Translations under genes and position numbers: made by a program
Assembly: GCF_001425905.1 (NCBI RefSeq)
Contig: NZ_LMDY01000012.1
Location: 559,734-623,733 of the forward strand
Direction: 5' to 3'
Origin: Methylibium sp. Root1272
Lineage (GTDB): Bacteria; Pseudomonadota; Gammaproteobacteria; Burkholderiales; Burkholderiaceae_C
DNA: 64,000 bases
The notes under the pieces: generated by a model
What the model saw: only the letters and a program-made list of their open reading frames with translations
What the model was told of the DNA's origin: nothing
The model's database searches: none
In this document: positions 1 to 64,000 of the stretch, one piece after another
Layout: the number at the start of each line of letters is the position of its first letter
Position numbering within the stretch: position 1 is the first letter of the stretch

Positions 1-15
1 CGGTTCCTCTTCGGT

Positions 16-720
16 CTAGGCCGACGAAGGTGGCGAGCCGAGCAGCACGATGAGCGCGCCGGCGCCGCCTTCGGGCCCGCGCGCCTGCGTGAAAGCCAGC
101 ACCTCGGCCTTCTGCACCAGCCAGGTTCGCACCTTGGCCTTCAGCACCGCCTGCCGGCCCGGCGAGCCATTGCCCTTGCCGTGCACCACGCGCACGCAAC
201 GCAGGCCTTGCCGGCCGGCCTCGCGCAGGAAGGCGGCGAGCCGCTCGCGGGCCTCGTCGCGGCGCAGACCGTGAAGGTCGAGATGGGCCTGGATGGCCCA
301 GCCGCCGCGTCGCAGCTTCTTGACGACGTCGACACCCACGCCGCTGCGGCGGTAGGACAGCGCGTCGTCCGTGTCCAGCAGCGACTCGACGTCGAACTCA
401 TCGGACAGTGCTTCGCGCAGCGCGGCCTGCTCATCGCGCTGGCGTTGCAGCGGCACGGGCTCCGGCTTGGGCCGCGGCACCGGCGTGCGCACGGTGCGTT
501 TGAGCGGAAACACCGGGCCGACGCTGAGCGCGAACAGATCACGCTCGCGCCTCAGGCGCGCCTCGGCGGCGGCGTGCTCGGCCTCGCGCCGTGCCTGTTC
601 TTGCGCGGCATCCTCGATCCGGCGCTTCAGGCTCTTCAGGTCCTTCAGGCTGCCGGCGTCCAGGGCGACAGCCTTGCGGCATGTCCTGCGCGCCCGGTTC
701 TCCGGCGGGGCGGCACTCAC
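16..720 (-). CDS. Smr-domain protein (MutS2 C-terminal-like DNA endonuclease domain)
   Basis: The 234-residue protein has a basic, coiled-coil-prone N-terminal half and an Smr domain at about residues 140-230. The Smr hallmarks are visible: [15 protein letters not shown], then VVHGKGNGS, then a closing segment ending [10 protein letters not shown]. Stand-alone Smr proteins are nicking nucleases or nucleic-acid-binding proteins linked to recombination or RNA processing; the exact substrate here is unknown. The GTG start (718-720) overlaps the radC stop by four bases (GTGA), so it is the second gene of a radC-smr operon with translational coupling. The start is supported by that overlap. Family assignment is confident, biological role is not. 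Confidence 0.9.
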
Positions 721-1385
721 AGCAGTCCCCGCTCGGCAAACGACACCACGCTGCCGCGAGCCACCACGAAGTGATCGAGCACCCGCACGTCGATCAGCGC
801 CAATGCGGCCTTCAGCGCCTGCGTCAGGGCCTCGTCGGCACGCGAGGGTTCGGCCACGCCGGAGGGGTGGTTGTGCGCCAGGATCGCCGCCGCGGCGTTG
901 AGCGCCAGCGCGCGCTTGACCACCTCGCGCGGATACACGCTCGCCTGATTCAGCGTGCCGCGGAACAGTTCCTCGAAGGCGAGCAGGCGGTGTTGCGTGT
1001 CGAGGAACAGCACCGCGAACACCTCGTGCGGCTTGCTGGCCAACTGGAGCTGCAGATAGTCCTTGACCGTTTGCGGCGAATCGAACACCGGTGTCTGCTG
1101 CAGCCGCGCGGCCAGGCTGCGGCGGGCGATCTCCAGCACCGCGGCCAGCTCGGCCCGCTTGGCCGGTCCCAGCCCCTTGACGCTACCGAGTTCGGCCGTC
1201 TCGGCCGCCAGCAGGCCGGAGAGGCCGCCGAAGCGGTCGAGCAGCGCCTGCGCGAGCTGCAGCACGCCCTGGCCCTTGAGGCCGGTGCGCAGCAGCAGCG
1301 CCAGCAGCTCGGCGTCGGCCAGCGCCGCCGGCCCGCGGGCGAGCAGCTTTTCGCGGGGTCGGAGTTCGGCGGGAAGGTCTTTCAC
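717..1385 (-). CDS. radC: RadC family JAB/MPN-domain protein
   Basis: This 222-residue protein carries an N-terminal helix-hairpin-helix-like region (residues 1-90) and a C-terminal JAB/MPN metalloprotease-like domain. The JAMM signature is intact: a Glu in FEELFRG and [14 protein letters not shown] supplying two His, Ser and Asp. The length matches chromosomal RadC (about 220). RadC was historically named a DNA repair protein, but that role is disputed and its substrate is unknown. It begins with GTG (1383-1385), is first in a two-gene operon with the Smr protein and diverges from fkpB across a 50-bp gap that must hold both promoters. Confidence 0.93.
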
Positions 1386-1435
1386 GGTGCGGTGCGAAAA
1401 TCCACCTCAGTCTATCGAAGCGAAAGCAAACCTCC

Positions 1436-1897
1436 GTGGTCAACGCTCAACAGGTCCAGCCCGGATCCTTCCTGACCCTGCACTACCGGCTCTCCGGCCC
1501 CGACGGTGCCGATCTGATCAACACCTTCGCCGACAAGCCGGCCACGCTGTCGCTGGGCACCGGCGAGCTGGCGCCGGCCGTGGAGCGGCGGCTGATCGGC
1601 CTGGCCGAGGGCGCGCACACCACCTTCCAGCTCGCTCCGGGCGAGGCTTTCGGCGAGCGCAATCCCGAGCTGCTGCAGCGCGTGGCGCTGTCGGTACTGC
1701 GCGAGCATGGCGACCCCGACGAGCGCTACGGCGTCGGTGACGTGGTGCAGTTCCCCACGCCGGACGGGCAGGGCGCCTTCGCCGGTGTGCTGCGCGAGCT
1801 GGGCCCGCCCGAAGAAGACTGGGCGCTGTTCGACTTCAACCACCCGCTCGCCGGCCAGCCGCTGAGCTTCGAGGTGCAACTGATCGGGGTGTTGTGA
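1436..1897 (+). CDS. fkpB: FKBP-type peptidyl-prolyl cis-trans isomerase, SlpA/FkpB type
   Basis: The 153-residue protein has the SlpA arrangement: an FKBP half-domain with [10 protein letters not shown] and [19 protein letters not shown], an inserted IF chaperone flap around residues 70-125, and a closing [19 protein letters not shown] strand. It should catalyse proline isomerisation and act as a cytoplasmic folding helper. The start is GTG at 1436. Its stop TGA (1895-1897) overlaps the ATG of ispH (1897-1899). The fkpB-ispH pairing is the same in many proteobacteria, so the assignment is strongly supported by synteny. Confidence 0.94.
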
Positions 1898-2886
1898 TGA
1901 CGATGAACGCGAGCCCGTCCCATGACGCCGAACACAGCGTGACCGACGTGCTGCTGGCCGAGCCGCGCGGCTTCTGCGCGGGCGTGGACCGAGCGATCGA
2001 GATCGTGGAGCGCGCGATCCGCAAGTTCGGCGCACCGATCTACGTGCGCCACGAGATCGTGCACAACACCTTCGTGGTCAACGACCTGAAGGCCAAGGGC
2101 GCGATCTTCATCGAGGACCTGGCCGACGTGCCGCCCGGCGCCACGCTCGTGTTCAGCGCCCATGGCGTGAGCCGTGCGGTGCGCGACGAGGCCGATGCGC
2201 GCGGCTTCAGCGTCTTCGATGCGACCTGTCCGCTGGTGACCAAGGTGCACGTCGAGGTGGCCAAGCTGCACAAGGAAGGCTACGAGTTCATCATGATCGG
2301 CCACAAGGGCCACCCCGAGGTGGAAGGCACGATGGGCCAGTTGAGCGAGGGCATCTACCTGGTCGAGGACGTGGACGATGTCGTGCACGTGCAGGTGACG
2401 CGCCCCGACCGCCTGGCGGTGGTGACGCAGACCACGCTGTCGACCGACGACGCGGCCGAGATCCTGGCCGCCGTGAAGCGCCGTTTCCCGAAGGTGCGCG
2501 AGCCCAAGCAGCAGGACATCTGCTATGCGACCCAGAACCGCCAGGACGCGGTGAAGGTACTGGCACCGCAGGTAGACGTGTTGGTCGTCGTCGGCAGTCC
2601 CACCAGCTCGAACAGCAACCGGCTGCGTGAACTGGCCGAACGCCTGGGCACGCCGGCCTACATGGTCGACTCCGCCAGCGACCTGCGGCCCGAGTGGTTC
2701 GACGGCCACGCCCGCGTCGGCCTGACGGCCGGCGCCTCGGCGCCCGAACTGCTGGTGCAGGAGGTCATCCTGCGCCTGCGTGCGCTGGGCGCGGTATCGG
2801 TGCGCAAGATGGCAGGCGTGGAAGAGACCGTGCGCTTCCCGCTGCCCATGGGGCTGGGCGACAAGTCGATGGAAGGCGTGGCCTGA
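1897..2886 (+). CDS. ispH: 4-hydroxy-3-methylbut-2-enyl diphosphate reductase
   Basis: IspH performs the last step of the MEP isoprenoid pathway, reducing HMBPP to IPP and DMAPP with a [4Fe-4S] cluster. All three cluster cysteines are visible, in [23 protein letters not shown] and [12 protein letters not shown]. The catalytic Glu lies in [11 protein letters not shown], and SSNSNRL matches the substrate-binding SxN motif. Length (about 329 residues) is normal. I chose ATG at 1897, which overlaps the fkpB stop; a GTG three bases earlier is also in frame. serS follows 45 bp downstream. Confidence 0.97.
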
Positions 2887-4230
<1,344 letters not shown>

Positions 4231-4276
4231 GCTACAATTCGCGGCTTCGCTAGCGATAGCGAGACCACAGTTTTCC

Positions 4277-4367
<91 letters not shown>

Positions 4368-4376
4368 GGTAGTCCA

Positions 4377-4403
4377 AGCCCGCGCACGACGCGGGCTTTT
4401 TTT
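4377..4403 (+). terminator. Rho-independent terminator after tRNA-Ser
   Basis: AGCCCGCG and CGCGGGCT form an 8-bp perfect stem around a 5-base loop (CACGA), followed by six or more T residues. It sits 10 bases after the tRNA CCA end. Confidence 0.9.
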
Positions 4404-4437
4404 CGCGTGAGCCCCGCGTGGCGCGGCCTGCGGGCCC

Positions 4438-4473
4438 GATGGCCATTCTCAGTAGGGTGCTGAGTGGGCCATC
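4438..4473. repeat. Interrupted inverted repeat between tRNA-Ser and the recombinase
   Basis: Arms GATGGCC...CTCAG and CTGAG...GGCCATC are complementary around a short central loop. It has no T-tract and lies in the non-coding strip between the tRNA terminator and the serine recombinase gene. It could be part of a recombination site or a regulatory hairpin; the sequence alone does not decide. Confidence 0.35.
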
Positions 4474-4554
4474 GAAGCGCGTTCTCGACGGGCTTTCTCA
4501 GTGGCCTCCCAAAGTGGTACGGATAATTCTGCCGACCATCACCGCCCCAAGCAG

Positions 4555-4598
4555 AACGGCCCCGCACCGCGGAGCCGTGATCGTGTGTGTGGGGCCGT

Positions 4599-4599
<1 letters not shown>
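4555..4599. repeat. Long hairpin at the 3' end of the recombinase gene
   Basis: AACGGCCCCGCAC and GTGTGGGGCCGTT form a 13-position stem with 12 pairs. It overlaps the stop codon of the minus-strand recombinase gene. It may act as a transcription terminator for that gene or lie inside an attachment site. No T-run follows on the minus strand, so a simple intrinsic terminator is not certain. Confidence 0.45.
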
Positions 4600-6211
<1,612 letters not shown>

Positions 6212-6215
<4 letters not shown>

Positions 6216-6616
6216 CGGCGCAGCCCGAAGAACAAGGGGCCCGACCAGGCCGTCCCGGTGATCGCGCGAGCGATGGCCGACAGGCTACGGTACCGCACCC
6301 CGTTCCACTCGAAGCCTGAGGCAAGCACCGTCACCTGGTGGGTGCGGCCCTGCCACTCCCGTAGCAGGCGGGTGCCGGGAGCCAGGACTGGACCCGAAGA
6401 GGACACCGAGGATCGACGCAGCGAGCGTAACAACCGATCCGGAGAGCCGGTCCCCAGCAGCTGAGCCATCTGCAGCTGCCAGGCCAGGGCCAAGACCAGC
6501 AGCTGGGAGCGCGAGCTACGAGGGGGAGGGCAGCCGAAGGCCCGAACCCAGCGTTCGGCCAAAGCGGCCCGATCAAGCTGAACCAAGGCATCCAGCTCGG
6601 CATCCACTGGACTCAC
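6212..6616 (-). CDS. DUF2924 domain protein
   Basis: The 134-residue protein ends with the characteristic block GTRLLREWQGRTHQVTVLAS then GFEWNGVRYRSLSAIARAIT and SGPLFFGL, which I recognise as DUF2924. Function is unknown; the family is nearly always next to a large serine recombinase and may be an accessory DNA-binding factor. It starts with GTG (6614-6616) overlapping the DUF3489 stop and ends overlapping the recombinase ATG, so all three genes are translationally coupled. Confidence 0.88.
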
Positions 6617-6954
6617 GCCCCGACGATCCGGTAGACCCGGACACCGGACTCACTGGCCTCACAAGCCACCGACAAGCCCAGCTTCTTGCGCAGCACCCCG
6701 CTGATCGTGCCGCGGACCGTGTGGGGCTGCCAGCCGGTCAGCTCGGTCATCTGGGGCAGGGTGGCGCCGGGGGCCGAGCGGAGCAGGGCGATCAGCTGGG
6801 ATTGCTTGGTGCCGGCAACGGCGGCAGGAGCCGGAGCAGCAGCTTTGCGGGAACGGGCCGGAGCCTTGGCGGCTGGGCGGGAAGCAGGCTTGGAAGCGCG
6901 GGAACGAGCGGCCACCTTGGGCGCGCGGGCTGGGGTCTTCGTCGGCATGAGCAT
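6613..6954 (-). CDS. DUF3489 domain protein
   Basis: The 113-residue protein has a basic Ala/Lys/Arg/Pro-rich N-terminal tail (residues 1-47) and a C-terminal winged-helix-like DUF3489 domain with KQSQLIALLRSAPGATLPQM and TGWQPHTVRGTISGVLRKKL. The domain order suggests DNA binding. It is first in the operon with DUF2924 and the recombinase. An in-frame ATG lies two codons after the annotated ATG. Confidence 0.88.
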   Translation of the reverse strand: MLMPTKTPARAPKVAARSRASKPASRPAAKAPARSRKAAAPAPAAVAGTKQSQLIALLRSAPGATLPQMTELTGWQPHTVRGTISGVLRKKLGLSVACEASESGVRVYRIVGA

Positions 6955-7297
6955 CTCCTGGTGATAAGCCGCGAGGGCCGCGGCAGCACCAGTACCGCTC
7001 TGGTTGGCGAAGGTATCAAGTCATTTGTGGGGGTGTTGGCGACGATCGCCAAGCGTAAGTGTGATGACGGCTTGCGATCCATTGCGGGGGCGGACATAGA
7101 TAGCCATTTCGCCGGAAAGCGGTCACATGGATACGCTGATCGACCATCGGGCCTCAAATCCTCATACGGCGAACTCAGCACCCCCGTGCATCTTGACGGC
7201 GATGACAGCGTCATACTGCTGCAGTGAGCGCGTCCGAAGGGGCCAAGGTTCACACCCACGGATCATGGTCAAGATACTTTTTCGCGTACCGACGGAG
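6955..7297. other. Intergenic stretch with no supported gene
   Basis: This is about 340 bp between the recombinase operon (leaving leftward) and the 3' end of the PIN-like gene. It must contain the promoter for DUF3489-DUF2924-recombinase. No convincing coding region, RNA or repeat was found. Confidence 0.5.
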
Positions 7298-7933
7298 CTA
7301 GGAGACCCAGGCAAACGGCTTATCGGACAACAGCGGGCAGTCTGCTCCCAACGACGAGATCCGTTGCTTCAACGCAGCGGCGACATCCTTCTCGATTTCA
7401 TGCTTAAAGCAAACTGCGGCTGATGCGTCCGCCGAGGTGTTGGAGGCAATGGCTTTGCGAACGATCTCAAAGCCCCATCGTCCGACCAAGTGCTCCAGCG
7501 TCTGCTCCAGACAGGCAAGTTTGCCGTGAAGTGCGGTGCGGGCTGGACTGGTTGTTGATAACGCTCCGAGCGCGCGCAGCGCGTTCTTGTCGCCCGTGTC
7601 GACGAGTGCGGCGTCATAGTGCCCGGCCGCAGCAAACAGCGTCGCCTCGCCGACATCGACTGATGTCACGTCTGCAAGGGCCGCCAAAACGGTCTTGCTG
7701 AAGCCAAGTGGAGGCTTGCAGACTTTCACAAACTCGACGAGTTGCTCGACGGCCTTCTTCGATCCCAGCATCGCTGCTGCATTGTCCGGTTTGGCTAGCT
7801 TGAAGCGGTACCGCAGGGTCTGGACCGTGTACAGCTCGGCCTTGCCTTGTTTGATCAGGTGCTGCGTCAGACGCTCCAGCATCCCCCACTGGGCGAACTT
7901 CACGGCGATGTCGCAGTCGATGTAGACCTTCAT
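7298..7933 (-). CDS. PIN-like domain protein
   Basis: The 211-residue protein starts with a PIN-type first strand, MKVYIDCDIAVKFAQ, with acidic residues at positions 6 and 8. It has a second acidic cluster in VDVGEATLFAAAGHYDAALV and a TGDKNALRAL motif, matching the metal-binding layout of PIN ribonucleases. It is last in an operon after an ImmA/IrrE-type peptidase and an XRE protein; its start shares a base with the upstream stop. The likely role is an RNA nuclease effector controlled by the upstream protease-regulator pair. The nuclease fold is inferred from motifs; the target is unknown. Confidence 0.6.
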   Translation of the reverse strand: MKVYIDCDIAVKFAQWGMLERLTQHLIKQGKAELYTVQTLRYRFKLAKPDNAAAMLGSKKAVEQLVEFVKVCKPPLGFSKTVLAALADVTSVDVGEATLFAAAGHYDAALVDTGDKNALRALGALSTTSPARTALHGKLACLEQTLEHLVGRWGFEIVRKAIASNTSADASAAVCFKHEIEKDVAAALKQRISSLGADCPLLSDKPFAWVS

Positions 7934-8958
7934 CAGCTGACCAGCTCCATGGCGGTCAGGCGGGCGAGGTGGTCGCGGCCATCCGCTGAAAGAGCGCTCG
8001 CGTCAATGTGCGCCTTGGCAACATCGTTGATGACGACGGGGGCGCTCTGAGTGGTCATAAGATATTTGAGCGCCATGTTGGTGAGCTGCCAGTCCTCCGA
8101 CAGGCGGCCCCAACCAAGAATGACTTGTCCGGCGTCGAGTGGTTTGTCCCGACAGGCCCTGAGTGCGGCGACGGCAAGCGTCAATTCGCTGTACCTCGGG
8201 CCCAAGAGCGACCGACAAGTCGAGAGCAAGAGGTCGCCGCCAAGCACTGTCATTGCGAAGGCGTCTGCCTCGATCTCGTCGTCATCCGAGAAGGTTCTTT
8301 GGTCGTCTACCGGAAGGGCTTCATCCACCAAGACCGCATTGTTAGCGGCTTGGAGATGCCCCGACATGACATGGCCCAGCTCATGGGCGACAAGGTATGC
8401 CAGCCTCGCCGGCGCCTGCTCCTTGCGAACGACCATCGTCACTGGGCGCTGACCCACTCGCACACACATGGCATCCGGCCGCCGCAGACCGTCCGGCCAG
8501 CCGGTGACGTGCACGACGGGCAATCCATGGGACCACATCCAACCGCAGAGGCTATCGAGGCTCACTGCTGAATTCGTTGCCAGCAGGTCTTGCCGCAGAC
8601 TCGCTGCGGATATCGAGTCGACCGGCGGCCTATGTTCGACAGCATTGGCCAGCATCTGCGCCAGGCCATGTCCGATGCTCGCTGCCACTGCAAGCTGACT
8701 GGAGCCATCCGGGTGCACAGTCTTGAAGCGCTGCGTTGTCTCCCGAAAAACCGGGAGTGGCACGGCCGCCTGGAGGCTTGCAAGCGAGACGTTGAGGCGC
8801 CTAGCCAGGAGCATCTGCAGCTCCAGCAGGCCACCTTCTTCACGTGCTGCTTCATCCTCCCACCACTCAGGCATCAATCGCCGCACCTGAGTAGCTGACA
8901 GCCCAAGACCCTTGAAGGACCTGAAGAGTCGGAGGGCAGGGTTGTCAGTGGTCGCCAT
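7933..8958 (-). CDS. ImmA/IrrE family metallo-endopeptidase
   Basis: The 341-residue protein has the zinc peptidase motif HELGHVMSGH at about residue 192, within YLVAHELGHVMSGHL. A third ligand is likely in DEIEADAFAMTVLG, the usual E-x2-A-x2-F-A signature. ImmA/IrrE peptidases cleave XRE-type repressors to switch on linked genes. The gene lies between the XRE gene (14-bp overlap at 8945-8958) and the PIN-like gene (1-bp overlap), which suggests a three-part regulator-protease-effector unit. An N-terminal 120-residue region of unknown function precedes the peptidase. Confidence 0.88.
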   Translation of the reverse strand: MATTDNPALRLFRSFKGLGLSATQVRRLMPEWWEDEAAREEGGLLELQMLLARRLNVSLASLQAAVPLPVFRETTQRFKTVHPDGSSQLAVAASIGHGLAQMLANAVEHRPPVDSISAASLRQDLLATNSAVSLDSLCGWMWSHGLPVVHVTGWPDGLRRPDAMCVRVGQRPVTMVVRKEQAPARLAYLVAHELGHVMSGHLQAANNAVLVDEALPVDDQRTFSDDDEIEADAFAMTVLGGDLLLSTCRSLLGPRYSELTLAVAALRACRDKPLDAGQVILGWGRLSEDWQLTNMALKYLMTTQSAPVVINDVAKAHIDASALSADGRDHLARLTAMELVS

Positions 8959-9304
8959 TGGGTTTGCGGTTTTTCAGTGCGCGTGAGGCCCCATGTGCCT
9001 CTAGCGTCGCGCCAGCGTGCAGGAGTCTAGCGATCGAATTGGCATGCTCCTGAGTGCCATCCCAAACGTCAAGAACTGCCTGGATCAAGGTCTCTTGCCC
9101 TCTGCTAGAAGGCGCAGGTGTATCAAAGGCTATGCGGGCAAATTTGCATAAAGCCCTATGAGTCCGCGAGATGCGAACGGGGTTGGAAAGCGCTCGGCTG
9201 ATAGTTGGCTGAGGTAGCCCTGTGAGACGAGATAGATCAGTTTGGCTATACGAGTTCGTCTCCATGAAGGAGCGGAGCTCCTGCACTAGTCTTCGTACTT
9301 CCAT
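8945..9304 (-). CDS. XRE-type helix-turn-helix protein
   Basis: The 119-residue protein contains an N-terminal helix-turn-helix: SYSQTDLSRLTGLPQPTISR, residues 18-37, with the usual Q/T-L-A/S pattern. The C-terminal part is short and could bind the neighbouring peptidase. It is first in the operon and diverges from the sce7726-like gene across a very AT-rich gap with an ATGCAT inverted repeat, a probable operator. It is probably the repressor of this unit and the natural substrate of the ImmA/IrrE-type peptidase, by analogy with other such pairs. Confidence 0.8.
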   Translation of the reverse strand: MEVRRLVQELRSFMETNSYSQTDLSRLTGLPQPTISRALSNPVRISRTHRALCKFARIAFDTPAPSSRGQETLIQAVLDVWDGTQEHANSIARLLHAGATLEAHGASRALKNRKPNGDH

Positions 9305-9327
9305 GCATAAATAATATCATAATGCAT
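9303..9327. promoter_or_regulatory. AT-rich inverted repeat between divergent genes (candidate operator)
   Basis: ATGCAT occurs twice around an AT-only centre. The site overlaps the start of the XRE gene and precedes the divergent sce7726-like gene. Its AT content contrasts with the GC-rich surroundings. It is a candidate autoregulatory operator for the XRE protein. Confidence 0.4.
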
Positions 9328-9378
9328 AGGTGCCACTACACTGCGTGCCCGCAACGCACCCATCACTTAGCCGGCCCC

Positions 9379-9996
9379 ATGGAATCCATCGCCCACGACC
9401 ACCAGCTGCGAGCGCTCCTGAAGTCGCACCTCAGCACGCGCGTGGGCGATGACGACCTACTTGTCGACGAATTTTCCCTCGCGTATGGCACCGTGCGCGC
9501 CGATCTTGCGCTCGTCAACGGTCATCTCGAAGGCTTTGAGATCAAGGCTGGCAAAGACACCCTCGAGCGCCTACTCAACCAAGTAGAGTCCTACGGCAAG
9601 GTCTTTGAGTACTCGTGGGTCGTGACGACGGAGGGGCACCTGCGCGCTGCTCGCGCGCTCGTGCCCAAGCATTGGGGTCTATTGGTTGCGGTTGCGGACT
9701 TTGATGGCAGTCGCTTGCGGCAGGTCAGGAAGGCTCAGCGCAACCGGGGACTCGAGGCTGAACACCTAGCTCGGCTGCTTTGGCGCGATGAGGTCATGGT
9801 CAAGCTTGAGGAGCTCGGGCTCAGCACGGGCTTGAGGAGCAAGCCCAAGGTAGCACTTTTTGCAGAACTTGCGAAGGCATTGCCGGTTCAGGATCTCGCC
9901 GCCTATGTTCGCGGATGCCTCAAGGCCCGGAAGGATTGGCGAGTTGATGCAGGACCACATGGATATGGTGGTTCGTTGCGTCGCGCCGCCAGATAG
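9379..9996 (+). CDS. sce7726 family protein (PD-(D/E)XK nuclease-like)
   Basis: The protein has about 205 residues from ATG 9379 (a longer form from 9322 is possible but lacks a ribosome site). The segment DEFSLAYGTVRADLALVNGH then LEGFEIKAGKDTLERL gives the Glu, Asp and E-x-K of a PD-(D/E)XK fold and matches the sce7726 family. It would be expected to bind or cut nucleic acid. Its 3' end overlaps the convergent T4-beta-like gene by 77 bp. The surrounding genes are toxin- or defence-like. Confidence 0.75.
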   Translation: MESIAHDHQLRALLKSHLSTRVGDDDLLVDEFSLAYGTVRADLALVNGHLEGFEIKAGKDTLERLLNQVESYGKVFEYSWVVTTEGHLRAARALVPKHWGLLVAVADFDGSRLRQVRKAQRNRGLEAEHLARLLWRDEVMVKLEELGLSTGLRSKPKVALFAELAKALPVQDLAAYVRGCLKARKDWRVDAGPHGYGGSLRRAAR

Positions 9997-11035
9997 TCGC
10001 GTTTCCGGGCTTTGCCTTCGGGTTCGTGGCCTTGTCGTCATGGCTGGCGTCGCCAGCACTGAAGCTCGCAGTCATGAAAATCGGCAGGGCTGTTAGCAGC
10101 TGACACAAGCTGATGTATTGGCCGTAGCCGTACGTGGTCACGCTCCCTGCCTTGAAAACATGCCACTCCTTCCAGTGGGCGTACCGCAGGTTGGCCGACA
10201 TCTTCAATAGTCTTGGATCCCCTTCGAACGCGTCGATATGGCTGACGCCGTAGTCGCCGAAGAGGAGATCATTCCCTGGGATGCTCACGAGAGGCTTAAC
10301 TGCCTTGTAAAGAGACCAATCCTTGCGCGGAATCTGATGGGTGCCCTTAGAAAGTCCCGCCAAGTTCTTGGGGAAGGCTCCAGAAAGCAGACTGATACGG
10401 CGCCAGGAGCCGAGCGCTGCAATCGCGTCCAGGAATGATGCAACGGTCGCGGCGATCGGCTTGATCTCCCACGTGCCGACATGTCCAAGGTCAAGAACCG
10501 CGTCAACGTCGGTGTGCTCGGCTTTTAACTCTGCCAGTGTGTCGTCGAACCACTTTGCGACCTCCTTGATCGGAGGAAGCTCATCAGCCGATTGATCCGC
10601 GACGTATCTAAGCATCCAGCGCGTTCTCCCGTTAGATTTCGCCGCCTTACGCAGTTCGGCAATCTCGAGCGAGTCGGCATACGAAGACACGACGGGAACG
10701 GCCTCAACGCCGGCGATCCACAGGCGGTCGAACAAGTAGCGCCAAGCGAAGGTCTTTCCATTCGCAAGTCGGTCGTCGTCAACCATTGGCTGATCAACGG
10801 CGATTTCCTGCACCTTGCCCCAGCTCTTGATCGTCGCATCAACAACATCGTCAATGTGTTGATCCCAGGTTTTCTTGTACTCGTTCTTCTTCCAATCGAT
10901 TGGCAGCCCCGGAACCTCGGCTATGGGCAGTGTCTTCGCTTTCTGCACAGCTGTCAGAGTCTTGACTGCATCCTGCTCGCCAAGTTTCCACTTGAGGGCA
11001 GGGGTGTAGACAATCGTGTCCTGTTCTGTCGCCAT
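9920..11035 (-). CDS. Beta family protein (T4 beta protein-like)
   Basis: The 371-residue protein begins YTPALKWKLGEQDAV, the typical opening of the T4 beta protein family, and carries the family's LPIAEVPGLPIDW and DAVLDLGHVG segments. Members are found in phages and defence islands, often beside sce7726/sce7725 proteins. The molecular function is not established. The start ATG (11033-11035) has a strong ribosome site (GGAGGAG) in the preceding 17 bases. It converges with the sce7726-like gene and diverges from darT. Confidence 0.78.
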   Translation of the reverse strand: MATEQDTIVYTPALKWKLGEQDAVKTLTAVQKAKTLPIAEVPGLPIDWKKNEYKKTWDQHIDDVVDATIKSWGKVQEIAVDQPMVDDDRLANGKTFAWRYLFDRLWIAGVEAVPVVSSYADSLEIAELRKAAKSNGRTRWMLRYVADQSADELPPIKEVAKWFDDTLAELKAEHTDVDAVLDLGHVGTWEIKPIAATVASFLDAIAALGSWRRISLLSGAFPKNLAGLSKGTHQIPRKDWSLYKAVKPLVSIPGNDLLFGDYGVSHIDAFEGDPRLLKMSANLRYAHWKEWHVFKAGSVTTYGYGQYISLCQLLTALPIFMTASFSAGDASHDDKATNPKAKPGNATIWRRDATNHHIHVVLHQLANPSGP

Positions 11036-11214
11036 GAATGAATCTCCTCCGGCGTTCTTGTTGCATACCAATGGACTTATGCCTGATAGCTGCGAGCCGC
11101 CTACGCTTTTCTCGAAAGGTACCACGAGAGAAGAAAATGTGTATGATTTCTCGCGGAAGACGCATTGGCTATAAATCTACGCCTCGTAACATGAGTTTTC
11201 CATAGGGAGGGCTC

Positions 11215-11841
11215 ATGGCAACGACAGTACAAGAATACGCAGCCGAGATCTGCGTGAAGCAGCTCGTGCACTTCACGCGCGAGAGCAGCCTTGATTCCAT
11301 TCTGCAGCGAGGTCTCATCACGCGTGACACTCTCATTCTGGAGGGATTCGCAGGCTTTAACGACAACGTACGTGCGGACTTCACACACGCGGTTTGCGTG
11401 TCGGTTGGATTCCCGAACTACAAGATGTGGTTCGGGATCAAGAAGGACAACCCAGATCTCGATTGGGTGATCTTGGTCATCGAGCCCACTGCATTGTGGG
11501 AACTCCCTTGTGCGTTCTGTTCGGCGAATGCTGCACTTGGGGCTGTTGCGTCCATCCCTATCCTTCAGCGTCAAACGCTGCAAGCTTTCCAGGTCATGTA
11601 CGCCGACGTGCCAGGCAAGGAGCGGGTGAAGTTGGACATCCCTGGCTATTGGCCCACGAACCCGCAGGCTGAGGTTTTGATGCTCCAGGGCGTTCCGAGG
11701 AACTACATTCGGGGCGTGATCGTCTTAAACAACATTCAAGAACTACGACTCCGAACGAAGTACCCAGGTCTGCAGATTTGGGTGCGTGCTGGCTATTTCC
11801 GGTATCGCAAGGACTACGCGTTCTGGAAGGCTGGTGTCTGA
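11215..11841 (+). CDS. darT: DarT family DNA ADP-ribosyltransferase toxin (DarT1-like)
   Basis: The 208-residue protein has the DarT/DUF4433 layout. It shows the NAD-binding N-terminal motif LVHFTRESSLDSILQRGLI, the VSVGFPNYKMWFGIKK strand, FQVMYADV, and the catalytic-Glu segment NPQAEVLMLQGVP. DarT enzymes attach ADP-ribose to bases in single-stranded DNA and block replication; they act as phage-defence toxins. The gene is followed with overlap by a NADAR-like partner and not a macrodomain DarG, which points to the DarT1 branch, which modifies guanosine. A GGAGGG ribosome site precedes ATG 11215. Confidence 0.88.
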   Translation: MATTVQEYAAEICVKQLVHFTRESSLDSILQRGLITRDTLILEGFAGFNDNVRADFTHAVCVSVGFPNYKMWFGIKKDNPDLDWVILVIEPTALWELPCAFCSANAALGAVASIPILQRQTLQAFQVMYADVPGKERVKLDIPGYWPTNPQAEVLMLQGVPRNYIRGVIVLNNIQELRLRTKYPGLQIWVRAGYFRYRKDYAFWKAGV

Positions 11842-12547
11842 CGTGGCGACCCGCCCGATCTTCACACCATCTACAAGCGGCAAGCTGCTCGTGTCGACTC
11901 ATCACGTTGATTTCGAGTGGTTCCCGGGCATGGCGAAGTTGCAGGCACAGAGATCCATTGAGTCTTTGCACCAGAACGCGATGCGACAGATCGGCGTTGG
12001 CAAAGTCCTTGAGATTTCGAGCAAGTCACTGGACGAGCTTGGCGTCGCCCTTAGTGCCTTCAATCTCATGATCACGACACCCAAAGGCCGTGAGTACAGT
12101 CTTGAATGCGCGTATCAGTCGGCCAAGGTCTTCGAACGTGGAGGGCCGTTCCTTGATCTGCGAGAGATGCGTTCGATCGATGCAAAGCGTGATCCTCGAT
12201 TGCTCCAAAATGGGCGCTTGATCAAGTTCAGCATCTATGGAACTGACTGGGATCTGCAGCCACGAACTGCGTTCTATGACTGGCTTTACATCAATGCGCT
12301 GCACAAGTGCCCTGCCCTTGCAGAGCAGGTGCTTACCTACCGAGCGTTCTCCGACATTGCATTCAACCCTGAGCGATCCATAAACTGCCAAGCGTACGCG
12401 GCTGCGTTATATGTATCACTGCACGAGCGGGGCTTGCTTACATCCGATGTGCTGAAGGACAAAGGTACATACCTCGCGGTGATCAACACAGGTGCGATCA
12501 GCAACGCACATGAGGATACGGAGATTCAAACAAGAATTGATGAATAG
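11834..12547 (+). CDS. NADAR-type antitoxin associated with DarT1
   Basis: The protein (about 237 residues) has the NADAR/YbiA-like pattern: YSLECAYQSAKVFERGGPF resembles the EHYFQAQKF core motif, followed by DAKRDPRL and a C-terminal helix FNPERSINCQAYAAALYVSL. NADAR domains remove ADP-ribose from guanosine and serve as antidotes to DarT1. No macrodomain is present. It starts with GTG at 11834, overlapping the darT stop, or GTG at 11843. Toxin before antitoxin with overlap is consistent with a coupled toxin-antitoxin operon. Confidence 0.82.
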   Translation: MSDVATRPIFTPSTSGKLLVSTHHVDFEWFPGMAKLQAQRSIESLHQNAMRQIGVGKVLEISSKSLDELGVALSAFNLMITTPKGREYSLECAYQSAKVFERGGPFLDLREMRSIDAKRDPRLLQNGRLIKFSIYGTDWDLQPRTAFYDWLYINALHKCPALAEQVLTYRAFSDIAFNPERSINCQAYAAALYVSLHERGLLTSDVLKDKGTYLAVINTGAISNAHEDTEIQTRIDE

Positions 12548-13165
12548 CAGCTGGATTCCAATAGGTATTTCCGTGGGTTAAGGCATGCAAGGCCTGATGC
12601 GCTGATGGCGCACATCCAGATCAATGCAAGCCGGTTGGAACTCGTTGAGTCCGGCCACCGTTCTAGCTCGCCGTAGGCAGGAGTTCGAATTCGGTTGATC
12701 CTTGCGTCATGCTCAAGGGCATCTGCGAAATACAGAACGAAACCGTAGACAGCTACGCCGCTCGATGCGGCATTGCCCCAGCCGATCCAAGACCGGCCAG
12801 AGGCCGGGGATTGGTTGTGGTCGATGGTGTTCCTTTACCCCAACGACCTGAGTGAACGCTTCCGCTGCGAAGCGCTAGCGGATATGCCTCAGCGAAGTCG
12901 CCCGACAACTTCAAAGGCTCTGAAGTGTTGTCTGCCGCGAGCGCGAACCACCTGGTCGCTGACGGTCGAGTGATAGGTATTGAAAGTGCAACTGAGACTC
13001 CTCACGGCAACGATCAGTGCTCGCATCAGCCGTCATCTGGTTATTAGATTTGAGCTTCTCAGGTCAGACTTCGATGGTGTACGTCAGGTATCTGTGACTA
13101 ACAAGTAATGGCTGAGAGCTGCCGCTAGAAGTTCAGCGTCTGCTATCTTTTTTTTGAAATTCTGA
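12548..13165. other. 618-bp intergenic stretch with no supported gene
   Basis: The only open frames are short and have no recognisable motif or good ribosome site. A CCGGCC/GGCCGG hairpin lies around 12790-12812. The right part (13020-13160) is AT-richer and ends with a T-run at 13148-13155 just beyond the stop of the H-NS-like gene. It reads as decayed or spacer DNA. Confidence 0.5.
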
Positions 13166-13507
13166 CTAGGCCGCCAACTGCTCAGGCGTCTTGCCAGTGG
13201 CGATCGCATCCAGGAACCACTGCGGCCGGCGACCATGGCCGGTCCAGACGTTGCCGTCGCCGTCCTTGAACTTGATGTTGCCGGCCTTAGCCTTGCGACC
13301 CTTCTTGGCGGCCGTCTTGCGGCTGACTTTCGTCGCCGCAGCCTTCGGCCCCTTCGCACTCAATCCCAGATCCGCTGCCGTCAGCCCATACACGGCAATC
13401 GCTTCCTTGATCCGGGCAATGACCGCGCCGGCTTCCTTCTTCTTGATCTGATTGGCTTGAGATTCGAGCTTGGCGATTTGCTTCTGCAGTTGGCTGAGTG
13501 TGGACAC
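13166..13507 (-). CDS. H-NS histone family nucleoid protein
   Basis: The 113-residue protein (GTG start at 13505-13507, preceded by AAGGAG) has an N-terminal coiled coil for dimerisation (STLSQLQKQIAKLESQANQI), a basic Ala/Lys linker, and a C-terminal DNA-binding motif. The motif reads IKFKDGDGNVWTGHGRRPQW and belongs to the Burkholderiales H-NS/BpH3 type. Such proteins silence AT-rich foreign DNA. A copy inside an accessory island may silence the island's own AT-rich promoters or supplement the chromosomal protein. Confidence 0.9.
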   Translation of the reverse strand: MSTLSQLQKQIAKLESQANQIKKKEAGAVIARIKEAIAVYGLTAADLGLSAKGPKAAATKVSRKTAAKKGRKAKAGNIKFKDGDGNVWTGHGRRPQWFLDAIATGKTPEQLAA

Positions 13508-13644
13508 AAGAACTCCTTGAGTACGGTAATGACCATAAAGGATAGGCCAAACGCCCATAAAGTTCATTCCAAAACGCACTGGATAGTGCATTTGGCCCAA
13601 TTCGGAACACTCAGTACAACAAAGTGAGCGGCTAGGATCTCGCC

Positions 13645-14418
13645 ATGACCAACACGTCTGATCTCGCTCCTGTCGTCCTGCCTCCGGCGTCCCGCGGATT
13701 TCCCTGGGCGACAGCCGCCAAAATCGCCGCGGCGGCCAGCGCCGTCGGCGGCGTGCTGCTCCACCTCATCGGGGCAACCGCCAACCAGGCCTACTACGAA
13801 CAGTGGGGCCTCGATCCGGCGATGTTTCCCAAAGCGACCGATCTCACTTTGGTTCTGGGTTACCAGGCCATGCTCGGCGGATTCGCCAAGTTCGTCGGCT
13901 TGGTCATTCGCGATTACTGGCCATGGCTCTTGGGCTACGGCATCGTCATGGGGCTTAGCCTCTGGGGCGCGGAAGTGGCCGCCGGACGCGGCTGGTTCGA
14001 ACCCATTCGGTCCACACTGGTTCGAAAGGAGAAGGTCGTCCGCATCGTGACGGTGATAGTGATCTCCATCGTGCTCTTCGCCGTTGCGGTCCCCGTTGCA
14101 ATCAGTGCGGCATTCCTCGCGTTGGCTGGACCTCTGACAGTTGGAGACGCCTACGGCAGGCAAGTGGTCGAGGACCAGCTGACCGACTTCAAGCTGGGTT
14201 GCTCTAACGTGGCCGCGCGGGCTCGTTGTGCCACCGTGACCCGCAACGGTGATTTGGTCGGGCAGGGCTACCTGATTGGCGCATCCGAGACCCACGTCGC
14301 GCTCTTCAGCGCCGAGAGCAACCGCACGATGGTGGTCGAGCGTGCCGACCTGCAGATCGTCGGGGCTCCCCGCTTGACGGCCTACCCAAAGAACTGGCCG
14401 ACCGCCGACATCAAGTAG
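13645..14418 (+). CDS. Hypothetical membrane protein
   Basis: The 257-residue protein has hydrophobic segments at about residues 25-45, 88-112 and 130-158, so it is probably an inner-membrane protein. A C-terminal 90-residue soluble tail contains the pair of cysteines in KLGCSNVAARARCATV. I recognise no family. It lies alone between the divergently oriented H-NS-like gene and a convergent XRE gene. Confidence 0.6.
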   Translation: MTNTSDLAPVVLPPASRGFPWATAAKIAAAASAVGGVLLHLIGATANQAYYEQWGLDPAMFPKATDLTLVLGYQAMLGGFAKFVGLVIRDYWPWLLGYGIVMGLSLWGAEVAAGRGWFEPIRSTLVRKEKVVRIVTVIVISIVLFAVAVPVAISAAFLALAGPLTVGDAYGRQVVEDQLTDFKLGCSNVAARARCATVTRNGDLVGQGYLIGASETHVALFSAESNRTMVVERADLQIVGAPRLTAYPKNWPTADIK

Positions 14419-14445
14419 CGGAGTAGGGCGCGTACACCGGGCTTC

Positions 14446-14679
14446 TCAGCCCTGCGCCAGCAGATCGCAGACATCCACCCCCAGGGCGGCCGCCAGCCGC
14501 TCCACGTTGTCGAGCGACACATTGCGCTCGCTGCGCTCGATCGACCCCACGTAGGTCCGGTGCAGCTCCGCCAGGTCGGCCAAGCCTTCCTGCGACAGCC
14601 CACGCTCCGCCCGAAACGCGCGCAGGTGCCGGGCGAGCCGATTCCGCGCTGATTCGACCTTGAGCTTGCGACCCGACAT
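14446..14679 (-). CDS. Small XRE-family regulator (C-protein-like)
   Basis: The 77-residue protein consists of one HTH domain: LRAFRAERGLSQEGLADLAE then HRTYVGSIERSERN then LDNVERLAAALGV. It matches single-domain XRE regulators such as restriction-modification controller proteins. I chose ATG 14679; a TTG at 14688 is also open. It diverges from a PD-(D/E)XK nuclease-like gene 236 bp away, and may regulate it. Confidence 0.8.
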   Translation of the reverse strand: MSGRKLKVESARNRLARHLRAFRAERGLSQEGLADLAELHRTYVGSIERSERNVSLDNVERLAAALGVDVCDLLAQG

Positions 14680-14915
14680 GGGGCGCAAGGTTCTTATTCA
14701 GATGACTTTAGGTCTACAGACGTAAAGTAGCATTTGGCAGCTTAGCTCGAACCATCAAGGTTCAGGTGGCCGGTCGTTGATCCGTCGCACGAAGTCGACA
14801 TCACCCCTCCATTCCATTCGACTCTTCCCCCACCCCAAGGGACAGTGCGACCCGTCCTGGACCCCCAGCCTTCACCTTCACCCTTTCACCTTTCAACCTT
14901 ACCCCGGAGACCCCC

Positions 14916-15659
14916 GTGGCCACCCTCAACGCCAAACCCGTCCGCCTGCTGATGCACGACATGGCGGCGGCCTTCGCCCTGCAGCCCGGCGAAGCCTTCT
15001 CCCGCGACCGCGCGATCCAGTGGTTCGCCGAGCACTACCCCAACATCAAGGAAGGCACGGTGGCCGCCCACCTGATCCGCCTGTCCACCAACGTGCGCAC
15101 CCGGCTGCACTACAGCGCCCGCGACGACGGCTCCGACGACCTCTTCTTCAAGATCGACGCCAGCCACTTCCGCCTCTACGAGCAGGGGAGGGATCCGGTC
15201 CCCATCACCTCCGGAACGCCCGTCCCCGACGAAGCCGAGGTCAGCGTCGCCGGCCCCAGCCTGTCCGACGAGTTCGCCTTCGAGCACGACCTGCGCGACT
15301 ACCTGGCCCGCAACCTCCAGGCCCTGGAGCCCGGCCTGCGCCCCTACCAGGACGAAGGCATCACCGGCGTCGAGTTCCCGGTCGGCGGCCGCTTCATCGA
15401 CATCCTGGCGGTCGACAGCGCCGGCGACTACGCCGTCATCGAGCTCAAAGTCTCCAAGGGCTACGACCGGGTCGTCGGCCAGCTGCTGCGCTACGTCAAC
15501 TGGATCAAGCAGCACCACGCCGAGCCCGGCCAGCAGGTGCGCGGCATCATCGTCGCCAAGTCCATCAGCGAAGACCTCCAGCTCGCCTGCACCGGCCTGC
15601 CCGACGTCTCCCTCTACGAGTACAAGCTTTCGGTGGAGGTGCAACGTGTCGGCCTCTAA
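14916..15659 (+). CDS. NucS/RecB-like PD-(D/E)XK nuclease-domain protein
   Basis: The protein has 247 residues and starts with GTG with GGAG 9 bases upstream. The N-terminal 80 residues resemble a winged-helix DUF7669-like domain (AFSRDRAIQWFAEHYPNIKE). The C-terminal half is a NucS-like nuclease: FEHDLRDYLARNL, VGGRFIDILAVD (catalytic Asp) and YAVIELKVSKGYDRVVGQ (E-x-K). It probably cuts or binds DNA. It opposes a C-protein-like XRE gene, so a restriction-like role is possible, but no paired methyltransferase is adjacent; the nearest is at 17.5 kb. The downstream lipoprotein gene overlaps its end. Confidence 0.82.
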   Translation: MATLNAKPVRLLMHDMAAAFALQPGEAFSRDRAIQWFAEHYPNIKEGTVAAHLIRLSTNVRTRLHYSARDDGSDDLFFKIDASHFRLYEQGRDPVPITSGTPVPDEAEVSVAGPSLSDEFAFEHDLRDYLARNLQALEPGLRPYQDEGITGVEFPVGGRFIDILAVDSAGDYAVIELKVSKGYDRVVGQLLRYVNWIKQHHAEPGQQVRGIIVAKSISEDLQLACTGLPDVSLYEYKLSVEVQRVGL

Positions 15660-16251
15660 GCCCTCCAGCGGCCTGCTGGCCGCCACCCTCCTGCTCGGCG
15701 CCTGCGCCACCCCGGTCGCCCTGCCACCCCACGTCAGCACCCGCAGCTCCGAGGCTGGGGCCTACCTCGACCGCATCGACCTGTCCTACCCCACCGGCAG
15801 CCCCCAGGACTTCGCCCGCCTCAAGCTCTGCGTGGCCGAGACCATCAGCAACGACAGCGTCGGGCTCAAGGACGCGGTCGGCTCCTTCGTCGGCGTGACC
15901 GGCACCTACTACCAGGCCCAGAACCAGCAGACCGCCGGTGGAGGCAGCGTCTTCAAGTACATCGACGACGCCAGCCGCACCGCGATCGTCAGCGGCACCG
16001 TGAAGGCCCAGAGCTCCATCCTGTTCACTTCGGAGTACGTGCGCTACGAACTCAAGGCCAGCACCGCCAACGGTGCCCAAGGCGTCCAAGTCGGCCTGGT
16101 GTTCTACGCCATCACCCGGGCCCAGCAAAGCACCGGGGTGCTGGCCAACGACGGCTTCGTGCCGGTCGGCACCATCCCGGGCGCCCGGCCGCTCGAGGTC
16201 GTGGCGACCCTGGAGGCGGTGGCCGGGCGCTTGCGGAGCTGCATGAAGTAG
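15646..16251 (+). CDS. Hypothetical lipoprotein
   Basis: The 201-residue protein has a lipobox: SSGLLAATLLLGACATPVAL, with lipidation at Cys20. The mature part has no family I recognise; it contains LKLCVAETISNDSVGLKDAV and a terminal Cys in RLRSCMK. It starts with GTG at 15646, 14 bp inside the end of the nuclease gene, so the two are coupled. A surface lipoprotein coupled to a nuclease is unusual and has no obvious explanation. Confidence 0.72.
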   Translation: MSASKPSSGLLAATLLLGACATPVALPPHVSTRSSEAGAYLDRIDLSYPTGSPQDFARLKLCVAETISNDSVGLKDAVGSFVGVTGTYYQAQNQQTAGGGSVFKYIDDASRTAIVSGTVKAQSSILFTSEYVRYELKASTANGAQGVQVGLVFYAITRAQQSTGVLANDGFVPVGTIPGARPLEVVATLEAVAGRLRSCMK

Positions 16252-16307
16252 CGGAGGAGGGGGCTGAAGGGCGTCTGGGTCTCAGGGCGCTCCTCATCCT
16301 CAGTTCC

Positions 16308-16958
16308 TCAGTACCCCGGCGGGTAAGCGTCTGGCGGAAGATCGGGTGGCAAGATGATCCGTGGACGCGTTGCGGGGGCCTGCGACAGATCAATCGGTGG
16401 AAGCAGGCTTACCGGAGGACCCCACCGGACTTGGGGCAACTTGCTCCCCGTGTCGGAGCTGGTGTGTTCGTCCGGGCCGAGATGGGCGTTGGACGACGGG
16501 TTGGCAAGATTGGCCAGACGCTCCTCTTCAAGCCGCTCACGTATCTCCTCCGCCTCACGAAGCTGGTCGAACGCGTCCCGCCTGGCCAAGTCCATCAGGC
16601 GGCTCAGCTCCTCGGTGGTGATACCTCGCTCGAACATCTCGACGACCTCGTCGATCGACTCTCCGCGCGGGACATTCACCACGCCTCCTTGGATCAGCGG
16701 CCAGTACTCGGTTTGCAACCCGGCGCTCTGGGCAGCATTGAGCATCGCGACGGTTCGGGCGTGAGATCGACGCTCACGCTCCATCAGCCTGAACGCCTCG
16801 GTATTGCCTTGCACGGCCAGCTTGCGCAGAAGCTTGAACAAATATTCCCGGCGCGAGACGGGAAGTTCGTAGATCGAGCGCGGATTGCGACCGACCTGTT
16901 CGTTGAGGACGTCCTGGATGATCTCTAGATAGGTTCGATTGCAGGGGTTCTGGCTCAT
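16308..16958 (-). CDS. Hypothetical protein in ParB-methyltransferase operon
   Basis: The 216-residue soluble protein is mainly alpha-helical, with a charged central region (REAEEIRERLEEERLANLAN) and a proline-rich C-terminus. I recognise no family. It is last in an operon after the ParB-methyltransferase and the DUF5681 protein; its ATG overlaps the DUF5681 stop by four bases. The context suggests a phage or mobile-element accessory. Confidence 0.65.
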   Translation of the reverse strand: MSQNPCNRTYLEIIQDVLNEQVGRNPRSIYELPVSRREYLFKLLRKLAVQGNTEAFRLMERERRSHARTVAMLNAAQSAGLQTEYWPLIQGGVVNVPRGESIDEVVEMFERGITTEELSRLMDLARRDAFDQLREAEEIRERLEEERLANLANPSSNAHLGPDEHTSSDTGSKLPQVRWGPPVSLLPPIDLSQAPATRPRIILPPDLPPDAYPPGY

Positions 16959-17521
16959 GGCCGCACCTCCCCGTGGTGAGGGTCACGCAGCTCGCGCTTG
17001 ATTTTGGCTTGCTGCGCCATGGCTTCCTTTTGCCAGGCTTCCACCTCGGCCATGGCGGGCACGAACAGCAAGCCTCCCGGGTGTTTGGACTTGTCGAACG
17101 GCTTGACCGCCTCCTTGGGATCGATGCCCAGCTTCACGACCTCTTCGAGCATCAGTTGTCGTTCTTGCTCGAACACAACACCGATCGCCTTCAAGCACGT
17201 CTTGGGGTCACCGGACGAGGCCGTTCTGATCAAGCCGCGGCAGGCGGCCTCGAAGCCGGAGATCCTCACCTCCTTGCCATTGACGACGGCCGTGGCACAC
17301 AACTCCTGGTACATCCGCTCGACGATGTTCTCCGCCAGCTCCGGCACTTGCAGCTTGCGCGGCCGTCCCTTCGGATTGCCCGACTTGCCTTTGGCGAACT
17401 TCGTGTGTTCCGGCGGCTTGCGATAGCCGGACGCGTAGGGGAGGGTGTCCGGCGGCAGTCGGAGTTCCGGTGGGGACTCGATCTGTTGCTGGATCTTGGC
17501 GGTCGGAGTCTTCTTAGCCAT
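16955..17521 (-). CDS. DUF5681 domain protein
   Basis: The 188-residue protein carries the DUF5681 signature near residue 40: YRKPPEHTKFAKGKSGNPKG then RPRK. The family is common in prophages and mobile DNA of proteobacteria, often near methyltransferase or terminase genes. Function is not established; the basic GNPKGRP segment suggests nucleic-acid contact. Its start overlaps the 3' end of the methyltransferase gene by 8 bp. Confidence 0.85.
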   Translation of the reverse strand: MAKKTPTAKIQQQIESPPELRLPPDTLPYASGYRKPPEHTKFAKGKSGNPKGRPRKLQVPELAENIVERMYQELCATAVVNGKEVRISGFEAACRGLIRTASSGDPKTCLKAIGVVFEQERQLMLEEVVKLGIDPKEAVKPFDKSKHPGGLLFVPAMAEVEAWQKEAMAQQAKIKRELRDPHHGEVRP

Positions 17522-18860
17522 GGCTCACCTCCTTCCGCTCAGCCGGCTCCGCCTGCCGCCGCTCCGCCGCCACCTGCGCGAACGTCCGCTCCGACCCACC
17601 CACCAAGGCCGGCCCCACGCCCAGCCGCTCCCAGCGCCTGACGATCACGTCCACGTAGCGCGGATCCAGCTCGATCAGCCGCGCCCGCCGCCCGGTGTTC
17701 TGGGCCGCGATCAAGGTCGAGCCCGAGCCCCCGAACGGATCGAGTACCAACCCCCCTCGGTGCGAGCCATCCTGCAGCGCGTCAGCGATCATCGATACCG
17801 GCTTGACCGTCGGGTGCATCTCCAGCCGCTGGGCCCGGCCCTTGGACGGCGTGTTCGCCCCGGCGTAGTTCCAAACATTGGTCCGGTTGCGCCCATGCTT
17901 GCCCAGCTCGATGTTGTTGATGTGCCCGGCCGTCCCGGCCTTGTAGACAAACACCAGCTCGTGCTTGGAGCGGTACAGCGAACCCATCCCGGCGTTCGCC
18001 TTGTTCCACACCACCAGGTTCTTCAGCTCGGCGTAGGTCCCCTGCTGGGCCGCATGCATCTCCCCCAGATGCCGCCAGTCCATGCAGACGAAGTGCAGCG
18101 ATCCGTCCACCGAGTGCGCCACCAACTGGCTGAAGATCGTCCGCAGGAAGGCGGTGAACTGCTCGCACGACATCTCCCCCGAGGCCATCACGAACTCGCC
18201 ATGGCGGCCTTGGCTGCTGACGTTGCCGGCGATCGGCACGTTGTAGGGCGGGTCGGTGAACACCACCTGGGCTTTCCCCCCGTCCATCAGACGCTCGTAG
18301 CTGGCCGGATCGGTCGAATCACCGCACAGCAGCCGGTGGGCACCCAGGTCCCACAGATCGCCCACCCGCGACACCGGCGGCAGGTCCGACACCACGGGGG
18401 CCGGCTCCTCCTCGTCGGCCAGCATCGGCGACAGGAAGCCGTCCAGGGCCGGAGTGTCGAAACCCGTCAGCTGCAGATCGAAGTCCAGATCGGCCAGCTC
18501 CTCCAGCTCCACCCGCAGCAGCTCGTGGTCCCAGCCGGCGTTCTCGGCCAGGCGGTTGTCGGCGATCACGTAGGCGCGCACCTGGGCCGGGCTCAGGTGC
18601 GCCAGGCAGCGCACCGGCACCTCGGCCAGGCCGAGCTGCTTGGCGGCCTCCAGGCGGCCGTGGCCGGCGATCACGCCGCCGGCGGCATCGACCAGGATCG
18701 GGTTGGTGAAGCCGAACTCCGTGATCGACGCGGCGATCTGGCGGATCTGCTTCTTCGGGTGCTTGCGGGCGTTGCGCGAGGAGGGGCGCAGGGACGTGAT
18801 GGGCACCAGTTGGATGGGTGCCAGTGCCTCGGAAGGCGGGGGAGCAACAACACTGTTCAT
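17514..18860 (-). CDS. ParB-domain DNA methyltransferase (N4/N6 type)
   Basis: The protein has about 448 residues. It has an N-terminal ParB/Srx-like domain (residues 15-110) with NARKHPKKQIRQIAASITEF and GVIAGHGRLEAAKQL, then a DNA methyltransferase with TDPPYNVPI (motif IV) before LDPFGGSGSTLIAAQ (motif I). This is the beta-class order. It would methylate adenine N6 or cytosine N4; the target is unknown. No cognate restriction enzyme is adjacent, so it is probably an orphan phage- or island-type methylase. I chose ATG 18860, preceded by GAGG; an upstream in-frame ATG at 18917 is possible. Confidence 0.9.
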   Translation of the reverse strand: MNSVVAPPPSEALAPIQLVPITSLRPSSRNARKHPKKQIRQIAASITEFGFTNPILVDAAGGVIAGHGRLEAAKQLGLAEVPVRCLAHLSPAQVRAYVIADNRLAENAGWDHELLRVELEELADLDFDLQLTGFDTPALDGFLSPMLADEEEPAPVVSDLPPVSRVGDLWDLGAHRLLCGDSTDPASYERLMDGGKAQVVFTDPPYNVPIAGNVSSQGRHGEFVMASGEMSCEQFTAFLRTIFSQLVAHSVDGSLHFVCMDWRHLGEMHAAQQGTYAELKNLVVWNKANAGMGSLYRSKHELVFVYKAGTAGHINNIELGKHGRNRTNVWNYAGANTPSKGRAQRLEMHPTVKPVSMIADALQDGSHRGGLVLDPFGGSGSTLIAAQNTGRRARLIELDPRYVDVIVRRWERLGVGPALVGGSERTFAQVAAERRQAEPAERKEVSHG

Positions 18861-18917
18861 CGGCAAAACCTCGATCAAAAAGACTCTGAAACGAGAGCCT
18901 TTGACGAAGACGTGCAT

Positions 18918-19304
18918 CGGCTCCCGTGAAGGATGTGCCGACGCATCTCTCCCATGAGCGATGGGTCCTGTTCGACCGGGTATCGATGCCGGCTCAACGC
19001 CTGCAGCTAGCCCTGCTGAACAGTCCCGGAGCTTTCCAAACTGGGTCCGCGTGCTCCGAGGTTGCAGATGAAATTCTGAAGCCGGTGGCGTAGCAAAAGA
19101 GCATCTTGATAACAGTTGAAGGCGAAAAAAACTTCGAACTGTGGCTCGAATCCAACCGCATGTTTTTGAGCGTTTTTAAAAAAATCGCGAACGTCATTTT
19201 TTTAGATAGATCGCCGCCAGCCGTCACGGCTTGGCGTCTGGATCGGCTTTGGCCGATGATCGAAACTTCGATCGAACGACAACATCGAACCTGGACGCAA
19301 CGCT
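18918..19304. other. Intergenic stretch, AT-rich in its right half
   Basis: This is about 390 bp between divergent genes. The part from 19090 to 19210 has A- and T-runs (AAAAAAA, TTTTTTTA) unlike the GC-rich surroundings and may hold promoters and an H-NS-type binding region. No supported coding region was seen. Confidence 0.45.
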
Positions 19305-19853
19305 ATGACCACGACCAAGAAGGACAAGACGCACGGCAGCACCGCCGACGCGAACCAGGCGTTCACCGGGGCCGAGTTGTTGGCGGCGTTCTCGGCCGCC
19401 GTCGCCGGTGGGAAGACAGCGCAGGAAGCGGTGAAGCTGATCGCACCGCTGATCAAGGGGGACGTGACGCTGCTGGTCCAGGTGCTGCGGGGTGGCACAA
19501 CGGGCACCAACCACGAGGTGAGCTTCAGGCTGACGAACCCGACAGCGCACGGCCTCTACCTGCAACGGGTCTCGATGGTGTCACCGGAAGACGTCCCGGT
19601 CTCGCTCCTGCACTACCAAGCCGGGCGGATCGGCATGAATGATGACGGTGGGCACTTCGTTGAGCTGCCGCTGCCCCGCTTCGTCGAACCAGGGAGCAGC
19701 CTCGAGCTTCGATGCGTGTTCGATGTCGCCCAGACCCGGGCGCGGATCTTCAACAAGGGCTACGGCAAGATCAAGTTCACCTGCGACGCGATGACGGCGA
19801 TGGATCCGGCCGATACGGTGGTCGGATTCCTGATCCGGGAAGAGGCGGTGTGA
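19305..19853 (+). CDS. Hypothetical protein
   Basis: The 182-residue soluble protein has an N-terminal helical part (residues 15-65) and a C-terminal beta-rich part with YGKIKFTCDAMTAMDPADTV. I recognise no family. A damaged copy of its last 35 codons lies at 21889-22008, so the gene or locus was duplicated. Start ATG 19305. Confidence 0.65.
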   Translation: MTTTKKDKTHGSTADANQAFTGAELLAAFSAAVAGGKTAQEAVKLIAPLIKGDVTLLVQVLRGGTTGTNHEVSFRLTNPTAHGLYLQRVSMVSPEDVPVSLLHYQAGRIGMNDDGGHFVELPLPRFVEPGSSLELRCVFDVAQTRARIFNKGYGKIKFTCDAMTAMDPADTVVGFLIREEAV

Positions 19854-19871
19854 GTCACCCACCACCTGCAT

Positions 19872-20483
19872 ATGCGCATCGACGGCAAACTCAAATCCTG
19901 GAACGACGAGCGCGGCTACGGCTTCATCGATCCGGTCCATGGTGGGCAAGAGATCTTCGTCCACATCAAGGCCTTCCCCTCCGGGACTGGTCGACCGTCT
20001 GTCGGCCAAGCCCTGACGTTCGAGGTCGAACTCGGTCCCAATGGCAAGAAGCGCGCACACTCGGTGCAGTATCCGGTGCGCGGTCGAGCGCGCAAGCCGC
20101 AGCGCTCGGAAGCCCCGGCCGACTGGACGCTGCCCCGATTGCTCGCCATCCCGGCATTCATCGCGATCTACTACGTCGTGGCAAGCCACTGGCCGGTCAA
20201 ACCGGTCGTCATTGCCGTCTACGCTTTTGTCAGCCTGGTCGCGTTCCTGGCGTATGCGCTGGACAAGTCAGCGGCCATCCAGAAGCGCTGGCGCACGCCC
20301 GAGGCCACACTGCTCCTCATCGGGCTCGCCTGCGGCTGGCCCGGTGCCTTGCTCGCGCAGCAGTTCCTGCGGCACAAGACCTCCAAGCCGAGCTTCGTGG
20401 CCGCCTTCTGGCTGACCGTCCTGCTGAATGTGGCCGGGTTCGTTGTCCTGCATGCTGGGATGCTTCCGCTGCCGTGGTTTTGA
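19872..20483 (+). CDS. Cold-shock domain plus DUF1294 membrane protein
   Basis: The 203-residue fusion has a cold-shock OB-fold at the N-terminus (GKLKSWNDERGYGFIDP, then IFVHIKAF: the RNP-like motifs) and a DUF1294 membrane region from about residue 85. The DUF1294 part has three to four helices with LDKSAAIQKRWRTPE and GLACGWPGALLAQ. This architecture is widespread in proteobacteria, with a presumed nucleic-acid-sensing or stress role that is not proven. It lies 18 bp after the preceding hypothetical gene and may share its transcript. Confidence 0.9.
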   Translation: MRIDGKLKSWNDERGYGFIDPVHGGQEIFVHIKAFPSGTGRPSVGQALTFEVELGPNGKKRAHSVQYPVRGRARKPQRSEAPADWTLPRLLAIPAFIAIYYVVASHWPVKPVVIAVYAFVSLVAFLAYALDKSAAIQKRWRTPEATLLLIGLACGWPGALLAQQFLRHKTSKPSFVAAFWLTVLLNVAGFVVLHAGMLPLPWF

Positions 20484-20510
20484 TGGGATGCCTTGGGCGC
20501 TCGCGGTGCC

Positions 20511-20765
20511 TCATGAGAGAGGCCGCACGCGTTGCGCGAGCGATGGCTCTCCACATCTAGACAGGCTCGAGCTCACGTCGGCGTCTCGGTCCGACAGCAC
20601 GCCCAGCTTCAGCCACCTCACCGCCGCCTCCTCGGGAGGCATGGCCCGCCAGTGCTCATCGCACCAAAGGTCGCCGGCGGCCTCAAGCAGGTCGTCGATC
20701 GGGATCGTTGGCCACTGGTTCTGAAGGTGTGCGGCAACGCTTCGCTGCCAGTTCTGTGCGTCCAT
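20511..20765 (-). CDS. Small SOS-box-controlled protein of unknown function, copy 1
   Basis: The 84-residue protein starts MDAQNWQRSVAAHLQNQWPT and contains DDLLEAAGDLWCDEHWRAMP followed by EEAAVRWLKLGVL. ATG 20765 is preceded by GAGG and, 15 bases upstream, by a LexA-type operator (20780-20799). A second copy at 61757-61936 has the same start, the same operator position and near-identical core, and a remnant lies at 23514-23572. The copies differ at the C-terminus: this one runs 22 residues further after LGVL. No known SOS protein matches it by eye. Confidence 0.75.
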   Translation of the reverse strand: MDAQNWQRSVAAHLQNQWPTIPIDDLLEAAGDLWCDEHWRAMPPEEAAVRWLKLGVLSDRDADVSSSLSRCGEPSLAQRVRPLS

Positions 20766-20779
20766 GGTGCTGCCTCGAA

Positions 20780-20799
20780 TACTGTATGAACGTACAGTA
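20780..20799. promoter_or_regulatory. LexA (SOS) box
   Basis: TACTGTATGAACGTACAGTA contains CTGT-N8-ACAG with flanking TA on both sides, matching the LexA consensus. It lies 15 bases upstream of the start codon of the minus-strand small protein. Confidence 0.85.
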
Positions 20800-20825
20800 T
20801 TGCACTCCGAGGGGGCGCTTGTGAG

Positions 20826-20858
20826 CATGTCGACATGGCGGCTGGGTTTTCACCCAAA
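20826..20858. repeat. Conserved non-coding block upstream of an SOS box, copy 1
   Basis: CATGTCGACATG (a 12-bp palindrome) is followed by a GCTGGGTTTTCACCC hairpin. The block is about 90% identical to 61995-62027, at the same distance from the SOS box of the paralogous gene. Confidence 0.6.
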
Positions 20859-21058
20859 GTCCCTGCCGACTTGGAAGCCGCCGAACACGCCTCGGAACAC
20901 CTTCCCCACTGGGCCCGGGCTGGTGCAACGACGAGGACCGTAAGTCAGCCTCTCAGGACTGAGTAACAAGGCGCTCCGATTTGTGAGGATGCTGGACCGG
21001 CCGAGCCTCGCTGGATTAATCTTCGAGGCTGCGGGGATCGGATAGGACGGTCGAGACC

Positions 21059-21331
21059 ATGTTCACCAAACGGCGGCTCAGCACCGAGGGCTACCTGGCG
21101 CTTCAGCGCAAGTGCCAGGCGTGGGGCTTCGTCTCGGGTGTTCTCCTCGGCGTGGCCCTGACTTATGTCGCGCCGTGGATGCCCCGGCCTACCGCGCAGC
21201 TGACCACATGGCTCATCCTGGTCGCTGTGATCGGTGCGCTCTGTGCCGTCGCAGGAGCGTATCTCGCCGACATGCTGACCGACGACAGTGAACTGATTCC
21301 TCCGTCCGCACCAAGCGAAGCCGCGGATTGA
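21059..21331 (+). CDS. Small two-helix membrane protein, copy 1
   Basis: The 90-residue protein starts MFTKRRLSTEGYLALQRKCQ, then has two hydrophobic helices (about residues 24-43 and 48-68) and an acidic tail. A paralogue sits at 34370-34642 with the same start motif and length. Both copies lie within a kilobase of an SOS box. Function unknown. Confidence 0.75.
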   Translation: MFTKRRLSTEGYLALQRKCQAWGFVSGVLLGVALTYVAPWMPRPTAQLTTWLILVAVIGALCAVAGAYLADMLTDDSELIPPSAPSEAAD

Positions 21332-21411
21332 CGTGAGCCTGCGTTTCCCCCGCGCCGTCATTGGTCAGATGCATGCAGCCGCATCGGTTGCACGCCGCTG
21401 ACTCGCACCAA

Positions 21412-21702
21412 CTATCCGTTGTTGTCGATCCACTCCATGGCCGCGGTGAGACCGACCCGGGCTGCTGCCAGTCGTTCCTCAACGGGCTCCATCACAGGGG
21501 TCAGCCGGACTTCAACGACCGCACTGTCGACTGCTCGGTGCATGACGGCATAGACGGAGAAGCGACCGTCGGCCAGTGTGATCGGCGAGCAGTCGATCAT
21601 GTAGTCACCGTGGGTGAACTTGCATTCGCCGTCCAGACCGACTTCTTTGGACAAGCGCTGCAGGGTCGAGCCTGGAGACCGGGCGTAAGCAGCGACGCGC
21701 AT
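21412..21702 (-). CDS. Hypothetical protein
   Basis: The 96-residue protein starts MRVAAYARSPGSTLQRLSKE and includes CKFTHGDYMIDCSPITLADG. ATG 21702 is preceded by GAGG at a good distance. I recognise no family. It is convergent with the small membrane protein gene. Confidence 0.55.
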   Translation of the reverse strand: MRVAAYARSPGSTLQRLSKEVGLDGECKFTHGDYMIDCSPITLADGRFSVYAVMHRAVDSAVVEVRLTPVMEPVEERLAAARVGLTAAMEWIDNNG

Positions 21703-21888
21703 TTCAACCTCGACGCAGGAGTTGCCAAACGATGAAGAGCCCCACGCCCCAGATCGCAATCGTCAAGATGTCGGTCGTGGTCACGCCATGTTTTTTAGCA
21801 CTCGGACCGGCGGGTTTCAACCAAAGTTGAGTGCGAGCAGCGGGCGTGCGTATGTCTTTTTACATGCGGTGGCCCCACGACGTCGTCG

Positions 21889-22008
21889 ACACCCGGCACG
21901 GATCTCCAACGACGGCGACGGCAAGATCAAGTTCAACTGCGACGCGATGACGGCGATGGATCCGGCCGAAACGGTGGTGGTTTCTTGATCCGCGAAGAGA
22001 GGCTGTGA
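21889..22008 (+). pseudogene. Partial duplicate of the 19305-19853 gene (3' end only)
   Basis: The translation KIKFNCDAMTAMDPAETVV matches KIKFTCDAMTAMDPADTVV near the end of the 19305 gene. The frame is then broken by a short deletion after GGTGGTGGT, but the nucleotide match continues through a degraded copy of the final codons to TGA at 22006-22008. The 5' part is absent. Confidence 0.8.
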
Positions 22009-22078
22009 GCTGCTAGGTGGTTCACCGTGCCGTGCCGCCAGAACACCCCCTCTAGCCTGCAGGCTCAAACACCAAACC

Positions 22079-22723
22079 TCAAGTTGAAGCTCGCGGACCG
22101 GTCTCGCGTTGAAGCTCTGCCCCGGCCTGCTTGACGACCGAATGTGCGGCGGTCAGCGCGAGCAGCCCCATCACCGCCGCGACGGCCAGATCCGGCCAAC
22201 CGCTGCCGGTGCCGAACACGCCTAGCGCTGCGGCCATCACAGCCAGATTGCCGATCGCGTCGTTGCGGCTGCACAGCCACACCGAGCGCATGTTGGCGTC
22301 GCCCTCGCGCCAGGCATAGAGCATGGCGGCCACGGACACGTTGGCCAGTAACGCCAGGGCACCGATCACACCCATCGTCGCCGGCTCGGGCATGGTGCCG
22401 GCCGCAGCCGACCATGCGGCCCGGCCGAGCACGAACACGCCAAAGGCCCCCATCGTCAGGCCCTTGAACAAGGCCGCTCGGGCGCGCCAGGTGAGCGCCA
22501 TGCCAAGCACCAGCAGAGAGATGCCGTAGTTGGCCGCGTCGCCGAAGAAGTCCACCGAATCGGCCAGCAGCGACACGGAGCCCGACCGCAACCCGCCGGC
22601 GAGCTCGACCGCGAACATGGCGGCGTTGATGATCAAGGCGATCCAGAGCACGCGGCGGTAGCGTGGGCTCGAGTCGGCGGCGGTGGGCGCGGCACAGCCG
22701 TGGCTGCAGCAGGAATCACTCAT
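22079..22723 (-). CDS. CDF-type cation efflux protein
   Basis: The 214-residue protein begins with a Cys/His-rich MSDSCCSHGCAA metal-binding tail, followed by six predicted helices. SLLADSVDFFGDAANYGISL carries the family's Asp/His-type site, and RNDAIGNLAVM the second Asp-x3-N half. It would export Cd, Zn or Co using the proton gradient. It diverges from a CadR-like MerR regulator, and their shared gap holds a MerR-type promoter; inducibility by Cd(II)/Pb(II) is inferred. Confidence 0.9.
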   Translation of the reverse strand: MSDSCCSHGCAAPTAADSSPRYRRVLWIALIINAAMFAVELAGGLRSGSVSLLADSVDFFGDAANYGISLLVLGMALTWRARAALFKGLTMGAFGVFVLGRAAWSAAAGTMPEPATMGVIGALALLANVSVAAMLYAWREGDANMRSVWLCSRNDAIGNLAVMAAALGVFGTGSGWPDLAVAAVMGLLALTAAHSVVKQAGAELQRETGPRAST

Positions 22724-22754
22724 GTCAGGCTTCCGTGGGTCGATGCGGGCATTT

Positions 22755-22780
22755 GAGACCCTGTAGCGGCTCCAGGGTCA
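22755..22780 (-). promoter_or_regulatory. MerR-type operator/promoter for the cation exporter
   Basis: ACCCTGTAGCGGCTCCAGGGT (22758-22778) is an interrupted palindrome. On the minus strand TTGACC and TCAAAT are separated by 19 bases, the long spacer that MerR-family activators correct by DNA distortion. It lies between the divergent exporter and regulator genes. Confidence 0.8.
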
Positions 22781-22833
22781 AGCCCGTACGATGGTCCTCT
22801 GTCGACGAAGCCGGGAACGAAGGACGGGGGACC

Positions 22834-23298
22834 ATGAGGATCGGTGAACTAGCGACGGCCACGCAGACGCAGGTCGAGACCATCCGCTACTACGAGCGCG
22901 AGGGGCTGCTGCCGCAGGCGGCCCGCACGGGTGGCAACTACCGCATCTATGAAGCCGTGCATGCTGAACGCCTCGGCTTCATTCGCCATTGCCGTTCGCT
23001 CGACATGACGCTCGACGAGATCAGGGTGCTGCTGCGTTTCAAGGATGTGCCGGAGGCCGAGTGCGGCGAGGTCGATGCGCTTCTGGACGAGCACATCGGC
23101 CATGTTGTCACGCGCATCCGTGAGCTGAAGCTGTTGGAGAAGCAGTTGAGGGCATTGCGCACTCAATGCCATGGCGTTCATGACGCGAGGCATTGCGGGA
23201 TCCTGAACGGCCTGGCTGCAGGCATCTCGTCCTTGGGTGCGGCCCAGAACGGGCGGCACGTTCCAGGCCCACATCGCCGAACCGGCGGGCGTCGATAA
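22834..23298 (+). CDS. cadR: MerR-family metal-responsive regulator (CadR-like)
   Basis: The 154-residue protein has the MerR HTH MRIGELATATQTQVETIRYY followed by EREGLLPQAARTGGNYR. The effector-binding region carries the CadR/PbrR cysteines: EAECGEVDALLDEHI, RTQCHGV and RHCGILNGL. It should sense Cd(II)/Pb(II) and activate the divergent CDF exporter through the intervening long-spacer promoter. The natural C-terminus of CadR proteins is near CGILNGL, so the last 25 residues, GC-rich and unusual, may be readthrough into rearranged DNA where an SRAP remnant begins. Confidence 0.9.
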   Translation: MRIGELATATQTQVETIRYYEREGLLPQAARTGGNYRIYEAVHAERLGFIRHCRSLDMTLDEIRVLLRFKDVPEAECGEVDALLDEHIGHVVTRIRELKLLEKQLRALRTQCHGVHDARHCGILNGLAAGISSLGAAQNGRHVPGPHRRTGGRR

Positions 23299-23337
23299 GG
23301 TCGGGCGCTGCTGCGGCAGGGGTTGCTCATCCCAGGG

Positions 23338-23460
23338 CTCTGGGTCAGCGAACAGCAGGTCCATCAGTTGCGGGATCTTGCGTCGGTCCTTGAAGGAGAA
23401 GCCGGACAGCTCGGCGAACTCGGCTATCGACGTCTCGGCGCCCCAGTGCCGGACGTTCGA
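23338..23460 (-). pseudogene. Remnant of an SRAP/YedK-like gene (N-terminal part)
   Basis: The minus strand encodes RHWGAETSIAEFAELSGFSF then KDRRKIPQLMDLLFADP, matching residues 17-52 of the SRAP protein at 33185-33988 (RHWGAEMSIEEFAELYGFSF). The start codon and the whole catalytic domain are missing. Confidence 0.85.
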
Positions 23461-23513
23461 TCCACGGAACTAGCGAGTGCCGGCTCTAGCGGCCGCTAGC
23501 GTCGACGGTGGCT

Positions 23514-23572
23514 GGGCTGGCGGCCTCGAGCCGGTCATCGATTGGGGTCGTCGGCCAGCGTCGTTGGCAAAG
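23514..23572 (-). pseudogene. Remnant of the SOS-box small protein gene
   Basis: The minus strand encodes WPTTPIDDRLEAAS, aligning with WPTIPIDDLLEAAGD of the 20511 gene. Start, operator and C-terminus are missing. With the SRAP remnant immediately to the left it marks a decayed copy of the SOS module. Confidence 0.75.
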
Positions 23573-24026
23573 ACCGCGTGGACGAGGACTAAACCCTTGC
23601 GGAAGCCGTAGCAGCGCGTCGCTCTGCGACTCTGCCGAGCAGAGCGAAGTGGGACTTGTGTACGACCGTCTAGCTATCCCACCCGAGCCCGATCGTTCAA
23701 CGGTCAGATATGACAGAAATATTTCTCATATCCGATGGAAATCTGGCGTAGGCAACGGGTGTGCATCGCGCTATAAATTGCGTCAGCACAACGACGATTT
23801 TGATTCTCTCCGACCTGGTGGAAACGGCCAAGGACTCCTGCGACGGAGGGAGTCTCCGCAGGGATTTTTGAAGCCCTGTAACACTTTACAGCTGCGTGCA
23901 GCAAAGAGCGCCCGTACCCTCCGGACGTCTTGCCGATGAGGCCATGATGGCCTTTGGATGAGTTCGCCATATTCCACGTAAGTTCAACCCTGACCCCAGC
24001 AATGCAGTAGCGCTGGCTCGCTACAG
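23573..24026. other. Intergenic stretch before the signalling operon
   Basis: No supported gene. A strong hairpin followed by ATTTTT lies at 23837-23869. The AT-richer segment 23700-23780 is a possible promoter region for the downstream five-gene operon. Confidence 0.45.
23837..23869 (+). terminator. Candidate terminator or leader hairpin
   Basis: CCTGC...GGAG pairs with CTCC...GCAGG around a 5-base loop, with a 3-base bulge, and is followed by GATTTTT. With no gene directly upstream on this strand, it could be a leader hairpin of the signalling operon and not a terminator. Confidence 0.35.
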
Positions 24027-24065
24027 ATGCTGTCGACGACAGCGTGCATTGAGGAGGATGGGACG

Positions 24066-26675
24066 TTGACAGAGTCCGTGAAGATTCTGCTGGTCGAAGA
24101 CGAACCCAACGATGCCGAGCTGGTGTTGCGTCTTTTGAGGCGAGCCGGTGTCGATTGCACCGGGCTTCGGGTCGATACGGAGCACGAGTTTCGTCGGCAG
24201 CTCTCCGAGTTCCGCCCTCACGTCATCCTGTCGGATTTCAGCATGCCCCGGTTCGACGGCATGACGGCGCTCGCCATCGCCCACGAGTTGCACCCCGACA
24301 TTCCCTTTATCTTCGTGTCGGGCACGATCGGCGAGGAGCACGCCATTCGAGCGCTGAAGAACGGTGCCATCGACTACGTGCTCAAACATGACCTGGTGCG
24401 GCTGCCGCCGGCGGTCGAAAGAGCGCTTCAGGACGCCAAGTCCTCCGCCGAACAGCGGAAGATGCAGGACGCGCTGCGCCACAGCGAGTTGCGGTTCCGC
24501 CTGGCGGCATCGACGGGCGACGTCTGGGACTGGACCGTGGCCACCGGCGAAACCTACCTTTCCCATCAGTGGAAATCTCGGCTGGGGTACGAGGATGCCG
24601 AGATCGAGAACACTTCGGCCGCGTGGCAGGCTCTGCTGCACCCGGAGGACGTGAGCGGCGTCATGCAGGCGTTTCGTGATCACTTGGTCCGAAAGATGCC
24701 CTACGACGTCGAGTACCGCGCGCTGACCAGATCGGGCGACTACCGCTGGTCCCACTCGAAGGGCCAGGCGATGTGGAATGCCGAGGGCCGGGCCACCTAC
24801 ATGGCCGGGTCGATCGTCGACATCACTGAGCGCAAGCTCGCCGAGATCAGGCTTCGGCGCATGAATCGCGTGTATGCGGTCCTGAGTGGCATCAACGCCC
24901 TCATCGTTCATGCGCGGGATCGAGACGAGCTTTTTCGTGAGGCCTGCCGCATCGCGGTGAAGAGCGGCCAGTTCCTGCTGGCATGGATCGGACTGGTCGA
25001 CCGTGGTGGACATCGATTGCTGCCTGCGGCCTGCTCGGAGGGCGGCGAGGACTATGTTGGCTTGTTGCCGCTCGGCCTGGACAAGAACGCCCCGGATTCA
25101 TACGCGATCCCTGGGCGGGCGGTGGTCGAACGACAGGCCGTGATCGTCGAGGACGTCATCGAGGATTCCCGTGTCATCCTGAAGCAGGAGGCGTTGGCGC
25201 GGGGGTTCCGTTCCCTGACCATCATTCCGATCCTTGTTTCCGGCGAGGTCGTCGGCACGCTGGGCCTGTACGCCGCGGAGCCCGGGTTCTTCGACGACAA
25301 CGAGATGCAGCTCCTGCTTGGGCTGGCCGATGACATCGCCTTCGCTCTCGACCACATCGAGAAGGGCGAACGACTCAACTACCTGGCCTACTACGATGAG
25401 CTGACCGGGCTGGCGAACCGGGCGCTGTTCCACGAGCGCCTGGCGCAGTTCGTCGAAACCGCCAAGCGGGAACAGCGCAAGCTCGCGGTCCTGTCCGTCG
25501 ACATCGACCGCTTCAAGATGATCAACGACAGCCTCGGCCGTCCAGCGGGCGATGAACTGCTGCGAGAGATCGCCAGGAGATTCCTCAGTCGAGCCGCAGA
25601 GGCGGGGCGCTACGCACGGATCGAGGGCGATCACTTCGCCATCGTCATCCCTGACATCGGTTCCGAAGAGGGCCTCGCACGGGTCATCCAGCAGCGCAGC
25701 GAAGAGTATTTTGGTGTCCCTTTCAACGTCGCGGGGTCCGAACTGAGAGTCGCCGCGCGGATCGGCATTGCGATCTATCCGAATGACGGCATCGAAGGCG
25801 ATGTGCTGTTCCGCCATGCCGAAGCGGCCGTCAAGAAGGCGAAGGCTCGTGGCGAGAGATACCTCTTCTATGCACAGGAGATGACCGAGAAGATCGCCGG
25901 CACGCTCGCACTGGAGAACCGTCTGCGGCAGGCGCTCGAGAACGAGGAGTTCGTCCTCCACTACCAGCCGAAGGTGGATGCCACCACCCGGCGCATCCTC
26001 AGCGTCGAGGCGCTGATCCGATGGCAGAGTCCCGAGCTGGGGTTGGTGCCGCCGATGCAGTTCATCCCCCTCATGGAAGAGACGGGACTGATCCTGGAAG
26101 TCGGAGCCTGGGCGCTTCGCCAGGCGGTCCTGGATCACCTCCACTGGACCCAGCTGGGATTTCCGGACGTGCCGCGGATCGCCGTCAACGTGTCGCAGAT
26201 CCAGCTGCGCAAGAAGGACTTCGTCGACACCGTACGGGCCGCGATCGCGGGCGGCGCGGCGTCGCCCGGCATCGATCTGGAGATCACGGAAAGCCTGGTG
26301 ATGGAGGACATCGAGGAGAACATCGCAAAACTGAACCTCATCCGTGACATGGGGCTCAGCATCGCGATCGACGACTTCGGGACCGGGTACTCGTCGCTCC
26401 GGTATCTCGCCAAGCTGCCGGTCCAGACGCTCAAAATTGATCGCTCCTTCATCATCACGATGCTCGAGGAGCCGCACACGATGACGCTGGTCTCGACGGT
26501 CATCTCGCTGGCGCATTCGCTCGGCCTGCGGGTGGTTGCGGAAGGGGTGGATTCCGAGGACCAGGCGGCCGTGCTGAGGCGCCACGGGTGCGACGAGATG
26601 CAGGGCTACCTCTACAGCCGGCCTCGTCCACTGCGGAACATCACGGCGCTCCTGCAGCAGGGTGGAACGTTGTGA
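24066..26675 (+). CDS. REC-PAS-GAF-GGDEF-EAL cyclic-di-GMP signalling protein
   Basis: The protein has about 869 residues. Domains in order: receiver (VKILLVEDEP; phospho-acceptor in VILSDFSMPRFDG; K in YVLKHD), PAS (about 135-260), GAF (275-425), GGDEF (430-595) and EAL (605-865). The cyclase loop reads RIEGDHF in place of GGDEF, so cyclase activity is probably lost. The phosphodiesterase residues look intact: VEALIRW, DLEITES, DDFGTGYSSL and EGVDSE. It likely degrades c-di-GMP under receiver control. I chose TTG 24066, eight bases after GAGGAGG; ATG 24027 is an alternative. Its stop overlaps the TonB receptor start, and it heads a five-gene coupled operon. Confidence 0.9.
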   Translation: MTESVKILLVEDEPNDAELVLRLLRRAGVDCTGLRVDTEHEFRRQLSEFRPHVILSDFSMPRFDGMTALAIAHELHPDIPFIFVSGTIGEEHAIRALKNGAIDYVLKHDLVRLPPAVERALQDAKSSAEQRKMQDALRHSELRFRLAASTGDVWDWTVATGETYLSHQWKSRLGYEDAEIENTSAAWQALLHPEDVSGVMQAFRDHLVRKMPYDVEYRALTRSGDYRWSHSKGQAMWNAEGRATYMAGSIVDITERKLAEIRLRRMNRVYAVLSGINALIVHARDRDELFREACRIAVKSGQFLLAWIGLVDRGGHRLLPAACSEGGEDYVGLLPLGLDKNAPDSYAIPGRAVVERQAVIVEDVIEDSRVILKQEALARGFRSLTIIPILVSGEVVGTLGLYAAEPGFFDDNEMQLLLGLADDIAFALDHIEKGERLNYLAYYDELTGLANRALFHERLAQFVETAKREQRKLAVLSVDIDRFKMINDSLGRPAGDELLREIARRFLSRAAEAGRYARIEGDHFAIVIPDIGSEEGLARVIQQRSEEYFGVPFNVAGSELRVAARIGIAIYPNDGIEGDVLFRHAEAAVKKAKARGERYLFYAQEMTEKIAGTLALENRLRQALENEEFVLHYQPKVDATTRRILSVEALIRWQSPELGLVPPMQFIPLMEETGLILEVGAWALRQAVLDHLHWTQLGFPDVPRIAVNVSQIQLRKKDFVDTVRAAIAGGAASPGIDLEITESLVMEDIEENIAKLNLIRDMGLSIAIDDFGTGYSSLRYLAKLPVQTLKIDRSFIITMLEEPHTMTLVSTVISLAHSLGLRVVAEGVDSEDQAAVLRRHGCDEMQGYLYSRPRPLRNITALLQQGGTL

Positions 26676-28585
26676 CGCGGGCTGCGTCGTCGTTGCGTCT
26701 GCGCTTCGTTCTTCACGCCTTGTTCTGGGTGGCCGCACCCGCAGCGCAGTCAGCCTCGGTGCCTCAAAGGGATCTGGTCGATCTTTCTCTGGAAGAACTC
26801 GCGGGCGTGGAGATCACGTCCGTGTCGCGCCGGACGGAGCGTCTTGGAGACGCGGCAGCCTCCGTCTTTGTCATCAGCGCCGACCTGATCCGCCGCTCGG
26901 GAGTGACGACGCTGCCCGAGGCCCTGCGTCTGGCACCCAACCTGCAGGTCGCGCGCATCGACGCAGGCCAGTACGCGATCTCGGCACGCGGCTTCAACAA
27001 CGCGATCGGCAACAAGCTGCTGGTACTGATCGACGGTCGAACGGTCTATGCGCCGTTCTTCTCGGGCGTGTTCTGGGATCAGCAGGACGTCTTCCTGGAG
27101 GATGTCGAACGCATCGAGGTCATCAGCGGGCCCGGCGCGACGCTGTGGGGCACGAATGCGGTGAACGGCGTGATCAACGTGATCACCCGATCCGCCTCGC
27201 AAACCCACGGCGGCCTGGCGGTCGTCGACGGCGGCAATCGCGGGGGCGATCTAGGGCTGCGCTACGGAGGGAGTCTGGGCGACGCCGGCCACTGGCGGGC
27301 CTACGCCAAGGCCTCGCGGCTCGACAACACGCGGTCGGAGGCGGGCAACGCCGTGGCGGACGGATGGGATCGTCATCAGCTCGGCTTTCGTGCCGACTGG
27401 TCCGGGACCGGGGGTGACTTCACGCTTCAGGGCGATGTGTATCGAGGCCGATCGGAGCATCGGGGCTTCTTCGGGCCTTTCGAGCTGAGCCCGGTGGAGG
27501 TTTCGGGCAGCAACGTGCTGGCGCGCTGGAGCCAGCGCTTCACCGATGGCTCGGACCTGCGAATCCAGGGCTACTACGACCGTTCGACGCGCGAGGATGC
27601 CGCGATCTACAGCCCGGAAGTCGACATCCTCGACTTCGAGTTCCAGCATGGCGTGCCGCTGGGCAACCACAGGATCATGTGGGGAGGAGGGTACCGGCGA
27701 GCCCGCGACGACATCCAACCGGGTCTGTTCTTCGCCTTCGTCCCCGCTCGGCGCACCCAGAGCTGGAAGAGCTTTTTCATCCAGGATGAACTCAGACTGT
27801 CCGAGACGCTTGCGGCAACGTTCGGAGCGAGGCTCGAGAACAACGAGTACACCGGGACCGAAGTGCTGCCGAGCGCCCGCCTCAGCTGGAAGCTCACCAC
27901 AGACCAACTTGTGTGGACCGCGTTCTCGCGAGCGGTGCGTGCGCCCGCGCGACTCGACCGGGACATCGTCCTTCCGCCGACACCCCCATACATCATCGCG
28001 GGCGGACCTGACTTCGTTGCCGAAGTGGCGAATGTCTACGAGATCGGGTATCGGTCGCAGCCGACGCCGGCATTCAACTACTCGGCCACGGTCTACCTGC
28101 ACGATTGGGACAGGCTTCGCAGCGGGCAACCACCACCTGGCGCGCAGGTGCAGAACATGATCGACGGCAAAACCTATGGTGCCGAAGCCTGGGCCGATTG
28201 GCAGGTAGCGCCGACGTGGCGCCTGAGCGGTGGTACGACGCTGCTGCAGCAGGATCTGCATCTGAAGCCTGGCAGCACCGATCCCGACGGTCCGCGCAAC
28301 CTGGGCAACGATCCCGAGTACCAGTGGATGCTGCGTTCGGCGTTCAATCTGCCGCATCGACAGGAACTCGACATTGCCGTGCGGCGTGTCGCCGCACTTC
28401 CCGAGCCATCGGTGCCGGCATACACGGCCTTCGACCTTCGCTTCGGCTGGCGTATCGATTCCGACATCGAAGTCTCTGTGGTTGGACGTGATCTGTTCGA
28501 TGCCGCACACCCGGAATTCAACGCGGCACCGGCGCGCAGCGAGATCGGTCGCAGCTTTCTCGTGCGCCTGAGGTGGTCCTTGTGA
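26672..28585 (+). CDS. TonB-dependent outer-membrane receptor
   Basis: The 637-residue protein has an N-terminal signal peptide (basic start, then LHALFWVAAPAAQSA). A plug domain follows with SLEELAGVEITSVSRRTERL, ISARGFNNAIGNKLLVLIDG and ISGPGATLWGTNAVNGVINV. The remainder is a beta-barrel with alternating aromatic strands. The substrate is unknown. The start is GTG 26672 in a GTGA overlap with the preceding gene. A TonB receptor in one operon with YfiR, a histidine kinase and response regulators suggests that it senses or takes up the signal ligand. Confidence 0.92.
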   Translation: MTRAASSLRLRFVLHALFWVAAPAAQSASVPQRDLVDLSLEELAGVEITSVSRRTERLGDAAASVFVISADLIRRSGVTTLPEALRLAPNLQVARIDAGQYAISARGFNNAIGNKLLVLIDGRTVYAPFFSGVFWDQQDVFLEDVERIEVISGPGATLWGTNAVNGVINVITRSASQTHGGLAVVDGGNRGGDLGLRYGGSLGDAGHWRAYAKASRLDNTRSEAGNAVADGWDRHQLGFRADWSGTGGDFTLQGDVYRGRSEHRGFFGPFELSPVEVSGSNVLARWSQRFTDGSDLRIQGYYDRSTREDAAIYSPEVDILDFEFQHGVPLGNHRIMWGGGYRRARDDIQPGLFFAFVPARRTQSWKSFFIQDELRLSETLAATFGARLENNEYTGTEVLPSARLSWKLTTDQLVWTAFSRAVRAPARLDRDIVLPPTPPYIIAGGPDFVAEVANVYEIGYRSQPTPAFNYSATVYLHDWDRLRSGQPPPGAQVQNMIDGKTYGAEAWADWQVAPTWRLSGGTTLLQQDLHLKPGSTDPDGPRNLGNDPEYQWMLRSAFNLPHRQELDIAVRRVAALPEPSVPAYTAFDLRFGWRIDSDIEVSVVGRDLFDAAHPEFNAAPARSEIGRSFLVRLRWSL

Positions 28586-29151
28586 GCCTGCCGGTCGTCC
28601 GGGCGTGCATGCGAGCGGCGCTCCTCGCTGCATGGCTGGGCGTCAGCAGCTGGTGTGCGGCGCAGGGAGGGGGGCAGGGCGCCGAGTACCAGGTCAAGGC
28701 CGCGTTCCTGTACAAGTTTGCGGGCTACGTGGAGTGGCCGGAAGAAGCCGGTGGGGCGGTCGATGCCCCGTTCACCATCGCGGTGCTGGGCTCCGAACCG
28801 CTGGCCGTGGAACTCCAGCAGGTGGTCAGCGGCCGGACTCTGGCGGATCGAAGCGTGACCGTGCGTCGCCTGAGGTTCGGTGATTCGCTGGCCGGTGTGC
28901 ACGTCCTGTTCCTCGGACAGGCCGAGACGCCGCCGCCGGACCAGCTGCGCCAGTGGACACGTCACCGTCCCGTGCTGGTGGTCTCCGAATCCGAAGGTGC
29001 ACTTCACGCAGGCAGCATGATCAACTTCGTGATCGTCGAGCGCCGCGTGAGATTCGAGATCGCGCTGGACACGGCGGAAGCCAACGGACTGCGACTCAGT
29101 TCGCGCCTGCTCGCGGTGGCCCAGAAGGTGACGGCGGCGGGAGCACCGTGA
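28582..29151 (+). CDS. YfiR family periplasmic protein
   Basis: The 189-residue protein has a signal peptide (AALLAAWLGVSSWCAAQ) and the YfiR/DUF4154 core: EYQVKAAFLYKFAGYVEWPE, FTIAVLGSEPL, VHVLFLGQAE, VLVVSESEGAL, MINFVIVERRVRFEIAL. YfiR in Pseudomonas binds periplasmically and restrains a diguanylate cyclase. Here it probably modulates the CHASE-like sensor of the adjacent histidine kinase. Start GTG 28582 (GTGA overlap); ATG 28609 is an alternative. Its TGA overlaps the kinase ATG. Confidence 0.9.
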   Translation: MSLPVVRACMRAALLAAWLGVSSWCAAQGGGQGAEYQVKAAFLYKFAGYVEWPEEAGGAVDAPFTIAVLGSEPLAVELQQVVSGRTLADRSVTVRRLRFGDSLAGVHVLFLGQAETPPPDQLRQWTRHRPVLVVSESEGALHAGSMINFVIVERRVRFEIALDTAEANGLRLSSRLLAVAQKVTAAGAP

Positions 29152-30677
29152 TGCGAAGGGCCCTTGAGCGTTCGATCCGCTTCAAGTTCGCGATCGCGGT
29201 GCTGGCGTCGACCTTCGCGGCGCTGGCCGTGGCCGGGGCGGCACTCGTCTTCTACGACCTGCGCAGCCACAAGAAGCAGGGCATGGACGATCTGCTTACG
29301 CAGGCGGAGATCCTGGCGCGCGCAAGCGCTCCGGCGCTGGCATTCGACGACCCCAAGTCGGCCAACGAAAACCTGGCTCTCCTCAAGGCCAAGCCGAAGA
29401 TCTTCTCCGGAGCGATCTACAACGCACGAGGAAGGCTGGTGGCTCGCTACCAGAGCCCTGCGCGTGCGGGTGCGGCGGCGCTGCCCGATCTGCCGGGCGC
29501 CGACGGCGCGCAGGTGCAGGGGGATGACCTGATCGTCTTCAGGCGGATCGTCGAAGGCAACGAGATCCTGGGCACGGTCTATCTGCGAGCCGATTACGAC
29601 CTGAAGGCGCGGCTGAAGGACTACCTCGGCATTCTTGGTGCCGTCATGGGTCTGAGTCTCCTCGTGGCGGGCGCCGTGTCTGCCTGGCTGCAATCGGCGT
29701 TGACGCAACCCATCCTCGCGGTGACTGCCGTCGCGAGGCAGGTCATGGAGAAGCGAGATTTTTCGTTGCGGGTCCAGAAGACGACGCAAGACGAGATCGG
29801 CGTGCTGGTCGACGCCTTCAACGACATGCTGGCCGAAGTCGGCCAGCGATCCGAGGCCTTGGAGGTCTCAAACCGATCGCTGGCGCACGAGGTTTCGGAG
29901 CGGCAGCGCGCCGACGAGGATCTGCGCAAACTGAACATCGAACTCGAGCAGCGCGTGGCCGAGCGCACCGATCAGCTTCAGACGGCGAACAAAGAGCTCG
30001 AGAGCTTCAGCTACTCGGTCTCGCACGACCTGCGTGCGCCGCTGCGGGGCATCGTGGGTTTTGCCGAAGCCGTGATCGACGATCACCGCGCCGAACTCTC
30101 GGACGAGGCGCTGCGCAAGATCGGTATCGTCCAGCACGAGGGCCGTCGCATGAGCGGGCTGATCGACGACCTGCTCGCCTTCTCTCGCCTGGGCCGAAAG
30201 GCCATGCAAGTGAGCGACCTCAACATGACGGCTCTCGTGAACGCGACCTGGGACGGTCTCGGGTCGCCTGGCACGACCGACAGGATCGAACTGCAGGTCG
30301 GCAACCTGCCTCCCGTGAAGGGTGACCGTGTGCTGCTCGGGCAGGTGTGGGTGAACCTGCTGTCCAATGCACTCAAGTTCAGTGCGAAGCAGGAGAAGCC
30401 GAAGATCTCCGTCAGTGCCATTACCGACGACAAGGAGCACATTTACTTCGTGCGAGACAACGGGGCAGGCTTCAACCCGAAGTACCAGTCGAAGCTGTTC
30501 GGCGTGTTCCAGCGGCTGCACGATGCGAGCGAGTTTCCGGGGACGGGCGTCGGGCTGGCGCTGGTGCAGCGTATCGTTACTCGCCACGGCGGGCGGGTCT
30601 GGGCCGAAGGGACTCCGAACGCCGGCGCGACCTTCTACTTCAGCCTTCCACGGGAGCCGAACGATGGAACTGTTTGA
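29151..30677 (+). CDS. Membrane sensor histidine kinase
   Basis: The 508-residue protein has TM1 at about 12-33, a periplasmic CHASE8-like sensor (35-150), TM2 (160-182) and HAMP (185-235). A coiled coil follows, then the kinase core: SVSHDLRAPLRGIVGFAEAV (phospho-His), NLLSNALKFS (N box), VRDNGAGF (G1) and GTGVGLALVQRI (G2). The fold resembles phytochrome-type two-component kinases that signal to single-domain regulators. Start ATG 29151 overlaps the YfiR stop. Its 3' end overlaps the response-regulator gene by 14 bp. Confidence 0.92.
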   Translation: MRRALERSIRFKFAIAVLASTFAALAVAGAALVFYDLRSHKKQGMDDLLTQAEILARASAPALAFDDPKSANENLALLKAKPKIFSGAIYNARGRLVARYQSPARAGAAALPDLPGADGAQVQGDDLIVFRRIVEGNEILGTVYLRADYDLKARLKDYLGILGAVMGLSLLVAGAVSAWLQSALTQPILAVTAVARQVMEKRDFSLRVQKTTQDEIGVLVDAFNDMLAEVGQRSEALEVSNRSLAHEVSERQRADEDLRKLNIELEQRVAERTDQLQTANKELESFSYSVSHDLRAPLRGIVGFAEAVIDDHRAELSDEALRKIGIVQHEGRRMSGLIDDLLAFSRLGRKAMQVSDLNMTALVNATWDGLGSPGTTDRIELQVGNLPPVKGDRVLLGQVWVNLLSNALKFSAKQEKPKISVSAITDDKEHIYFVRDNGAGFNPKYQSKLFGVFQRLHDASEFPGTGVGLALVQRIVTRHGGRVWAEGTPNAGATFYFSLPREPNDGTV

Positions 30678-31101
30678 GCAAGTCGAGATCCTGCTGGTCG
30701 AAGATAACGACCACGACGCGGAGCTCACGATGCGTGGACTCAAGAAGGGCGGACTCGCCAATCGTGTGATGTGGGTCAAGAATGGTGAGCTTGCACTTGA
30801 CTATCTCTTCCGGCGTGGAATCTACAAGGACCGTGACGATGCCTCTCCGAGGCTGGTCCTTCTTGATCTGAAAATGCCAGGAATGGATGGAATCGAAGTG
30901 CTCAGAGCCGTCAAAGCTGATGAAAGAACTCGACGTATTCCGATCGTCGTGATGACCTCCTCGCAGGAGGAATCGGATGTTGAGAGTAGCTACGATCTCG
31001 GCGTCAACAGCTATGTCGTGAAGCCTGTAGATTTCGGCTCCGTCGCTGACGTTGTTCACCAGGCGGGCTACTACTGGCTGGCTATCAATCGGACGCCCTG
31101 A
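30664..31101 (+). CDS. Single-domain response regulator (Rcp1-like)
   Basis: The 145-residue protein is a stand-alone receiver: EILLVEDNDHDAELTMRGLK (acid pocket), RLVLLDLKMPGMDG (phospho-Asp), VVMTSSQEESD and YVVKPVDFG (Lys). It has no output domain, so it relays phosphate or binds a partner. The long alpha4-beta5 region is of the type that pairs with bacteriophytochrome-like kinases. It is the last gene of the operon. Confidence 0.93.
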   Translation: MELFEQVEILLVEDNDHDAELTMRGLKKGGLANRVMWVKNGELALDYLFRRGIYKDRDDASPRLVLLDLKMPGMDGIEVLRAVKADERTRRIPIVVMTSSQEESDVESSYDLGVNSYVVKPVDFGSVADVVHQAGYYWLAINRTP

Positions 31102-31214
31102 CCGTCGGATTGATGCGTCGAGGGCGATGTTCTGCGCTCCACACCACCATGAACATCGGGTTGCCTTTTGCCAACTTCATAACCTGCCGCCCAGTGCCCC
31201 GTGGCGTGGCCAGT

Positions 31215-31523
31215 TCAGCAACCGCCGTAGTTCTTCTTACCGCTTTTGGTGATCGTGTAGGTGCCGCCACGCGCGCCCACATAGCAAGTCGGGCTCGTCG
31301 GAGAGGGGGCCGGCGCTGCAGGCCTTTGCGCCGGAGCGGCAGATTGCATTGGGACGGCGCTGCGCTGCGGCGTTGCAACTGCCGGGGGACGGTGGCAGTG
31401 GTAATCACCCGTCTTGCGATTCGTGTGACAGCCCTCGGCGTTCAGCCCGCCGCCGTGGGCGTGAGCCGACGCACCTGCAACAACGAGGAGACTCGAGAGA
31501 ACAATCCGGCGGTGCATATCCAT
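31215..31523 (-). CDS. YHYH-domain-like periplasmic protein
   Basis: The 102-residue protein (ATG 31523) has a signal peptide (RRIVLSSLLVVAGASAHA) and an HGGGLNAEGCHTNRKTGDYH then CHR motif, as in YHYH proteins, with several possible metal-binding His and Cys. A Pro/Ala-rich linker and a short CYVGARGGTYTITKSGKKNY domain ending in GGC close it. Function is unknown. Confidence 0.7.
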   Translation of the reverse strand: MDMHRRIVLSSLLVVAGASAHAHGGGLNAEGCHTNRKTGDYHCHRPPAVATPQRSAVPMQSAAPAQRPAAPAPSPTSPTCYVGARGGTYTITKSGKKNYGGC

Positions 31524-31651
31524 GTCAATTAAGTAGCCCAACGCGTGCGCTTCGCCTTGAGCGACCCGGTGTGCGACCGCGCCTATCGGATGACGCGATG
31601 TGGACAGCAGAGTGCCATCAGCAAGAAGTCGAGTGACTGGTATTTCAACGG

Positions 31652-32338
31652 CTAGTGAAGCTGCCGCGCCGTACGAGCCAGCGCCGTTCGCCACGACGAG
31701 ATCCTGCTGCGGACCGGCGACAGCGGCACCGCATCAACCCGCGGCCAGATAGAAGATTGGTCGAAGCTGAAGACGGGTTGCAGGTCATCGCGGTGTGACA
31801 GCGTGACAAGCAACGGGGTGATGCAATCCAAAACCAGTGGGTCGATGAGCGGCCACTGGGCAACAACCACCATATGCGGTACTGGAGCCGCAGGGCGGTC
31901 CACGCGGCTGTGGCGTGCATACAGTAGCCGAACCCCGTTTTGTGGGCCGCCGCTCGCCAGCAGCAGGAAAAACTTGGTGATCGCAAAGTCCTCGCAGTCC
32001 CCAGCCCCGCGGGCCAGCGTTTCACAGGGTGTTGACCAAATATCACCGCCAGGCGCTGACAACGGATCCGGCACGTACTCGACCCGCTGATTGACTGCGA
32101 TGTTGATGAACGCGACGCGCTGCTTGATTTCCAAGGCACGCGCCGCGAGCGCGAGCGCTTCGAATTCGTGCCTCGCCCGCCGTAGATTGCTAGCTGGGAC
32201 CTCGCTATCTAGAGGCGCAGCGGCGGTTCTGGAGATCGCTGCAGACAAGCATGCCGCCGCGCAATGGCTAACGAAGCCACGCCGACTACAGCGCACGGGG
32301 CCGCGCGGACCGGCAGGCGGATACGGCAAGGCATACAC
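31652..32338 (-). CDS. Transglutaminase-like cysteine peptidase (BTLCP family)
   Basis: The 228-residue protein starts with GTG 32338, six bases after GGGAGG, and has a likely signal peptide (RRGFVSHCAAACLSAAIS). The catalytic Cys lies in ARGAGDCEDFAITKFFLLLA, the His in PHMVVVAQWP and the Asp in LVLDCITP. The family includes LapG, a periplasmic protease under c-di-GMP control; the c-di-GMP operon 550 bp away makes a functional link possible but unproven. It is convergent with that operon. Confidence 0.85.
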   Translation of the reverse strand: MYALPYPPAGPRGPVRCSRRGFVSHCAAACLSAAISRTAAAPLDSEVPASNLRRARHEFEALALAARALEIKQRVAFINIAVNQRVEYVPDPLSAPGGDIWSTPCETLARGAGDCEDFAITKFFLLLASGGPQNGVRLLYARHSRVDRPAAPVPHMVVVAQWPLIDPLVLDCITPLLVTLSHRDDLQPVFSFDQSSIWPRVDAVPLSPVRSRISSWRTALARTARQLH

Positions 32339-32576
32339 GAGGCCCTCCCTGTCGCCGACGCCTCGAGTCGCGAGCAAGACCGCCAAGACACGGGCATCAG
32401 ACCCAGCCAGTGTCTGCTTCTCAAATCGCCTTGTCTCCTGTAAAGCCTTGCTAGGTCGAAACCCGAACTCACCTCGGTTGTAACAGCCATATCCTTTGAA
32501 CTCTGGCAAGCAACCAGACGCATCGCACCCTCACCTATCAATCAACAGGCAATGCATCCACCACAGGGAGACCACT

Positions 32577-32906
32577 ATGGCGGGCTACTACGCACTCAAG
32601 CGCTCCGGCACCCAATTCATGTTCAACCTCAAGGCTGGCAATCACGAGTCGATCCTGACGAGCGAACGGTATGCGACCAAGCAGGCCGCAGAGACCGGCA
32701 TCGCTTCCGTCAAGTCCAATTCAGCGTCGGACGCTAGGTATACGCGCAAGACCTCGACGAGCCAGCAACCCTACTTCGTGCTCACGGCGTCGAACGGCCA
32801 GACCATCGGGGCGAGCGAGATGTATTCATCTGCCGCCGCGATGGAGGGTGGCATCGCATCGTGCAAGGCGAATGGTCCGACTGCACCGACCAAGGACGAA
32901 ACCTAG
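32577..32906 (+). CDS. YegP family protein (DUF1508 repeats)
   Basis: The 109-residue protein consists of two DUF1508 repeats: QFMFNLKAGNHESILTSERY then KQAAETGIASVKSN, and PYFVLTASNGQTIGASEMYS then AAMEGGIASCKANG. YegP-like proteins are small and soluble, of unknown function. GGGAG precedes ATG 32577. It stands alone between a minus-strand peptidase and the degraded end of an SRAP gene. Confidence 0.88.
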   Translation: MAGYYALKRSGTQFMFNLKAGNHESILTSERYATKQAAETGIASVKSNSASDARYTRKTSTSQQPYFVLTASNGQTIGASEMYSSAAAMEGGIASCKANGPTAPTKDET

Positions 32907-33184
32907 CCAGGCGTCATCGATCCTCTGGTGGGTCGCGCGCTCACCCGATTCGACGCCGCTACTGTCGCACCGAACGGCGCTCGCGTGCCGTTTAGTCCTC
33001 AGTCCCGTTCGCTATGGGCGTGCAGTTCAATAGCATTGCCTTTCAGGATTTGCCCTTGCCGTGGAATTAGCATTTAAGGTGCTCATTTTGATCGATTCCG
33101 AACCAGGGCTCTGCCCGTAGGGATCGCTGGCCCCGCGCGTGCGATGGTTGACGCCGAGCGACGGCCTTTGCTCTCGGGCCTGAT

Positions 33185-33988
33185 CTACACGATGCAGCGG
33201 TCGTGCCCCGCCGCGGCCACCTCGGGCGGTGGTTCGTCCGTGATCGCCGCAAAGCTCAGCAGGTCCGGCTCGTCCTTGCTGGTCCAGCGTGACCACAGAC
33301 AGGCCACCAGCATCGGTTCCCGATCATCGGGGGTGAACTGGAGCACCACGTCCTTGCCGTCTCGGTCGACGTGCTCATAGAAGGTCTTCACGATCAGCAG
33401 CCCATGGGTGTGGCCGAACTGGCCCTTCCAGTAGCCTTCGAGGCTGTTCCTGCGGGCGTTGTAGGTGCCGGGGAACTTCTGGTCGTAGAACACCGGCTTG
33501 CCGGCCGGGCGGCACTGGTAGCGCATGGACTTGACCACGAGCTTGCCGTCCTCCGCGACGACCACTGGAGCGTAGACGCCGGGGAAGATCCGCGCGTCCC
33601 GGTCCTTGGGCTCGTGCCGTTTCAGATCCTGCAGCTTGCCCAGCATCGCATCCACCTTGTTGGAAGCGATGCGCTTGCTCTCGACGGCGGCCTTGGTCTC
33701 CTTGACCGCCAGCTTGCACTCGGCGTCTGCCAGCCGGGTGCGCTGCTTGAACAGTTCCTGCTCGTACTCGACAGTCAGCTCTGCGGCTCGCAAATCGATC
33801 AGCCGCTTGAGGTCCCGCTCGCCCTCAGTCTGCGGGTCGGTGAACAGCAGGTCCATCAGCTTCGGGATCTTGCGTCGGTCCTTGAAGGAGAAGCCGTACA
33901 GCTCGGCGAACTCCTCTATGGACATCTCGGCGCCCCAGTGTCGGACGTACTGCTTGTAGCTGTCGATGATCTGGGCCGAGTAGCACAT
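33185..33988 (-). CDS. SRAP (YedK/HMCES-like) abasic-site protein with coiled-coil insertion, C-terminally shortened copy
   Basis: The 267-residue protein begins MCYSAQ, exposing Cys2 after Met removal, the nucleophile SRAP proteins use to bind abasic DNA. Other catalytic residues are visible: Asn in TYNARRNSLEGYWKGQ, Glu in KTFYEHVDR and His in AAGHDRCIV. A charged coiled coil of about 60 residues (ERDLKRLIDLRAAELTVEYE onward) is inserted after residue 55, unlike E. coli YedK. The full-length paralogue at 62033-62953 continues QIKPENVGAWL; here CAG has become TAG and the following sequence is frameshifted, removing about 39 residues. The SRAP core is kept. Confidence 0.82.
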   Translation of the reverse strand: MCYSAQIIDSYKQYVRHWGAEMSIEEFAELYGFSFKDRRKIPKLMDLLFTDPQTEGERDLKRLIDLRAAELTVEYEQELFKQRTRLADAECKLAVKETKAAVESKRIASNKVDAMLGKLQDLKRHEPKDRDARIFPGVYAPVVVAEDGKLVVKSMRYQCRPAGKPVFYDQKFPGTYNARRNSLEGYWKGQFGHTHGLLIVKTFYEHVDRDGKDVVLQFTPDDREPMLVACLWSRWTSKDEPDLLSFAAITDEPPPEVAAAGHDRCIV

Positions 33989-34203
33989 GGCGCCATCCTA
34001 TCGCCGTGGCATTCGCAGATCGGCTGCTCCGCATGCCAGCGGTCGGACTCCACTAGGGCGACGACGGTCGGGTCCAGATGCCCGTGTGTCTGGTACAGCT
34101 TCAGGCCGCGCTGACTGAACTCACCAGCGACCTTGAAGCCGTCCGTCAGCAGCGAGTACTCGGTCGCGAAGTCCTCGGCCCATACGCTCTGCAACTTGTT
34201 CAT
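33916..34203 (-). CDS. Small protein of unknown function, SVWAE family copy 1
   Basis: The 95-residue protein starts MNKLQSVWAEDFATEYSLLT and includes QRGLKLYQTHGHLDPTVVAL. The same pattern (SAWAEMFARYYLHL, RGRLLYSAHRHLNPMTVAAA) is in the 34623-34925 protein, so they are paralogues. It lies directly upstream of the SRAP gene and overlaps it by 73 bp. The part after about residue 65 reads like out-of-frame sequence, so the true end may have been lost. No known family recognised. Confidence 0.55.
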   Translation of the reverse strand: MNKLQSVWAEDFATEYSLLTDGFKVAGEFSQRGLKLYQTHGHLDPTVVALVESDRWHAEQPICECHGDRMAPCATRPRSSTATSSTSDTGAPRCP

Positions 34204-34369
34204 GGCTGATTCTGTCGATCATGGAGCACGCCGTGGAAGCCAAGCTGCCATCAATTGACATACGTCAACGCCCAGGCGTCCATAGATCATGTGGGGCCTT
34301 CACATTGCCAGCGCTGCATCACATTACGCTGCCTGTCAGCCTCACGTTGAGGCAGCAGAGGCGGATGCG

Positions 34370-34642
34370 ATGTTCACCAAGCGGCGGCTCAGCAGTGCGG
34401 GTTACCTGACTCTTCAACGGCAGTGCCAGGCCTGTGGCTTTGCCGTTGGGGCGGTGGTTGCCCTGGCGCTGACGTACTTCGCAGCTTGGATGCCTAAGCC
34501 GGCGGTTCAGTTCACGTCGTGGCTGATCTCGGTCGCGGTGGTGGGAACCATCGGATCGATCGCTGGTTGCTACTTGGCCGACTTCCTGGCCGATGATGAG
34601 ACGATGATCACTCCGCCGGTGGTCAGCGAGCCCGCAGACTGA
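34370..34642 (+). CDS. Small two-helix membrane protein, copy 2
   Basis: The 90-residue protein starts MFTKRRLSSAGYLTLQRQCQ, then has two hydrophobic helices and an acidic tail ending SEPAD. It matches the 21059-21331 protein across its whole length. It lies between the two SVWAE-family genes in the SOS locus. Function unknown. Confidence 0.75.
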   Translation: MFTKRRLSSAGYLTLQRQCQACGFAVGAVVALALTYFAAWMPKPAVQFTSWLISVAVVGTIGSIAGCYLADFLADDETMITPPVVSEPAD

Positions 34643-34925
34643 TGCGCGTCGATCTGGTCGGCGGCCGTGCGTGGGTCACCACGCCGTAGCGGCTCTCCGC
34701 AGCGGCCACGGTCATCGGATTCAGGTGACGGTGCGCCGAGTACAGCAGCCGGCCACGGGCCACCAAGTCAACCCATCGGCCAGCGCCTGCGAGGTGCAGG
34801 TAGTATCGGGCGAACATCTCGGCCCAGGCTGAGCGATCTAGGAAGTCCACCGGGCCATTCTGCAGATGGCGCAGAGCGGCGCCATCCCCAAAGGGTGTGC
34901 GACTGTGCTCGTGACCATAGAGCAT
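34623..34925 (-). CDS. Small protein of unknown function, SVWAE family copy 2, divergent from umuD
   Basis: The 100-residue protein (ATG 34925) contains SAWAEMFARYYLHLAGAGRW and RGRLLYSAHRHLNPMTVAAA, related to the 33916-34203 protein. It reads away from the SOS box at 34960-34979, which lies 35 bases upstream, so this box could control both it and umuD. Its 3' end overlaps the membrane protein gene by 20 bp. No known family recognised. Confidence 0.6.
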   Translation of the reverse strand: MLYGHEHSRTPFGDGAALRHLQNGPVDFLDRSAWAEMFARYYLHLAGAGRWVDLVARGRLLYSAHRHLNPMTVAAAESRYGVVTHARPPTRSTRISLRAR

Positions 34926-34959
34926 GGGTGACGGCGTCCCTCGTTGTGCGTGCGGTATA

Positions 34960-34979
34960 TACTGTATGTACATACAGTA
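34960..34979. promoter_or_regulatory. LexA (SOS) box, perfect palindrome
   Basis: TACTGTATGTACATACAGTA is a complete 20-base palindrome matching the LexA consensus. It sits between the divergent SVWAE-family gene and umuD and can serve both. Confidence 0.93.
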
Positions 34980-35011
34980 CGCACCTCCCCGGCAGCCTGC
35001 GCGCCCAGGCC

Positions 35012-35386
35012 GTGCACGGCAGCGTCCAGGCCGGCTTCGCCTCACCGGCCGAGGACCACGCCGCCAAGCGCATCGACGTGCTCGAGCACCTGGTCAAGCA
35101 CCCCCAGGCCACCTTCCAGATGAAGGTGCGCGGCGAATCGATGCGCGACGCCGGCATCGCCGACGGCGACATGCTGATCGTCGACCGTGCCATCCCCCCG
35201 CGCTCCGGCCACGTCGTCGTCGCCGTCGTCGACAGCGAGTTCACCGTCAAGACCTACTGGAAGCGGGCCGGCCGGGTCAAGCTCAAGGCCGCCAACCCCA
35301 CCTATCCCGACATCGAGCCCAAGGACGGCCAGACCGTCGAAGTCTGGGGTGTCGTGGTCGCCACCATCAAGCGCATGCCCCTGTGA
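35012..35386 (+). CDS. umuD: UmuD-like translesion synthesis regulator/subunit
   Basis: The protein has about 124 residues from GTG 35012. It shows the self-cleavage Ala-Gly in QAGFASPAEDHAAKRIDVLE, the nucleophilic Ser in KVRGESMRDAGIADGDMLIV and the general-base Lys in DSEFTVKTYWKR, all as in UmuD. RecA-driven cleavage gives the active form for pol V. The N-terminal arm before Ala-Gly is only about 8 residues, shorter than in E. coli (24), so the true start may be a rarer codon upstream, such as CTG 34997. It lies 32 bp after a perfect LexA box and 15 bp before umuC. Confidence 0.88.
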   Translation: MHGSVQAGFASPAEDHAAKRIDVLEHLVKHPQATFQMKVRGESMRDAGIADGDMLIVDRAIPPRSGHVVVAVVDSEFTVKTYWKRAGRVKLKAANPTYPDIEPKDGQTVEVWGVVVATIKRMPL

Positions 35387-35401
35387 GGCCGGACACCGAC
35401 C

Positions 35402-35794
35402 ATGGGCAGTCTCTACGCGCTGGTCGACGGCAACAACTTCTACGTCTCGTGCGAGCGCGTCTTCCGGCCTGACCTGGTCGGCCGCCCGGTGGTCGTGCTG
35501 TCGAACAACGACGGCTGCGCAGTGGCCCGCTCCAACGAGGCCAAGGCCCTGGGGGTGAGGATGGCCGTGCCGTGGTTCCAGATCCGCCACCTGGCCGAGT
35601 CCCACGGTCTGGTTGCCCTGTCGAGCAACTACGCCCTCTACGGCGACATGAGCGAGCGGATGATGTCCCTGGCCGCCGGCCTGGGGCCGGGCCAGGAGAT
35701 CTACAGCATCGACGAATCCTTCATCGACCTCAGCGGCGTGCGCGGCGAGTCGGTTGAAAAGATGCTCCACGCTGCATGCGGGGGCGAACTCTAG
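35402..35794 (+). pseudogene. umuC: umuC 5' fragment (DNA polymerase V subunit), truncated
   Basis: The first 117 or so residues are a good UmuC N-terminus: YALVDGNNFYVSCERVF (metal Asp), VVVLSNNDGCAVARSNEAKA and IYSIDESFIDLSGVRGE (catalytic Asp-Glu). The similarity stops at about 35755, after which 12 unrelated codons lead to a stop. UmuC normally has about 420 residues. The missing C-terminal part is found about 12.4 kb downstream (48120-48811). No functional polymerase can be made from this fragment. Confidence 0.9.
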
Positions 35795-35930
35795 GCGAAT
35801 AACGCTTGGTGAGAAGTGGCTTGTCGCCGCGCAGACGAAGACCGCGAGATCCCGTCCGGGATGGCAACCAGCTAGCGATCTCGGGCGGCTTCGGTGAAAT
35901 CCCTAATGCTGCTCAGATTGCGGGCGCATA

Positions 35931-35970
35931 TGATCATCAATGATCGTTATTGAACGTATGTGATCGTTTT
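35931..35970. promoter_or_regulatory. 10-bp-phased operator array before the ABC importer operon
   Basis: Four consecutive 10-bp units begin TGATCATCAA, TGATCGTTAT, TGAACGTATG and TGATCGTTTT. The phase puts the GATC/GAAC tetramers on one DNA face. The same unit recurs before the porin gene at the other end of the cluster. It is the likely binding site of the cluster's DeoR-type regulator. Confidence 0.7.
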
Positions 35971-35998
35971 AGGGCACCAGAGTTGATCAAGGACCACC

Positions 35999-37159
35999 GT
36001 GGCAAGCATCGCGATCGAAAAAGTCAAACGCAGCTATGGCGCGACCGCCGTGCTGAAGGAAGTCAATCTGAACGTGGCGGATGGCGAGTTCATCTCCTTG
36101 CTCGGTCCCTCTGGTTGCGGCAAGTCGACGCTGTTGCGGTTGATCGCGGGTCTCGACTTTCCTGACCAGGGAAAGATTTTGCTGGATGACAAGGACATCA
36201 CTGGTCTGGCGGCGCGCGCGCGAGATATCGCGATGGTTTTCCAGAACTATGCGCTTTACCCGCACATGACCACGGAACAGAACATCGCTGTCCCGTTGGA
36301 GCAGCGTCAGCTCTCGAGCGCCCAGCGTCTCCCCGTGATTGGGCAGTTGTTCCCCGAGGCACGTCGGATCAAGCAGGGCATTGCCGAACAAGTCCGAAGG
36401 GCCGCAGCAGCCACATCGATCGAGCACCTTCTGGATCGACGGCCGTCTCAGCTTTCCGGCGGTCAACGGCAGCGCGTCGCGCTGGCACGGGCGATCGTTC
36501 GCAACCCCAAGGCCTTCCTATTCGACGAGCCGCTTTCCAACCTGGATGCGCACCTGCGCGTTCAGGTTCGGGACGAGATCGCTTCGCTCCATCAGAAGCT
36601 GGGCACGACATTTATCTACGTGACCCACGATCAGGAGGAGGCGATGGCCTTGTCCGATCGGATCGCCTTGATGAAGGACGGCGCGATCCTGCAGATCGCG
36701 ACGCCTGAAGAACTCTACTCGCGGCCTGCCTCCGTCGACGTAGCCATGTTCATCGGCCAGCCGCAGATGAACTTGCTCGGTGGGCGGATTGACGGAGACG
36801 GGCAGCTGACCATCGAAGGCGTGCCCCAGCCGATCTGGATCAGCGGGCGGCGCAACGAAGACTGCCGCGTCGGGGTCCGACCCACGGAATTCACGGTGAC
36901 CACAGCCGCTCGGGCGTCTTCCATCCGGACAGTCATGCAGCAGCGCCAGTACATCGGCGGAGCAGAGCTGTGGAACTTGACAACGCCGTACGGGACGCCT
37001 GTCAAAGCGCATGTTCCCGATCGAATTGCCAAGGAGGCATCGAAGGAAATCTTCCTGAACGTTGGCGGCCAAGACGTGCACGTCTTCTCGAAAGACGGGC
37101 GCAGAGTTACCAGTGAGCTGGCGACTGCGGACGAACGGCCTCAGCCGGTGGTGGGCTAA
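35999..37159 (+). CDS. ABC importer ATPase (UgpC/MalK type)
   Basis: The 386-residue protein has Walker A GPSGCGKST, Q-loop VFQNYALYPHM, signature LSGGQRQRVALARAI, Walker B KAFLFDEP and switch VTHDQEEAM. The C-terminal TOBE-like regulatory domain occupies about residues 250-386. A roughly 35-residue insertion (QLSSAQRLPVIGQLFPEARR) before the signature is unusual for UgpC. It powers uptake by the two permeases that follow. GTG start; it is the first gene of the importer operon, 28 bp after the phased operator array. Confidence 0.93.
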   Translation: MASIAIEKVKRSYGATAVLKEVNLNVADGEFISLLGPSGCGKSTLLRLIAGLDFPDQGKILLDDKDITGLAARARDIAMVFQNYALYPHMTTEQNIAVPLEQRQLSSAQRLPVIGQLFPEARRIKQGIAEQVRRAAAATSIEHLLDRRPSQLSGGQRQRVALARAIVRNPKAFLFDEPLSNLDAHLRVQVRDEIASLHQKLGTTFIYVTHDQEEAMALSDRIALMKDGAILQIATPEELYSRPASVDVAMFIGQPQMNLLGGRIDGDGQLTIEGVPQPIWISGRRNEDCRVGVRPTEFTVTTAARASSIRTVMQQRQYIGGAELWNLTTPYGTPVKAHVPDRIAKEASKEIFLNVGGQDVHVFSKDGRRVTSELATADERPQPVVG

Positions 37160-38041
37160 GTGGCCAAAAGCAATCAAGCCCGCCTGCCGCTGCTGCCCTT
37201 GATGGGCCCAGCCCTCGTCGGGCTGTGCGCACTGTTGTATGCGCCGGCCTTCGTCACTTTCCTCTTGTCCCTGACTGACTGGCAGCTCGGCGGCAGTGAC
37301 TTTCAGTGGGTCGGAGCAAAAAACTACCTGAGTATTCTCGACGATGAGGACTTCAGGAGCGCGTTCAAGAACACGATCCAGTACATCGCAGTGGTCGTGC
37401 CTACCGCGATATCGCTGGGGCTGTTCTTCGCCATTCTGATCGAGTCGAACAAGGCTGGGCGAGCGTTCTATCGGGCGGCGATCTTTCTGCCGGTGGCTTC
37501 GACACTTGTCGCCATGAGCGTCGTGTGGCAATTCATGCTGCACCCGACCGCCGGGATCATCAACAAGATCGTCATGCTCCTGGGCGCTTCTCCGAAGAAC
37601 TGGCTGGGTGACACCGACACCGTCATGTGGGCCATCTGCGCCATCGGCATCTGGGAGATGACCGGTCTGGCACTCGTGCTTTTCATGGCCGGTCTGCAGG
37701 CAATTCCAAAGGAACTGTACGAAGCTGGGCAGTTGGATGGAATTTGCACCCAACGCGAGAAGTTCCAGAGGATCACCTTCCCGTTGCTCGGTCACACGAC
37801 CTTCTTCGTCATAACTTACTGCGCAATTCGCGCGTTCCAAGTGTTCGATACGGTCCAAGTCTTGACCAAAGGGGGGCCGAACAAGGCGTCCGAGGTGATG
37901 CTGCACCTCATTTACACGGAAGGATTCCAGTATTTCAGGACGGGGTATGCAAGCGCCTTGGTCGTCATCTATATAGCGACCATTCTTTTGTTCACGGTGG
38001 TCAAGATCAGCTTCACAAGGCGCCTGGCAAAGGCCTATTGA
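37160..38041 (+). CDS. ABC importer permease (UgpA/MalF type)
   Basis: The 293-residue inner-membrane protein has six predicted helices and the ATPase-contacting EAA-type loop ELYEAGQLDGICTQREKFQR then ITFPLLG. The GTG start is directly after the ATPase stop. It forms the transport channel with the next gene's product. The loop has KELYEAGQLDGI where family members usually have EAAxxDGA, still typical of the carbohydrate/glycerol-3-phosphate class. Confidence 0.93.
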   Translation: MAKSNQARLPLLPLMGPALVGLCALLYAPAFVTFLLSLTDWQLGGSDFQWVGAKNYLSILDDEDFRSAFKNTIQYIAVVVPTAISLGLFFAILIESNKAGRAFYRAAIFLPVASTLVAMSVVWQFMLHPTAGIINKIVMLLGASPKNWLGDTDTVMWAICAIGIWEMTGLALVLFMAGLQAIPKELYEAGQLDGICTQREKFQRITFPLLGHTTFFVITYCAIRAFQVFDTVQVLTKGGPNKASEVMLHLIYTEGFQYFRTGYASALVVIYIATILLFTVVKISFTRRLAKAY

Positions 38042-38042
38042 C

Positions 38043-38876
38043 ATGGTTTCCAGACTCAATGTTCACCAGCTGCTGCGGCACGTGATCCTCGCCTCCGCAT
38101 CTTTGATTTATCTGTTTCCTTTCCTCTGGATGTTCCTGACAAGCTTCAAGACGCAGACAGATATTTTCAGCGCCGAGCTTTCCATACTTCCGACTGTCTG
38201 GACGCTCGAGAACTATCGCGAGGCCCTGACCCGGGTGCCGATGTTGCGCTACCTCGGGAACGGCCTGATCGTGTGCCTTGGGATCTTTGCGATGCAAGTG
38301 ATCTTCTGCGTCCCATGTGCCTACGCACTTGCCAAGGGTCGGTTCAGAGGACGGGATGGCCTCTTCAAGGCGATCGTTCTCGCCCTGATGATTCCCTATG
38401 CGATTACCGCAATCCCCTTGTATATCGCGTTCTACAAAATCGGATTGTTGAACTCATACGCGGCGCTGATCATTCCGTTCGTGTCGTCAGCGTTCGGAAT
38501 TTTCTTGCTGCGACAGCACTTCGTGGGCGTGCCGGACGATCTGATTAACGCCGCCAGGCTGGATGGCATCGGGGAGTACCGGATCGTCTGGAAGATCATG
38601 CTTCCGACGGCGATCCCCGCGATCTCGGCCTTCTTCATTTTCTCATTCGTCACGCATTGGAACGACTACATGTGGCCGTTGCTGGTTATCACGGATCCGG
38701 CCTTGGCGACGCCGCCGCTGGGAATCATCTTCTTCCGAACTGAGGAAGTGGGAAGCGTGCAGTTCGGGCCACTGATGGCGGCGGCCGTCCTCATCACGTC
38801 ACCACTGATCGCAGTGTTTCTGTTCGCGCAGCGCAAGTTCATCGAAGGCATGACTCTGGCCGGGATGAAGGGCTGA
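38043..38876 (+). CDS. ABC importer permease (UgpE/MalG type)
   Basis: The 277-residue protein has six predicted helices and the EAA loop DDLINAARLDGIGEYRIVWK then IMLPTAIPA. The C-terminus (FIEGMTLAGMKG) is the usual MalG/UgpE ending. It pairs with the UgpA-like permease; the start is two bases after that gene's stop codon region. Confidence 0.94.
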   Translation: MVSRLNVHQLLRHVILASASLIYLFPFLWMFLTSFKTQTDIFSAELSILPTVWTLENYREALTRVPMLRYLGNGLIVCLGIFAMQVIFCVPCAYALAKGRFRGRDGLFKAIVLALMIPYAITAIPLYIAFYKIGLLNSYAALIIPFVSSAFGIFLLRQHFVGVPDDLINAARLDGIGEYRIVWKIMLPTAIPAISAFFIFSFVTHWNDYMWPLLVITDPALATPPLGIIFFRTEEVGSVQFGPLMAAAVLITSPLIAVFLFAQRKFIEGMTLAGMKG

Positions 38877-38897
38877 TAACTACACAAGGAGACAAGT

Positions 38898-40154
38898 ATG
38901 AAAAAACTCTATCGCGTGGGTGTTGCACTGCTGTTGGCCCATGGTGCGGCCGACGCTGCAACAACGGAACTGGTCGTCGACTATCCGTATCCTGGGATCT
39001 TCAAGACGTTGCAAGAGGACCTTGCCAATCGATTTACCAAGGCGAATCCGGACGTGTCGATCAAGTTCACTGCGCCGGCGACAGATTACGAGCAGGCGAA
39101 TCAACGCGTTCTTCTGCAAGCCGTGACCGGTCAAACCCCTGACATCACCTTCCAGGGGCTGAACCGACAACGCGTCCTGATCGACAAGGGCATTCCCGTC
39201 GATCTGACACCGTTGGCGGCGTCGGATGCTGAGTACGCCGGTCTGGGACTGAACCAGAACTTGTTGAAGATCGGTCAGTTCTCCAACAAGCAATACGGTC
39301 TACCGTTCTCGATCTCGACGCCGATCGTCTACATCAATACCGATCTGATTCGTCGCGCCGGTGGAGATCCCGCCAGTTTGCCAGGCGACTGGGATGGCCT
39401 GTTCGCGCTCGCTGCCAAGGTGAACGCGCTCGGCGGTGGCGTCCGGGGCTTCCATTACGACTGGGACATCAGCGGCAACTGGCTTTGGCAAGCCCTGGTC
39501 TACTCGCACGGCGGAGTGATGGCCAGCGCCGACGAGCGACGAGTGCAGTTCGGCGACCCTGCCGGACAGGCCGCCATCAAACGACTCGGCGAGATGAGGT
39601 CGGTGGCGGGAATGAAAGACGTGCCCTACACCGTCTCGGTCCAGGACTTCATCGCCGGAAACCTGGGCATCTGGGTACAGACGACGGCGTTCTTGGGCAA
39701 CGTGACTCGCCAGGTCGGCGACAAGTTCGCGTTCAAGACGGTTGCCTACCCGCTTGGTGTCTCGGGCGGAAAAGTGCCGGCGGGCGGCAATGTCGCCATG
39801 ATGCTCACCAAGGATCCACAGAAGCAGAAGGCAGCGTGGCGGTACCTGAAGTTCTTGGCCAGCCCCGAGGCGGCGACGCTGATGGTGAAGACGACAGGCT
39901 ACTTCCCCGCCAACGATACGGCCATCACCAAGCAAGAGTTTCTCGCGGACTTCTACAAATCGAACGAGAACTATCGAACAGCGCTGAAGCAGTTGAACTA
40001 CGTGGCGACCTGGTATGCGTTTCCCGGTCAGAACGGTTTGAAGATCACTGATGTCATCCAGGACGGCCTCCACTCGGTGGTCGCCGGTCGTGCGGCGCCT
40101 GATGTCGCGCTCAACGAGATCGTAGAGAAGACGCAGAAGCTGCTGGATCGATGA
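38898..40154 (+). CDS. ABC importer solute-binding protein (UgpB-like)
   Basis: The 418-residue protein has a signal peptide (KKLYRVGVALLLAHGAADAA) and the family 1 binding-protein fold, with TELVVDYPYPGIFKTLQEDL, GLPFSISTPIVYINTDLIRR and KQKAAWRYLKFLASPEAATL. It captures the substrate in the periplasm. Its neighbours, a GpdQ-like phosphodiesterase and a HAD phosphatase, make a phosphodiester or glycerol-phosphate-type ligand likely. GGAG precedes ATG 38898. Confidence 0.92.
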   Translation: MKKLYRVGVALLLAHGAADAATTELVVDYPYPGIFKTLQEDLANRFTKANPDVSIKFTAPATDYEQANQRVLLQAVTGQTPDITFQGLNRQRVLIDKGIPVDLTPLAASDAEYAGLGLNQNLLKIGQFSNKQYGLPFSISTPIVYINTDLIRRAGGDPASLPGDWDGLFALAAKVNALGGGVRGFHYDWDISGNWLWQALVYSHGGVMASADERRVQFGDPAGQAAIKRLGEMRSVAGMKDVPYTVSVQDFIAGNLGIWVQTTAFLGNVTRQVGDKFAFKTVAYPLGVSGGKVPAGGNVAMMLTKDPQKQKAAWRYLKFLASPEAATLMVKTTGYFPANDTAITKQEFLADFYKSNENYRTALKQLNYVATWYAFPGQNGLKITDVIQDGLHSVVAGRAAPDVALNEIVEKTQKLLDR

Positions 40155-40167
40155 ATCGAGAACGACC

Positions 40168-40989
40168 GTGCTGAAGTTCATCCACCTCACTGACACACAC
40201 CTGGTTCCGGCCAAGCAGGCACTGTGGGGACTCGATCCCGCGTGGCGGCTGAGACGTGCCGTCCAGAGCATCAATCGCCACCACGCCGACGCCGAGTTCT
40301 GCGTTGTGACGGGGGACCTGACGCACTATGGTCAGCGGGAAGCCTACGTTGCACTGGCGGAGGAACTGTCTCAACTCGTGGTGCCGTGCTTGCACATCCT
40401 TGGCAACCACGATCATCGAGCGACGTACTGCTCGATCTTCGAGGATGCCTCGGTGGACACCAACGGCTTCGTGCAGTTCGTGCGATCGGCAGGAGAACTA
40501 GGTCGATGCGTCTTTCTGGACACCAACGAGCCCGGTGTTCACCATGGAGTGTTCTGCGAGAAGCGTGCGGAGTGGCTCCGAGCGCGACTCTCGGAGAACA
40601 CCGGCGACAAGGTGACCTTGTTCATGCATCACCCTCCGTTCAACGTCGAATTGCCCTCGATGGATCAGTACAGCTTGCTCGATCCGTCTCACTTTCGCCA
40701 TGCAATCGACGGCCATGAGTCGCGCATCAGGCACATCTTCTTCGGTCATGTGCATCGTCCGATCTGCGGCGCTTGGCGTGGTATCAGCTTCTCTACGCTG
40801 CGCGGAACGAATCACCAGGTCGCGCTTGACTTCGATGCCACAACTTTGATCCGTGGGTCACACGAACCACCGCAGTACGGCGTGGTGTTCATGGATTTGG
40901 AGCGTCTGATCGTTCACATGCACGACTACCTCTACCGAGGCGAGACGTTCATGATGGATGGGTCAAAGGAATTTCTCGAGTACAGCTAG
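40168..40989 (+). CDS. GpdQ-like metallophosphodiesterase
   Basis: The 273-residue protein shows all five class III phosphodiesterase metal motifs: DTHL (Asp, His), VTGDLTHYG (Asp), LGNHDHRATYCSIF (Asn, His), FMHHPPFNV (His) and FFGHVHRPICG (two His). Length matches GpdQ (274), which hydrolyses glycerophosphodiesters. It would cleave an imported phosphodiester in the cytoplasm, since it has no signal peptide. It lies 13 bp after the binding-protein gene in the importer operon. Confidence 0.9.
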   Translation: MLKFIHLTDTHLVPAKQALWGLDPAWRLRRAVQSINRHHADAEFCVVTGDLTHYGQREAYVALAEELSQLVVPCLHILGNHDHRATYCSIFEDASVDTNGFVQFVRSAGELGRCVFLDTNEPGVHHGVFCEKRAEWLRARLSENTGDKVTLFMHHPPFNVELPSMDQYSLLDPSHFRHAIDGHESRIRHIFFGHVHRPICGAWRGISFSTLRGTNHQVALDFDATTLIRGSHEPPQYGVVFMDLERLIVHMHDYLYRGETFMMDGSKEFLEYS

Positions 40990-41051
40990 CAGCGCGATCG
41001 CAAGTTCGGTGATGCTCGGAATCAAGACAAAGAATAAAGAACGAAAGTCGT

Positions 41052-41804
41052 ATGCAATCCCAACTCGAGGAGGATAGTCTGTTCTCGCTTTCGCCTCAGG
41101 CATGGTCACAGATCGACGCCGCAAAGCTGGTCTTGTGCGATCTCGATGGATGCCTGGCGGTCGAAAATGTTCCTTTGTCCGGTGCGGATCGCTTGGCGGA
41201 ACGACTAGGGGACCGTCTCACCGTCGTGTCGAACAATTCGACGCTTCGGTCCGTCGAACTCGCAGATCATCTGGGAAGGTTCGGCTTGATGATCCGGCCC
41301 GACGCAATCTATCTTGCAGGGGAGGTCGCCATCAGGATCGTGGCAACGGCGCATCCAGGCTGCAAGGCCCTCGTGGTCGGAAGCCGGCCGATGCGAGAAC
41401 TCGCCAGCGAGCTAGGCCTCACGCTGACGGACAAAGATCCCGATGTCGTTATCCTGGGGCGCGATGACAACCTTTTTCTCTCGCGCGCGCAGAAGGTTGT
41501 GGACGCGTTGAGCCAAGGCGCAGTCTTCTATCTGACCAACCCTGACCCATCTCGGCCAGGTGTCGGTGGAATTCCCCAGATCGAGACGGGTGCGGTGCAG
41601 TCGATGTTTCAGGCCGTTCTCCCCGGTATCACTCCAATCATCATCGGCAAGCCGTCGGCTGCATTTTTCTGGCACGTTCTCAGAGACCGTGCCGTCTCGC
41701 CCGCCGACGCCTTGATGATCGGTGACACCTTTGAAACGGACATTCAGGGGGCGACCGCAGTGGGTATGAAGTCGATCTGGCTTCGCGCAAAGATAACGGC
41801 ATGA
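41052..41804 (+). CDS. HAD-superfamily IIA phosphatase (NagD-like)
   Basis: The 250-residue protein has motif I LVLCDLDGCLAVENVPLSGA (catalytic Asp), motif II VVSNNSTLRS, the IIA cap domain, motif III Lys in IIGKPSAAFF and motif IV MIGDTFETDIQGA. It is a cytoplasmic phosphatase. The natural partner step is removing phosphate from the phosphomonoester left by the upstream phosphodiesterase. Start ATG 41052 is 62 bp after that gene. Confidence 0.92.
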   Translation: MQSQLEEDSLFSLSPQAWSQIDAAKLVLCDLDGCLAVENVPLSGADRLAERLGDRLTVVSNNSTLRSVELADHLGRFGLMIRPDAIYLAGEVAIRIVATAHPGCKALVVGSRPMRELASELGLTLTDKDPDVVILGRDDNLFLSRAQKVVDALSQGAVFYLTNPDPSRPGVGGIPQIETGAVQSMFQAVLPGITPIIIGKPSAAFFWHVLRDRAVSPADALMIGDTFETDIQGATAVGMKSIWLRAKITA

Positions 41805-41843
41805 CAACACTATATCGAGATCGATTTTCCTCGCGTTAAGTTC

Positions 41844-43466
41844 ATGCGTACTCTGCTGGAAATGCTAGCCGGTGTTGCCTTGGTTGTCTGGGGAACCGAC
41901 CTGGTCAAAATCGCGGCAATCCGGCTGCTCGGAATACGACTGCAACAAGCGCTGCAACGGATATCGCGAAGCAAAGCGAAGTGCACCGTCGCAGGTGGAC
42001 TGACGGCCATCGTGCTTCAGTCGAGCAACGCGGCATCGTTAATCTTCTGCTCGTTCCTGGCACGGGCGGCCATCTCCGTCGATGCCGCGTTGTTTGCGCT
42101 CCTGGGTGCCAATATCGGCACCGCCATCGTCGCACGGATTCTCACCTTCGATGTAGGTGCCGCCGCCTCCTTGCTCGTGATCATAGGAGCTGCCTTGCAC
42201 CTGAAGGAGAAGGGATTCGAAGCCGGGCATGCGGGAAGGGTTCTCCTCGGCCTGGGGCTGGTCATTGTGGGTTTGCGCTCGATTTCGAGCAATGCTGAGC
42301 ACATATTCCGTTCTCCGAACTTCATTGAGATCCTTAGATTTCTTCCCCACGATGTCCCGTTCTTCGCGCTGATGGGCGTTGTCCTGACCCTGCTGTGCTA
42401 CTCCAGCCTCGCGACAGTCGTCGTTGCTGCAGAACTGGTCAGTCATGGCAGCGTGGACCTGCTGCTCGGTTTTGCGATCGTGGTCGGGGCAAATGTGGGG
42501 ACCGGGGTTTCAGCCGCGCTGGCGGCGAGAGCATCCGGCGTGCGGGCCAAGTGGGTCTCTTCAGCGAATCTGGGCTTTAGGCTGACGACGGCTGCCGGCG
42601 TGATGCTGATGCTTTCACGGCTTGACCAGAGGATCTTGCCAACCGGGGACCTGGCGGATGTGCTGATGTACGGTCACATCGCATTCAATTTCCTCGTTCT
42701 CATCTTGGCCCTGCCATTGGCACACGTCGTCGGGCGTTGGATCGATGCGAGAGCGGCTGTCAAGGTCGATGAGGAGGTTGTCTCGCCCAAGTACTTGTCG
42801 ACGAAGGCCGTTTCGGACAATCAGGCGATTTCGGACGCGACGCGTGAGGTGCTTCGGATTTCCAACAGGTTACAGACGATGCTTGAGAGCAGCCAGGCGG
42901 TCGTGAGGAACTCCGACAGACGACTTGCCGACGAAACGGTCAAGCTCGACGCTGAGATCGATGTCATCTACGCCGCGGTACGGAAGTACCTCAACCAGAT
43001 GTCGCTCGACAGACTCAATCCTGTACAACGATCGCGTTGGCATGCGATCATGCTATCGACGATCAACTTCGAACACGCCGGCGATATCCTCGAGCGGATC
43101 TTGAGAAGACTGAGCGTGAGGATCCGTGAAGAGGGGTTGTTCTTCTCGGAAGCCCAGATTACGACGCTGGTTGATCTGTATGACCGATTGTCGACTCTGC
43201 TGAGAATTCAGACGTCGAGGCTGGTCAGTTTCGAGTCGGAGATCGGTGAAGAGGTTTACCAGCTCCATGAGCAAATGAACAACTCTGTGGTGACTTCGAT
43301 CGACGAGTACATCCGATTTGCGGCCAGCGGTGACGACGCCACCGTCAACGGAGCGGATGCTGTTTACCTCGATCTGGTCAGCGACCTCCAACACATCGCG
43401 CGACTGTTTCGAGGTCGTTCTAGCGAGCTCAGTGGTGTCTGGGCCGCCTCCTACGTATCAGCTTGA
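41844..43466 (+). CDS. Na+/phosphate cotransporter family protein with PhoU-like domain
   Basis: The 540-residue protein has two inverted NptA-type repeats: IVLQSSNAASLIFCSFLARA with GANIGTAIVARI, and LCYSSLATVVVAAEL with GANVGTGVSAALA. The second repeat lacks the usual Gln of QSS. The C-terminal 160 residues are helical and PhoU-like (IDVIYAAVRKYLNQMSLDRL). It would move inorganic phosphate across the membrane. In this cluster it could export phosphate released from the imported organophosphate. Confidence 0.9.
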   Translation: MRTLLEMLAGVALVVWGTDLVKIAAIRLLGIRLQQALQRISRSKAKCTVAGGLTAIVLQSSNAASLIFCSFLARAAISVDAALFALLGANIGTAIVARILTFDVGAAASLLVIIGAALHLKEKGFEAGHAGRVLLGLGLVIVGLRSISSNAEHIFRSPNFIEILRFLPHDVPFFALMGVVLTLLCYSSLATVVVAAELVSHGSVDLLLGFAIVVGANVGTGVSAALAARASGVRAKWVSSANLGFRLTTAAGVMLMLSRLDQRILPTGDLADVLMYGHIAFNFLVLILALPLAHVVGRWIDARAAVKVDEEVVSPKYLSTKAVSDNQAISDATREVLRISNRLQTMLESSQAVVRNSDRRLADETVKLDAEIDVIYAAVRKYLNQMSLDRLNPVQRSRWHAIMLSTINFEHAGDILERILRRLSVRIREEGLFFSEAQITTLVDLYDRLSTLLRIQTSRLVSFESEIGEEVYQLHEQMNNSVVTSIDEYIRFAASGDDATVNGADAVYLDLVSDLQHIARLFRGRSSELSGVWAASYVSA

Positions 43467-43640
43467 TAGGCACCGGTTCGTTCGAGCGGGAGAAATTTGC
43501 GGGATCGACCTGTAGTCTGAAAGACTGCGCCGCAGACGCTACGCCCGGTGACTATGCGATTTCGGTGCACCCATTTCTGTTCCGCCGTGCCTGCAGGCGC
43601 GAGGCTCCGATCGGGACGACGTTGACGTGGGGGGCAAAGC

Positions 43641-43664
43641 GATCAAAAATTGTTCGCTTTGAAC
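43641..43664. promoter_or_regulatory. Candidate operator before the DeoR-type gene
   Basis: GATC (43641), GTTC (43652) and GAAC (43661) are spaced about one helical turn apart just upstream of the regulator's ATG at 43684. The tetramers match those of the two outer arrays and suggest autoregulation. Confidence 0.5.
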
Positions 43665-43683
43665 AACCCAACACGCCCAATTC

Positions 43684-44535
43684 ATGCTCAAGGCTGACCG
43701 TCAGCAGCAAATCGTCGACATCCTCGGTGGAGATGGCTCCGTATCCGTCGCAGATCTTGCAGATCGATTCAAGACGTCACCACTGACCATTCGGCGCGAT
43801 CTGATTGATCTGCAGAAGCAGGGAGTACTCAACCGAACACACGGTGGTGCCCGCCTCCACGCATCCTTGTACGAGTACGCGACTTACGAAGGAGGAACGT
43901 TCGAAGATAGATTCAAGGCCCACGGCGGATCGAAACAGCGCATCGCTGAACGTGCGGCGCAACTCGTCTCTGACGGCGACAGTCTGCTCTTGAACGGCGG
44001 GTCGACGATGACGGTTTTCGCAAGGGCGCTCAGGAATCACAAGAATCTGACGGCGATCACGAACGGTCTGACGGTTGCGCTGGAACTCGCAAGAAGTCAG
44101 AACTCGACCGTCATCGTTTTGCCGGGTACGCTTGAGAAGAAGAAGATGACGACTGCGTCAACCGATCTGGAGGCTGCACTCGCTGACGTGTGGGGGCAGT
44201 CGGTCTTCCTCGGTGTCACCGGCATCAACTTGGCGTTGGGGCCCACGATGAGCACTCCACAGGAAGCGATGGCCTATCGTGCTTTTGTTCGGGCCGCTTC
44301 TGAAGTCACGTTGCTCGCTGACTCGACCAAGTTTGAGGCGGGGTCGATGTTCGGCATAGCTCCGCTGTCGAAGATCACGCGGATCGTGACCGATACTGGG
44401 ATTCGAGATGTTGATCGAAAACATCTCGATGCACTCGATATCGAAGTGATCACGGTCGCGGCAGACGACGAAGCGGCGCCTGGTGACTTGGACTTGGCGT
44501 CCGAGGATGTCATGAGGACAGCGCCGGAGGTGTGA
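43684..44535 (+). CDS. DeoR/GlpR-family transcriptional regulator
   Basis: The 283-residue protein has the DeoR HTH (residues 5-57: QQQIVDILGGDGSVSVADLA then DRFKTSPLTIRRDLIDLQKQ) and a C-terminal phosphosugar-sensing domain. The latter shows DGDSLLLNGGSTMTVFARAL and LLADSTKFEAGSMFGIAP. Such proteins repress catabolic genes until a phosphorylated intermediate binds. It is the best candidate to bind the phased GATC arrays at both ends of the cluster and before its own gene. Start ATG 43684. Confidence 0.92.
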   Translation: MLKADRQQQIVDILGGDGSVSVADLADRFKTSPLTIRRDLIDLQKQGVLNRTHGGARLHASLYEYATYEGGTFEDRFKAHGGSKQRIAERAAQLVSDGDSLLLNGGSTMTVFARALRNHKNLTAITNGLTVALELARSQNSTVIVLPGTLEKKKMTTASTDLEAALADVWGQSVFLGVTGINLALGPTMSTPQEAMAYRAFVRAASEVTLLADSTKFEAGSMFGIAPLSKITRIVTDTGIRDVDRKHLDALDIEVITVAADDEAAPGDLDLASEDVMRTAPEV

Positions 44536-44574
44536 TTCCGTCGCTTGCGTAGCAGGTTCCGTTGTTCGAGGTAC

Positions 44575-46608
44575 CTATCGGTGCTGGTTGCCTTCGACCC
44601 AGTAGAGCCTTCGGTAGATGGTGTTGCGGCAGACCCCGAGCTCGCGCGCTGCCGCGGAGATATTGCCGTTCGATCTCGAGAGAGCCTTTCTGATGGTGTC
44701 GTCATCGACCCCGTGTCGAACGCCGTGGATCAGTTCAGGAGCATCGAGTTTCGTGGAAGCTTCGACACCATCGCTCGGCAGGTCTTTCATGACGCGCGGT
44801 GAGTCGTTCACGTTAGGCAGTGGCAGGGGGGGCAGCAGTTCTGAAGGAAGGCAGTCCAGTCCGATCGTCTGACGACCCTCACCGAGCGCCAAGGCGGTCT
44901 TCAAGGTGTTGTGTAACTGCCGGATGTTTCCGGGCCAGGGATGCTCGCAGAGAAACTGGAGGAGATCTGGATCGACATGCGGTGGCTTGCGGTCGGACTC
45001 TTTGTGCAAGATGAAATTGACGAGTTGAGGGATATCTTTCCGATCTCTCAGCGGCGGAAGATTCGCCACGTAGCCATTGAGCCTGTAGTAGAGGTCTTGC
45101 CGAAATGCTCCCAGCGAGATGAGCTCAGGAAGTGCGCGGTGGGTGGCGCTGATCACCGAAACGTCAACCGGAACTGGAGTGCTGCCACCCAGCGGGATGA
45201 CCTCCCGTTCCTGAAGAACGCGGAGCAGCCTGGCCTGCAAGGCCAAAGGCATGTCGCCAATCTCGTCAAGAAAGAGCGTTCCCCCATGCGCTTGAAGTAC
45301 CTTACCGGCGGCACCCTTGCGTCGGGCACCGGTGAATGCACCTTCTTCATAACCGAAGAGCTCTGATTCGATCAGGCTTTCCGGAATCGATGCGCAGTTG
45401 ATTGCAACAAAGGGCTGTTTGGAGCGCGCTGATTTCTGATGTATGGCCTTCGCGAGGACCTCCTTCCCCGTACCCGTTTCGCCATGAATCAAGATCGAGA
45501 CTCCCTTGTCAATGAGCTTTTCGACATTCTCGAGAAGTCTTTGGACAACAGGATCGGCGGCGAGAAAGTCGTTAACAATCTGTGGTGACTTGCGGATTTC
45601 GACAACAAGAGACCGCTTTGAAGCTGTGGCTTCTGATCTCTCGCGCTGACCGCAATGGTGTCGCCATTCGGACTCGAAGAATCGAGCAACAACATGAAAT
45701 ATTCGAGCGTCCTTCGATTGAAGGCGTAGTGGTGGCGCAAGACTGGACGAAAAATGATCTAACACCGACGACGTGCTCTTCTTGAAAATATCGTCGATCG
45801 ACAGCTTTCGGAGCGAAACAGCCGATGTCGCAAGCATCTCCTGCGCTGCCTGATTGCAGCCATGGACTCGGCCAGACTGGTCCAACGAGATTATTCCTTC
45901 GGCCGGTGTTCCGATCCAGTTCGGCTCATGATGAAAATGTAGTCTCAACATCTGAGACGCTTCGGACGTAAGCCACTGGTTTTGGATCATCTTTGAGGCG
46001 AGCTGAAGCAAGCTCATTGCCTGAACACTGAATGTGTCCTTATCCCCGAGAACTGCGATCGCTCCGACGATGTCGCCGCGCGGGTCAAATAGGGGTGTTG
46101 AAGACCCAGTGAGGAATTCGTATGAATGTATGAAGTGTTCCTCGCCATGCACCGTGATGAGTTGCTCAGTGACGAGGCATGTTCCGATGGCATTGGTGCC
46201 GCGACTTGGCTCACTCCAGTTGATGCCGGGTCCAAGAGGCAGACGCGCGATCTTGTCCAGAAATGATTGGTTGCCGCAACAGTGCAGGATTGTTCCTTTC
46301 GCGTCGGCCACGGCGACGACGCTCCTGTCGAGGCGGGAGAAGTCGATAATCATCTCGGCCAGCGGCGTGGCGTGTGTCAGAAGGCGTTTATTGCGATCTC
46401 GCAGCAAGGTGAGTTCCATGCGGCTGAGTCGATCGAAGTCGTTCGATCTCAGCCTGCTCAACTGCATCTCGCGACATCGTTGGTGCGATGCTTCGATCGC
46501 CCGATCACGCGCGGGATCGAACTGCGTCACGCAGAGGTTGGAATCAACGGCCGTTGCCTCATCGTGGCGGCGTTCCACCGAGGTGAGCTCTTGATGTCCA
46601 AATTTCAT
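44575..46608 (-). CDS. Sigma-54-dependent activator (AcoR-like)
   Basis: The protein has 677 residues. It has an N-terminal sensory region with a GAF-like part (residues 80-200), a PAS-like part (215-290), an AAA+ domain with ILIHGETGTGKEVLAKAIHQ, the sigma-54-contacting YEEGAFTGARRKG and LFLDEIGDMP, and a C-terminal Fis HTH (NISAAARELGVCRNTIYRRL). It activates sigma-54 promoters in response to an unknown signal. It lies 76 bp downstream of the porin gene on the same strand. Confidence 0.93.
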   Translation of the reverse strand: MKFGHQELTSVERRHDEATAVDSNLCVTQFDPARDRAIEASHQRCREMQLSRLRSNDFDRLSRMELTLLRDRNKRLLTHATPLAEMIIDFSRLDRSVVAVADAKGTILHCCGNQSFLDKIARLPLGPGINWSEPSRGTNAIGTCLVTEQLITVHGEEHFIHSYEFLTGSSTPLFDPRGDIVGAIAVLGDKDTFSVQAMSLLQLASKMIQNQWLTSEASQMLRLHFHHEPNWIGTPAEGIISLDQSGRVHGCNQAAQEMLATSAVSLRKLSIDDIFKKSTSSVLDHFSSSLAPPLRLQSKDARIFHVVARFFESEWRHHCGQRERSEATASKRSLVVEIRKSPQIVNDFLAADPVVQRLLENVEKLIDKGVSILIHGETGTGKEVLAKAIHQKSARSKQPFVAINCASIPESLIESELFGYEEGAFTGARRKGAAGKVLQAHGGTLFLDEIGDMPLALQARLLRVLQEREVIPLGGSTPVPVDVSVISATHRALPELISLGAFRQDLYYRLNGYVANLPPLRDRKDIPQLVNFILHKESDRKPPHVDPDLLQFLCEHPWPGNIRQLHNTLKTALALGEGRQTIGLDCLPSELLPPLPLPNVNDSPRVMKDLPSDGVEASTKLDAPELIHGVRHGVDDDTIRKALSRSNGNISAAARELGVCRNTIYRRLYWVEGNQHR

Positions 46609-46684
46609 TGCTGCTTATGACAATTGCAGCTTCGGTCAGAGGCTGCAATTGTCGATCTCGGTCAGGAATTCTTCACGTCGGTTT

Positions 46685-47815
46685 TCAGAAGAAATGAGCC
46701 ACACCCAAGGTGAAAGCCTTTGATCGTGGGTCGCCCGCGGCTACCGTACCGGCGGGCTGCTGAGCCGCACCGGTGCCGATGGCGTACTGCGAGCCGTTTT
46801 TGTTCTTTACGGTCGCCGCGGACCCGTACAGAATCGTGCGCTTAGACAATGCATACTCTCCACCCACCGACAGCGCGGTTGCGTCACGGCTTTCCGTAGG
46901 AACGGCATATATGGTGTCGTCTGTGATGCGTACCGCTTGTGCGATGGCCGTGAACTGACCGAACGGAACTCGGACACCGACATTCACAAACTGGAATTCA
47001 CTTGCCGATGCTCCTGCAACACCGGTGGCTCTCGCAAGCGCTCCGGTACATGTCGTGCAGGAGTTCTTTTCGTTCGCGTAGCCCGCATAGACTTTGGCGA
47101 CGGTGAAGTTGTAGCTCCCGCCGATGATGGTCGAACGAATGCTTCCGTTTTCATCGTTGGCCCCTTCTTGCTTTGCGTGTGAAGCGACGAAGTCGATGTT
47201 GCCGCTCTTGTAGCGAGCCGAGAGCCCGTAGTAGCGTCCGATCGTGGTAGATGCTTCACGCGCTGCGATCTGCCCCCTGAATTCGAGGCCGCCGAAATTG
47301 GGCGATGTGTAGCTCAACGCGTTATCTGCTCGAGCATTGACAGTAAGGGGCATTAATTGTTGGGTTGTGGCGCCGCTTCGGGTCAACGCCAGCAATCCCC
47401 CCCCAGTGCCATAGAAGTAGGTGTCTACGATGCTCAGAGCGATGTACTGGGTGTTGATCACTCGGCCAGCGAGCAGCGTCCCAGCGGTGCTGCTTGACAG
47501 GCCGACCACAGCCTCTCGCCCGAAGAGGCGACCCCCTTGACCGAGTGTTCCGTCGTCGAGGCTGAATCCCGACTCCAGGCGGAAGAGGGCGCTCAGTCCT
47601 CCTCCAAGGTCTTCTGTGCCTTTAAGGCCCCAGCGACTTCCGAACAAGCCGCCGGAGATCAGTCTGGTGTGCGTGCCATTGCCTTGGCTGCTCACTTCGA
47701 CGCCAGCGTCTACGATCCCATACAGCGTCACATTGCTGGATTGGGCGCAAGCGCCCCCGGCGGTCAGCAACGCACCCAGCGAAATAACCAAACTACCCTT
47801 GTGAAATTTCTTCAT
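46685..47815 (-). CDS. Outer-membrane trimeric porin (Burkholderiales type)
   Basis: The 376-residue protein (ATG 47815, preceded by GGAGAG) has a signal peptide (LVISLGALLTAGGACAQ). The mature start SSNVTLYGIVDAGVEVSSQG is that of Burkholderia-type porins, which have 16 beta-strands, and the C-terminal Phe (TLGVAHFF) is recognised by the BAM complex. Two cysteines in NSCTTCTGAL sit in a loop. It would admit the small anionic substrate for the importer. The upstream region holds a phased operator array. Confidence 0.94.
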   Translation of the reverse strand: MKKFHKGSLVISLGALLTAGGACAQSSNVTLYGIVDAGVEVSSQGNGTHTRLISGGLFGSRWGLKGTEDLGGGLSALFRLESGFSLDDGTLGQGGRLFGREAVVGLSSSTAGTLLAGRVINTQYIALSIVDTYFYGTGGGLLALTRSGATTQQLMPLTVNARADNALSYTSPNFGGLEFRGQIAAREASTTIGRYYGLSARYKSGNIDFVASHAKQEGANDENGSIRSTIIGGSYNFTVAKVYAGYANEKNSCTTCTGALARATGVAGASASEFQFVNVGVRVPFGQFTAIAQAVRITDDTIYAVPTESRDATALSVGGEYALSKRTILYGSAATVKNKNGSQYAIGTGAAQQPAGTVAAGDPRSKAFTLGVAHFF

Positions 47816-47985
47816 CTCTCCTCCGTTATTCGTCAATGGAACAACTCGTCGACAGGAACGGGCTGGGAAGACAGCTGAGATGCAGGCGATCAGGCTTCGA
47901 GGGCCGCGGGTGCGTCGGGCAACACTCACTGCCACCCTGAACCGCCGATCGTCTGCGTCCTGGTGGTCGACCATGGCCCGCAGTT

Positions 47986-48040
47986 GATCGCGTTAGATCA
48001 ACAATTGATCTATAACGATCATAAACGATCGTATATGTTC
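47986..48040. promoter_or_regulatory. Phased GATC operator array upstream of the porin
   Basis: GATC tetramers occur at 47986, 47996, 48007, 48017 and 48027, then GTTC at 48037, spacing 10-11 bases. Flanks include ACGATCATAAACGATCGTAT. On the minus strand the unit TGATCGTTAT equals one in the array before the ABC importer operon. Confidence 0.7.
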
Positions 48041-48119
48041 ATTTTATGAACGAGCCTAGGGATTCCACTCACAATTTGGGCGCAATCCGTCCCCATCCGT
48101 CTCTGAAGTTCCTGGTTCG

Positions 48120-48811
48120 GGGCAGGCTGCCTCCCGGTCTTCATACCGTCCTGGTGCTGGCCCTTGACCTGGCCCGCATGCCACCGGCCACCGCCAAGGC
48201 GGGCTGGCGCGTGTGCTCGAGCGCACCGTGCGCGAACTGCAGGGCGTGAGCTGCATCGGCTTCGAGGACGAGCCCCCGGCCAAGCAGGAGATCGCCTGCA
48301 CCCGCTCCTTCGGCCAGCCGATCCGGGAGCAGCCGCCGCTCATCGAGGCAGTGACCCTGTTCGCCAGCCGCGCGGCGGAGAAGCTCCGGGGCCAGCAGGG
48401 GCACGCCGGCAAGGTCCTGGTGTTCACCCACACCAGCCCGCACCGGCCCGGGCCGCAGTACGGCAAGAACATCGTGCTGCCCCTGAGGCGGCCGACCTCG
48501 AACACCGCCGATCTCGTGGCCGCCGCCGTGCGCCGCATCCGGCAGATCTACCGGCCGGGCTACGAGCTGATCAAGGCCGGCGTGATGCTGCTGGACCTGC
48601 AGCCGGCGAGCCGGCGAGCCGGCACCAGCATGAACTGGCGCTCGACGAACCGGCCCCGGACACCGTGCGGCTGATGACGGCGCTGAACCGCATCAACGAC
48701 CGCTTCGGCCGCGGGACGCTGGCGATGGCCAGCGGGGGGGGGGCCGCTAAGACGCAGAGGGACTGGGGCATGAAGCAGGAGCGCCGCACGCCGCAGTACA
48801 CGACCTGCTGA
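48120..48811 (+). pseudogene. umuC: umuC 3' fragment with frameshifts
   Basis: Segments align with the C-terminal half of UmuC: LDLARMPPATAKAGWRV, then in a new frame LERTVRELQGVSCIGFEDEP, RSFGQPIREQ, ASRAAEKLRGQQGH and YELIKAGVMLLDLQPAS. In a third frame follow LMTALNRINDRFGRGTLAMA and KQERRTPQYTTC. There are at least two frameshifts, near 48197 and 48610-48640. It is the missing continuation of the umuC fragment at 35402, separated by the organophosphate cluster; about 80 residues between the two are lost. Confidence 0.88.
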
Positions 48812-49123
48812 GAGGAGGTGCTGGTGGTGAGGGCGTGAGGTGAGGGACGTTGGCGGTCGGATGTGCGGGCACCTAGTGGTCTGTCGCTGCGAGGCGCCTG
48901 TAGCGTGGATATAGGTCGATGCGATTGTTGAATTAGACCTGCCCGGGTCCGTGGCGACGCCGTCCGCGCGGTGGGGGCGACTTGCTGGAGAGTGGTGTTG
49001 GACGGTGTCGATCTGTTGGCAGGAAGGGAACGGATCTCTCGATGTCCTCTTGCCATCGCTTCGGCGATGTTCACTGCCGCGACGTGATCCGCGCAGGTGG
49101 CATCACCTCGTACAGTTCTGAAC
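48812..49123. other. Intergenic stretch with no supported gene
   Basis: About 310 bp between the umuC remnant and the convergent LysR gene. No clear coding region, hairpin with T-run, or operator-like palindrome was seen. Confidence 0.5.
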
Positions 49124-50011
49124 TCAGCCCTTCACGGCTGAAATGAGCCAGGTCTTGAAGCGACGGACCTTGTCGACCTGCCTCTCGTTCGAGCGCTGCG
49201 ACAAGAAGTGCATTTCCCGATCCATATGCTTGAAGACAGTCGAGCCTGCCTCGACCAGTTCGCCTCGAGCTAGTTCGCGCTCAGCAAACCGTGTCGTCTC
49301 AAGCGCTACTCCAAGACCGTCCACCGCTGCCGAGATTGAGAGCGCGCCCCGGTCAAACGACTGCCGCGGTCGCTGAGGCATGTCCATGCCATTGAGCTGA
49401 AACCAGTCGCGCCAAGTGAATTGATTCAGCTGGGATTCGATCAGTGTCAGCTCGGCGATCTGCTGACGCCAGTTTTTCTTGCGGTCTTTCAACGACGGGG
49501 CGCAGAGCGGTACGATGCGTTCCTTGCCAAGTGGTGTCACCTCCACACCGGGTCGCTGTAACGCGTGGCCATAGGTAATGGCCAAGTCAACCTCTCGCGC
49601 CTGTGTCAGGTCGAGCGGCTCAGCCCCCGAGGAGAGTCGGATCGTGATGCCGGGGTTGGCTTGCATGAAGGTCGCCAAGCGTGGGCTCAGCCACTTCGCT
49701 GCAAAGCTCGGCGCGCAGTACACCGAAAGCACTTGACCCGACGGCGCAAGATTCACCTCGGTGCAACAGGCTTCGAGCGAGTCGAGGATACGTGACAGGC
49801 TCTCGTAGAGCCGGCGACCCTCTGCCGTCGTGTCCACACGCCGATGGCTGCGAACGAAGAGCGGCCGACCGAACACCGCCTCCAGCTCGCGCACCTGATG
49901 ACTGATGGCTGATGGGGTGAGATGGAGCTCGTGCGCGGCAAGCGTGAAGCTCTGCAGCCGCGCCGCCGCCTCGAAGGCGCGCAGCAGCACGAAGTTGGGA
50001 ATCTTCCTCAT
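49124..50011 (-). CDS. LysR-family regulator (GcvA-like)
   Basis: The 295-residue protein has an N-terminal winged HTH (LRAFEAAARLQSFTLAAHEL then HLTPSAISHQVRELEAVFGR) and a substrate-binding domain with LSVYCAPSFAAKWLSPRLAT and DLAITYG. It diverges from the class II aldolase gene, the classic LysR arrangement, so it most likely controls that gene and possibly the downstream MFS. The effector is unknown. Confidence 0.93.
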   Translation of the reverse strand: MRKIPNFVLLRAFEAAARLQSFTLAAHELHLTPSAISHQVRELEAVFGRPLFVRSHRRVDTTAEGRRLYESLSRILDSLEACCTEVNLAPSGQVLSVYCAPSFAAKWLSPRLATFMQANPGITIRLSSGAEPLDLTQAREVDLAITYGHALQRPGVEVTPLGKERIVPLCAPSLKDRKKNWRQQIAELTLIESQLNQFTWRDWFQLNGMDMPQRPRQSFDRGALSISAAVDGLGVALETTRFAERELARGELVEAGSTVFKHMDREMHFLSQRSNERQVDKVRRFKTWLISAVKG

Positions 50012-50140
50012 GCAGCGCAGTGTGGCCGAAAGCGGCTTTCATGTGAATGGGGTTCATAGGAGAGTGAACAACCATCGTTTGTCATTCAGGCGAGCAGCGT
50101 CGAAGATTCCTTCAACCGAATCCAACCACGAGGTGTACCA

Positions 50141-50998
50141 ATGCCAGCCGTTCTCGACCGCCCCGCCCAAGCTCATCCATCCACGTCCTTGCTGCGCGAC
50201 GGCCGCGTCTCGATCTATCAGCCTGAGCAGAAGGGGCTGATTTACCCTGAGCTGCCGGCATTCACCAACGTTGCGGCGCAGCGTCAGCATCTCAAGGAAC
50301 GCTTGGTGGCAGCGTGCCGTGCATTCGCGCTGGAAGGCTTCGACTACGGCTTCGCAGGTCACCTGACGGTGCGCGACCCGGAGCACCCGGAGCTGTACTG
50401 GACCAACCCGATGGCTGTGCACTTCGCGCAGGTCAAGTTGTCCAATCTGATTCTGGCCGATCACAAGGGTCGTGTCGTCGAAGGCCGCCACGCGATCAAC
50501 CGTGCCGGCTTTGTGCTTCACGCCGCTGTGCACGAAGCGCACCAGGACATTGTCGCCATGTGCCATGCGCACACCGTCTACGGCACCGCGTTCGCCGCGC
50601 TGGGCAAGCCGCTGGACCCGATATCCCAGGACGCCGCCGCCTTCTTCGAGGACCATGTGGTCATCAAGGAAGAGGCCGGTCAGGTTGCCGTCGAGGAGAA
50701 GGCCGGCACGTCGGTGTGCGATTGGTTCAAGGATGTGAAGGCCGCCATCCACCAGAACCACGGACTGCTCACTGCGAGCCGCCACAGCATCGAAGCCGCA
50801 GCTTTCTGGTTCATCGCCCTGGAGCGTTGCTGCCGCCAGCAGTTGTTGGTCGAGGCCACGGGTCAGAAGCCGGTCATGGTGTCGGCGGACAAGTCGCGCT
50901 ACAGCCGTGAGCACGTCGGCTCCGAGTACATCGGCTGGCTGCATTTCCAAGCCATCTGGGAGCACTTGGTGGCAACCCAGCCTGACATGTTCGCCTGA
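50141..50998 (+). CDS. Class II aldolase/adducin family protein
   Basis: The 285-residue protein carries the zinc site of class II aldolases: HQDIVAMCHAHTVYGTAFAA (two His) and IHQNHGLLTASRHSIEAAAF (third His). Family members include aldolases and the decarboxylase of aromatic dicarboxylate pathways (PhtC-type). Given the Rieske oxygenase and MFS genes nearby, a lyase or decarboxylase role on an aromatic- or hydroxy-acid intermediate is plausible. An alternative start is the ATG at 50147 region; I keep 50141. Confidence 0.9.
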   Translation: MPAVLDRPAQAHPSTSLLRDGRVSIYQPEQKGLIYPELPAFTNVAAQRQHLKERLVAACRAFALEGFDYGFAGHLTVRDPEHPELYWTNPMAVHFAQVKLSNLILADHKGRVVEGRHAINRAGFVLHAAVHEAHQDIVAMCHAHTVYGTAFAALGKPLDPISQDAAAFFEDHVVIKEEAGQVAVEEKAGTSVCDWFKDVKAAIHQNHGLLTASRHSIEAAAFWFIALERCCRQQLLVEATGQKPVMVSADKSRYSREHVGSEYIGWLHFQAIWEHLVATQPDMFA

Positions 50999-51067
50999 CG
51001 ATTTGCCCACCGCAGCGGTGCCGGCAGAAGCACCGCGCAAATCCTTCCATTTCCATAGGAGACAACG

Positions 51068-52396
51068 ATGTATTCCAACGTCGCGACCTCGCACGTCCAA
51101 ACCCAAGCCCAGGAGGACGCTGCGACCTACGCCAAGGTGGCTTGGCGCCTACTTCCGTTCTTGTTTCTCTGCTACGTCTGTGCCTACCTGGATCGCATCA
51201 ACGTAGCCTTCGCCAAGCTCCAGATGCAGAACGACCTGGGCATGAGCGATGCGGTGTACGGCCTGGGTGCCGGAATCTTCTTCTTGGGTTACCTGATGTT
51301 CGAGGTGCCCAGTAACCTCATCCTGCTCAAAGTCGGCGCGCGCCGCTGGATTGCGCGGATCATGGTGACGTGGGGGCTGATTTCCGCAGCCATGATGTTT
51401 GTCACTGGCCCCACCAGCTTCTACATCCTGCGCTTTTTCCTAGGTGTTGCGGAGGCGGGCTTCATACCGGCGATCCTGCTTTACCTGACGTACTGGTTTC
51501 CCAACAAGCGACGCAGCAAGGTGACGGCGCTTTTTCTGACCGGCATTCCGATGTCCGGTGTCATCGGCGGCCCATTGTCCGGCTGGATCATGACCCACTT
51601 CGCCGGCATGCACGGCATGGCTGGCTGGCAGTGGCTGTTTCTGCTGGAAGGCCTGCCCACCGTGGCCGTCGGCGTCATTGCGTTCTACTTTCTAGATGAC
51701 AAGGTGTCGGACGCCAAGTGGCTGACGGTCGAGGAGAAGACCATCATCCAGCGCGATCTTGCTGCCGAGCAGCAGGGCAACCACCTGCATTCCATCAAAG
51801 ACGGTCTGACCAACCCGCGCGTGCTGCTTCTGAGCGGCATCTACTTCTTCTTCACGATGGGCCTCTACGGCGTCAGTTTCTGGCTGCCCACCATCGTCAA
51901 GGCCAGCGGCGTGACGGACACGTTGAACATCGGGCTGCTGTCGTCCATTCCGTACGCCGCCGCTGCCATCGCAATGATTTTGGTGAGCCGCAGTTCCGAT
52001 GCCACCGGTGAAAGGCGCTGGCACCTTTCGCTGGCCGGCGTGATTGGCGCGCTAGCCCTTTGCACGAGTGTCTACTTCGCGAACAACACCGTCTTGGCCA
52101 TGATCGCCTTGACCATCGGCACGATGGGTGTGATGACGACCATCTCGCAGTTCTGGTGCCTGCCGCCTGCGATCCTCACGGGTGGCGCCGCGGCCGCAGG
52201 GATCGCATTGACCAACTCGGTCGGCAGCATCTCCGGCGTCGTCAGTCCTTACGTCATCGGCTGGGTCCAGCAGTCCAGTGGCAGCACCGGCGCTGGCGTT
52301 CTAGGCTTGGCGGCCAGCATGATGATCGGTGCCATCCTTGTCTTCACCGTCCCGGCGAAGCTGGTCAACGTGGCGAAGTCAAAGGACCGGCGCTGA
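51068..52396 (+). CDS. MFS transporter, anion:cation symporter family
   Basis: The 442-residue protein has 12 predicted helices and opens with the ACS signature LCYVCAYLDRINVAFAKLQM. The family imports organic anions such as phthalate, tartrate and hexuronates with protons or sodium. It lies 69 bp after the aldolase gene, with GGAGA before its ATG, so the two are probably cotranscribed. Its last 18 bases overlap the convergent gntR gene. Confidence 0.93.
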   Translation: MYSNVATSHVQTQAQEDAATYAKVAWRLLPFLFLCYVCAYLDRINVAFAKLQMQNDLGMSDAVYGLGAGIFFLGYLMFEVPSNLILLKVGARRWIARIMVTWGLISAAMMFVTGPTSFYILRFFLGVAEAGFIPAILLYLTYWFPNKRRSKVTALFLTGIPMSGVIGGPLSGWIMTHFAGMHGMAGWQWLFLLEGLPTVAVGVIAFYFLDDKVSDAKWLTVEEKTIIQRDLAAEQQGNHLHSIKDGLTNPRVLLLSGIYFFFTMGLYGVSFWLPTIVKASGVTDTLNIGLLSSIPYAAAAIAMILVSRSSDATGERRWHLSLAGVIGALALCTSVYFANNTVLAMIALTIGTMGVMTTISQFWCLPPAILTGGAAAAGIALTNSVGSISGVVSPYVIGWVQQSSGSTGAGVLGLAASMMIGAILVFTVPAKLVNVAKSKDRR

Positions 52397-53065
52397 GGGC
52401 GCTTCGTTCAGCAACTCACCCAGACGTTGAACCACATTGGTCTTGGCGTGGCGTACATGCAAGCCGGTCAACATGGCAGCTCGATCGGGATCGCCCTGGG
52501 CGATCGCATCGGCAATGGCCTGGTGCTCGTCCCAGATGGTCTCGCGCTGGGCCACGCCACGATGTACGGCGCCCATCACGCGGCGAAGGTGTGCCCAAAA
52601 GTGGTTGGCGCTTTCTGCGATGAGTGGGTTGCCAGATGCAGCGTAGATGGCGTGGTGGAAGGCAATGTCGGCGTCGATGATTGCCCTCAGGTCATCCCCG
52701 TGCGCAACCTCACGGCCGTGTTCGATCAGTGCCGGGTCGAGCGTCCGATGGGACGAGGCCGCCATGCGAGCGGCCAGTGCATCAAGCGCGCCACGCACCT
52801 CATAAAGGTGGCCGACCCATTCCGGGTTCAGCGGCGCCACTTGCACTCCGCGGCCCGGCGCGTCCTCAATCAAACCGTCCTTTTTCAGCATGCGCAGGGC
52901 TTGCAGGACGGGCGAGCGTGAGACGCCCAGTTGCTCGGCAATTTCCTCCTGCGTCAGCCGCTCGCCAGGTCGCAGAGAGCCATCGGTGATGGCGTCCGCC
53001 AGCACGCGGTAGACGGTTTCCACGAAATCGCTGCGTGGGGGCAGCTTGTCAATAGGAAGGCGCAT
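52379..53065 (-). CDS. GntR-family regulator (FCD type)
   Basis: The 228-residue protein has an N-terminal winged HTH (RPGERLTQEEIAEQLGVSRS then PVLQALRMLKKDGL) and a C-terminal FCD helical effector domain with metal-binding His (DIAFHHAIYAASGNPLIAE, HLRRVMGAVHRG, EHQAIADAI). It probably represses the divergent operon until an acid intermediate binds. Palindromic TGTATACA sites lie just upstream of its own gene and before the Rieske operon. Confidence 0.93.
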   Translation of the reverse strand: MRLPIDKLPPRSDFVETVYRVLADAITDGSLRPGERLTQEEIAEQLGVSRSPVLQALRMLKKDGLIEDAPGRGVQVAPLNPEWVGHLYEVRGALDALAARMAASSHRTLDPALIEHGREVAHGDDLRAIIDADIAFHHAIYAASGNPLIAESANHFWAHLRRVMGAVHRGVAQRETIWDEHQAIADAIAQGDPDRAAMLTGLHVRHAKTNVVQRLGELLNEAPSAPVL

Positions 53066-53077
53066 CGATGCATTCTA

Positions 53078-53091
53078 TTTTGTATACAGAA
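53078..53091. promoter_or_regulatory. GntR-type operator between gntR and the divergent operon
   Basis: TTTTGTATACAGAA has the core palindrome TGTATACA. It is 13 bases upstream of the gntR start and shares its core with the site at 54568-54581. Confidence 0.65.
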
Positions 53092-53130
53092 CGCAAAGTA
53101 CAGCGAAATCAGAGATGGCGTAGCGGTTTT

Positions 53131-53508
53131 GTGCGTGTTGCCGATGTCGTCGTCATGCTGGCCGTCCTGAAGAACGCTGCCTGGGCGGTCGCGACCAGCG
53201 AGTTCGGCAGTGCGACGGATGCACCGACGGTCGTCGCCTGGTATGGCCTGGCCGCGCTTTACGTAGCAGCGCGGTGGACCACACAGCTGACCGCCGGTGC
53301 CATCACTGCCCGGTTGTTCGGTGTAGCTGCGGCGGCGGTCAGTGCGCTGGTGGCTGGCATGGCGATGCAACCCGGGCTGGGGCCCACCCTCATTGGACCG
53401 CACGACTGGCTCGCCCTGTCATGTGGCTTCTTGTGTTGCGCCATCTGCGGACGGTCAGGCCATTCCAGCGCGCGTTTTCCCATCCATGACTTGAAGAGAC
53501 ACCCATGA
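53131..53508 (+). CDS. Small hydrophobic protein upstream of ilvC
   Basis: The protein has about 125 residues from GTG 53131, with three to four hydrophobic stretches ([57 protein letters not shown]). I recognise no family; it could be a small membrane subunit of a transporter. Its stop codon overlaps the ilvC start by four bases (ATGA), so translation of the two is coupled, which supports its being a real gene. Confidence 0.55.
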
Positions 53509-54521
53509 AGATTTTCTACGACAAGGACATTGATCTCTCGCTGATCCAGCGCCGCAAGGTGACTGTCATCGGCTTCGGCTCGCAGGGCCATGCCCATGCG
53601 TTGAACCTGAAGGAGAGTGGGATAGACGTGCGTGTGGGGCTGCGCCCCGGTGGCGCGTCCTGGCAAAAGGCCGTGCGTGCGGAGCTTTCCGTGAAGGCGG
53701 TCGCCGACGCCGTCCGTGAGGCCGATTTCGTGATGATGCTGATCCCAGACGAAGACATCGCCGCGGTCTACGCTGCCGAAGTGGCACCCCACATCGCTCA
53801 AGGCGCCACATTGGCATTCGCACACGGATTCAACGTCCACTACGGCCAAGTTACCCCGCGTGCCGACCTCGACGTCGTCATGATCGCGCCCAAGGCGCCC
53901 GGCCACACGGTGCGCTCCACCTATGCCGCGGGCGGCGGCGTGCCCGCCCTGGTGGCGGTCGCGCAGGATCAGTCAGGCCGATCAATGCAGACAGCCCTGG
54001 CCTACGCAGCAGCGATTGGCAGCGGCAAGGCCGGGATCATCCAGACGGACTTCCGCGAGGAGACTGAGACGGATCTGTTCGGTGAGCAGGCCGTGCTGTG
54101 TGGAGGCATGGTGGAACTGGTGAAGTGCGGCTTCGAGACGCTCACGGAAGCGGGTTACGCGCCTGAGATGGCGTACTTCGAATGCCTGCACGAACTCAAA
54201 CTCATCGTGGACCTGATGTACGAAGGCGGCATCGCGACGATGAACTACGGCATCTCCAACAATGCCGAATTCGGCGAGTACCTGACCGGGCCCAAGATCG
54301 TCACCGAGCAGACCCGGCAAGCGATGCGCGAGGTCTTGCGCTTCATTCAGACGGGGGAGTACGCGAAGGCGTTCATCCTCGAGAGCCGCGCAGGCGGGCC
54401 TGTGCTGCGCTCACGCCGCCGGCTCGACGCTGAGCATCCCATCGAAACCGTCGGTGCAGGTCTTCGCGCTCTCATGCCGTGGATCGCGCAAAGCCGTCTG
54501 GTCGATCGCGAACGCAGCTAG
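53505..54521 (+). CDS. ilvC: Ketol-acid reductoisomerase (accessory copy)
   Basis: The 338-residue class I enzyme has a Rossmann fold ([20 protein letters not shown]), an NADPH-selective loop with LRPGGASW and the metal/substrate site [20 protein letters not shown] plus [17 protein letters not shown]. IlvC isomerises and reduces 2-aceto-2-hydroxyacids in valine/isoleucine synthesis. This copy sits in an aromatic-type catabolic cluster, coupled to a small membrane gene, away from ilvBN; it may act on a related substrate. All catalytic residues I can check are present. Confidence 0.93.
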
Positions 54522-54567
54522 AAATCGAGGGTAAATACCTATCACAAGGCATTCTTCTGGCACTAAT

Positions 54568-54581
54568 CTCTGTATACAGAG
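54568..54581. promoter_or_regulatory. GntR-type operator before the Rieske oxygenase operon
   Basis: CTCTGTATACAGAG is a perfect 14-base palindrome 50 bp before the oxygenase start, sharing TGTATACAGA with the gntR site. Confidence 0.7.
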
Positions 54582-54631
54582 TTCAGTAGACAGTCTGGTG
54601 CCTGTAATTCTCCCCATTTGAAAGGTTATCC

Positions 54632-56185
54632 ATGAGCATCCTCCAAGACAAGGCCGAAGCCGGCACGAGCACTGGCGGTTCCGCCACGGGCAAGAAGCTG
54701 ATTCCATTCGGCGGCTACTACACAAACAAGGTGCCGGGCCACGACCCGGAACTGACGGAAGTCGGCCCCGGTACCCCGACGGGCGAGTACTTGCGCAGGT
54801 TCTGGCATCCGGTCTGTATGGCCATGGAGCTGACAGACACTCCTCGCTTTCTGCAGATCCTGGGCGAAGAGCTGGTGTGTTTCCGCGACAAGAGCGGTCG
54901 CATCGGCCTGCTGCACGCTCACTGCGTGCACCGCGGTGCATCGCTCGAGTATGGAAAGATCGAGGAGCACGGCATCTCCTGCTGCTACCACGGCATGCAG
55001 TTCGACGTGGACGGCACCTGTCTGCGCGTGCCCTTCCCGGAGGGCGAGGAGGAAGAAGGTGAGCGCTACCGCTGTTCGATCCGCCAAGGCGCCTACAAGG
55101 CGTTCGAGTTCCACGGCCTGATCTTTGCCTACATGGGGCCGCCGGAGGCTGAGCCGCCGTTCCCCAAGTGGGAGGGCAACTTCACCTGCGCCGAGACGGA
55201 TGAACTCGTTCCCTACAGCAACTTCCAGCACGCCAACTGGCTGCAGGTCCAAGACAACGCCGCGGACAACTACCACACGATGGCGCTGCACGCGAAGCGT
55301 CAGGTGACCGACGAGCACTATCAGGGCACCACGTTCGACGAAGTTGGCGCCGCGTCCATGGAAGTGCCCCCTGACATGCAGTTTGTGCCCATCCACGGTG
55401 GCCGTGGTCTGGCCTGCGCCGGCGCACGTCGCTCGGATGACGACCACATGTATATCCGGGTGCAGCACCAGGTGCTGCCCAACCTGAGCCTGCATGCGTA
55501 CACGTCGGAAGACGGTCACGCCCAGAAGTTCTTCGGCCGCTTCCACATGATCCGCTGGACGGTACCGGTTGACGACCACAACGCCAAGATGGTCGGCTGG
55601 CGTGTGATGGGCCCTGGTATTGACACTCGTGGCATCGGCGACAAGAGCATGGTCGGCTACGAGACCATCGACTTCCTGGAAGGGCAGGTCGCTATGCGTC
55701 GCCCCGAGCGCTTCGGCAATTACAAGCTCGAGGACATGCCGCCGATCCCTGCGGATCACCGCGCACGCGAGAACTACAAGGATTGCCAATACGCGCCGGG
55801 CGACTACGAGGCCATCATCAGCCAGCGTCCTATCGCTGTGCACGCGCTGGAGAATCCCACCAAGTTCGACGCTGGCTTGTACATGTTCCGCAAACTGTTG
55901 CGTGATGCTGTGCGCGGCACGAATGCCAAGGCCGGTCCTGAAGAGTTCGCAAAGTGGCTGCGCGACTGCGAGGGCGAGCCCAACAGCTACTGCTCCGGCA
56001 ATGTGTTCGACCTGCCTATTGGCCGCACCACGCAAGAGGAAGTCACCCTCCGCCGCCACCTGGCCAAGCAGGTCGTGCTCATTCTCAACGAGGCGGACGG
56101 CCTGAAGGGCAACGCGCGCACCGAATTCGTCAAGGGCAAGCTGCAGGCGCTGCAGCAAGAAGTCCTGGCGCGGAGAAACGCATGA
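54632..56185 (+). CDS. Rieske non-heme iron oxygenase, large subunit
   Basis: The 517-residue protein has the Rieske [2Fe-2S] motif CVHRGASLEYGKIEEHGISC then CYHG (C-x-H, 16-17 residues, C-x2-H) in the N-terminal 150 residues. The mononuclear iron site is DNAADNYHTMALHAKRQ. It resembles phthalate-dioxygenase-type enzymes that use a separate ferredoxin-reductase, as encoded next. It is longer than VanA/OphA relatives (about 350-440 residues), with a C-terminal extension from about residue 440. The aromatic or heteroaromatic substrate is unknown. Confidence 0.92.
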   Translation: MSILQDKAEAGTSTGGSATGKKLIPFGGYYTNKVPGHDPELTEVGPGTPTGEYLRRFWHPVCMAMELTDTPRFLQILGEELVCFRDKSGRIGLLHAHCVHRGASLEYGKIEEHGISCCYHGMQFDVDGTCLRVPFPEGEEEEGERYRCSIRQGAYKAFEFHGLIFAYMGPPEAEPPFPKWEGNFTCAETDELVPYSNFQHANWLQVQDNAADNYHTMALHAKRQVTDEHYQGTTFDEVGAASMEVPPDMQFVPIHGGRGLACAGARRSDDDHMYIRVQHQVLPNLSLHAYTSEDGHAQKFFGRFHMIRWTVPVDDHNAKMVGWRVMGPGIDTRGIGDKSMVGYETIDFLEGQVAMRRPERFGNYKLEDMPPIPADHRARENYKDCQYAPGDYEAIISQRPIAVHALENPTKFDAGLYMFRKLLRDAVRGTNAKAGPEEFAKWLRDCEGEPNSYCSGNVFDLPIGRTTQEEVTLRRHLAKQVVLILNEADGLKGNARTEFVKGKLQALQQEVLARRNA

Positions 56186-57174
56186 ACGCCGCAATCCCGC
56201 TGATGGCCATTCCTTCGGCCGCGGTGGGCCTGCAGCTGCAGGTGCGGGCCATCCGCTATCAAGCCGAAGGGATCAACGCCTTCGACTTGATGCACCCCGA
56301 GGGCGAGCAACTGCCCGAAGTGGAGGCCGGTGCGCATGTGGACGTGCACCTGCCCGGAGGGCATGTGCGCTCGTACTCGCTGGCAGGCAATCCGCGCGAC
56401 CGCTTGCGCTGGACCCTCGGAGTGCTGCGTGAGCCTAATGGTCGTGGTGGTTCTCGCAGCCTGCACGACAACGTCCGCGTCGGCGAATTGCTGACACTGG
56501 GGGAACCGCGTAACGCCTTCAAGCTCAAGCGCGGGGCCGACCATGTCATCCTCATTGCCGGCGGCATAGGCGTCACGCCGCTCAAGGCCATGGCGCATGA
56601 GTTGATGGAGCAGGGCGTTTCGTTCGAGATGCACTACTGCGCACGCAGCTGGCGCAATGTCGCCTTCCTTGACGAACTGCAGACCTTGGTCCCCAAGGAC
56701 CGCCTGTGTCTGCACCTCGACGGCGGCGATCCCGCCCGTGGGCTCAACCTGGTCACGCTGCTGGCCGACCCGGGAACTGGAAGGCACGTCTACTACTGCG
56801 GTCCGGCCGGTTTCATGAACGCCTGCGCTGACGCCACGAGCCACTGGCCCGCAGGCACAGTCCATTGCGAGCACTTCAAGGCTCCTGTGCAGAAAGCGGT
56901 CAGCATGGCGGACGGCACCTTTGAGGTGAAGTTGGCGCGCAGCGGGGTGACGGTGCAGGTCGCCCCAGACCAGACGATCGTGCGCGCCATCGAACTCGCC
57001 GGCCATCGCATACCTACTTCGTGTCTGTCGGGACTATGTGGCTCCTGCAAGGTGAACTACCTTGAAGGCGAGGTCGATCACCAGGACTACATCCTCTCGG
57101 ACGAAGAGAAGCGCACCTGCCTCACTACGTGCGTCTCTCGCTGCAGGAGTGCCACGCTGGTGCTGGATCTTTGA
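56182..57174 (+). CDS. Phthalate-dioxygenase-type reductase (FMN, NAD, [2Fe-2S])
   Basis: The 330-residue protein has an FMN-binding domain (HVRSYSLAGNPRD), an NAD-binding domain (VILIAGGIGVTPLKAMAHEL; VYYCGPAGFMNAC) and a C-terminal plant-type ferredoxin domain (SCLSGLCGSCKVNYLEGEVD, then RTCLTTCVSRC). This order defines the PDR/VanB class. It passes electrons to the preceding Rieske oxygenase, overlapping its stop by four bases. Confidence 0.93.
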   Translation: MNAAIPLMAIPSAAVGLQLQVRAIRYQAEGINAFDLMHPEGEQLPEVEAGAHVDVHLPGGHVRSYSLAGNPRDRLRWTLGVLREPNGRGGSRSLHDNVRVGELLTLGEPRNAFKLKRGADHVILIAGGIGVTPLKAMAHELMEQGVSFEMHYCARSWRNVAFLDELQTLVPKDRLCLHLDGGDPARGLNLVTLLADPGTGRHVYYCGPAGFMNACADATSHWPAGTVHCEHFKAPVQKAVSMADGTFEVKLARSGVTVQVAPDQTIVRAIELAGHRIPTSCLSGLCGSCKVNYLEGEVDHQDYILSDEEKRTCLTTCVSRCRSATLVLDL

Positions 57175-57191
57175 CTCATAGAGGGTTCGCT

Positions 57192-57486
57192 TGGAGGCGG
57201 ACCCCATCGCAGCGCTGGTTCGCAGCCTTGACGAGGTCCGAGACCTTGCCGCTTGAGGTCTGCAGGTTCGGGCGGATTACAGCCGAGCATCGACGCTCGA
57301 AGCCGCACTTAAAGGAGTCGACCGGCTCCTGCTGATCTCCTTCAGCGAGATCGGCCAGCATCCCGCTGTCATCGACGCCGCGCGCCGTGCTGGCGTTCAG
57401 CGTCTGGTCTACACCAGCCTGCTGCACGCAGACTCCTCGATACTGGGTCTCGCTGGTGAACACCGGGAAACCGAAGCGCTGGCGTG
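57192..57486 (+). pseudogene. Broken NmrA-like NAD(P)-binding gene
   Basis: In one frame AALVRSLDEVRDLAA is followed by an in-frame TGA, then GLQVRADYSRASTLEAALKG, VDRLLLISFSEIGQHPAVID and RRAGVQRLVYTSLLHADSSI. The N-terminal Rossmann half and C-terminus are missing. The frame ends at a stop near 57486, next to the serine recombinase gene. Confidence 0.78.
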
Positions 57487-57517
57487 AAGCTCAGGCCTGC
57501 CGTTCGCTATCCTTCGC

Positions 57518-59044
57518 TCAGGCTGCCGCAAACACTTCGACGGCCCGCTGACTCAGCGCCGCGAGGCGATCCACGAGCTGTTGCGGGGATCGATGGCGGA
57601 ACGCTTCGAGTTGCGGTGGGATCGGGTCGCTCAGCCGGTTCGGGAAGCGGACCGACAGGTCGCGGCTTGGCACTACGAAGAAGTCTTTGGCCAGGTAGAG
57701 GTCGTCCATACGCACGAGCAAGTCGAAGTCCGCGGCCCGGCAGCCCCGGTCGATGTGGATCGGCCAAACCCGGCCCCGATCACCCAACACAGGCCACAGC
57801 AACCGAGGCCGAAGCTGGTAGGCCTCGAAGCTCAGGACGTTGTAGCGCCCGCTGAACGTGACCAACAGTCTGGCCTCCCTCAGCCGTTCGGCGATCGCGA
57901 GCCCGAACGCTGCGGTGTTGGCGCGTCGCTGACGCGCGCGCTCGGCAAGCGCTTGGCCATGATCCGCATGATCGAACCCGACGACTTTCAAGCACTCGGC
58001 CCAACTGCCCATCCGATCGCGAAGCGTCTGCCGACACGGTAGGCCGTGATCGCGCAGGTCGCGGGTCGTCAGCAGCGGACTCCGTTCGAACGCTTTGTGC
58101 AGCTTTTCCTCAAGCAGTTCGCCCGCGCGCCGCTTGTCGAGTTCCAACGCAGCCCTATGTTGGATTCGCGCCCACGTCTCGTCGTCAATCAGGCGCGGAA
58201 TGCATCCGTCGCGTCGAGATGTGGAGGGGGCTATCAACCCCGGTGCGCGCTTTCTACGCCCCCACACGAAGTTCCCGATCAGTGCTTCGTTGCGAACGAG
58301 CGTGGCCAGGCTGCGAGCCGTGATCGGTCGATCCCGGTGATCACGCCAATCCTCCGAGGCCCCGATCCGAGCAACGTCCGCGAACGTCAAGCGCGTGTTC
58401 GCGTACAGGCTGCAGATCCGCTTGACGAGATCGACTTCCTCCGGCCCTGCCAGGGTCCACTCGATCCGATCGGTCGCGGCGAGTTTGCGTTGACCGATCG
58501 CGAGCGTCACTTTTCGCTGGCCATCGGCAGAGGTGGAGCACCTCCGGTAGCCGAGCGGCGGCAGGGGTCCCATCTGGAAGCCTCGTTCGACGACCGCGTG
58601 CTGTCCTGCACGCGCCTTGCCGGCGAGGTCGCGGCTGTACTCGGCGGCCATCGCGCGCTTCATGCTCTTGAGCATGGCGGAGATGGGGTTAGCTTCGGGA
58701 CCGAATATCTCGGCCACGTAGATCACCTGGACGCCGTGCAGCCGACAGTGGTACTCGTAGTAGGCGGCGGCGTCCGTGTCTTGGAAGCGCCCCCAGCGGC
58801 TCACGTCGTAGACAAGAACGGCGGAGAACGCCCTGGACCCCGTGACATCGTGAAGCAGCCGGAGCAAAGCTGGCCGGTTCTTCAAATGAACCCCGCTGCG
58901 ACCTTCGTCCTCGTAGGTCGCGACGACCTGCATCGAACGTGCGGCGGCATACGCGGCGATCGCCTCCTTCTGTATCGAGGGCGACAGATCCTGCTTGTCC
59001 GTGGACATGCGGATGTACTGGGCAGCAAAGCGTGTGTTGGTCAT
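57518..59044 (-). CDS. Second large serine recombinase
   Basis: The 508-residue protein (ATG 59044, preceded by GGAGG) has a resolvase domain with YIRMSTDKQDLSPSIQKEAI (catalytic Ser), VYDVSRWGRFQDTDA and KRAMAAEYSRDLAGKARAGQ. A recombinase domain (about 170-300; TARSLATLVRNEALIGNFVW) and a long C-terminal region follow. It is not closely similar to the recombinase at 4599. It has broken genes on both sides (NmrA and MFS remnants), which suggests it belongs to an element that inserted here. Confidence 0.92.
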   Translation of the reverse strand: MTNTRFAAQYIRMSTDKQDLSPSIQKEAIAAYAAARSMQVVATYEDEGRSGVHLKNRPALLRLLHDVTGSRAFSAVLVYDVSRWGRFQDTDAAAYYEYHCRLHGVQVIYVAEIFGPEANPISAMLKSMKRAMAAEYSRDLAGKARAGQHAVVERGFQMGPLPPLGYRRCSTSADGQRKVTLAIGQRKLAATDRIEWTLAGPEEVDLVKRICSLYANTRLTFADVARIGASEDWRDHRDRPITARSLATLVRNEALIGNFVWGRRKRAPGLIAPSTSRRDGCIPRLIDDETWARIQHRAALELDKRRAGELLEEKLHKAFERSPLLTTRDLRDHGLPCRQTLRDRMGSWAECLKVVGFDHADHGQALAERARQRRANTAAFGLAIAERLREARLLVTFSGRYNVLSFEAYQLRPRLLWPVLGDRGRVWPIHIDRGCRAADFDLLVRMDDLYLAKDFFVVPSRDLSVRFPNRLSDPIPPQLEAFRHRSPQQLVDRLAALSQRAVEVFAAA

Positions 59045-59097
59045 GGCAAAACCTCCGTTGGGAAGGCTAGCCACTGGGCGCCGAGGCACGGGGTCCG

Positions 59098-59170
59098 TCA
59101 AGGCGGCTGCCCCATCATCATCGCGACGTTCTCGTTCGTGGTGGCCCTGGTGTTCTTGCCGGAAACGAAG
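59098..59170 (+). pseudogene. Remnant of an MFS transporter gene (C-terminal part)
   Basis: One frame reads GGCPIIIATFSFVVALVFLP then ETKDR, the last transmembrane helix and LPETKDR ending typical of MFS carriers. No further transporter sequence precedes it; the recombinase promoter begins immediately to the left. Confidence 0.7.
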
Positions 59171-59174
59171 GATC

Positions 59175-59193
59175 GAGGCGGAGGATTCGAACC
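59175..59193 (-). other. tRNA 3'-end-like fragment
   Basis: On the minus strand GGTTCGAATCCTCCGCCTC resembles a T-arm followed by a 3' end. The part GGTTCGAATCC is common to almost all tRNAs, and the downstream TCCGCC is shared with the tRNA-Ser at 4277. It could be a degraded attachment site or chance. Confidence 0.25.
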
Positions 59194-59443
59194 GACTTGC
59201 CGGCGAGACTCCGGTCCCTGATACGGCACCACAACTTCCCTGTTCCGCCTCGCCAAATTCCCTGTTCTGCGCATGGCCTGTGAAGGCTCAGAACGTAGCT
59301 AAGTCCGTGGTACAGCGAGAGTTTTGGGCCGCGGGGAGGGCGGAAGTGGCCTCAGATCCTGAAAATCTTCCCGATTATCGCCGTTATGCCGGCTGAGACG
59401 GGTTCGCCGGCGACTCACAGCGCCGCCAGAAAGCTAGTAAATA

Positions 59444-59464
59444 CGGGCCTTGCGGGCCCGTTTT
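59444..59464 (+). terminator. Intrinsic terminator-like hairpin
   Basis: CGGGCC pairs with GGCCCG around a short loop and is followed by TTTT. It resembles terminators that follow tRNA genes; no complete gene precedes it on this strand. Confidence 0.55.
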
Positions 59465-59557
59465 GCTTTCTACCCACGTTTAATCCCATGCTCTGTCGGT
59501 TCTGGCGGCGCTGCGGCTGCTCGATACTCCGCAAAGTGTGTGAACTAGGAACGTGAC

Positions 59558-60346
59558 ATGGAGAAACGCGTCCAAACCACTGAGCAGTTCGAGACCTACC
59601 TTGAAGAGCAGATTGGCTTTCTTCTGGTCTCGGCCGCAGCGTTTGATGATGGTGCGACTGCTGAGGCGAAGCGACTGGCAGTCACTATCAGGACGTTGGT
59701 GCACGACAACCCACACGCTCGTCCTCCAAGCAAGTCGCTTCTCACTCTCTTGGAGCGCAAGGAATCAATGGTCTGGTGGGATACGGCTAATCCCCTTGAA
59801 GACGGCGCACATCAGCCGAACGGCGGGCTTATCGCCTACGACATGTTTCGAACGCCGCCTAGATATTTGGCTTGCCTCGACAACACGCCTACAAAACGCC
59901 AAGTTGGTTTCGATGAATGGTGGAACGCTGAAGTTTTCAAAAATCCGAACGGCCATTCCCTGCCGCGAAAAAATCTGATCCTGTACGCGGCTAACAAAAC
60001 TGGGGGGGCACACGTCGATCCGGAGTTGCCTGAGGCTTACGCCGCATTGGCGGTTGACAACTCCCCAGGCCTCAAGCCCAGCGACCCAAGTGTGATCATC
60101 ACTGAACCAGGTCTAGTTGCGATTCGTCAGGTTGCACACGAGGTGCTGAAGTCGCTTAAGCCAGGATATGCCAAGGTTCCCGACTACACCGGCTCGGGTC
60201 CGATCCAATTTGTGACGATCACGCCGATGGGAAACGGCCCTCAGGCCATGCCGGCAACCGTGCCCAAGGTAGGGCCCAACGATCCTTGCCCATGCAACAG
60301 CGGCAAGAAATACAAGCAGTGTCACGGCCACTGGTCAGCCAGATAG
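59558..60346 (+). CDS. Hypothetical protein with C-terminal SEC-C zinc motif
   Basis: The 262-residue protein ends with a SEC-C motif, [18 protein letters not shown] (C-x-C, then C-H), which binds zinc and often mediates contact with ribosomal or protein partners. The N-terminal 220 residues match no family I recognise. It is free-standing, with ATG at 59558. Confidence 0.75.
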
Positions 60347-60437
60347 GCAACGTCTTCACCGCCCCGTCACCAGCCCCTGTGCAGCGTCACCCCGTCCCGC
60401 TCGTCATCAGCCAGATGCCCCGGCGGCCGGATCAGCG

Positions 60438-60752
60438 TCAGTTGCAGCGGTAGGCCTTCCCAACCACAGAGGTGCTGCCGTAGGTCAGCGACGGCGCGCT
60501 CCACACCACATGCGTCGCGCCGGCAGCCTGAGCGCGATTGAGCAGCTCACCGCGGGCGTTTTCGACCCCGCGCGTTGCGAACAAGCCATACCAGCCTGAT
60601 GTGCCCACGACATCGTCGATGTAGGCGCAGCCAGTCACTGCGTCAGCCGTTGTCACTTTGACGGCGCCTTTGCTTGGCGGCGCGCCGTCGGTAGCGCAGC
60701 CGCCCGAAGTCAATACAGCTGCGGCTAGAAGCAGTGATGGGCCGGTGTTCAT
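60438..60752 (-). CDS. Small lipoprotein (DUF4156-like)
   Basis: The 104-residue protein has a lipobox (LLLAAAVLTSGGCATDGA) and a DUF4156-like domain: GCAYIDDVVGTSGWYGLFAT and ELLNRAQAAGATHVVW, ending GKAYRCN. It is a predicted outer-membrane lipoprotein of unknown function. It forms a tandem with the lipoprotein gene upstream (60790-61365). Confidence 0.8.
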   Translation of the reverse strand: MNTGPSLLLAAAVLTSGGCATDGAPPSKGAVKVTTADAVTGCAYIDDVVGTSGWYGLFATRGVENARGELLNRAQAAGATHVVWSAPSLTYGSTSVVGKAYRCN

Positions 60753-60789
60753 ATCTACCGAACTTCAGCGACGCTAGTCACATATCGAG

Positions 60790-61365
60790 CTATCGAAGAG
60801 TTCTGCAGTTGCCGAACTCGCAACGCACCATGAGAGCGTCTCCGTTGCTGCACGAAACCGAGTAGGCCTCGAAGCCTGGGCCCTTTCCGGTCAAGACAGG
60901 AGACGGATCCGTGTGGCATGAGAGATCGCGCGCCATTCGTTGCACTTGATATGACTCTTGCCCTGTAGGGGCCGCAACTGGTTTAGCGGCCGGGGCTTGG
61001 GCAACAGGCGCCGCGCCATTCGCTGTAGGGGCGTCAGCCACAGTCCCGCATCGTCGAACTGCACGCGCGTCTTGGAGTTGAGCTAAGCGCTTGTTTGCGC
61101 TCTCGGTGGCGCTTGATTTTTCGAGCACGTTGCCGACGCCGAAGTCCCCCAGGAATGAGAGCACTGACCGCCCGTCGAACTGACTTTCCTGCTCAACTCG
61201 GGACAGAAAACCATGAACTTTGGCGGTCTCCAGCTCCAACTCGCGGCACGTCATCGTGTTCTTTTCAAAGTCAGTCACGTCACCCTGCCGACCATAGTTC
61301 TTCGTCGCACAGCCCGACAAGACAATGACAAGGGCAAGCAGTGCTGCGGTCCGGATTCCGTACAT
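60790..61365 (-). CDS. Hypothetical lipoprotein
   Basis: The 191-residue protein has a signal peptide and lipobox (LLALVIVLSGCATKNYG), a helical region with a conserved-looking Cys in KNTMTCRELELETAKV, an Ala/Pro-rich linker (TANGAAPVAQAPAAKPVAAP) and a C-terminal part with three Cys (YSVSCSNGDALMVRCEFGNC). I recognise no family. Confidence 0.7.
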   Translation of the reverse strand: MYGIRTAALLALVIVLSGCATKNYGRQGDVTDFEKNTMTCRELELETAKVHGFLSRVEQESQFDGRSVLSFLGDFGVGNVLEKSSATESANKRLAQLQDARAVRRCGTVADAPTANGAAPVAQAPAAKPVAAPTGQESYQVQRMARDLSCHTDPSPVLTGKGPGFEAYSVSCSNGDALMVRCEFGNCRTLR

Positions 61366-61461
61366 GTTCGCTTCCTAGTTTTGGAACACGCACTGTGCCA
61401 TCGCTTTAGTCACCGCGCACGACAGAGTTCGTGGCGCGCGCAAATGGATCAAGCGTTGGCA

Positions 61462-61755
61462 TTAGCGATGTCGCCGGTTCGGCTTCCCAAACGGATTCAC
61501 CGGCTCGGTGAACTGCGGCGGGGAGGGCGGTGGGTGCGCCAAGTGTCCCGAGTGGAAGGCCGGCGGGGCTTGATCGAGCACCGGCAGCGGCCCAGGGTGG
61601 TGGTACATCACTCGGCAATCGGAGCACTTCGCGAACTCGGTCTCGTACAAGATGCCGTTGCGCTTCTTGACCGTGACTCGCGAGCACCTGGTGGACTCGC
61701 AGGCGGCGCACTTGAACCTGTAGCTGCCGTCTACTGCCTCGAACGTCGCTGGCAT
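61462..61755 (-). CDS. Small zinc-ribbon-like protein in the third SOS locus
   Basis: The 97-residue protein contains FKCAACESTRC and FAKCSDCRVMYHH, four or five Cys in two C-x2-C pairs of the zinc-ribbon type, and a proline-rich tail. It begins directly after the SOS-box small protein gene (stop at 61757), so it is probably the second gene of that SOS transcript. No known family recognised. Confidence 0.65.
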   Translation of the reverse strand: MPATFEAVDGSYRFKCAACESTRCSRVTVKKRNGILYETEFAKCSDCRVMYHHPGPLPVLDQAPPAFHSGHLAHPPPSPPQFTEPVNPFGKPNRRHR

Positions 61756-61756
61756 C

Positions 61757-61936
61757 TCAGTCAGCCAGCACGCCCAGCTTCAGCCATCGCACCGCAGCTT
61801 CCTCGGGCGACATGGCCCGCCAGTGCTCATCGCACCAGAGGTCGCCGGCCGCGTCGAGCAGCTCGTCGATCGGGATCGTCGGCCATTGGTTTTGCAGGCG
61901 CGCGGCGACGCCACGCTGCCATTCCTGTGCGTCCAT
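61757..61936 (-). CDS. Small SOS-box-controlled protein of unknown function, copy 2
   Basis: The 59-residue protein (ATG 61936) starts MDAQEWQRGVAARLQNQWPT and contains DELLDAAGDLWCDEHWRAMS then EEAAVRWLKLGVLAD. It matches the 20511 protein (MDAQNWQRSVAAHLQNQWPT) but ends right after LGVL. A LexA box lies 14 bases upstream. It is followed by a zinc-ribbon-like gene and preceded by a full-length SRAP gene. Confidence 0.78.
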   Translation of the reverse strand: MDAQEWQRGVAARLQNQWPTIPIDELLDAAGDLWCDEHWRAMSPEEAAVRWLKLGVLAD

Positions 61937-61950
61937 GATGCTGCCCCAAA

Positions 61951-61970
61951 CACTGTATGAACATACAGTA
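61951..61970. promoter_or_regulatory. LexA (SOS) box
   Basis: CACTGTATGAACATACAGTA has CTGT-N8-ACAG and differs from the ideal palindrome at two positions. It is 14 bases upstream of the small protein gene's ATG. Confidence 0.85.
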
Positions 61971-61994
61971 TTGCACTTCATCGGACGCTTGCGG

Positions 61995-62027
61995 ACATGT
62001 CGACACGGCCGCTGGGTTTTCACCCTA
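61995..62027. repeat. Conserved non-coding block upstream of an SOS box, copy 2
   Basis: CATGTCGACACGG is followed by GCTGGGTTTTCACCC. It matches 20826-20858 at about 90% identity and sits between the SRAP stop and the SOS box, where a GGGT-GAAA-ACCC hairpin could also end the SRAP transcript. Confidence 0.6.
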
Positions 62028-62032
62028 AAGAC

Positions 62033-62953
62033 TCACGCGGCTAGGCGGTGCTCGTAGTAGGGCCGCGGTCGGTCATCGAGGATCGCGTAGCTGGCCGCCA
62101 GATTCCTCGGGTCAGGATTGAGCCAGGCCCCGACGTTCTCGGGCTTGATCTGCACGATGCAGCGGTCATGCCCTGCAGCTGCCACCTCGGGCGGTGGGTC
62201 GTCGGTGATGGCGGCGAAGCTCAGCAACTCCGGTTCGTCCTTCCCGGTCCAGCGTGACCACAGGCAGGCCACCAGCATCGGCTCTCGATCGTCGGGGGTG
62301 AACTGCAGCACCACGTTCTTGCCGTCGCGGTCGACGTTCTCGTAGAAGGTCTTGACGATCATGAGCCCGTGGGTGTGGCCGAACTGGCCTTTCCAGAAGC
62401 CTTCGAGGTTGTCCCTGCGGGCGTTGTACGTGCCGGGATACTTGATGTCGTAGAACGCCGGCTTGCCGGCTGGGCGGCACTGGTAGCGCATCGGCTTCAC
62501 CACGAGCTTGCCGCCTTCGCTGACGATCACCGGGGCGTAGACGCCGGGGAAGATCCGCGCATCGCGATCCTTGGGCTCGGTGCGGCGCAGGTCATCGAGC
62601 TTGCGCTTCAGTGCCTCGACCTTGTCCGTTGCAATGCGCCTGCTCTCGGCGGCGGCCTTGGTCTCCTTGACCGCGAGCTTGCGTTCGGCGTCTGCCAGCC
62701 GGGTGCGCTGCTTGAACAGCTCTTGCTCGTACTCGGTGGCCAGCTCGGCGTTGCGCCGGTCGATCAGTGTCTTGATGGCCCGCTCGTCGTCGGTCTGAGG
62801 ATCGATGAACAGCTGGTCGATCATCTTGGGGACCTTGCGTCTATCGCTGAACGCAGGCCCATACAAATCCTTGAACTCCTCCAGCGAGATGAAGGCACCC
62901 CAGCGGCGGCAGTGCTGACGGTAGGCGTCTACGAGCTGGGCAGAGAAGCACAT
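62033..62953 (-). CDS. SRAP (YedK/HMCES-like) abasic-site protein with coiled-coil insertion, full length
   Basis: The 306-residue protein begins MCFSAQ (Cys2 nucleophile). Other SRAP residues are Asn in TYNARRDNLEGFWKGQFGHT, Glu in KTFYENVDR and His in AAGHDRCIVQI. A charged helical insertion (about residues 55-115, starting TDDERAIKTLIDRRNAELAT) separates the N-terminal strand from the core. SRAP proteins trap abasic sites on single-stranded DNA to prevent breaks during replication. It is the intact version of the 33185 gene and the 23338 remnant. Its own promoter shows no SOS box, but one follows just downstream. Confidence 0.9.
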   Translation of the reverse strand: MCFSAQLVDAYRQHCRRWGAFISLEEFKDLYGPAFSDRRKVPKMIDQLFIDPQTDDERAIKTLIDRRNAELATEYEQELFKQRTRLADAERKLAVKETKAAAESRRIATDKVEALKRKLDDLRRTEPKDRDARIFPGVYAPVIVSEGGKLVVKPMRYQCRPAGKPAFYDIKYPGTYNARRDNLEGFWKGQFGHTHGLMIVKTFYENVDRDGKNVVLQFTPDDREPMLVACLWSRWTGKDEPELLSFAAITDDPPPEVAAAGHDRCIVQIKPENVGAWLNPDPRNLAASYAILDDRPRPYYEHRLAA

Positions 62954-63296
62954 GGGCGCATCGTAGCGCCGCGACTAGCTCCGACCCAGGCAGAGCGCAG
63001 TTCCTTGTCCATGGATGATTCTTGCGCCGCAGTGCACGCTGTCGGGCCAGGTCGATCTAGCCTTGATGCGCATCAACCGCCCCCGCGGTCGCGCTTGCGA
63101 AGGTGCCGACGTGCGAGCATTGACCGGGAGCAGGACCCATGAGCGGTGCCGCTTTTGTCGGAGAATTAATGCTGGATGAACGTCCAGTTCGAAACCCTGA
63201 AGGCTAGGCAGCAAGCGGCCTGCAGGACCACAACATCCACCCATTTGGGGAGACAACGCGCCGTGTTATCCGGCGAAACTGTCTCCCTATAACAAA
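62954..63296. other. Non-coding strip between the SRAP gene and the cassette array
   Basis: It ends with an imperfect hairpin (GGGAGACA / TGTCTCCC with an inner CGCCG/CGGCG) just before the cassette junction. No integron integrase gene is present. The strip may contain an attI-like site or the edge of a lost cassette. Confidence 0.45.
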
Positions 63297-63303
63297 GTTA
63301 GAC
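63297..63303 (+). other. Left cassette junction (GTTAGAC)
   Basis: GTTAGAC is an integron core site (GTTRRRY). It is exactly complementary to the R'' sequence GTCTAAC of the attC at 63642, as expected when a circular cassette has been opened between G and TTAGAC. The cassette therefore starts here and carries the gene at 63308. Confidence 0.75.
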
Positions 63304-63307
63304 CGCA

Positions 63308-63637
63308 ATGGCCCTGTTCTCACTCGTTATCCGCTGCGAAGGTGTTGGAGAACTCGTGGCGCAATCCACCGGCCCCAATTCCTATGAAGCAATCAGGAAC
63401 TTCCTCCGAACAGGTTGCCTTCGCGATATGACGGCAAAGTCTCCAGACTGGCCGGCCGACTTCACGTTGCGAGACTGCTACGCGTTCCATGCGCTAGATG
63501 GCCTTCCGAACGCCTACTTCTGTGGGCTTGGGGCGAGAGGAAAGTATGTGCAGATCAATGTCTTTCACACCGTGCAGCGGAGCGCCGCGAGTCAGAGGTA
63601 CTGTGGCCCGCATCGCAAGATGGTCACGCTCAGATGA
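63308..63637 (+). CDS. Hypothetical protein in an integron gene cassette
   Basis: The 109-residue protein contains GPNSYEAIRNFLRTGCLRDM and DFTLRDCYAFHALDGLPN, ending KMVTLR. I recognise no family, typical for chromosomal integron cassettes. It starts five bases after the left core site and ends four bases before the attC, which is the compact layout of a gene cassette. No promoter is obvious; expression may depend on an upstream promoter. Confidence 0.75.
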   Translation: MALFSLVIRCEGVGELVAQSTGPNSYEAIRNFLRTGCLRDMTAKSPDWPADFTLRDCYAFHALDGLPNAYFCGLGARGKYVQINVFHTVQRSAASQRYCGPHRKMVTLR

Positions 63638-63641
63638 AGCG

Positions 63642-63698
63642 GTCTAACCCTTCCTTCAAGCGGACGCCTGACGGCGCCGCTTAAGTCAAACGTTAGGC
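63642..63698 (+). repeat. attC recombination site
   Basis: 57 bp bounded by R'' GTCTAAC and R' GTTAGGC. The inner arms CTTCAAGCGG and CCGCTTAAG pair with one extra base (the extrahelical position integrases recognise), around the GACGCCTGACGGCG centre. It follows the cassette gene stop by four bases. Confidence 0.82.
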
Positions 63699-63726
63699 CG
63701 CACAGCCACCGCCGTCTGCGCTCTTG

Positions 63727-64000
63727 ATGCGTCTTGTCAAAGTCATTCTTCTAAGCTTGGTGCTTCTCGTACTAGGTGGCCCCTGGGCGCTCTACGGTCT
63801 CGGCTTGCTGGCCGTGTCCGGCACACCGACACCTCCTCCCGTCATGGCGTCTCGCGAGAGTCAACTGGCCTTGTGGCAGCAAGCCCGCGGCGTCGGAGCA
63901 CCCGAGGCAATGCACATTTCACCGTACACCTACCTGCCGCTGTCCCTGGATCCAGGTCCATATAAACCAAGTCTGCTCGTGGCCTGGTGGGTGGCAAACG
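63727..64000 (+). CDS. Hypothetical membrane-anchored protein in the next cassette (runs off the window)
   Basis: From ATG 63727 the frame stays open to the window edge (91 codons). The start, MRLVKVILLSLVLLVLGGPW, is a hydrophobic N-terminal anchor or uncleaved signal, followed by a Pro-rich linker and VMASRESQLALWQQARGVGA. It begins 29 bp after the attC R' site, so it is the second cassette of the array. Family not recognised. Confidence 0.65.
   Translation, partial: MRLVKVILLSLVLLVLGGPWALYGLGLLAVSGTPTPPPVMASRESQLALWQQARGVGAPEAMHISPYTYLPLSLDPGPYKPSLLVAWWVAN

Follow-up and report, generated by a model that had tools for sequence, protein, structure and literature searches.

SulA, DinI and TisB are small SOS effectors, short proteins encoded behind a LexA box. 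Proteins of the SRAP family, which includes YedK and HMCES, cross-link to abasic sites in single-stranded DNA, and their catalytic residues are Cys2, Asn, Glu and His. SRAP genes are known to cluster with those for UmuDC, ImuAB-DnaE2 and DinB, and in Ku contexts with Zn-ribbon-like proteins (PMC3765255, in excerpt). An excerpt of PMC3121763 describes the Gifsy antirepressors GfoA and GfhA as small proteins that are encoded outside the immunity region and controlled by LexA, and Tum of phage 186 is likewise a LexA-controlled prophage antirepressor (as cited in an excerpt of PMC10432266).

The DNA analysed here, referred to as the window, is a stretch of 64,000 nucleotides from Methylibium sp. 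Root1272. A sequence-only reading had proposed that three loci in it, A, B and C, share paralogues of the small MDAQ and MFTKRRLS (TKRR) families and of SRAP, and form a damage-response module in combination with SVWAE-family proteins, umuD and umuC. The paralogues are real, but no single locus carries every family (Table 1): locus A holds MDAQ and TKRR; locus B holds SRAP, TKRR, two SVWAE proteins, umuD and an umuC fragment; and locus C holds MDAQ and SRAP. SRAP was not found at A, MDAQ was not found at B and TKRR was not found at C. The remnants of two families claimed for a fourth locus, D, are present as scraps, the MDAQ scrap being 83% identical to MDAQ_A. Pairwise comparison gives 88% identity and a dN/dS of 0.11 for the two MDAQ copies, 78% and 0.27 for SRAP, and 59% and 0.17 for TKRR. 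The window contains several duplicated, partly decayed copies within a region rich in mobile DNA. A chromosomal integron was considered as a frame for the window and rejected, GTTRRRY sites not being enriched (69 versus 71 expected).

Table 1. Positions of the genes, remnants and LexA boxes discussed in the text.
Feature	Position	Strand	Remarks
MDAQ_A, 84 aa	20511..20765	-	conserved part 20589-20765; C-terminal tail absent from copy C
LexA box A	20782..20797		16 bp before MDAQ_A start; TKRR_A start ~260 bp off, on the other side
TKRR_A (MFTKRRLS), 90 aa	21059..21331	+	hydropathy >1.6 in one stretch
Locus D SRAP N-terminal remnant, 115 bp	23342..23456	-	91% identical to SRAP_B DNA
Locus D MDAQ remnant, 42 bp	23516..23557	-	81-83% identical
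SRAP_B (PF02586), 267 aa	33185..33988	-	lacks last 39 residues of SRAP_C; ended by TAG
SV1 (SVWAE family)	33916..34203	-	frame overlaps SRAP_B start
TKRR_B, 90 aa	34370..34642	+	hydropathy >1.6 in two stretches; start not preceded by a LexA box
SV2 (SVWAE family)	34623..34925	-	start ~36 bp from LexA box B
LexA box B	34962..34977		between SV2 and umuD
umuD, 124-125 aa	35012..35386	+	read from GTG start; very short N-terminus
umuC fragment, 130 aa	35402..35794	+	IMS positions 1-108 of 148
Small CxxC..CxxC protein	61462..61755	-	directly downstream of MDAQ_C; absent from the earlier reading
MDAQ_C, 59 aa	61757..61936	-	paralogue of MDAQ_A
LexA box C	61953..61968		16 bp before MDAQ_C start; ~65 bp past SRAP_C stop
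SRAP_C (PF02586), 306 aa	62033..62953	-	long form, inserted stretch before core (coiled, by eye)

The claim that each of the three loci has a LexA box was borne out: each carries a CTGTN8ACAG motif, and the predicted boxes are, by their sequence, real. The extended palindrome ACTGTN8ACAGT occurs at only five sites across the 4.2-Mb genome (one for the reversed control), and boxes A, B and C are three of these; another lies ~0.7 kb ahead of a gene with an IMS domain that is imuB-like in sequence, and the remaining one looks like noise. An additional CTGTN8ACAG at 23876 has poor flanks, and relaxing the pattern to allow one mismatch gives no excess over shuffles (11 versus 9.1 expected). Neither SRAP gene in the window has a LexA box of its own; SRAP_C runs towards box C, not behind it. 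Both SRAP proteins score above the curated PF02586 cut-off (51.6 and 68.8 bits versus 27.1), and in this they resemble YedK and HMCES; they differ in the long insertion before the core of the long form and in that the recurrent neighbour is an undescribed mini-protein, not a polymerase. Cys2 and an AGH motif are recognisable by eye, and NAR and YE align with 1zn6, in which the His position is not conserved; SRAP_B ends just past AGHDRC.

A four-family damage-response module, with MDAQ, TKRR, SVWAE and SRAP acting together with umuDC, is very unlikely and was rejected on the distribution of TKRR and SVWAE across genomes. The three boxed loci do have families in common pairwise, the dN/dS of TKRR points to purifying selection, and one box is flanked by SV2 and umuD; against this, none of the loci unites all the families, TKRR and SVWAE are hardly or not at all seen elsewhere, umuC and SRAP_B are both truncated, and no box precedes TKRR_B. 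Of the 299 family genomes, none but the source genome carries TKRR, which also has no match among plasmids or viral contigs; its hydropathic stretches indicate that it is probably a small membrane protein. The two SVWAE proteins reported at 33-36 kb are there, but their similarity is weak (41% over 49 aa); among the 299 genomes the family is confined to the source genome except for two marginal matches (E 6e-4 and 9e-4). Some 1.3 kb past the end of the window there is a third SVWAE copy, its match interrupted by a stop; it adjoins prophage-remnant ORFs, with a tyrosine integrase ~9 kb further on. Both families look like lineage-specific small families, local to the source genome, beside the MDAQ and SRAP copies. 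Locus B itself is decayed: umuD and umuC do sit there in combination, but the link is a decayed remnant, and a working UmuDC (Pol V) was rejected because umuC is a fragment, no complete UmuC being present and no second match to the umuC piece being found in the genome. What can be kept of the proposed module is a candidate damage-response unit of a LexA box and MDAQ, often with SRAP; co-occurrence near LexA boxes in other genomes holds for MDAQ and in part for SRAP, but not for TKRR or SVWAE.

Judged from its sequence, MDAQ (~60 aa) is probably compact and helical and has conserved tryptophans. No convincing match was obtained in the libraries tried, and no mini-protein of this kind was found in the open-access literature, where titles and abstract openings were covered, which cannot be searched by sequence and provide weak evidence of novelty. 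The dN/dS of the window pair, together with a median of 0.17 over 139 prophage MDAQ pairs, shows that the predicted protein is under purifying selection. A LexA-like box lies no more than ~80 bp upstream of MDAQ at 27 of 33 genomic and all 28 viral loci as well as at both window copies (L022 and L049, kept out of the genomic set), whereas none of 25 distant relatives has it (Fisher 5e-11). The strict CTGTN8ACAG form accounts for 18/33 genomic and 20/28 viral loci. The counts leave out L123 and the second copy in L118, both without a box, and the truncated, boxless plasmid copies L058 and L060; the distant set leaves out L165/L170 (one locus, no box), L195 (apparently spurious, no box) and L196 (no hit). 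It is important to point out that the core and distant sets were separated by E-values and that three border loci (L183, L184 and L187) were assigned to the core with their boxes already known; with these moved, the contrast is 25/30 versus 2/28 (Fisher 2e-9). The predicted LexA box is restricted to the MDAQ subfamily.

MDAQ profile matches were found in 41 of 299 family genomes; an order-wide search of 300 genomes, in which at most 20 candidates were scored per genome and copies may be missed, returned the source genome only. Two queries gave no match among GenBank phages, and MDAQ is nonetheless carried, by sequence match, on 28 viral contigs of IMG/VR, which were retrieved by means of a sub-alignment from one branch and do not sample the family evenly. 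In 25 of the 28 the gene lies less than 5 kb from a contig end (7.2 expected), which is not proven to be a prophage end. The viral neighbours scanned include tyrosine and serine integrases, an endolysin and tail proteins. The neighbour scans covered 78/82 and 128/141 selected ORFs, the longest and GC3-rich ones being selected. At five loci a small protein follows MDAQ after 8-16 bp on the same strand, and the single one scanned hits a PHROG annotated as moron, membrane protein; a relative of the CxxC..CxxC protein directly follows MDAQ in a genome of the same genus (G003; dN/dS 0.81). MDAQ resembles prophage morons in its position near viral contig ends, its patchy distribution and this downstream neighbour, but differs in being LexA-boxed and in occurring outside prophages as well: a plasmid copy is also boxed, and several boxed copies lie among ordinary chromosomal genes. 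No gene is marked on the boxed copy in an annotated Variovorax plasmid.

Carriage on viral contigs, small size and a LexA box would also suit a Gifsy-like prophage antirepressor which, upon SOS induction, binds the phage repressor and thereby induces the prophage. The excerpt of PMC3121763 provides a precedent, MDAQ shares size and LexA control with GfoA, GfhA and Tum as these are described in the excerpts, and in most records where both could be placed it lies tens of kb from an S24-type repressor-like gene. We consider this reading improbable. An S24-peptidase protein of the self-cleaving kind (frames of 237-358 aa) is present in 12 of the 28 viral records, a setting that differs from that of the antirepressors as excerpted, although its absence elsewhere is weak evidence, since records may be fragments; all four such proteins scanned have the S24 domain and two have HTH_3, one below Pfam's cut-off. 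Closely similar MDAQ proteins (85-93% to the query) occur in records with and without an S24 protein, and MDAQ is also found away from phage genes, on plasmids and chromosomes.

The proximity of SRAP to MDAQ is frequent in the sequences compared, prophages of related bacteria among them. SRAP lies within 1.5 kb at 16 of the 28 viral loci, downstream and on the same strand in 14 of them, and less than 1 kb away at 10/28 genomic loci versus 0/25 distant relatives (p 8e-4); at 17 of the 28 genomic loci SRAP is missing within 1.5 kb. When long-form SRAP loci elsewhere were scanned, MDAQ was absent from the stretch covered at nine of nine (Variovorax L004 and all eight viral loci, L061-L068), and plasmid records hold long-form SRAP in 104 cases versus three with MDAQ. 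Long-form SRAP is common on plasmids regardless of MDAQ, so part of the linkage may reflect shared residence on mobile DNA. These SRAP loci free of MDAQ, together with boxed MDAQ copies that have no SRAP nearby, several of them amid chromosomal genes and one on a plasmid without SRAP in the surrounding 10 kb, favour an effector acting on the host cell, one that would curb division or RecA in the manner of SulA or DinI and for which SRAP would merely be a frequent neighbour on mobile DNA. The small size of MDAQ and its place behind a LexA box, as in SulA, DinI and TisB, fit this explanation, which is a credible one, if short of probable; weighing against it are the lack of SRAP proximity among the distant relatives, the often operon-like arrangement of MDAQ and SRAP in viruses, and the absence from the libraries scanned of any sequence similarity between MDAQ and these or other known effectors.

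The preferred reading, which we hold to be reasonably probable, is that MDAQ is a LexA-repressed SOS mini-protein which prophages carry as an accessory, often together with SRAP, and which occurs in chromosomes too. LexA would repress MDAQ through the box, which lies 8-62 bp upstream of the conserved region, and RecA-triggered cleavage of LexA would allow its expression. In prophages, MDAQ often followed by SRAP would constitute an accessory, moron-like unit near the prophage ends, other copies being plasmid-borne or chromosomal. MDAQ and SRAP might then take part in one process, with MDAQ serving, for instance, as an adaptor or a modulator where forks are damaged; this step is tentative, and confidence in it was lowered because of the SRAP-centred loci scanned without MDAQ. 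A bolder and rather doubtful extension would make MDAQ the LexA-controlled branch of an undescribed small-protein superfamily, many unboxed relatives of which occur within this bacterial family; box, MDAQ and SRAP would form a mobile damage cassette that phages, plasmids and chromosomes exchange, and in it MDAQ would steer SRAP to damaged single-stranded DNA.

Small SOS proteins are easily missed, as the unannotated Variovorax copy illustrates. A recurrent LexA-boxed mini-protein that is often found beside SRAP would be a candidate SRAP partner, and it would offer a concrete way to ask why prophages carry an abasic-site protection that may respond to the SOS state of the host.

The three LexA boxes that the sequence-only reading placed at loci A (~20.5-21.3 kb), B (~33.2-35.8 kb) and C (~61.5-63.0 kb) are indeed present, each as a CTGTN8ACAG site with matching flanks. 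Across the whole source genome (4.2 Mb, 19 contigs), the generic core pattern ACTGTN8ACAGT occurs five times, compared with once for the reversed pattern used as control; three of the five are the sites at loci A, B and C, and another lies ~0.7 kb ahead of an apparently imuB-like gene with an IMS domain. The gene families, proposed to recur at all three loci, are shared in pairs only: the ~60-residue mini-protein MDAQ by A and C, TKRR (the MFTKRRLS family) by A and B, and SRAP (PF02586) by B and C. SVWAE has two copies at locus B (SV1, SV2) and another beyond the window end (SV3). Locus D (23.3-23.6 kb) does hold remnants of two families, namely scraps of SRAP and MDAQ.

The duplicated DNA underlying these pairs is short: loci A and C share stretches of 227 bp and 46 bp that surround MDAQ and the LexA box (85-86% identity), SRAP_B and SRAP_C share 300 bp (89%), and D and B share 132 bp (86%). 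The dN/dS ratio is 0.11 for MDAQ A/C, 0.17 for the TKRR pair, 0.27 for the SRAP pair and 0.39 for SV2/SV3 (open part only); for the CxxC protein after MDAQ_C it is 0.81, and the conservation of this protein is therefore doubtful. Locus B is decayed: SRAP_B has 39 residues fewer than SRAP_C, and umuC is a fragment, to which the genome holds no second match. When umuD is read from its GTG, translation begins just a few residues ahead of the usual UmuD cleavage site, so the product may have a UmuD'-like form. Given the decayed umuC and the short UmuD N-terminus, the umuDC link is not a working Pol V.

Coordinates of features in and just past the window
Feature	Position	Strand	Remark
Large serine recombinase (Resolvase + Recombinase)	4599-6215	-	
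Direct repeat, 87 bp, 91%	19736-19822 and 21892-21978		flanks locus A
LexA boxes, CTGTN8ACAG	20782, 34962, 61953		loci A, B, C
Cation efflux protein	22082-22723	-	adjoins locus D
umuD	35012-35386		locus B
Large serine recombinase (Resolvase + Recombinase)	57518-59101	-	~2.4 kb from locus C
GTTAGAC/GTTAGGC sites flanking small ORFs	63297-63700; L126 ~5515-5530		
Prophage remnant with tyrosine integrase	L126:6012-16931 (window ~65.3-76.2 kb)		past window end

The repeat flanking locus A contains the end of a gene without assigned function, and a gene resembling MerR-type regulators by eye sits beside the cation efflux gene. The prophage remnant in L126, an extracted locus reaching past the window end, starts beside SV3; one of its proteins looks like a tape-measure protein by eye, without a Pfam match. 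The GTTAGAC/GTTAGGC sites, one of whose small ORFs ends NPSFKRTPDGAA, resemble gene-cassette (attC) borders; such sites are not enriched across the whole window.

A single-protein query finds MDAQ in 27 of 299 genomes of the bacterial family and a 29-sequence profile in 41, many of the weaker matches being distant relatives without a box; a seven-sequence sub-alignment finds it on 28 viral contigs (26 distinct proteins). TKRR is confined to the source genome among the 299 and is without a match in plasmids or viral contigs, and SVWAE has two marginal matches elsewhere, so that of the suggested co-occurrence near LexA boxes there remains a boxed MDAQ, partly beside SRAP. Where the holder is named, the nearest SRAP and MDAQ relatives belong to Burkholderiales, with Variovorax closest by identity. 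The profile matches certain genomes as many as five or six times (L164, L166-L194, L197), mostly through distant relatives that lack a box; these matches appear to form a multi-copy small-protein superfamily of unassigned role.

A box (CTG[GT]N8[AC]CAG, up to ~80 bp upstream) precedes MDAQ in 2/2 window, 27/33 genomic and 28/28 viral cases, against 0/25 distant relatives, the best control available (Fisher 5e-11; 2e-9 after moving three border loci). The strict CTGTN8ACAG is found in 18/33 genomic and 20/28 viral cases. Random 92-bp stretches (12,200, from the same loci, true boxes included) match at 3% (loose) and 1.4% (strict). A further gene family recurs beside MDAQ (L059, L081, L082, L085, L086, L087, L089, L091, L122, L125); in seven of the eight placements listed it is oriented divergently, with 41-52 bp separating it from the MDAQ core, and so may share the LexA box.

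The MDAQ alignment has five invariant residues (W6, L14, W18, A47, W51). No convincing match emerged from NCBIfam (none for the two window copies), Pfam (29 members; four families, one member each, best E 0.0018), PHROGs (best E 0.025) or PDB (none), and a text search of open-access titles and abstract openings found no description.

SRAP lies within 1 kb of 10/28 genomic MDAQ genes, against 0/25 distant relatives, and within 1.5 kb of 16/28 viral copies (14 downstream, same strand), three of the 12 SRAP-less viral contigs ending within 260 bp of MDAQ. Viral copies lie near contig ends (25/28 within 5 kb; 7.2 expected). A small protein is encoded 8-16 bp after MDAQ at five loci, three of which also have SRAP within 1.5 kb. 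At SRAP-bearing genomic loci (78 neighbour proteins), single members match portal proteins, endolysin and integrase among the best 25 of 83 families. Loci without SRAP within 2.5 kb (128 neighbour proteins) hold mixed families among the best 25 of 139 and of 153: ordinary chromosomal ones (enoyl-CoA hydratase, dihydrouridine synthase, LysR), matches of phage type, transposases and a pair of more distant SRAPs. One of these SRAP-less loci, L125, matches viral contig L091, which carries phage tail genes. Several, though not all, SRAP-less copies thus look chromosomal. The copies that lack SRAP would point to another target, perhaps in the host, and MDAQ as a host effector of another kind is possible, if short of probable.

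Viewed from SRAP, the link is less favourable. The profile finds no MDAQ at the Variovorax long-SRAP locus L004 (long forms carry an insertion before the core) or at eight viral long-SRAP loci (L061-L068), and LexA boxes ~63 bp (L004) and ~75 bp (L063) before SRAP indicate that some long SRAPs carry their own. Four plasmid SRAP regions have mixed contexts, one right behind an error-prone DNA polymerase. In PMC3765255, SRAP is tied to SOS operons, and Zn-ribbon-like neighbours to Ku contexts.

Small prophage antirepressors under LexA control are described in PMC3121763, and MDAQ could be another; 12/28 carrier records encode S24-type, repressor-length proteins (HTH_3 in two of four scanned, one below cut-off), while closely similar MDAQ sits in records without one, which makes this reading unlikely. 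The sequence supports a model in which LexA would repress MDAQ until RecA lifts the repression. Its repeated place beside SRAP suggests that MDAQ may act in the handling of damaged single-stranded DNA, and a partnership of the two proteins is put forward tentatively, the long-SRAP loci that lack MDAQ having lowered its likelihood.
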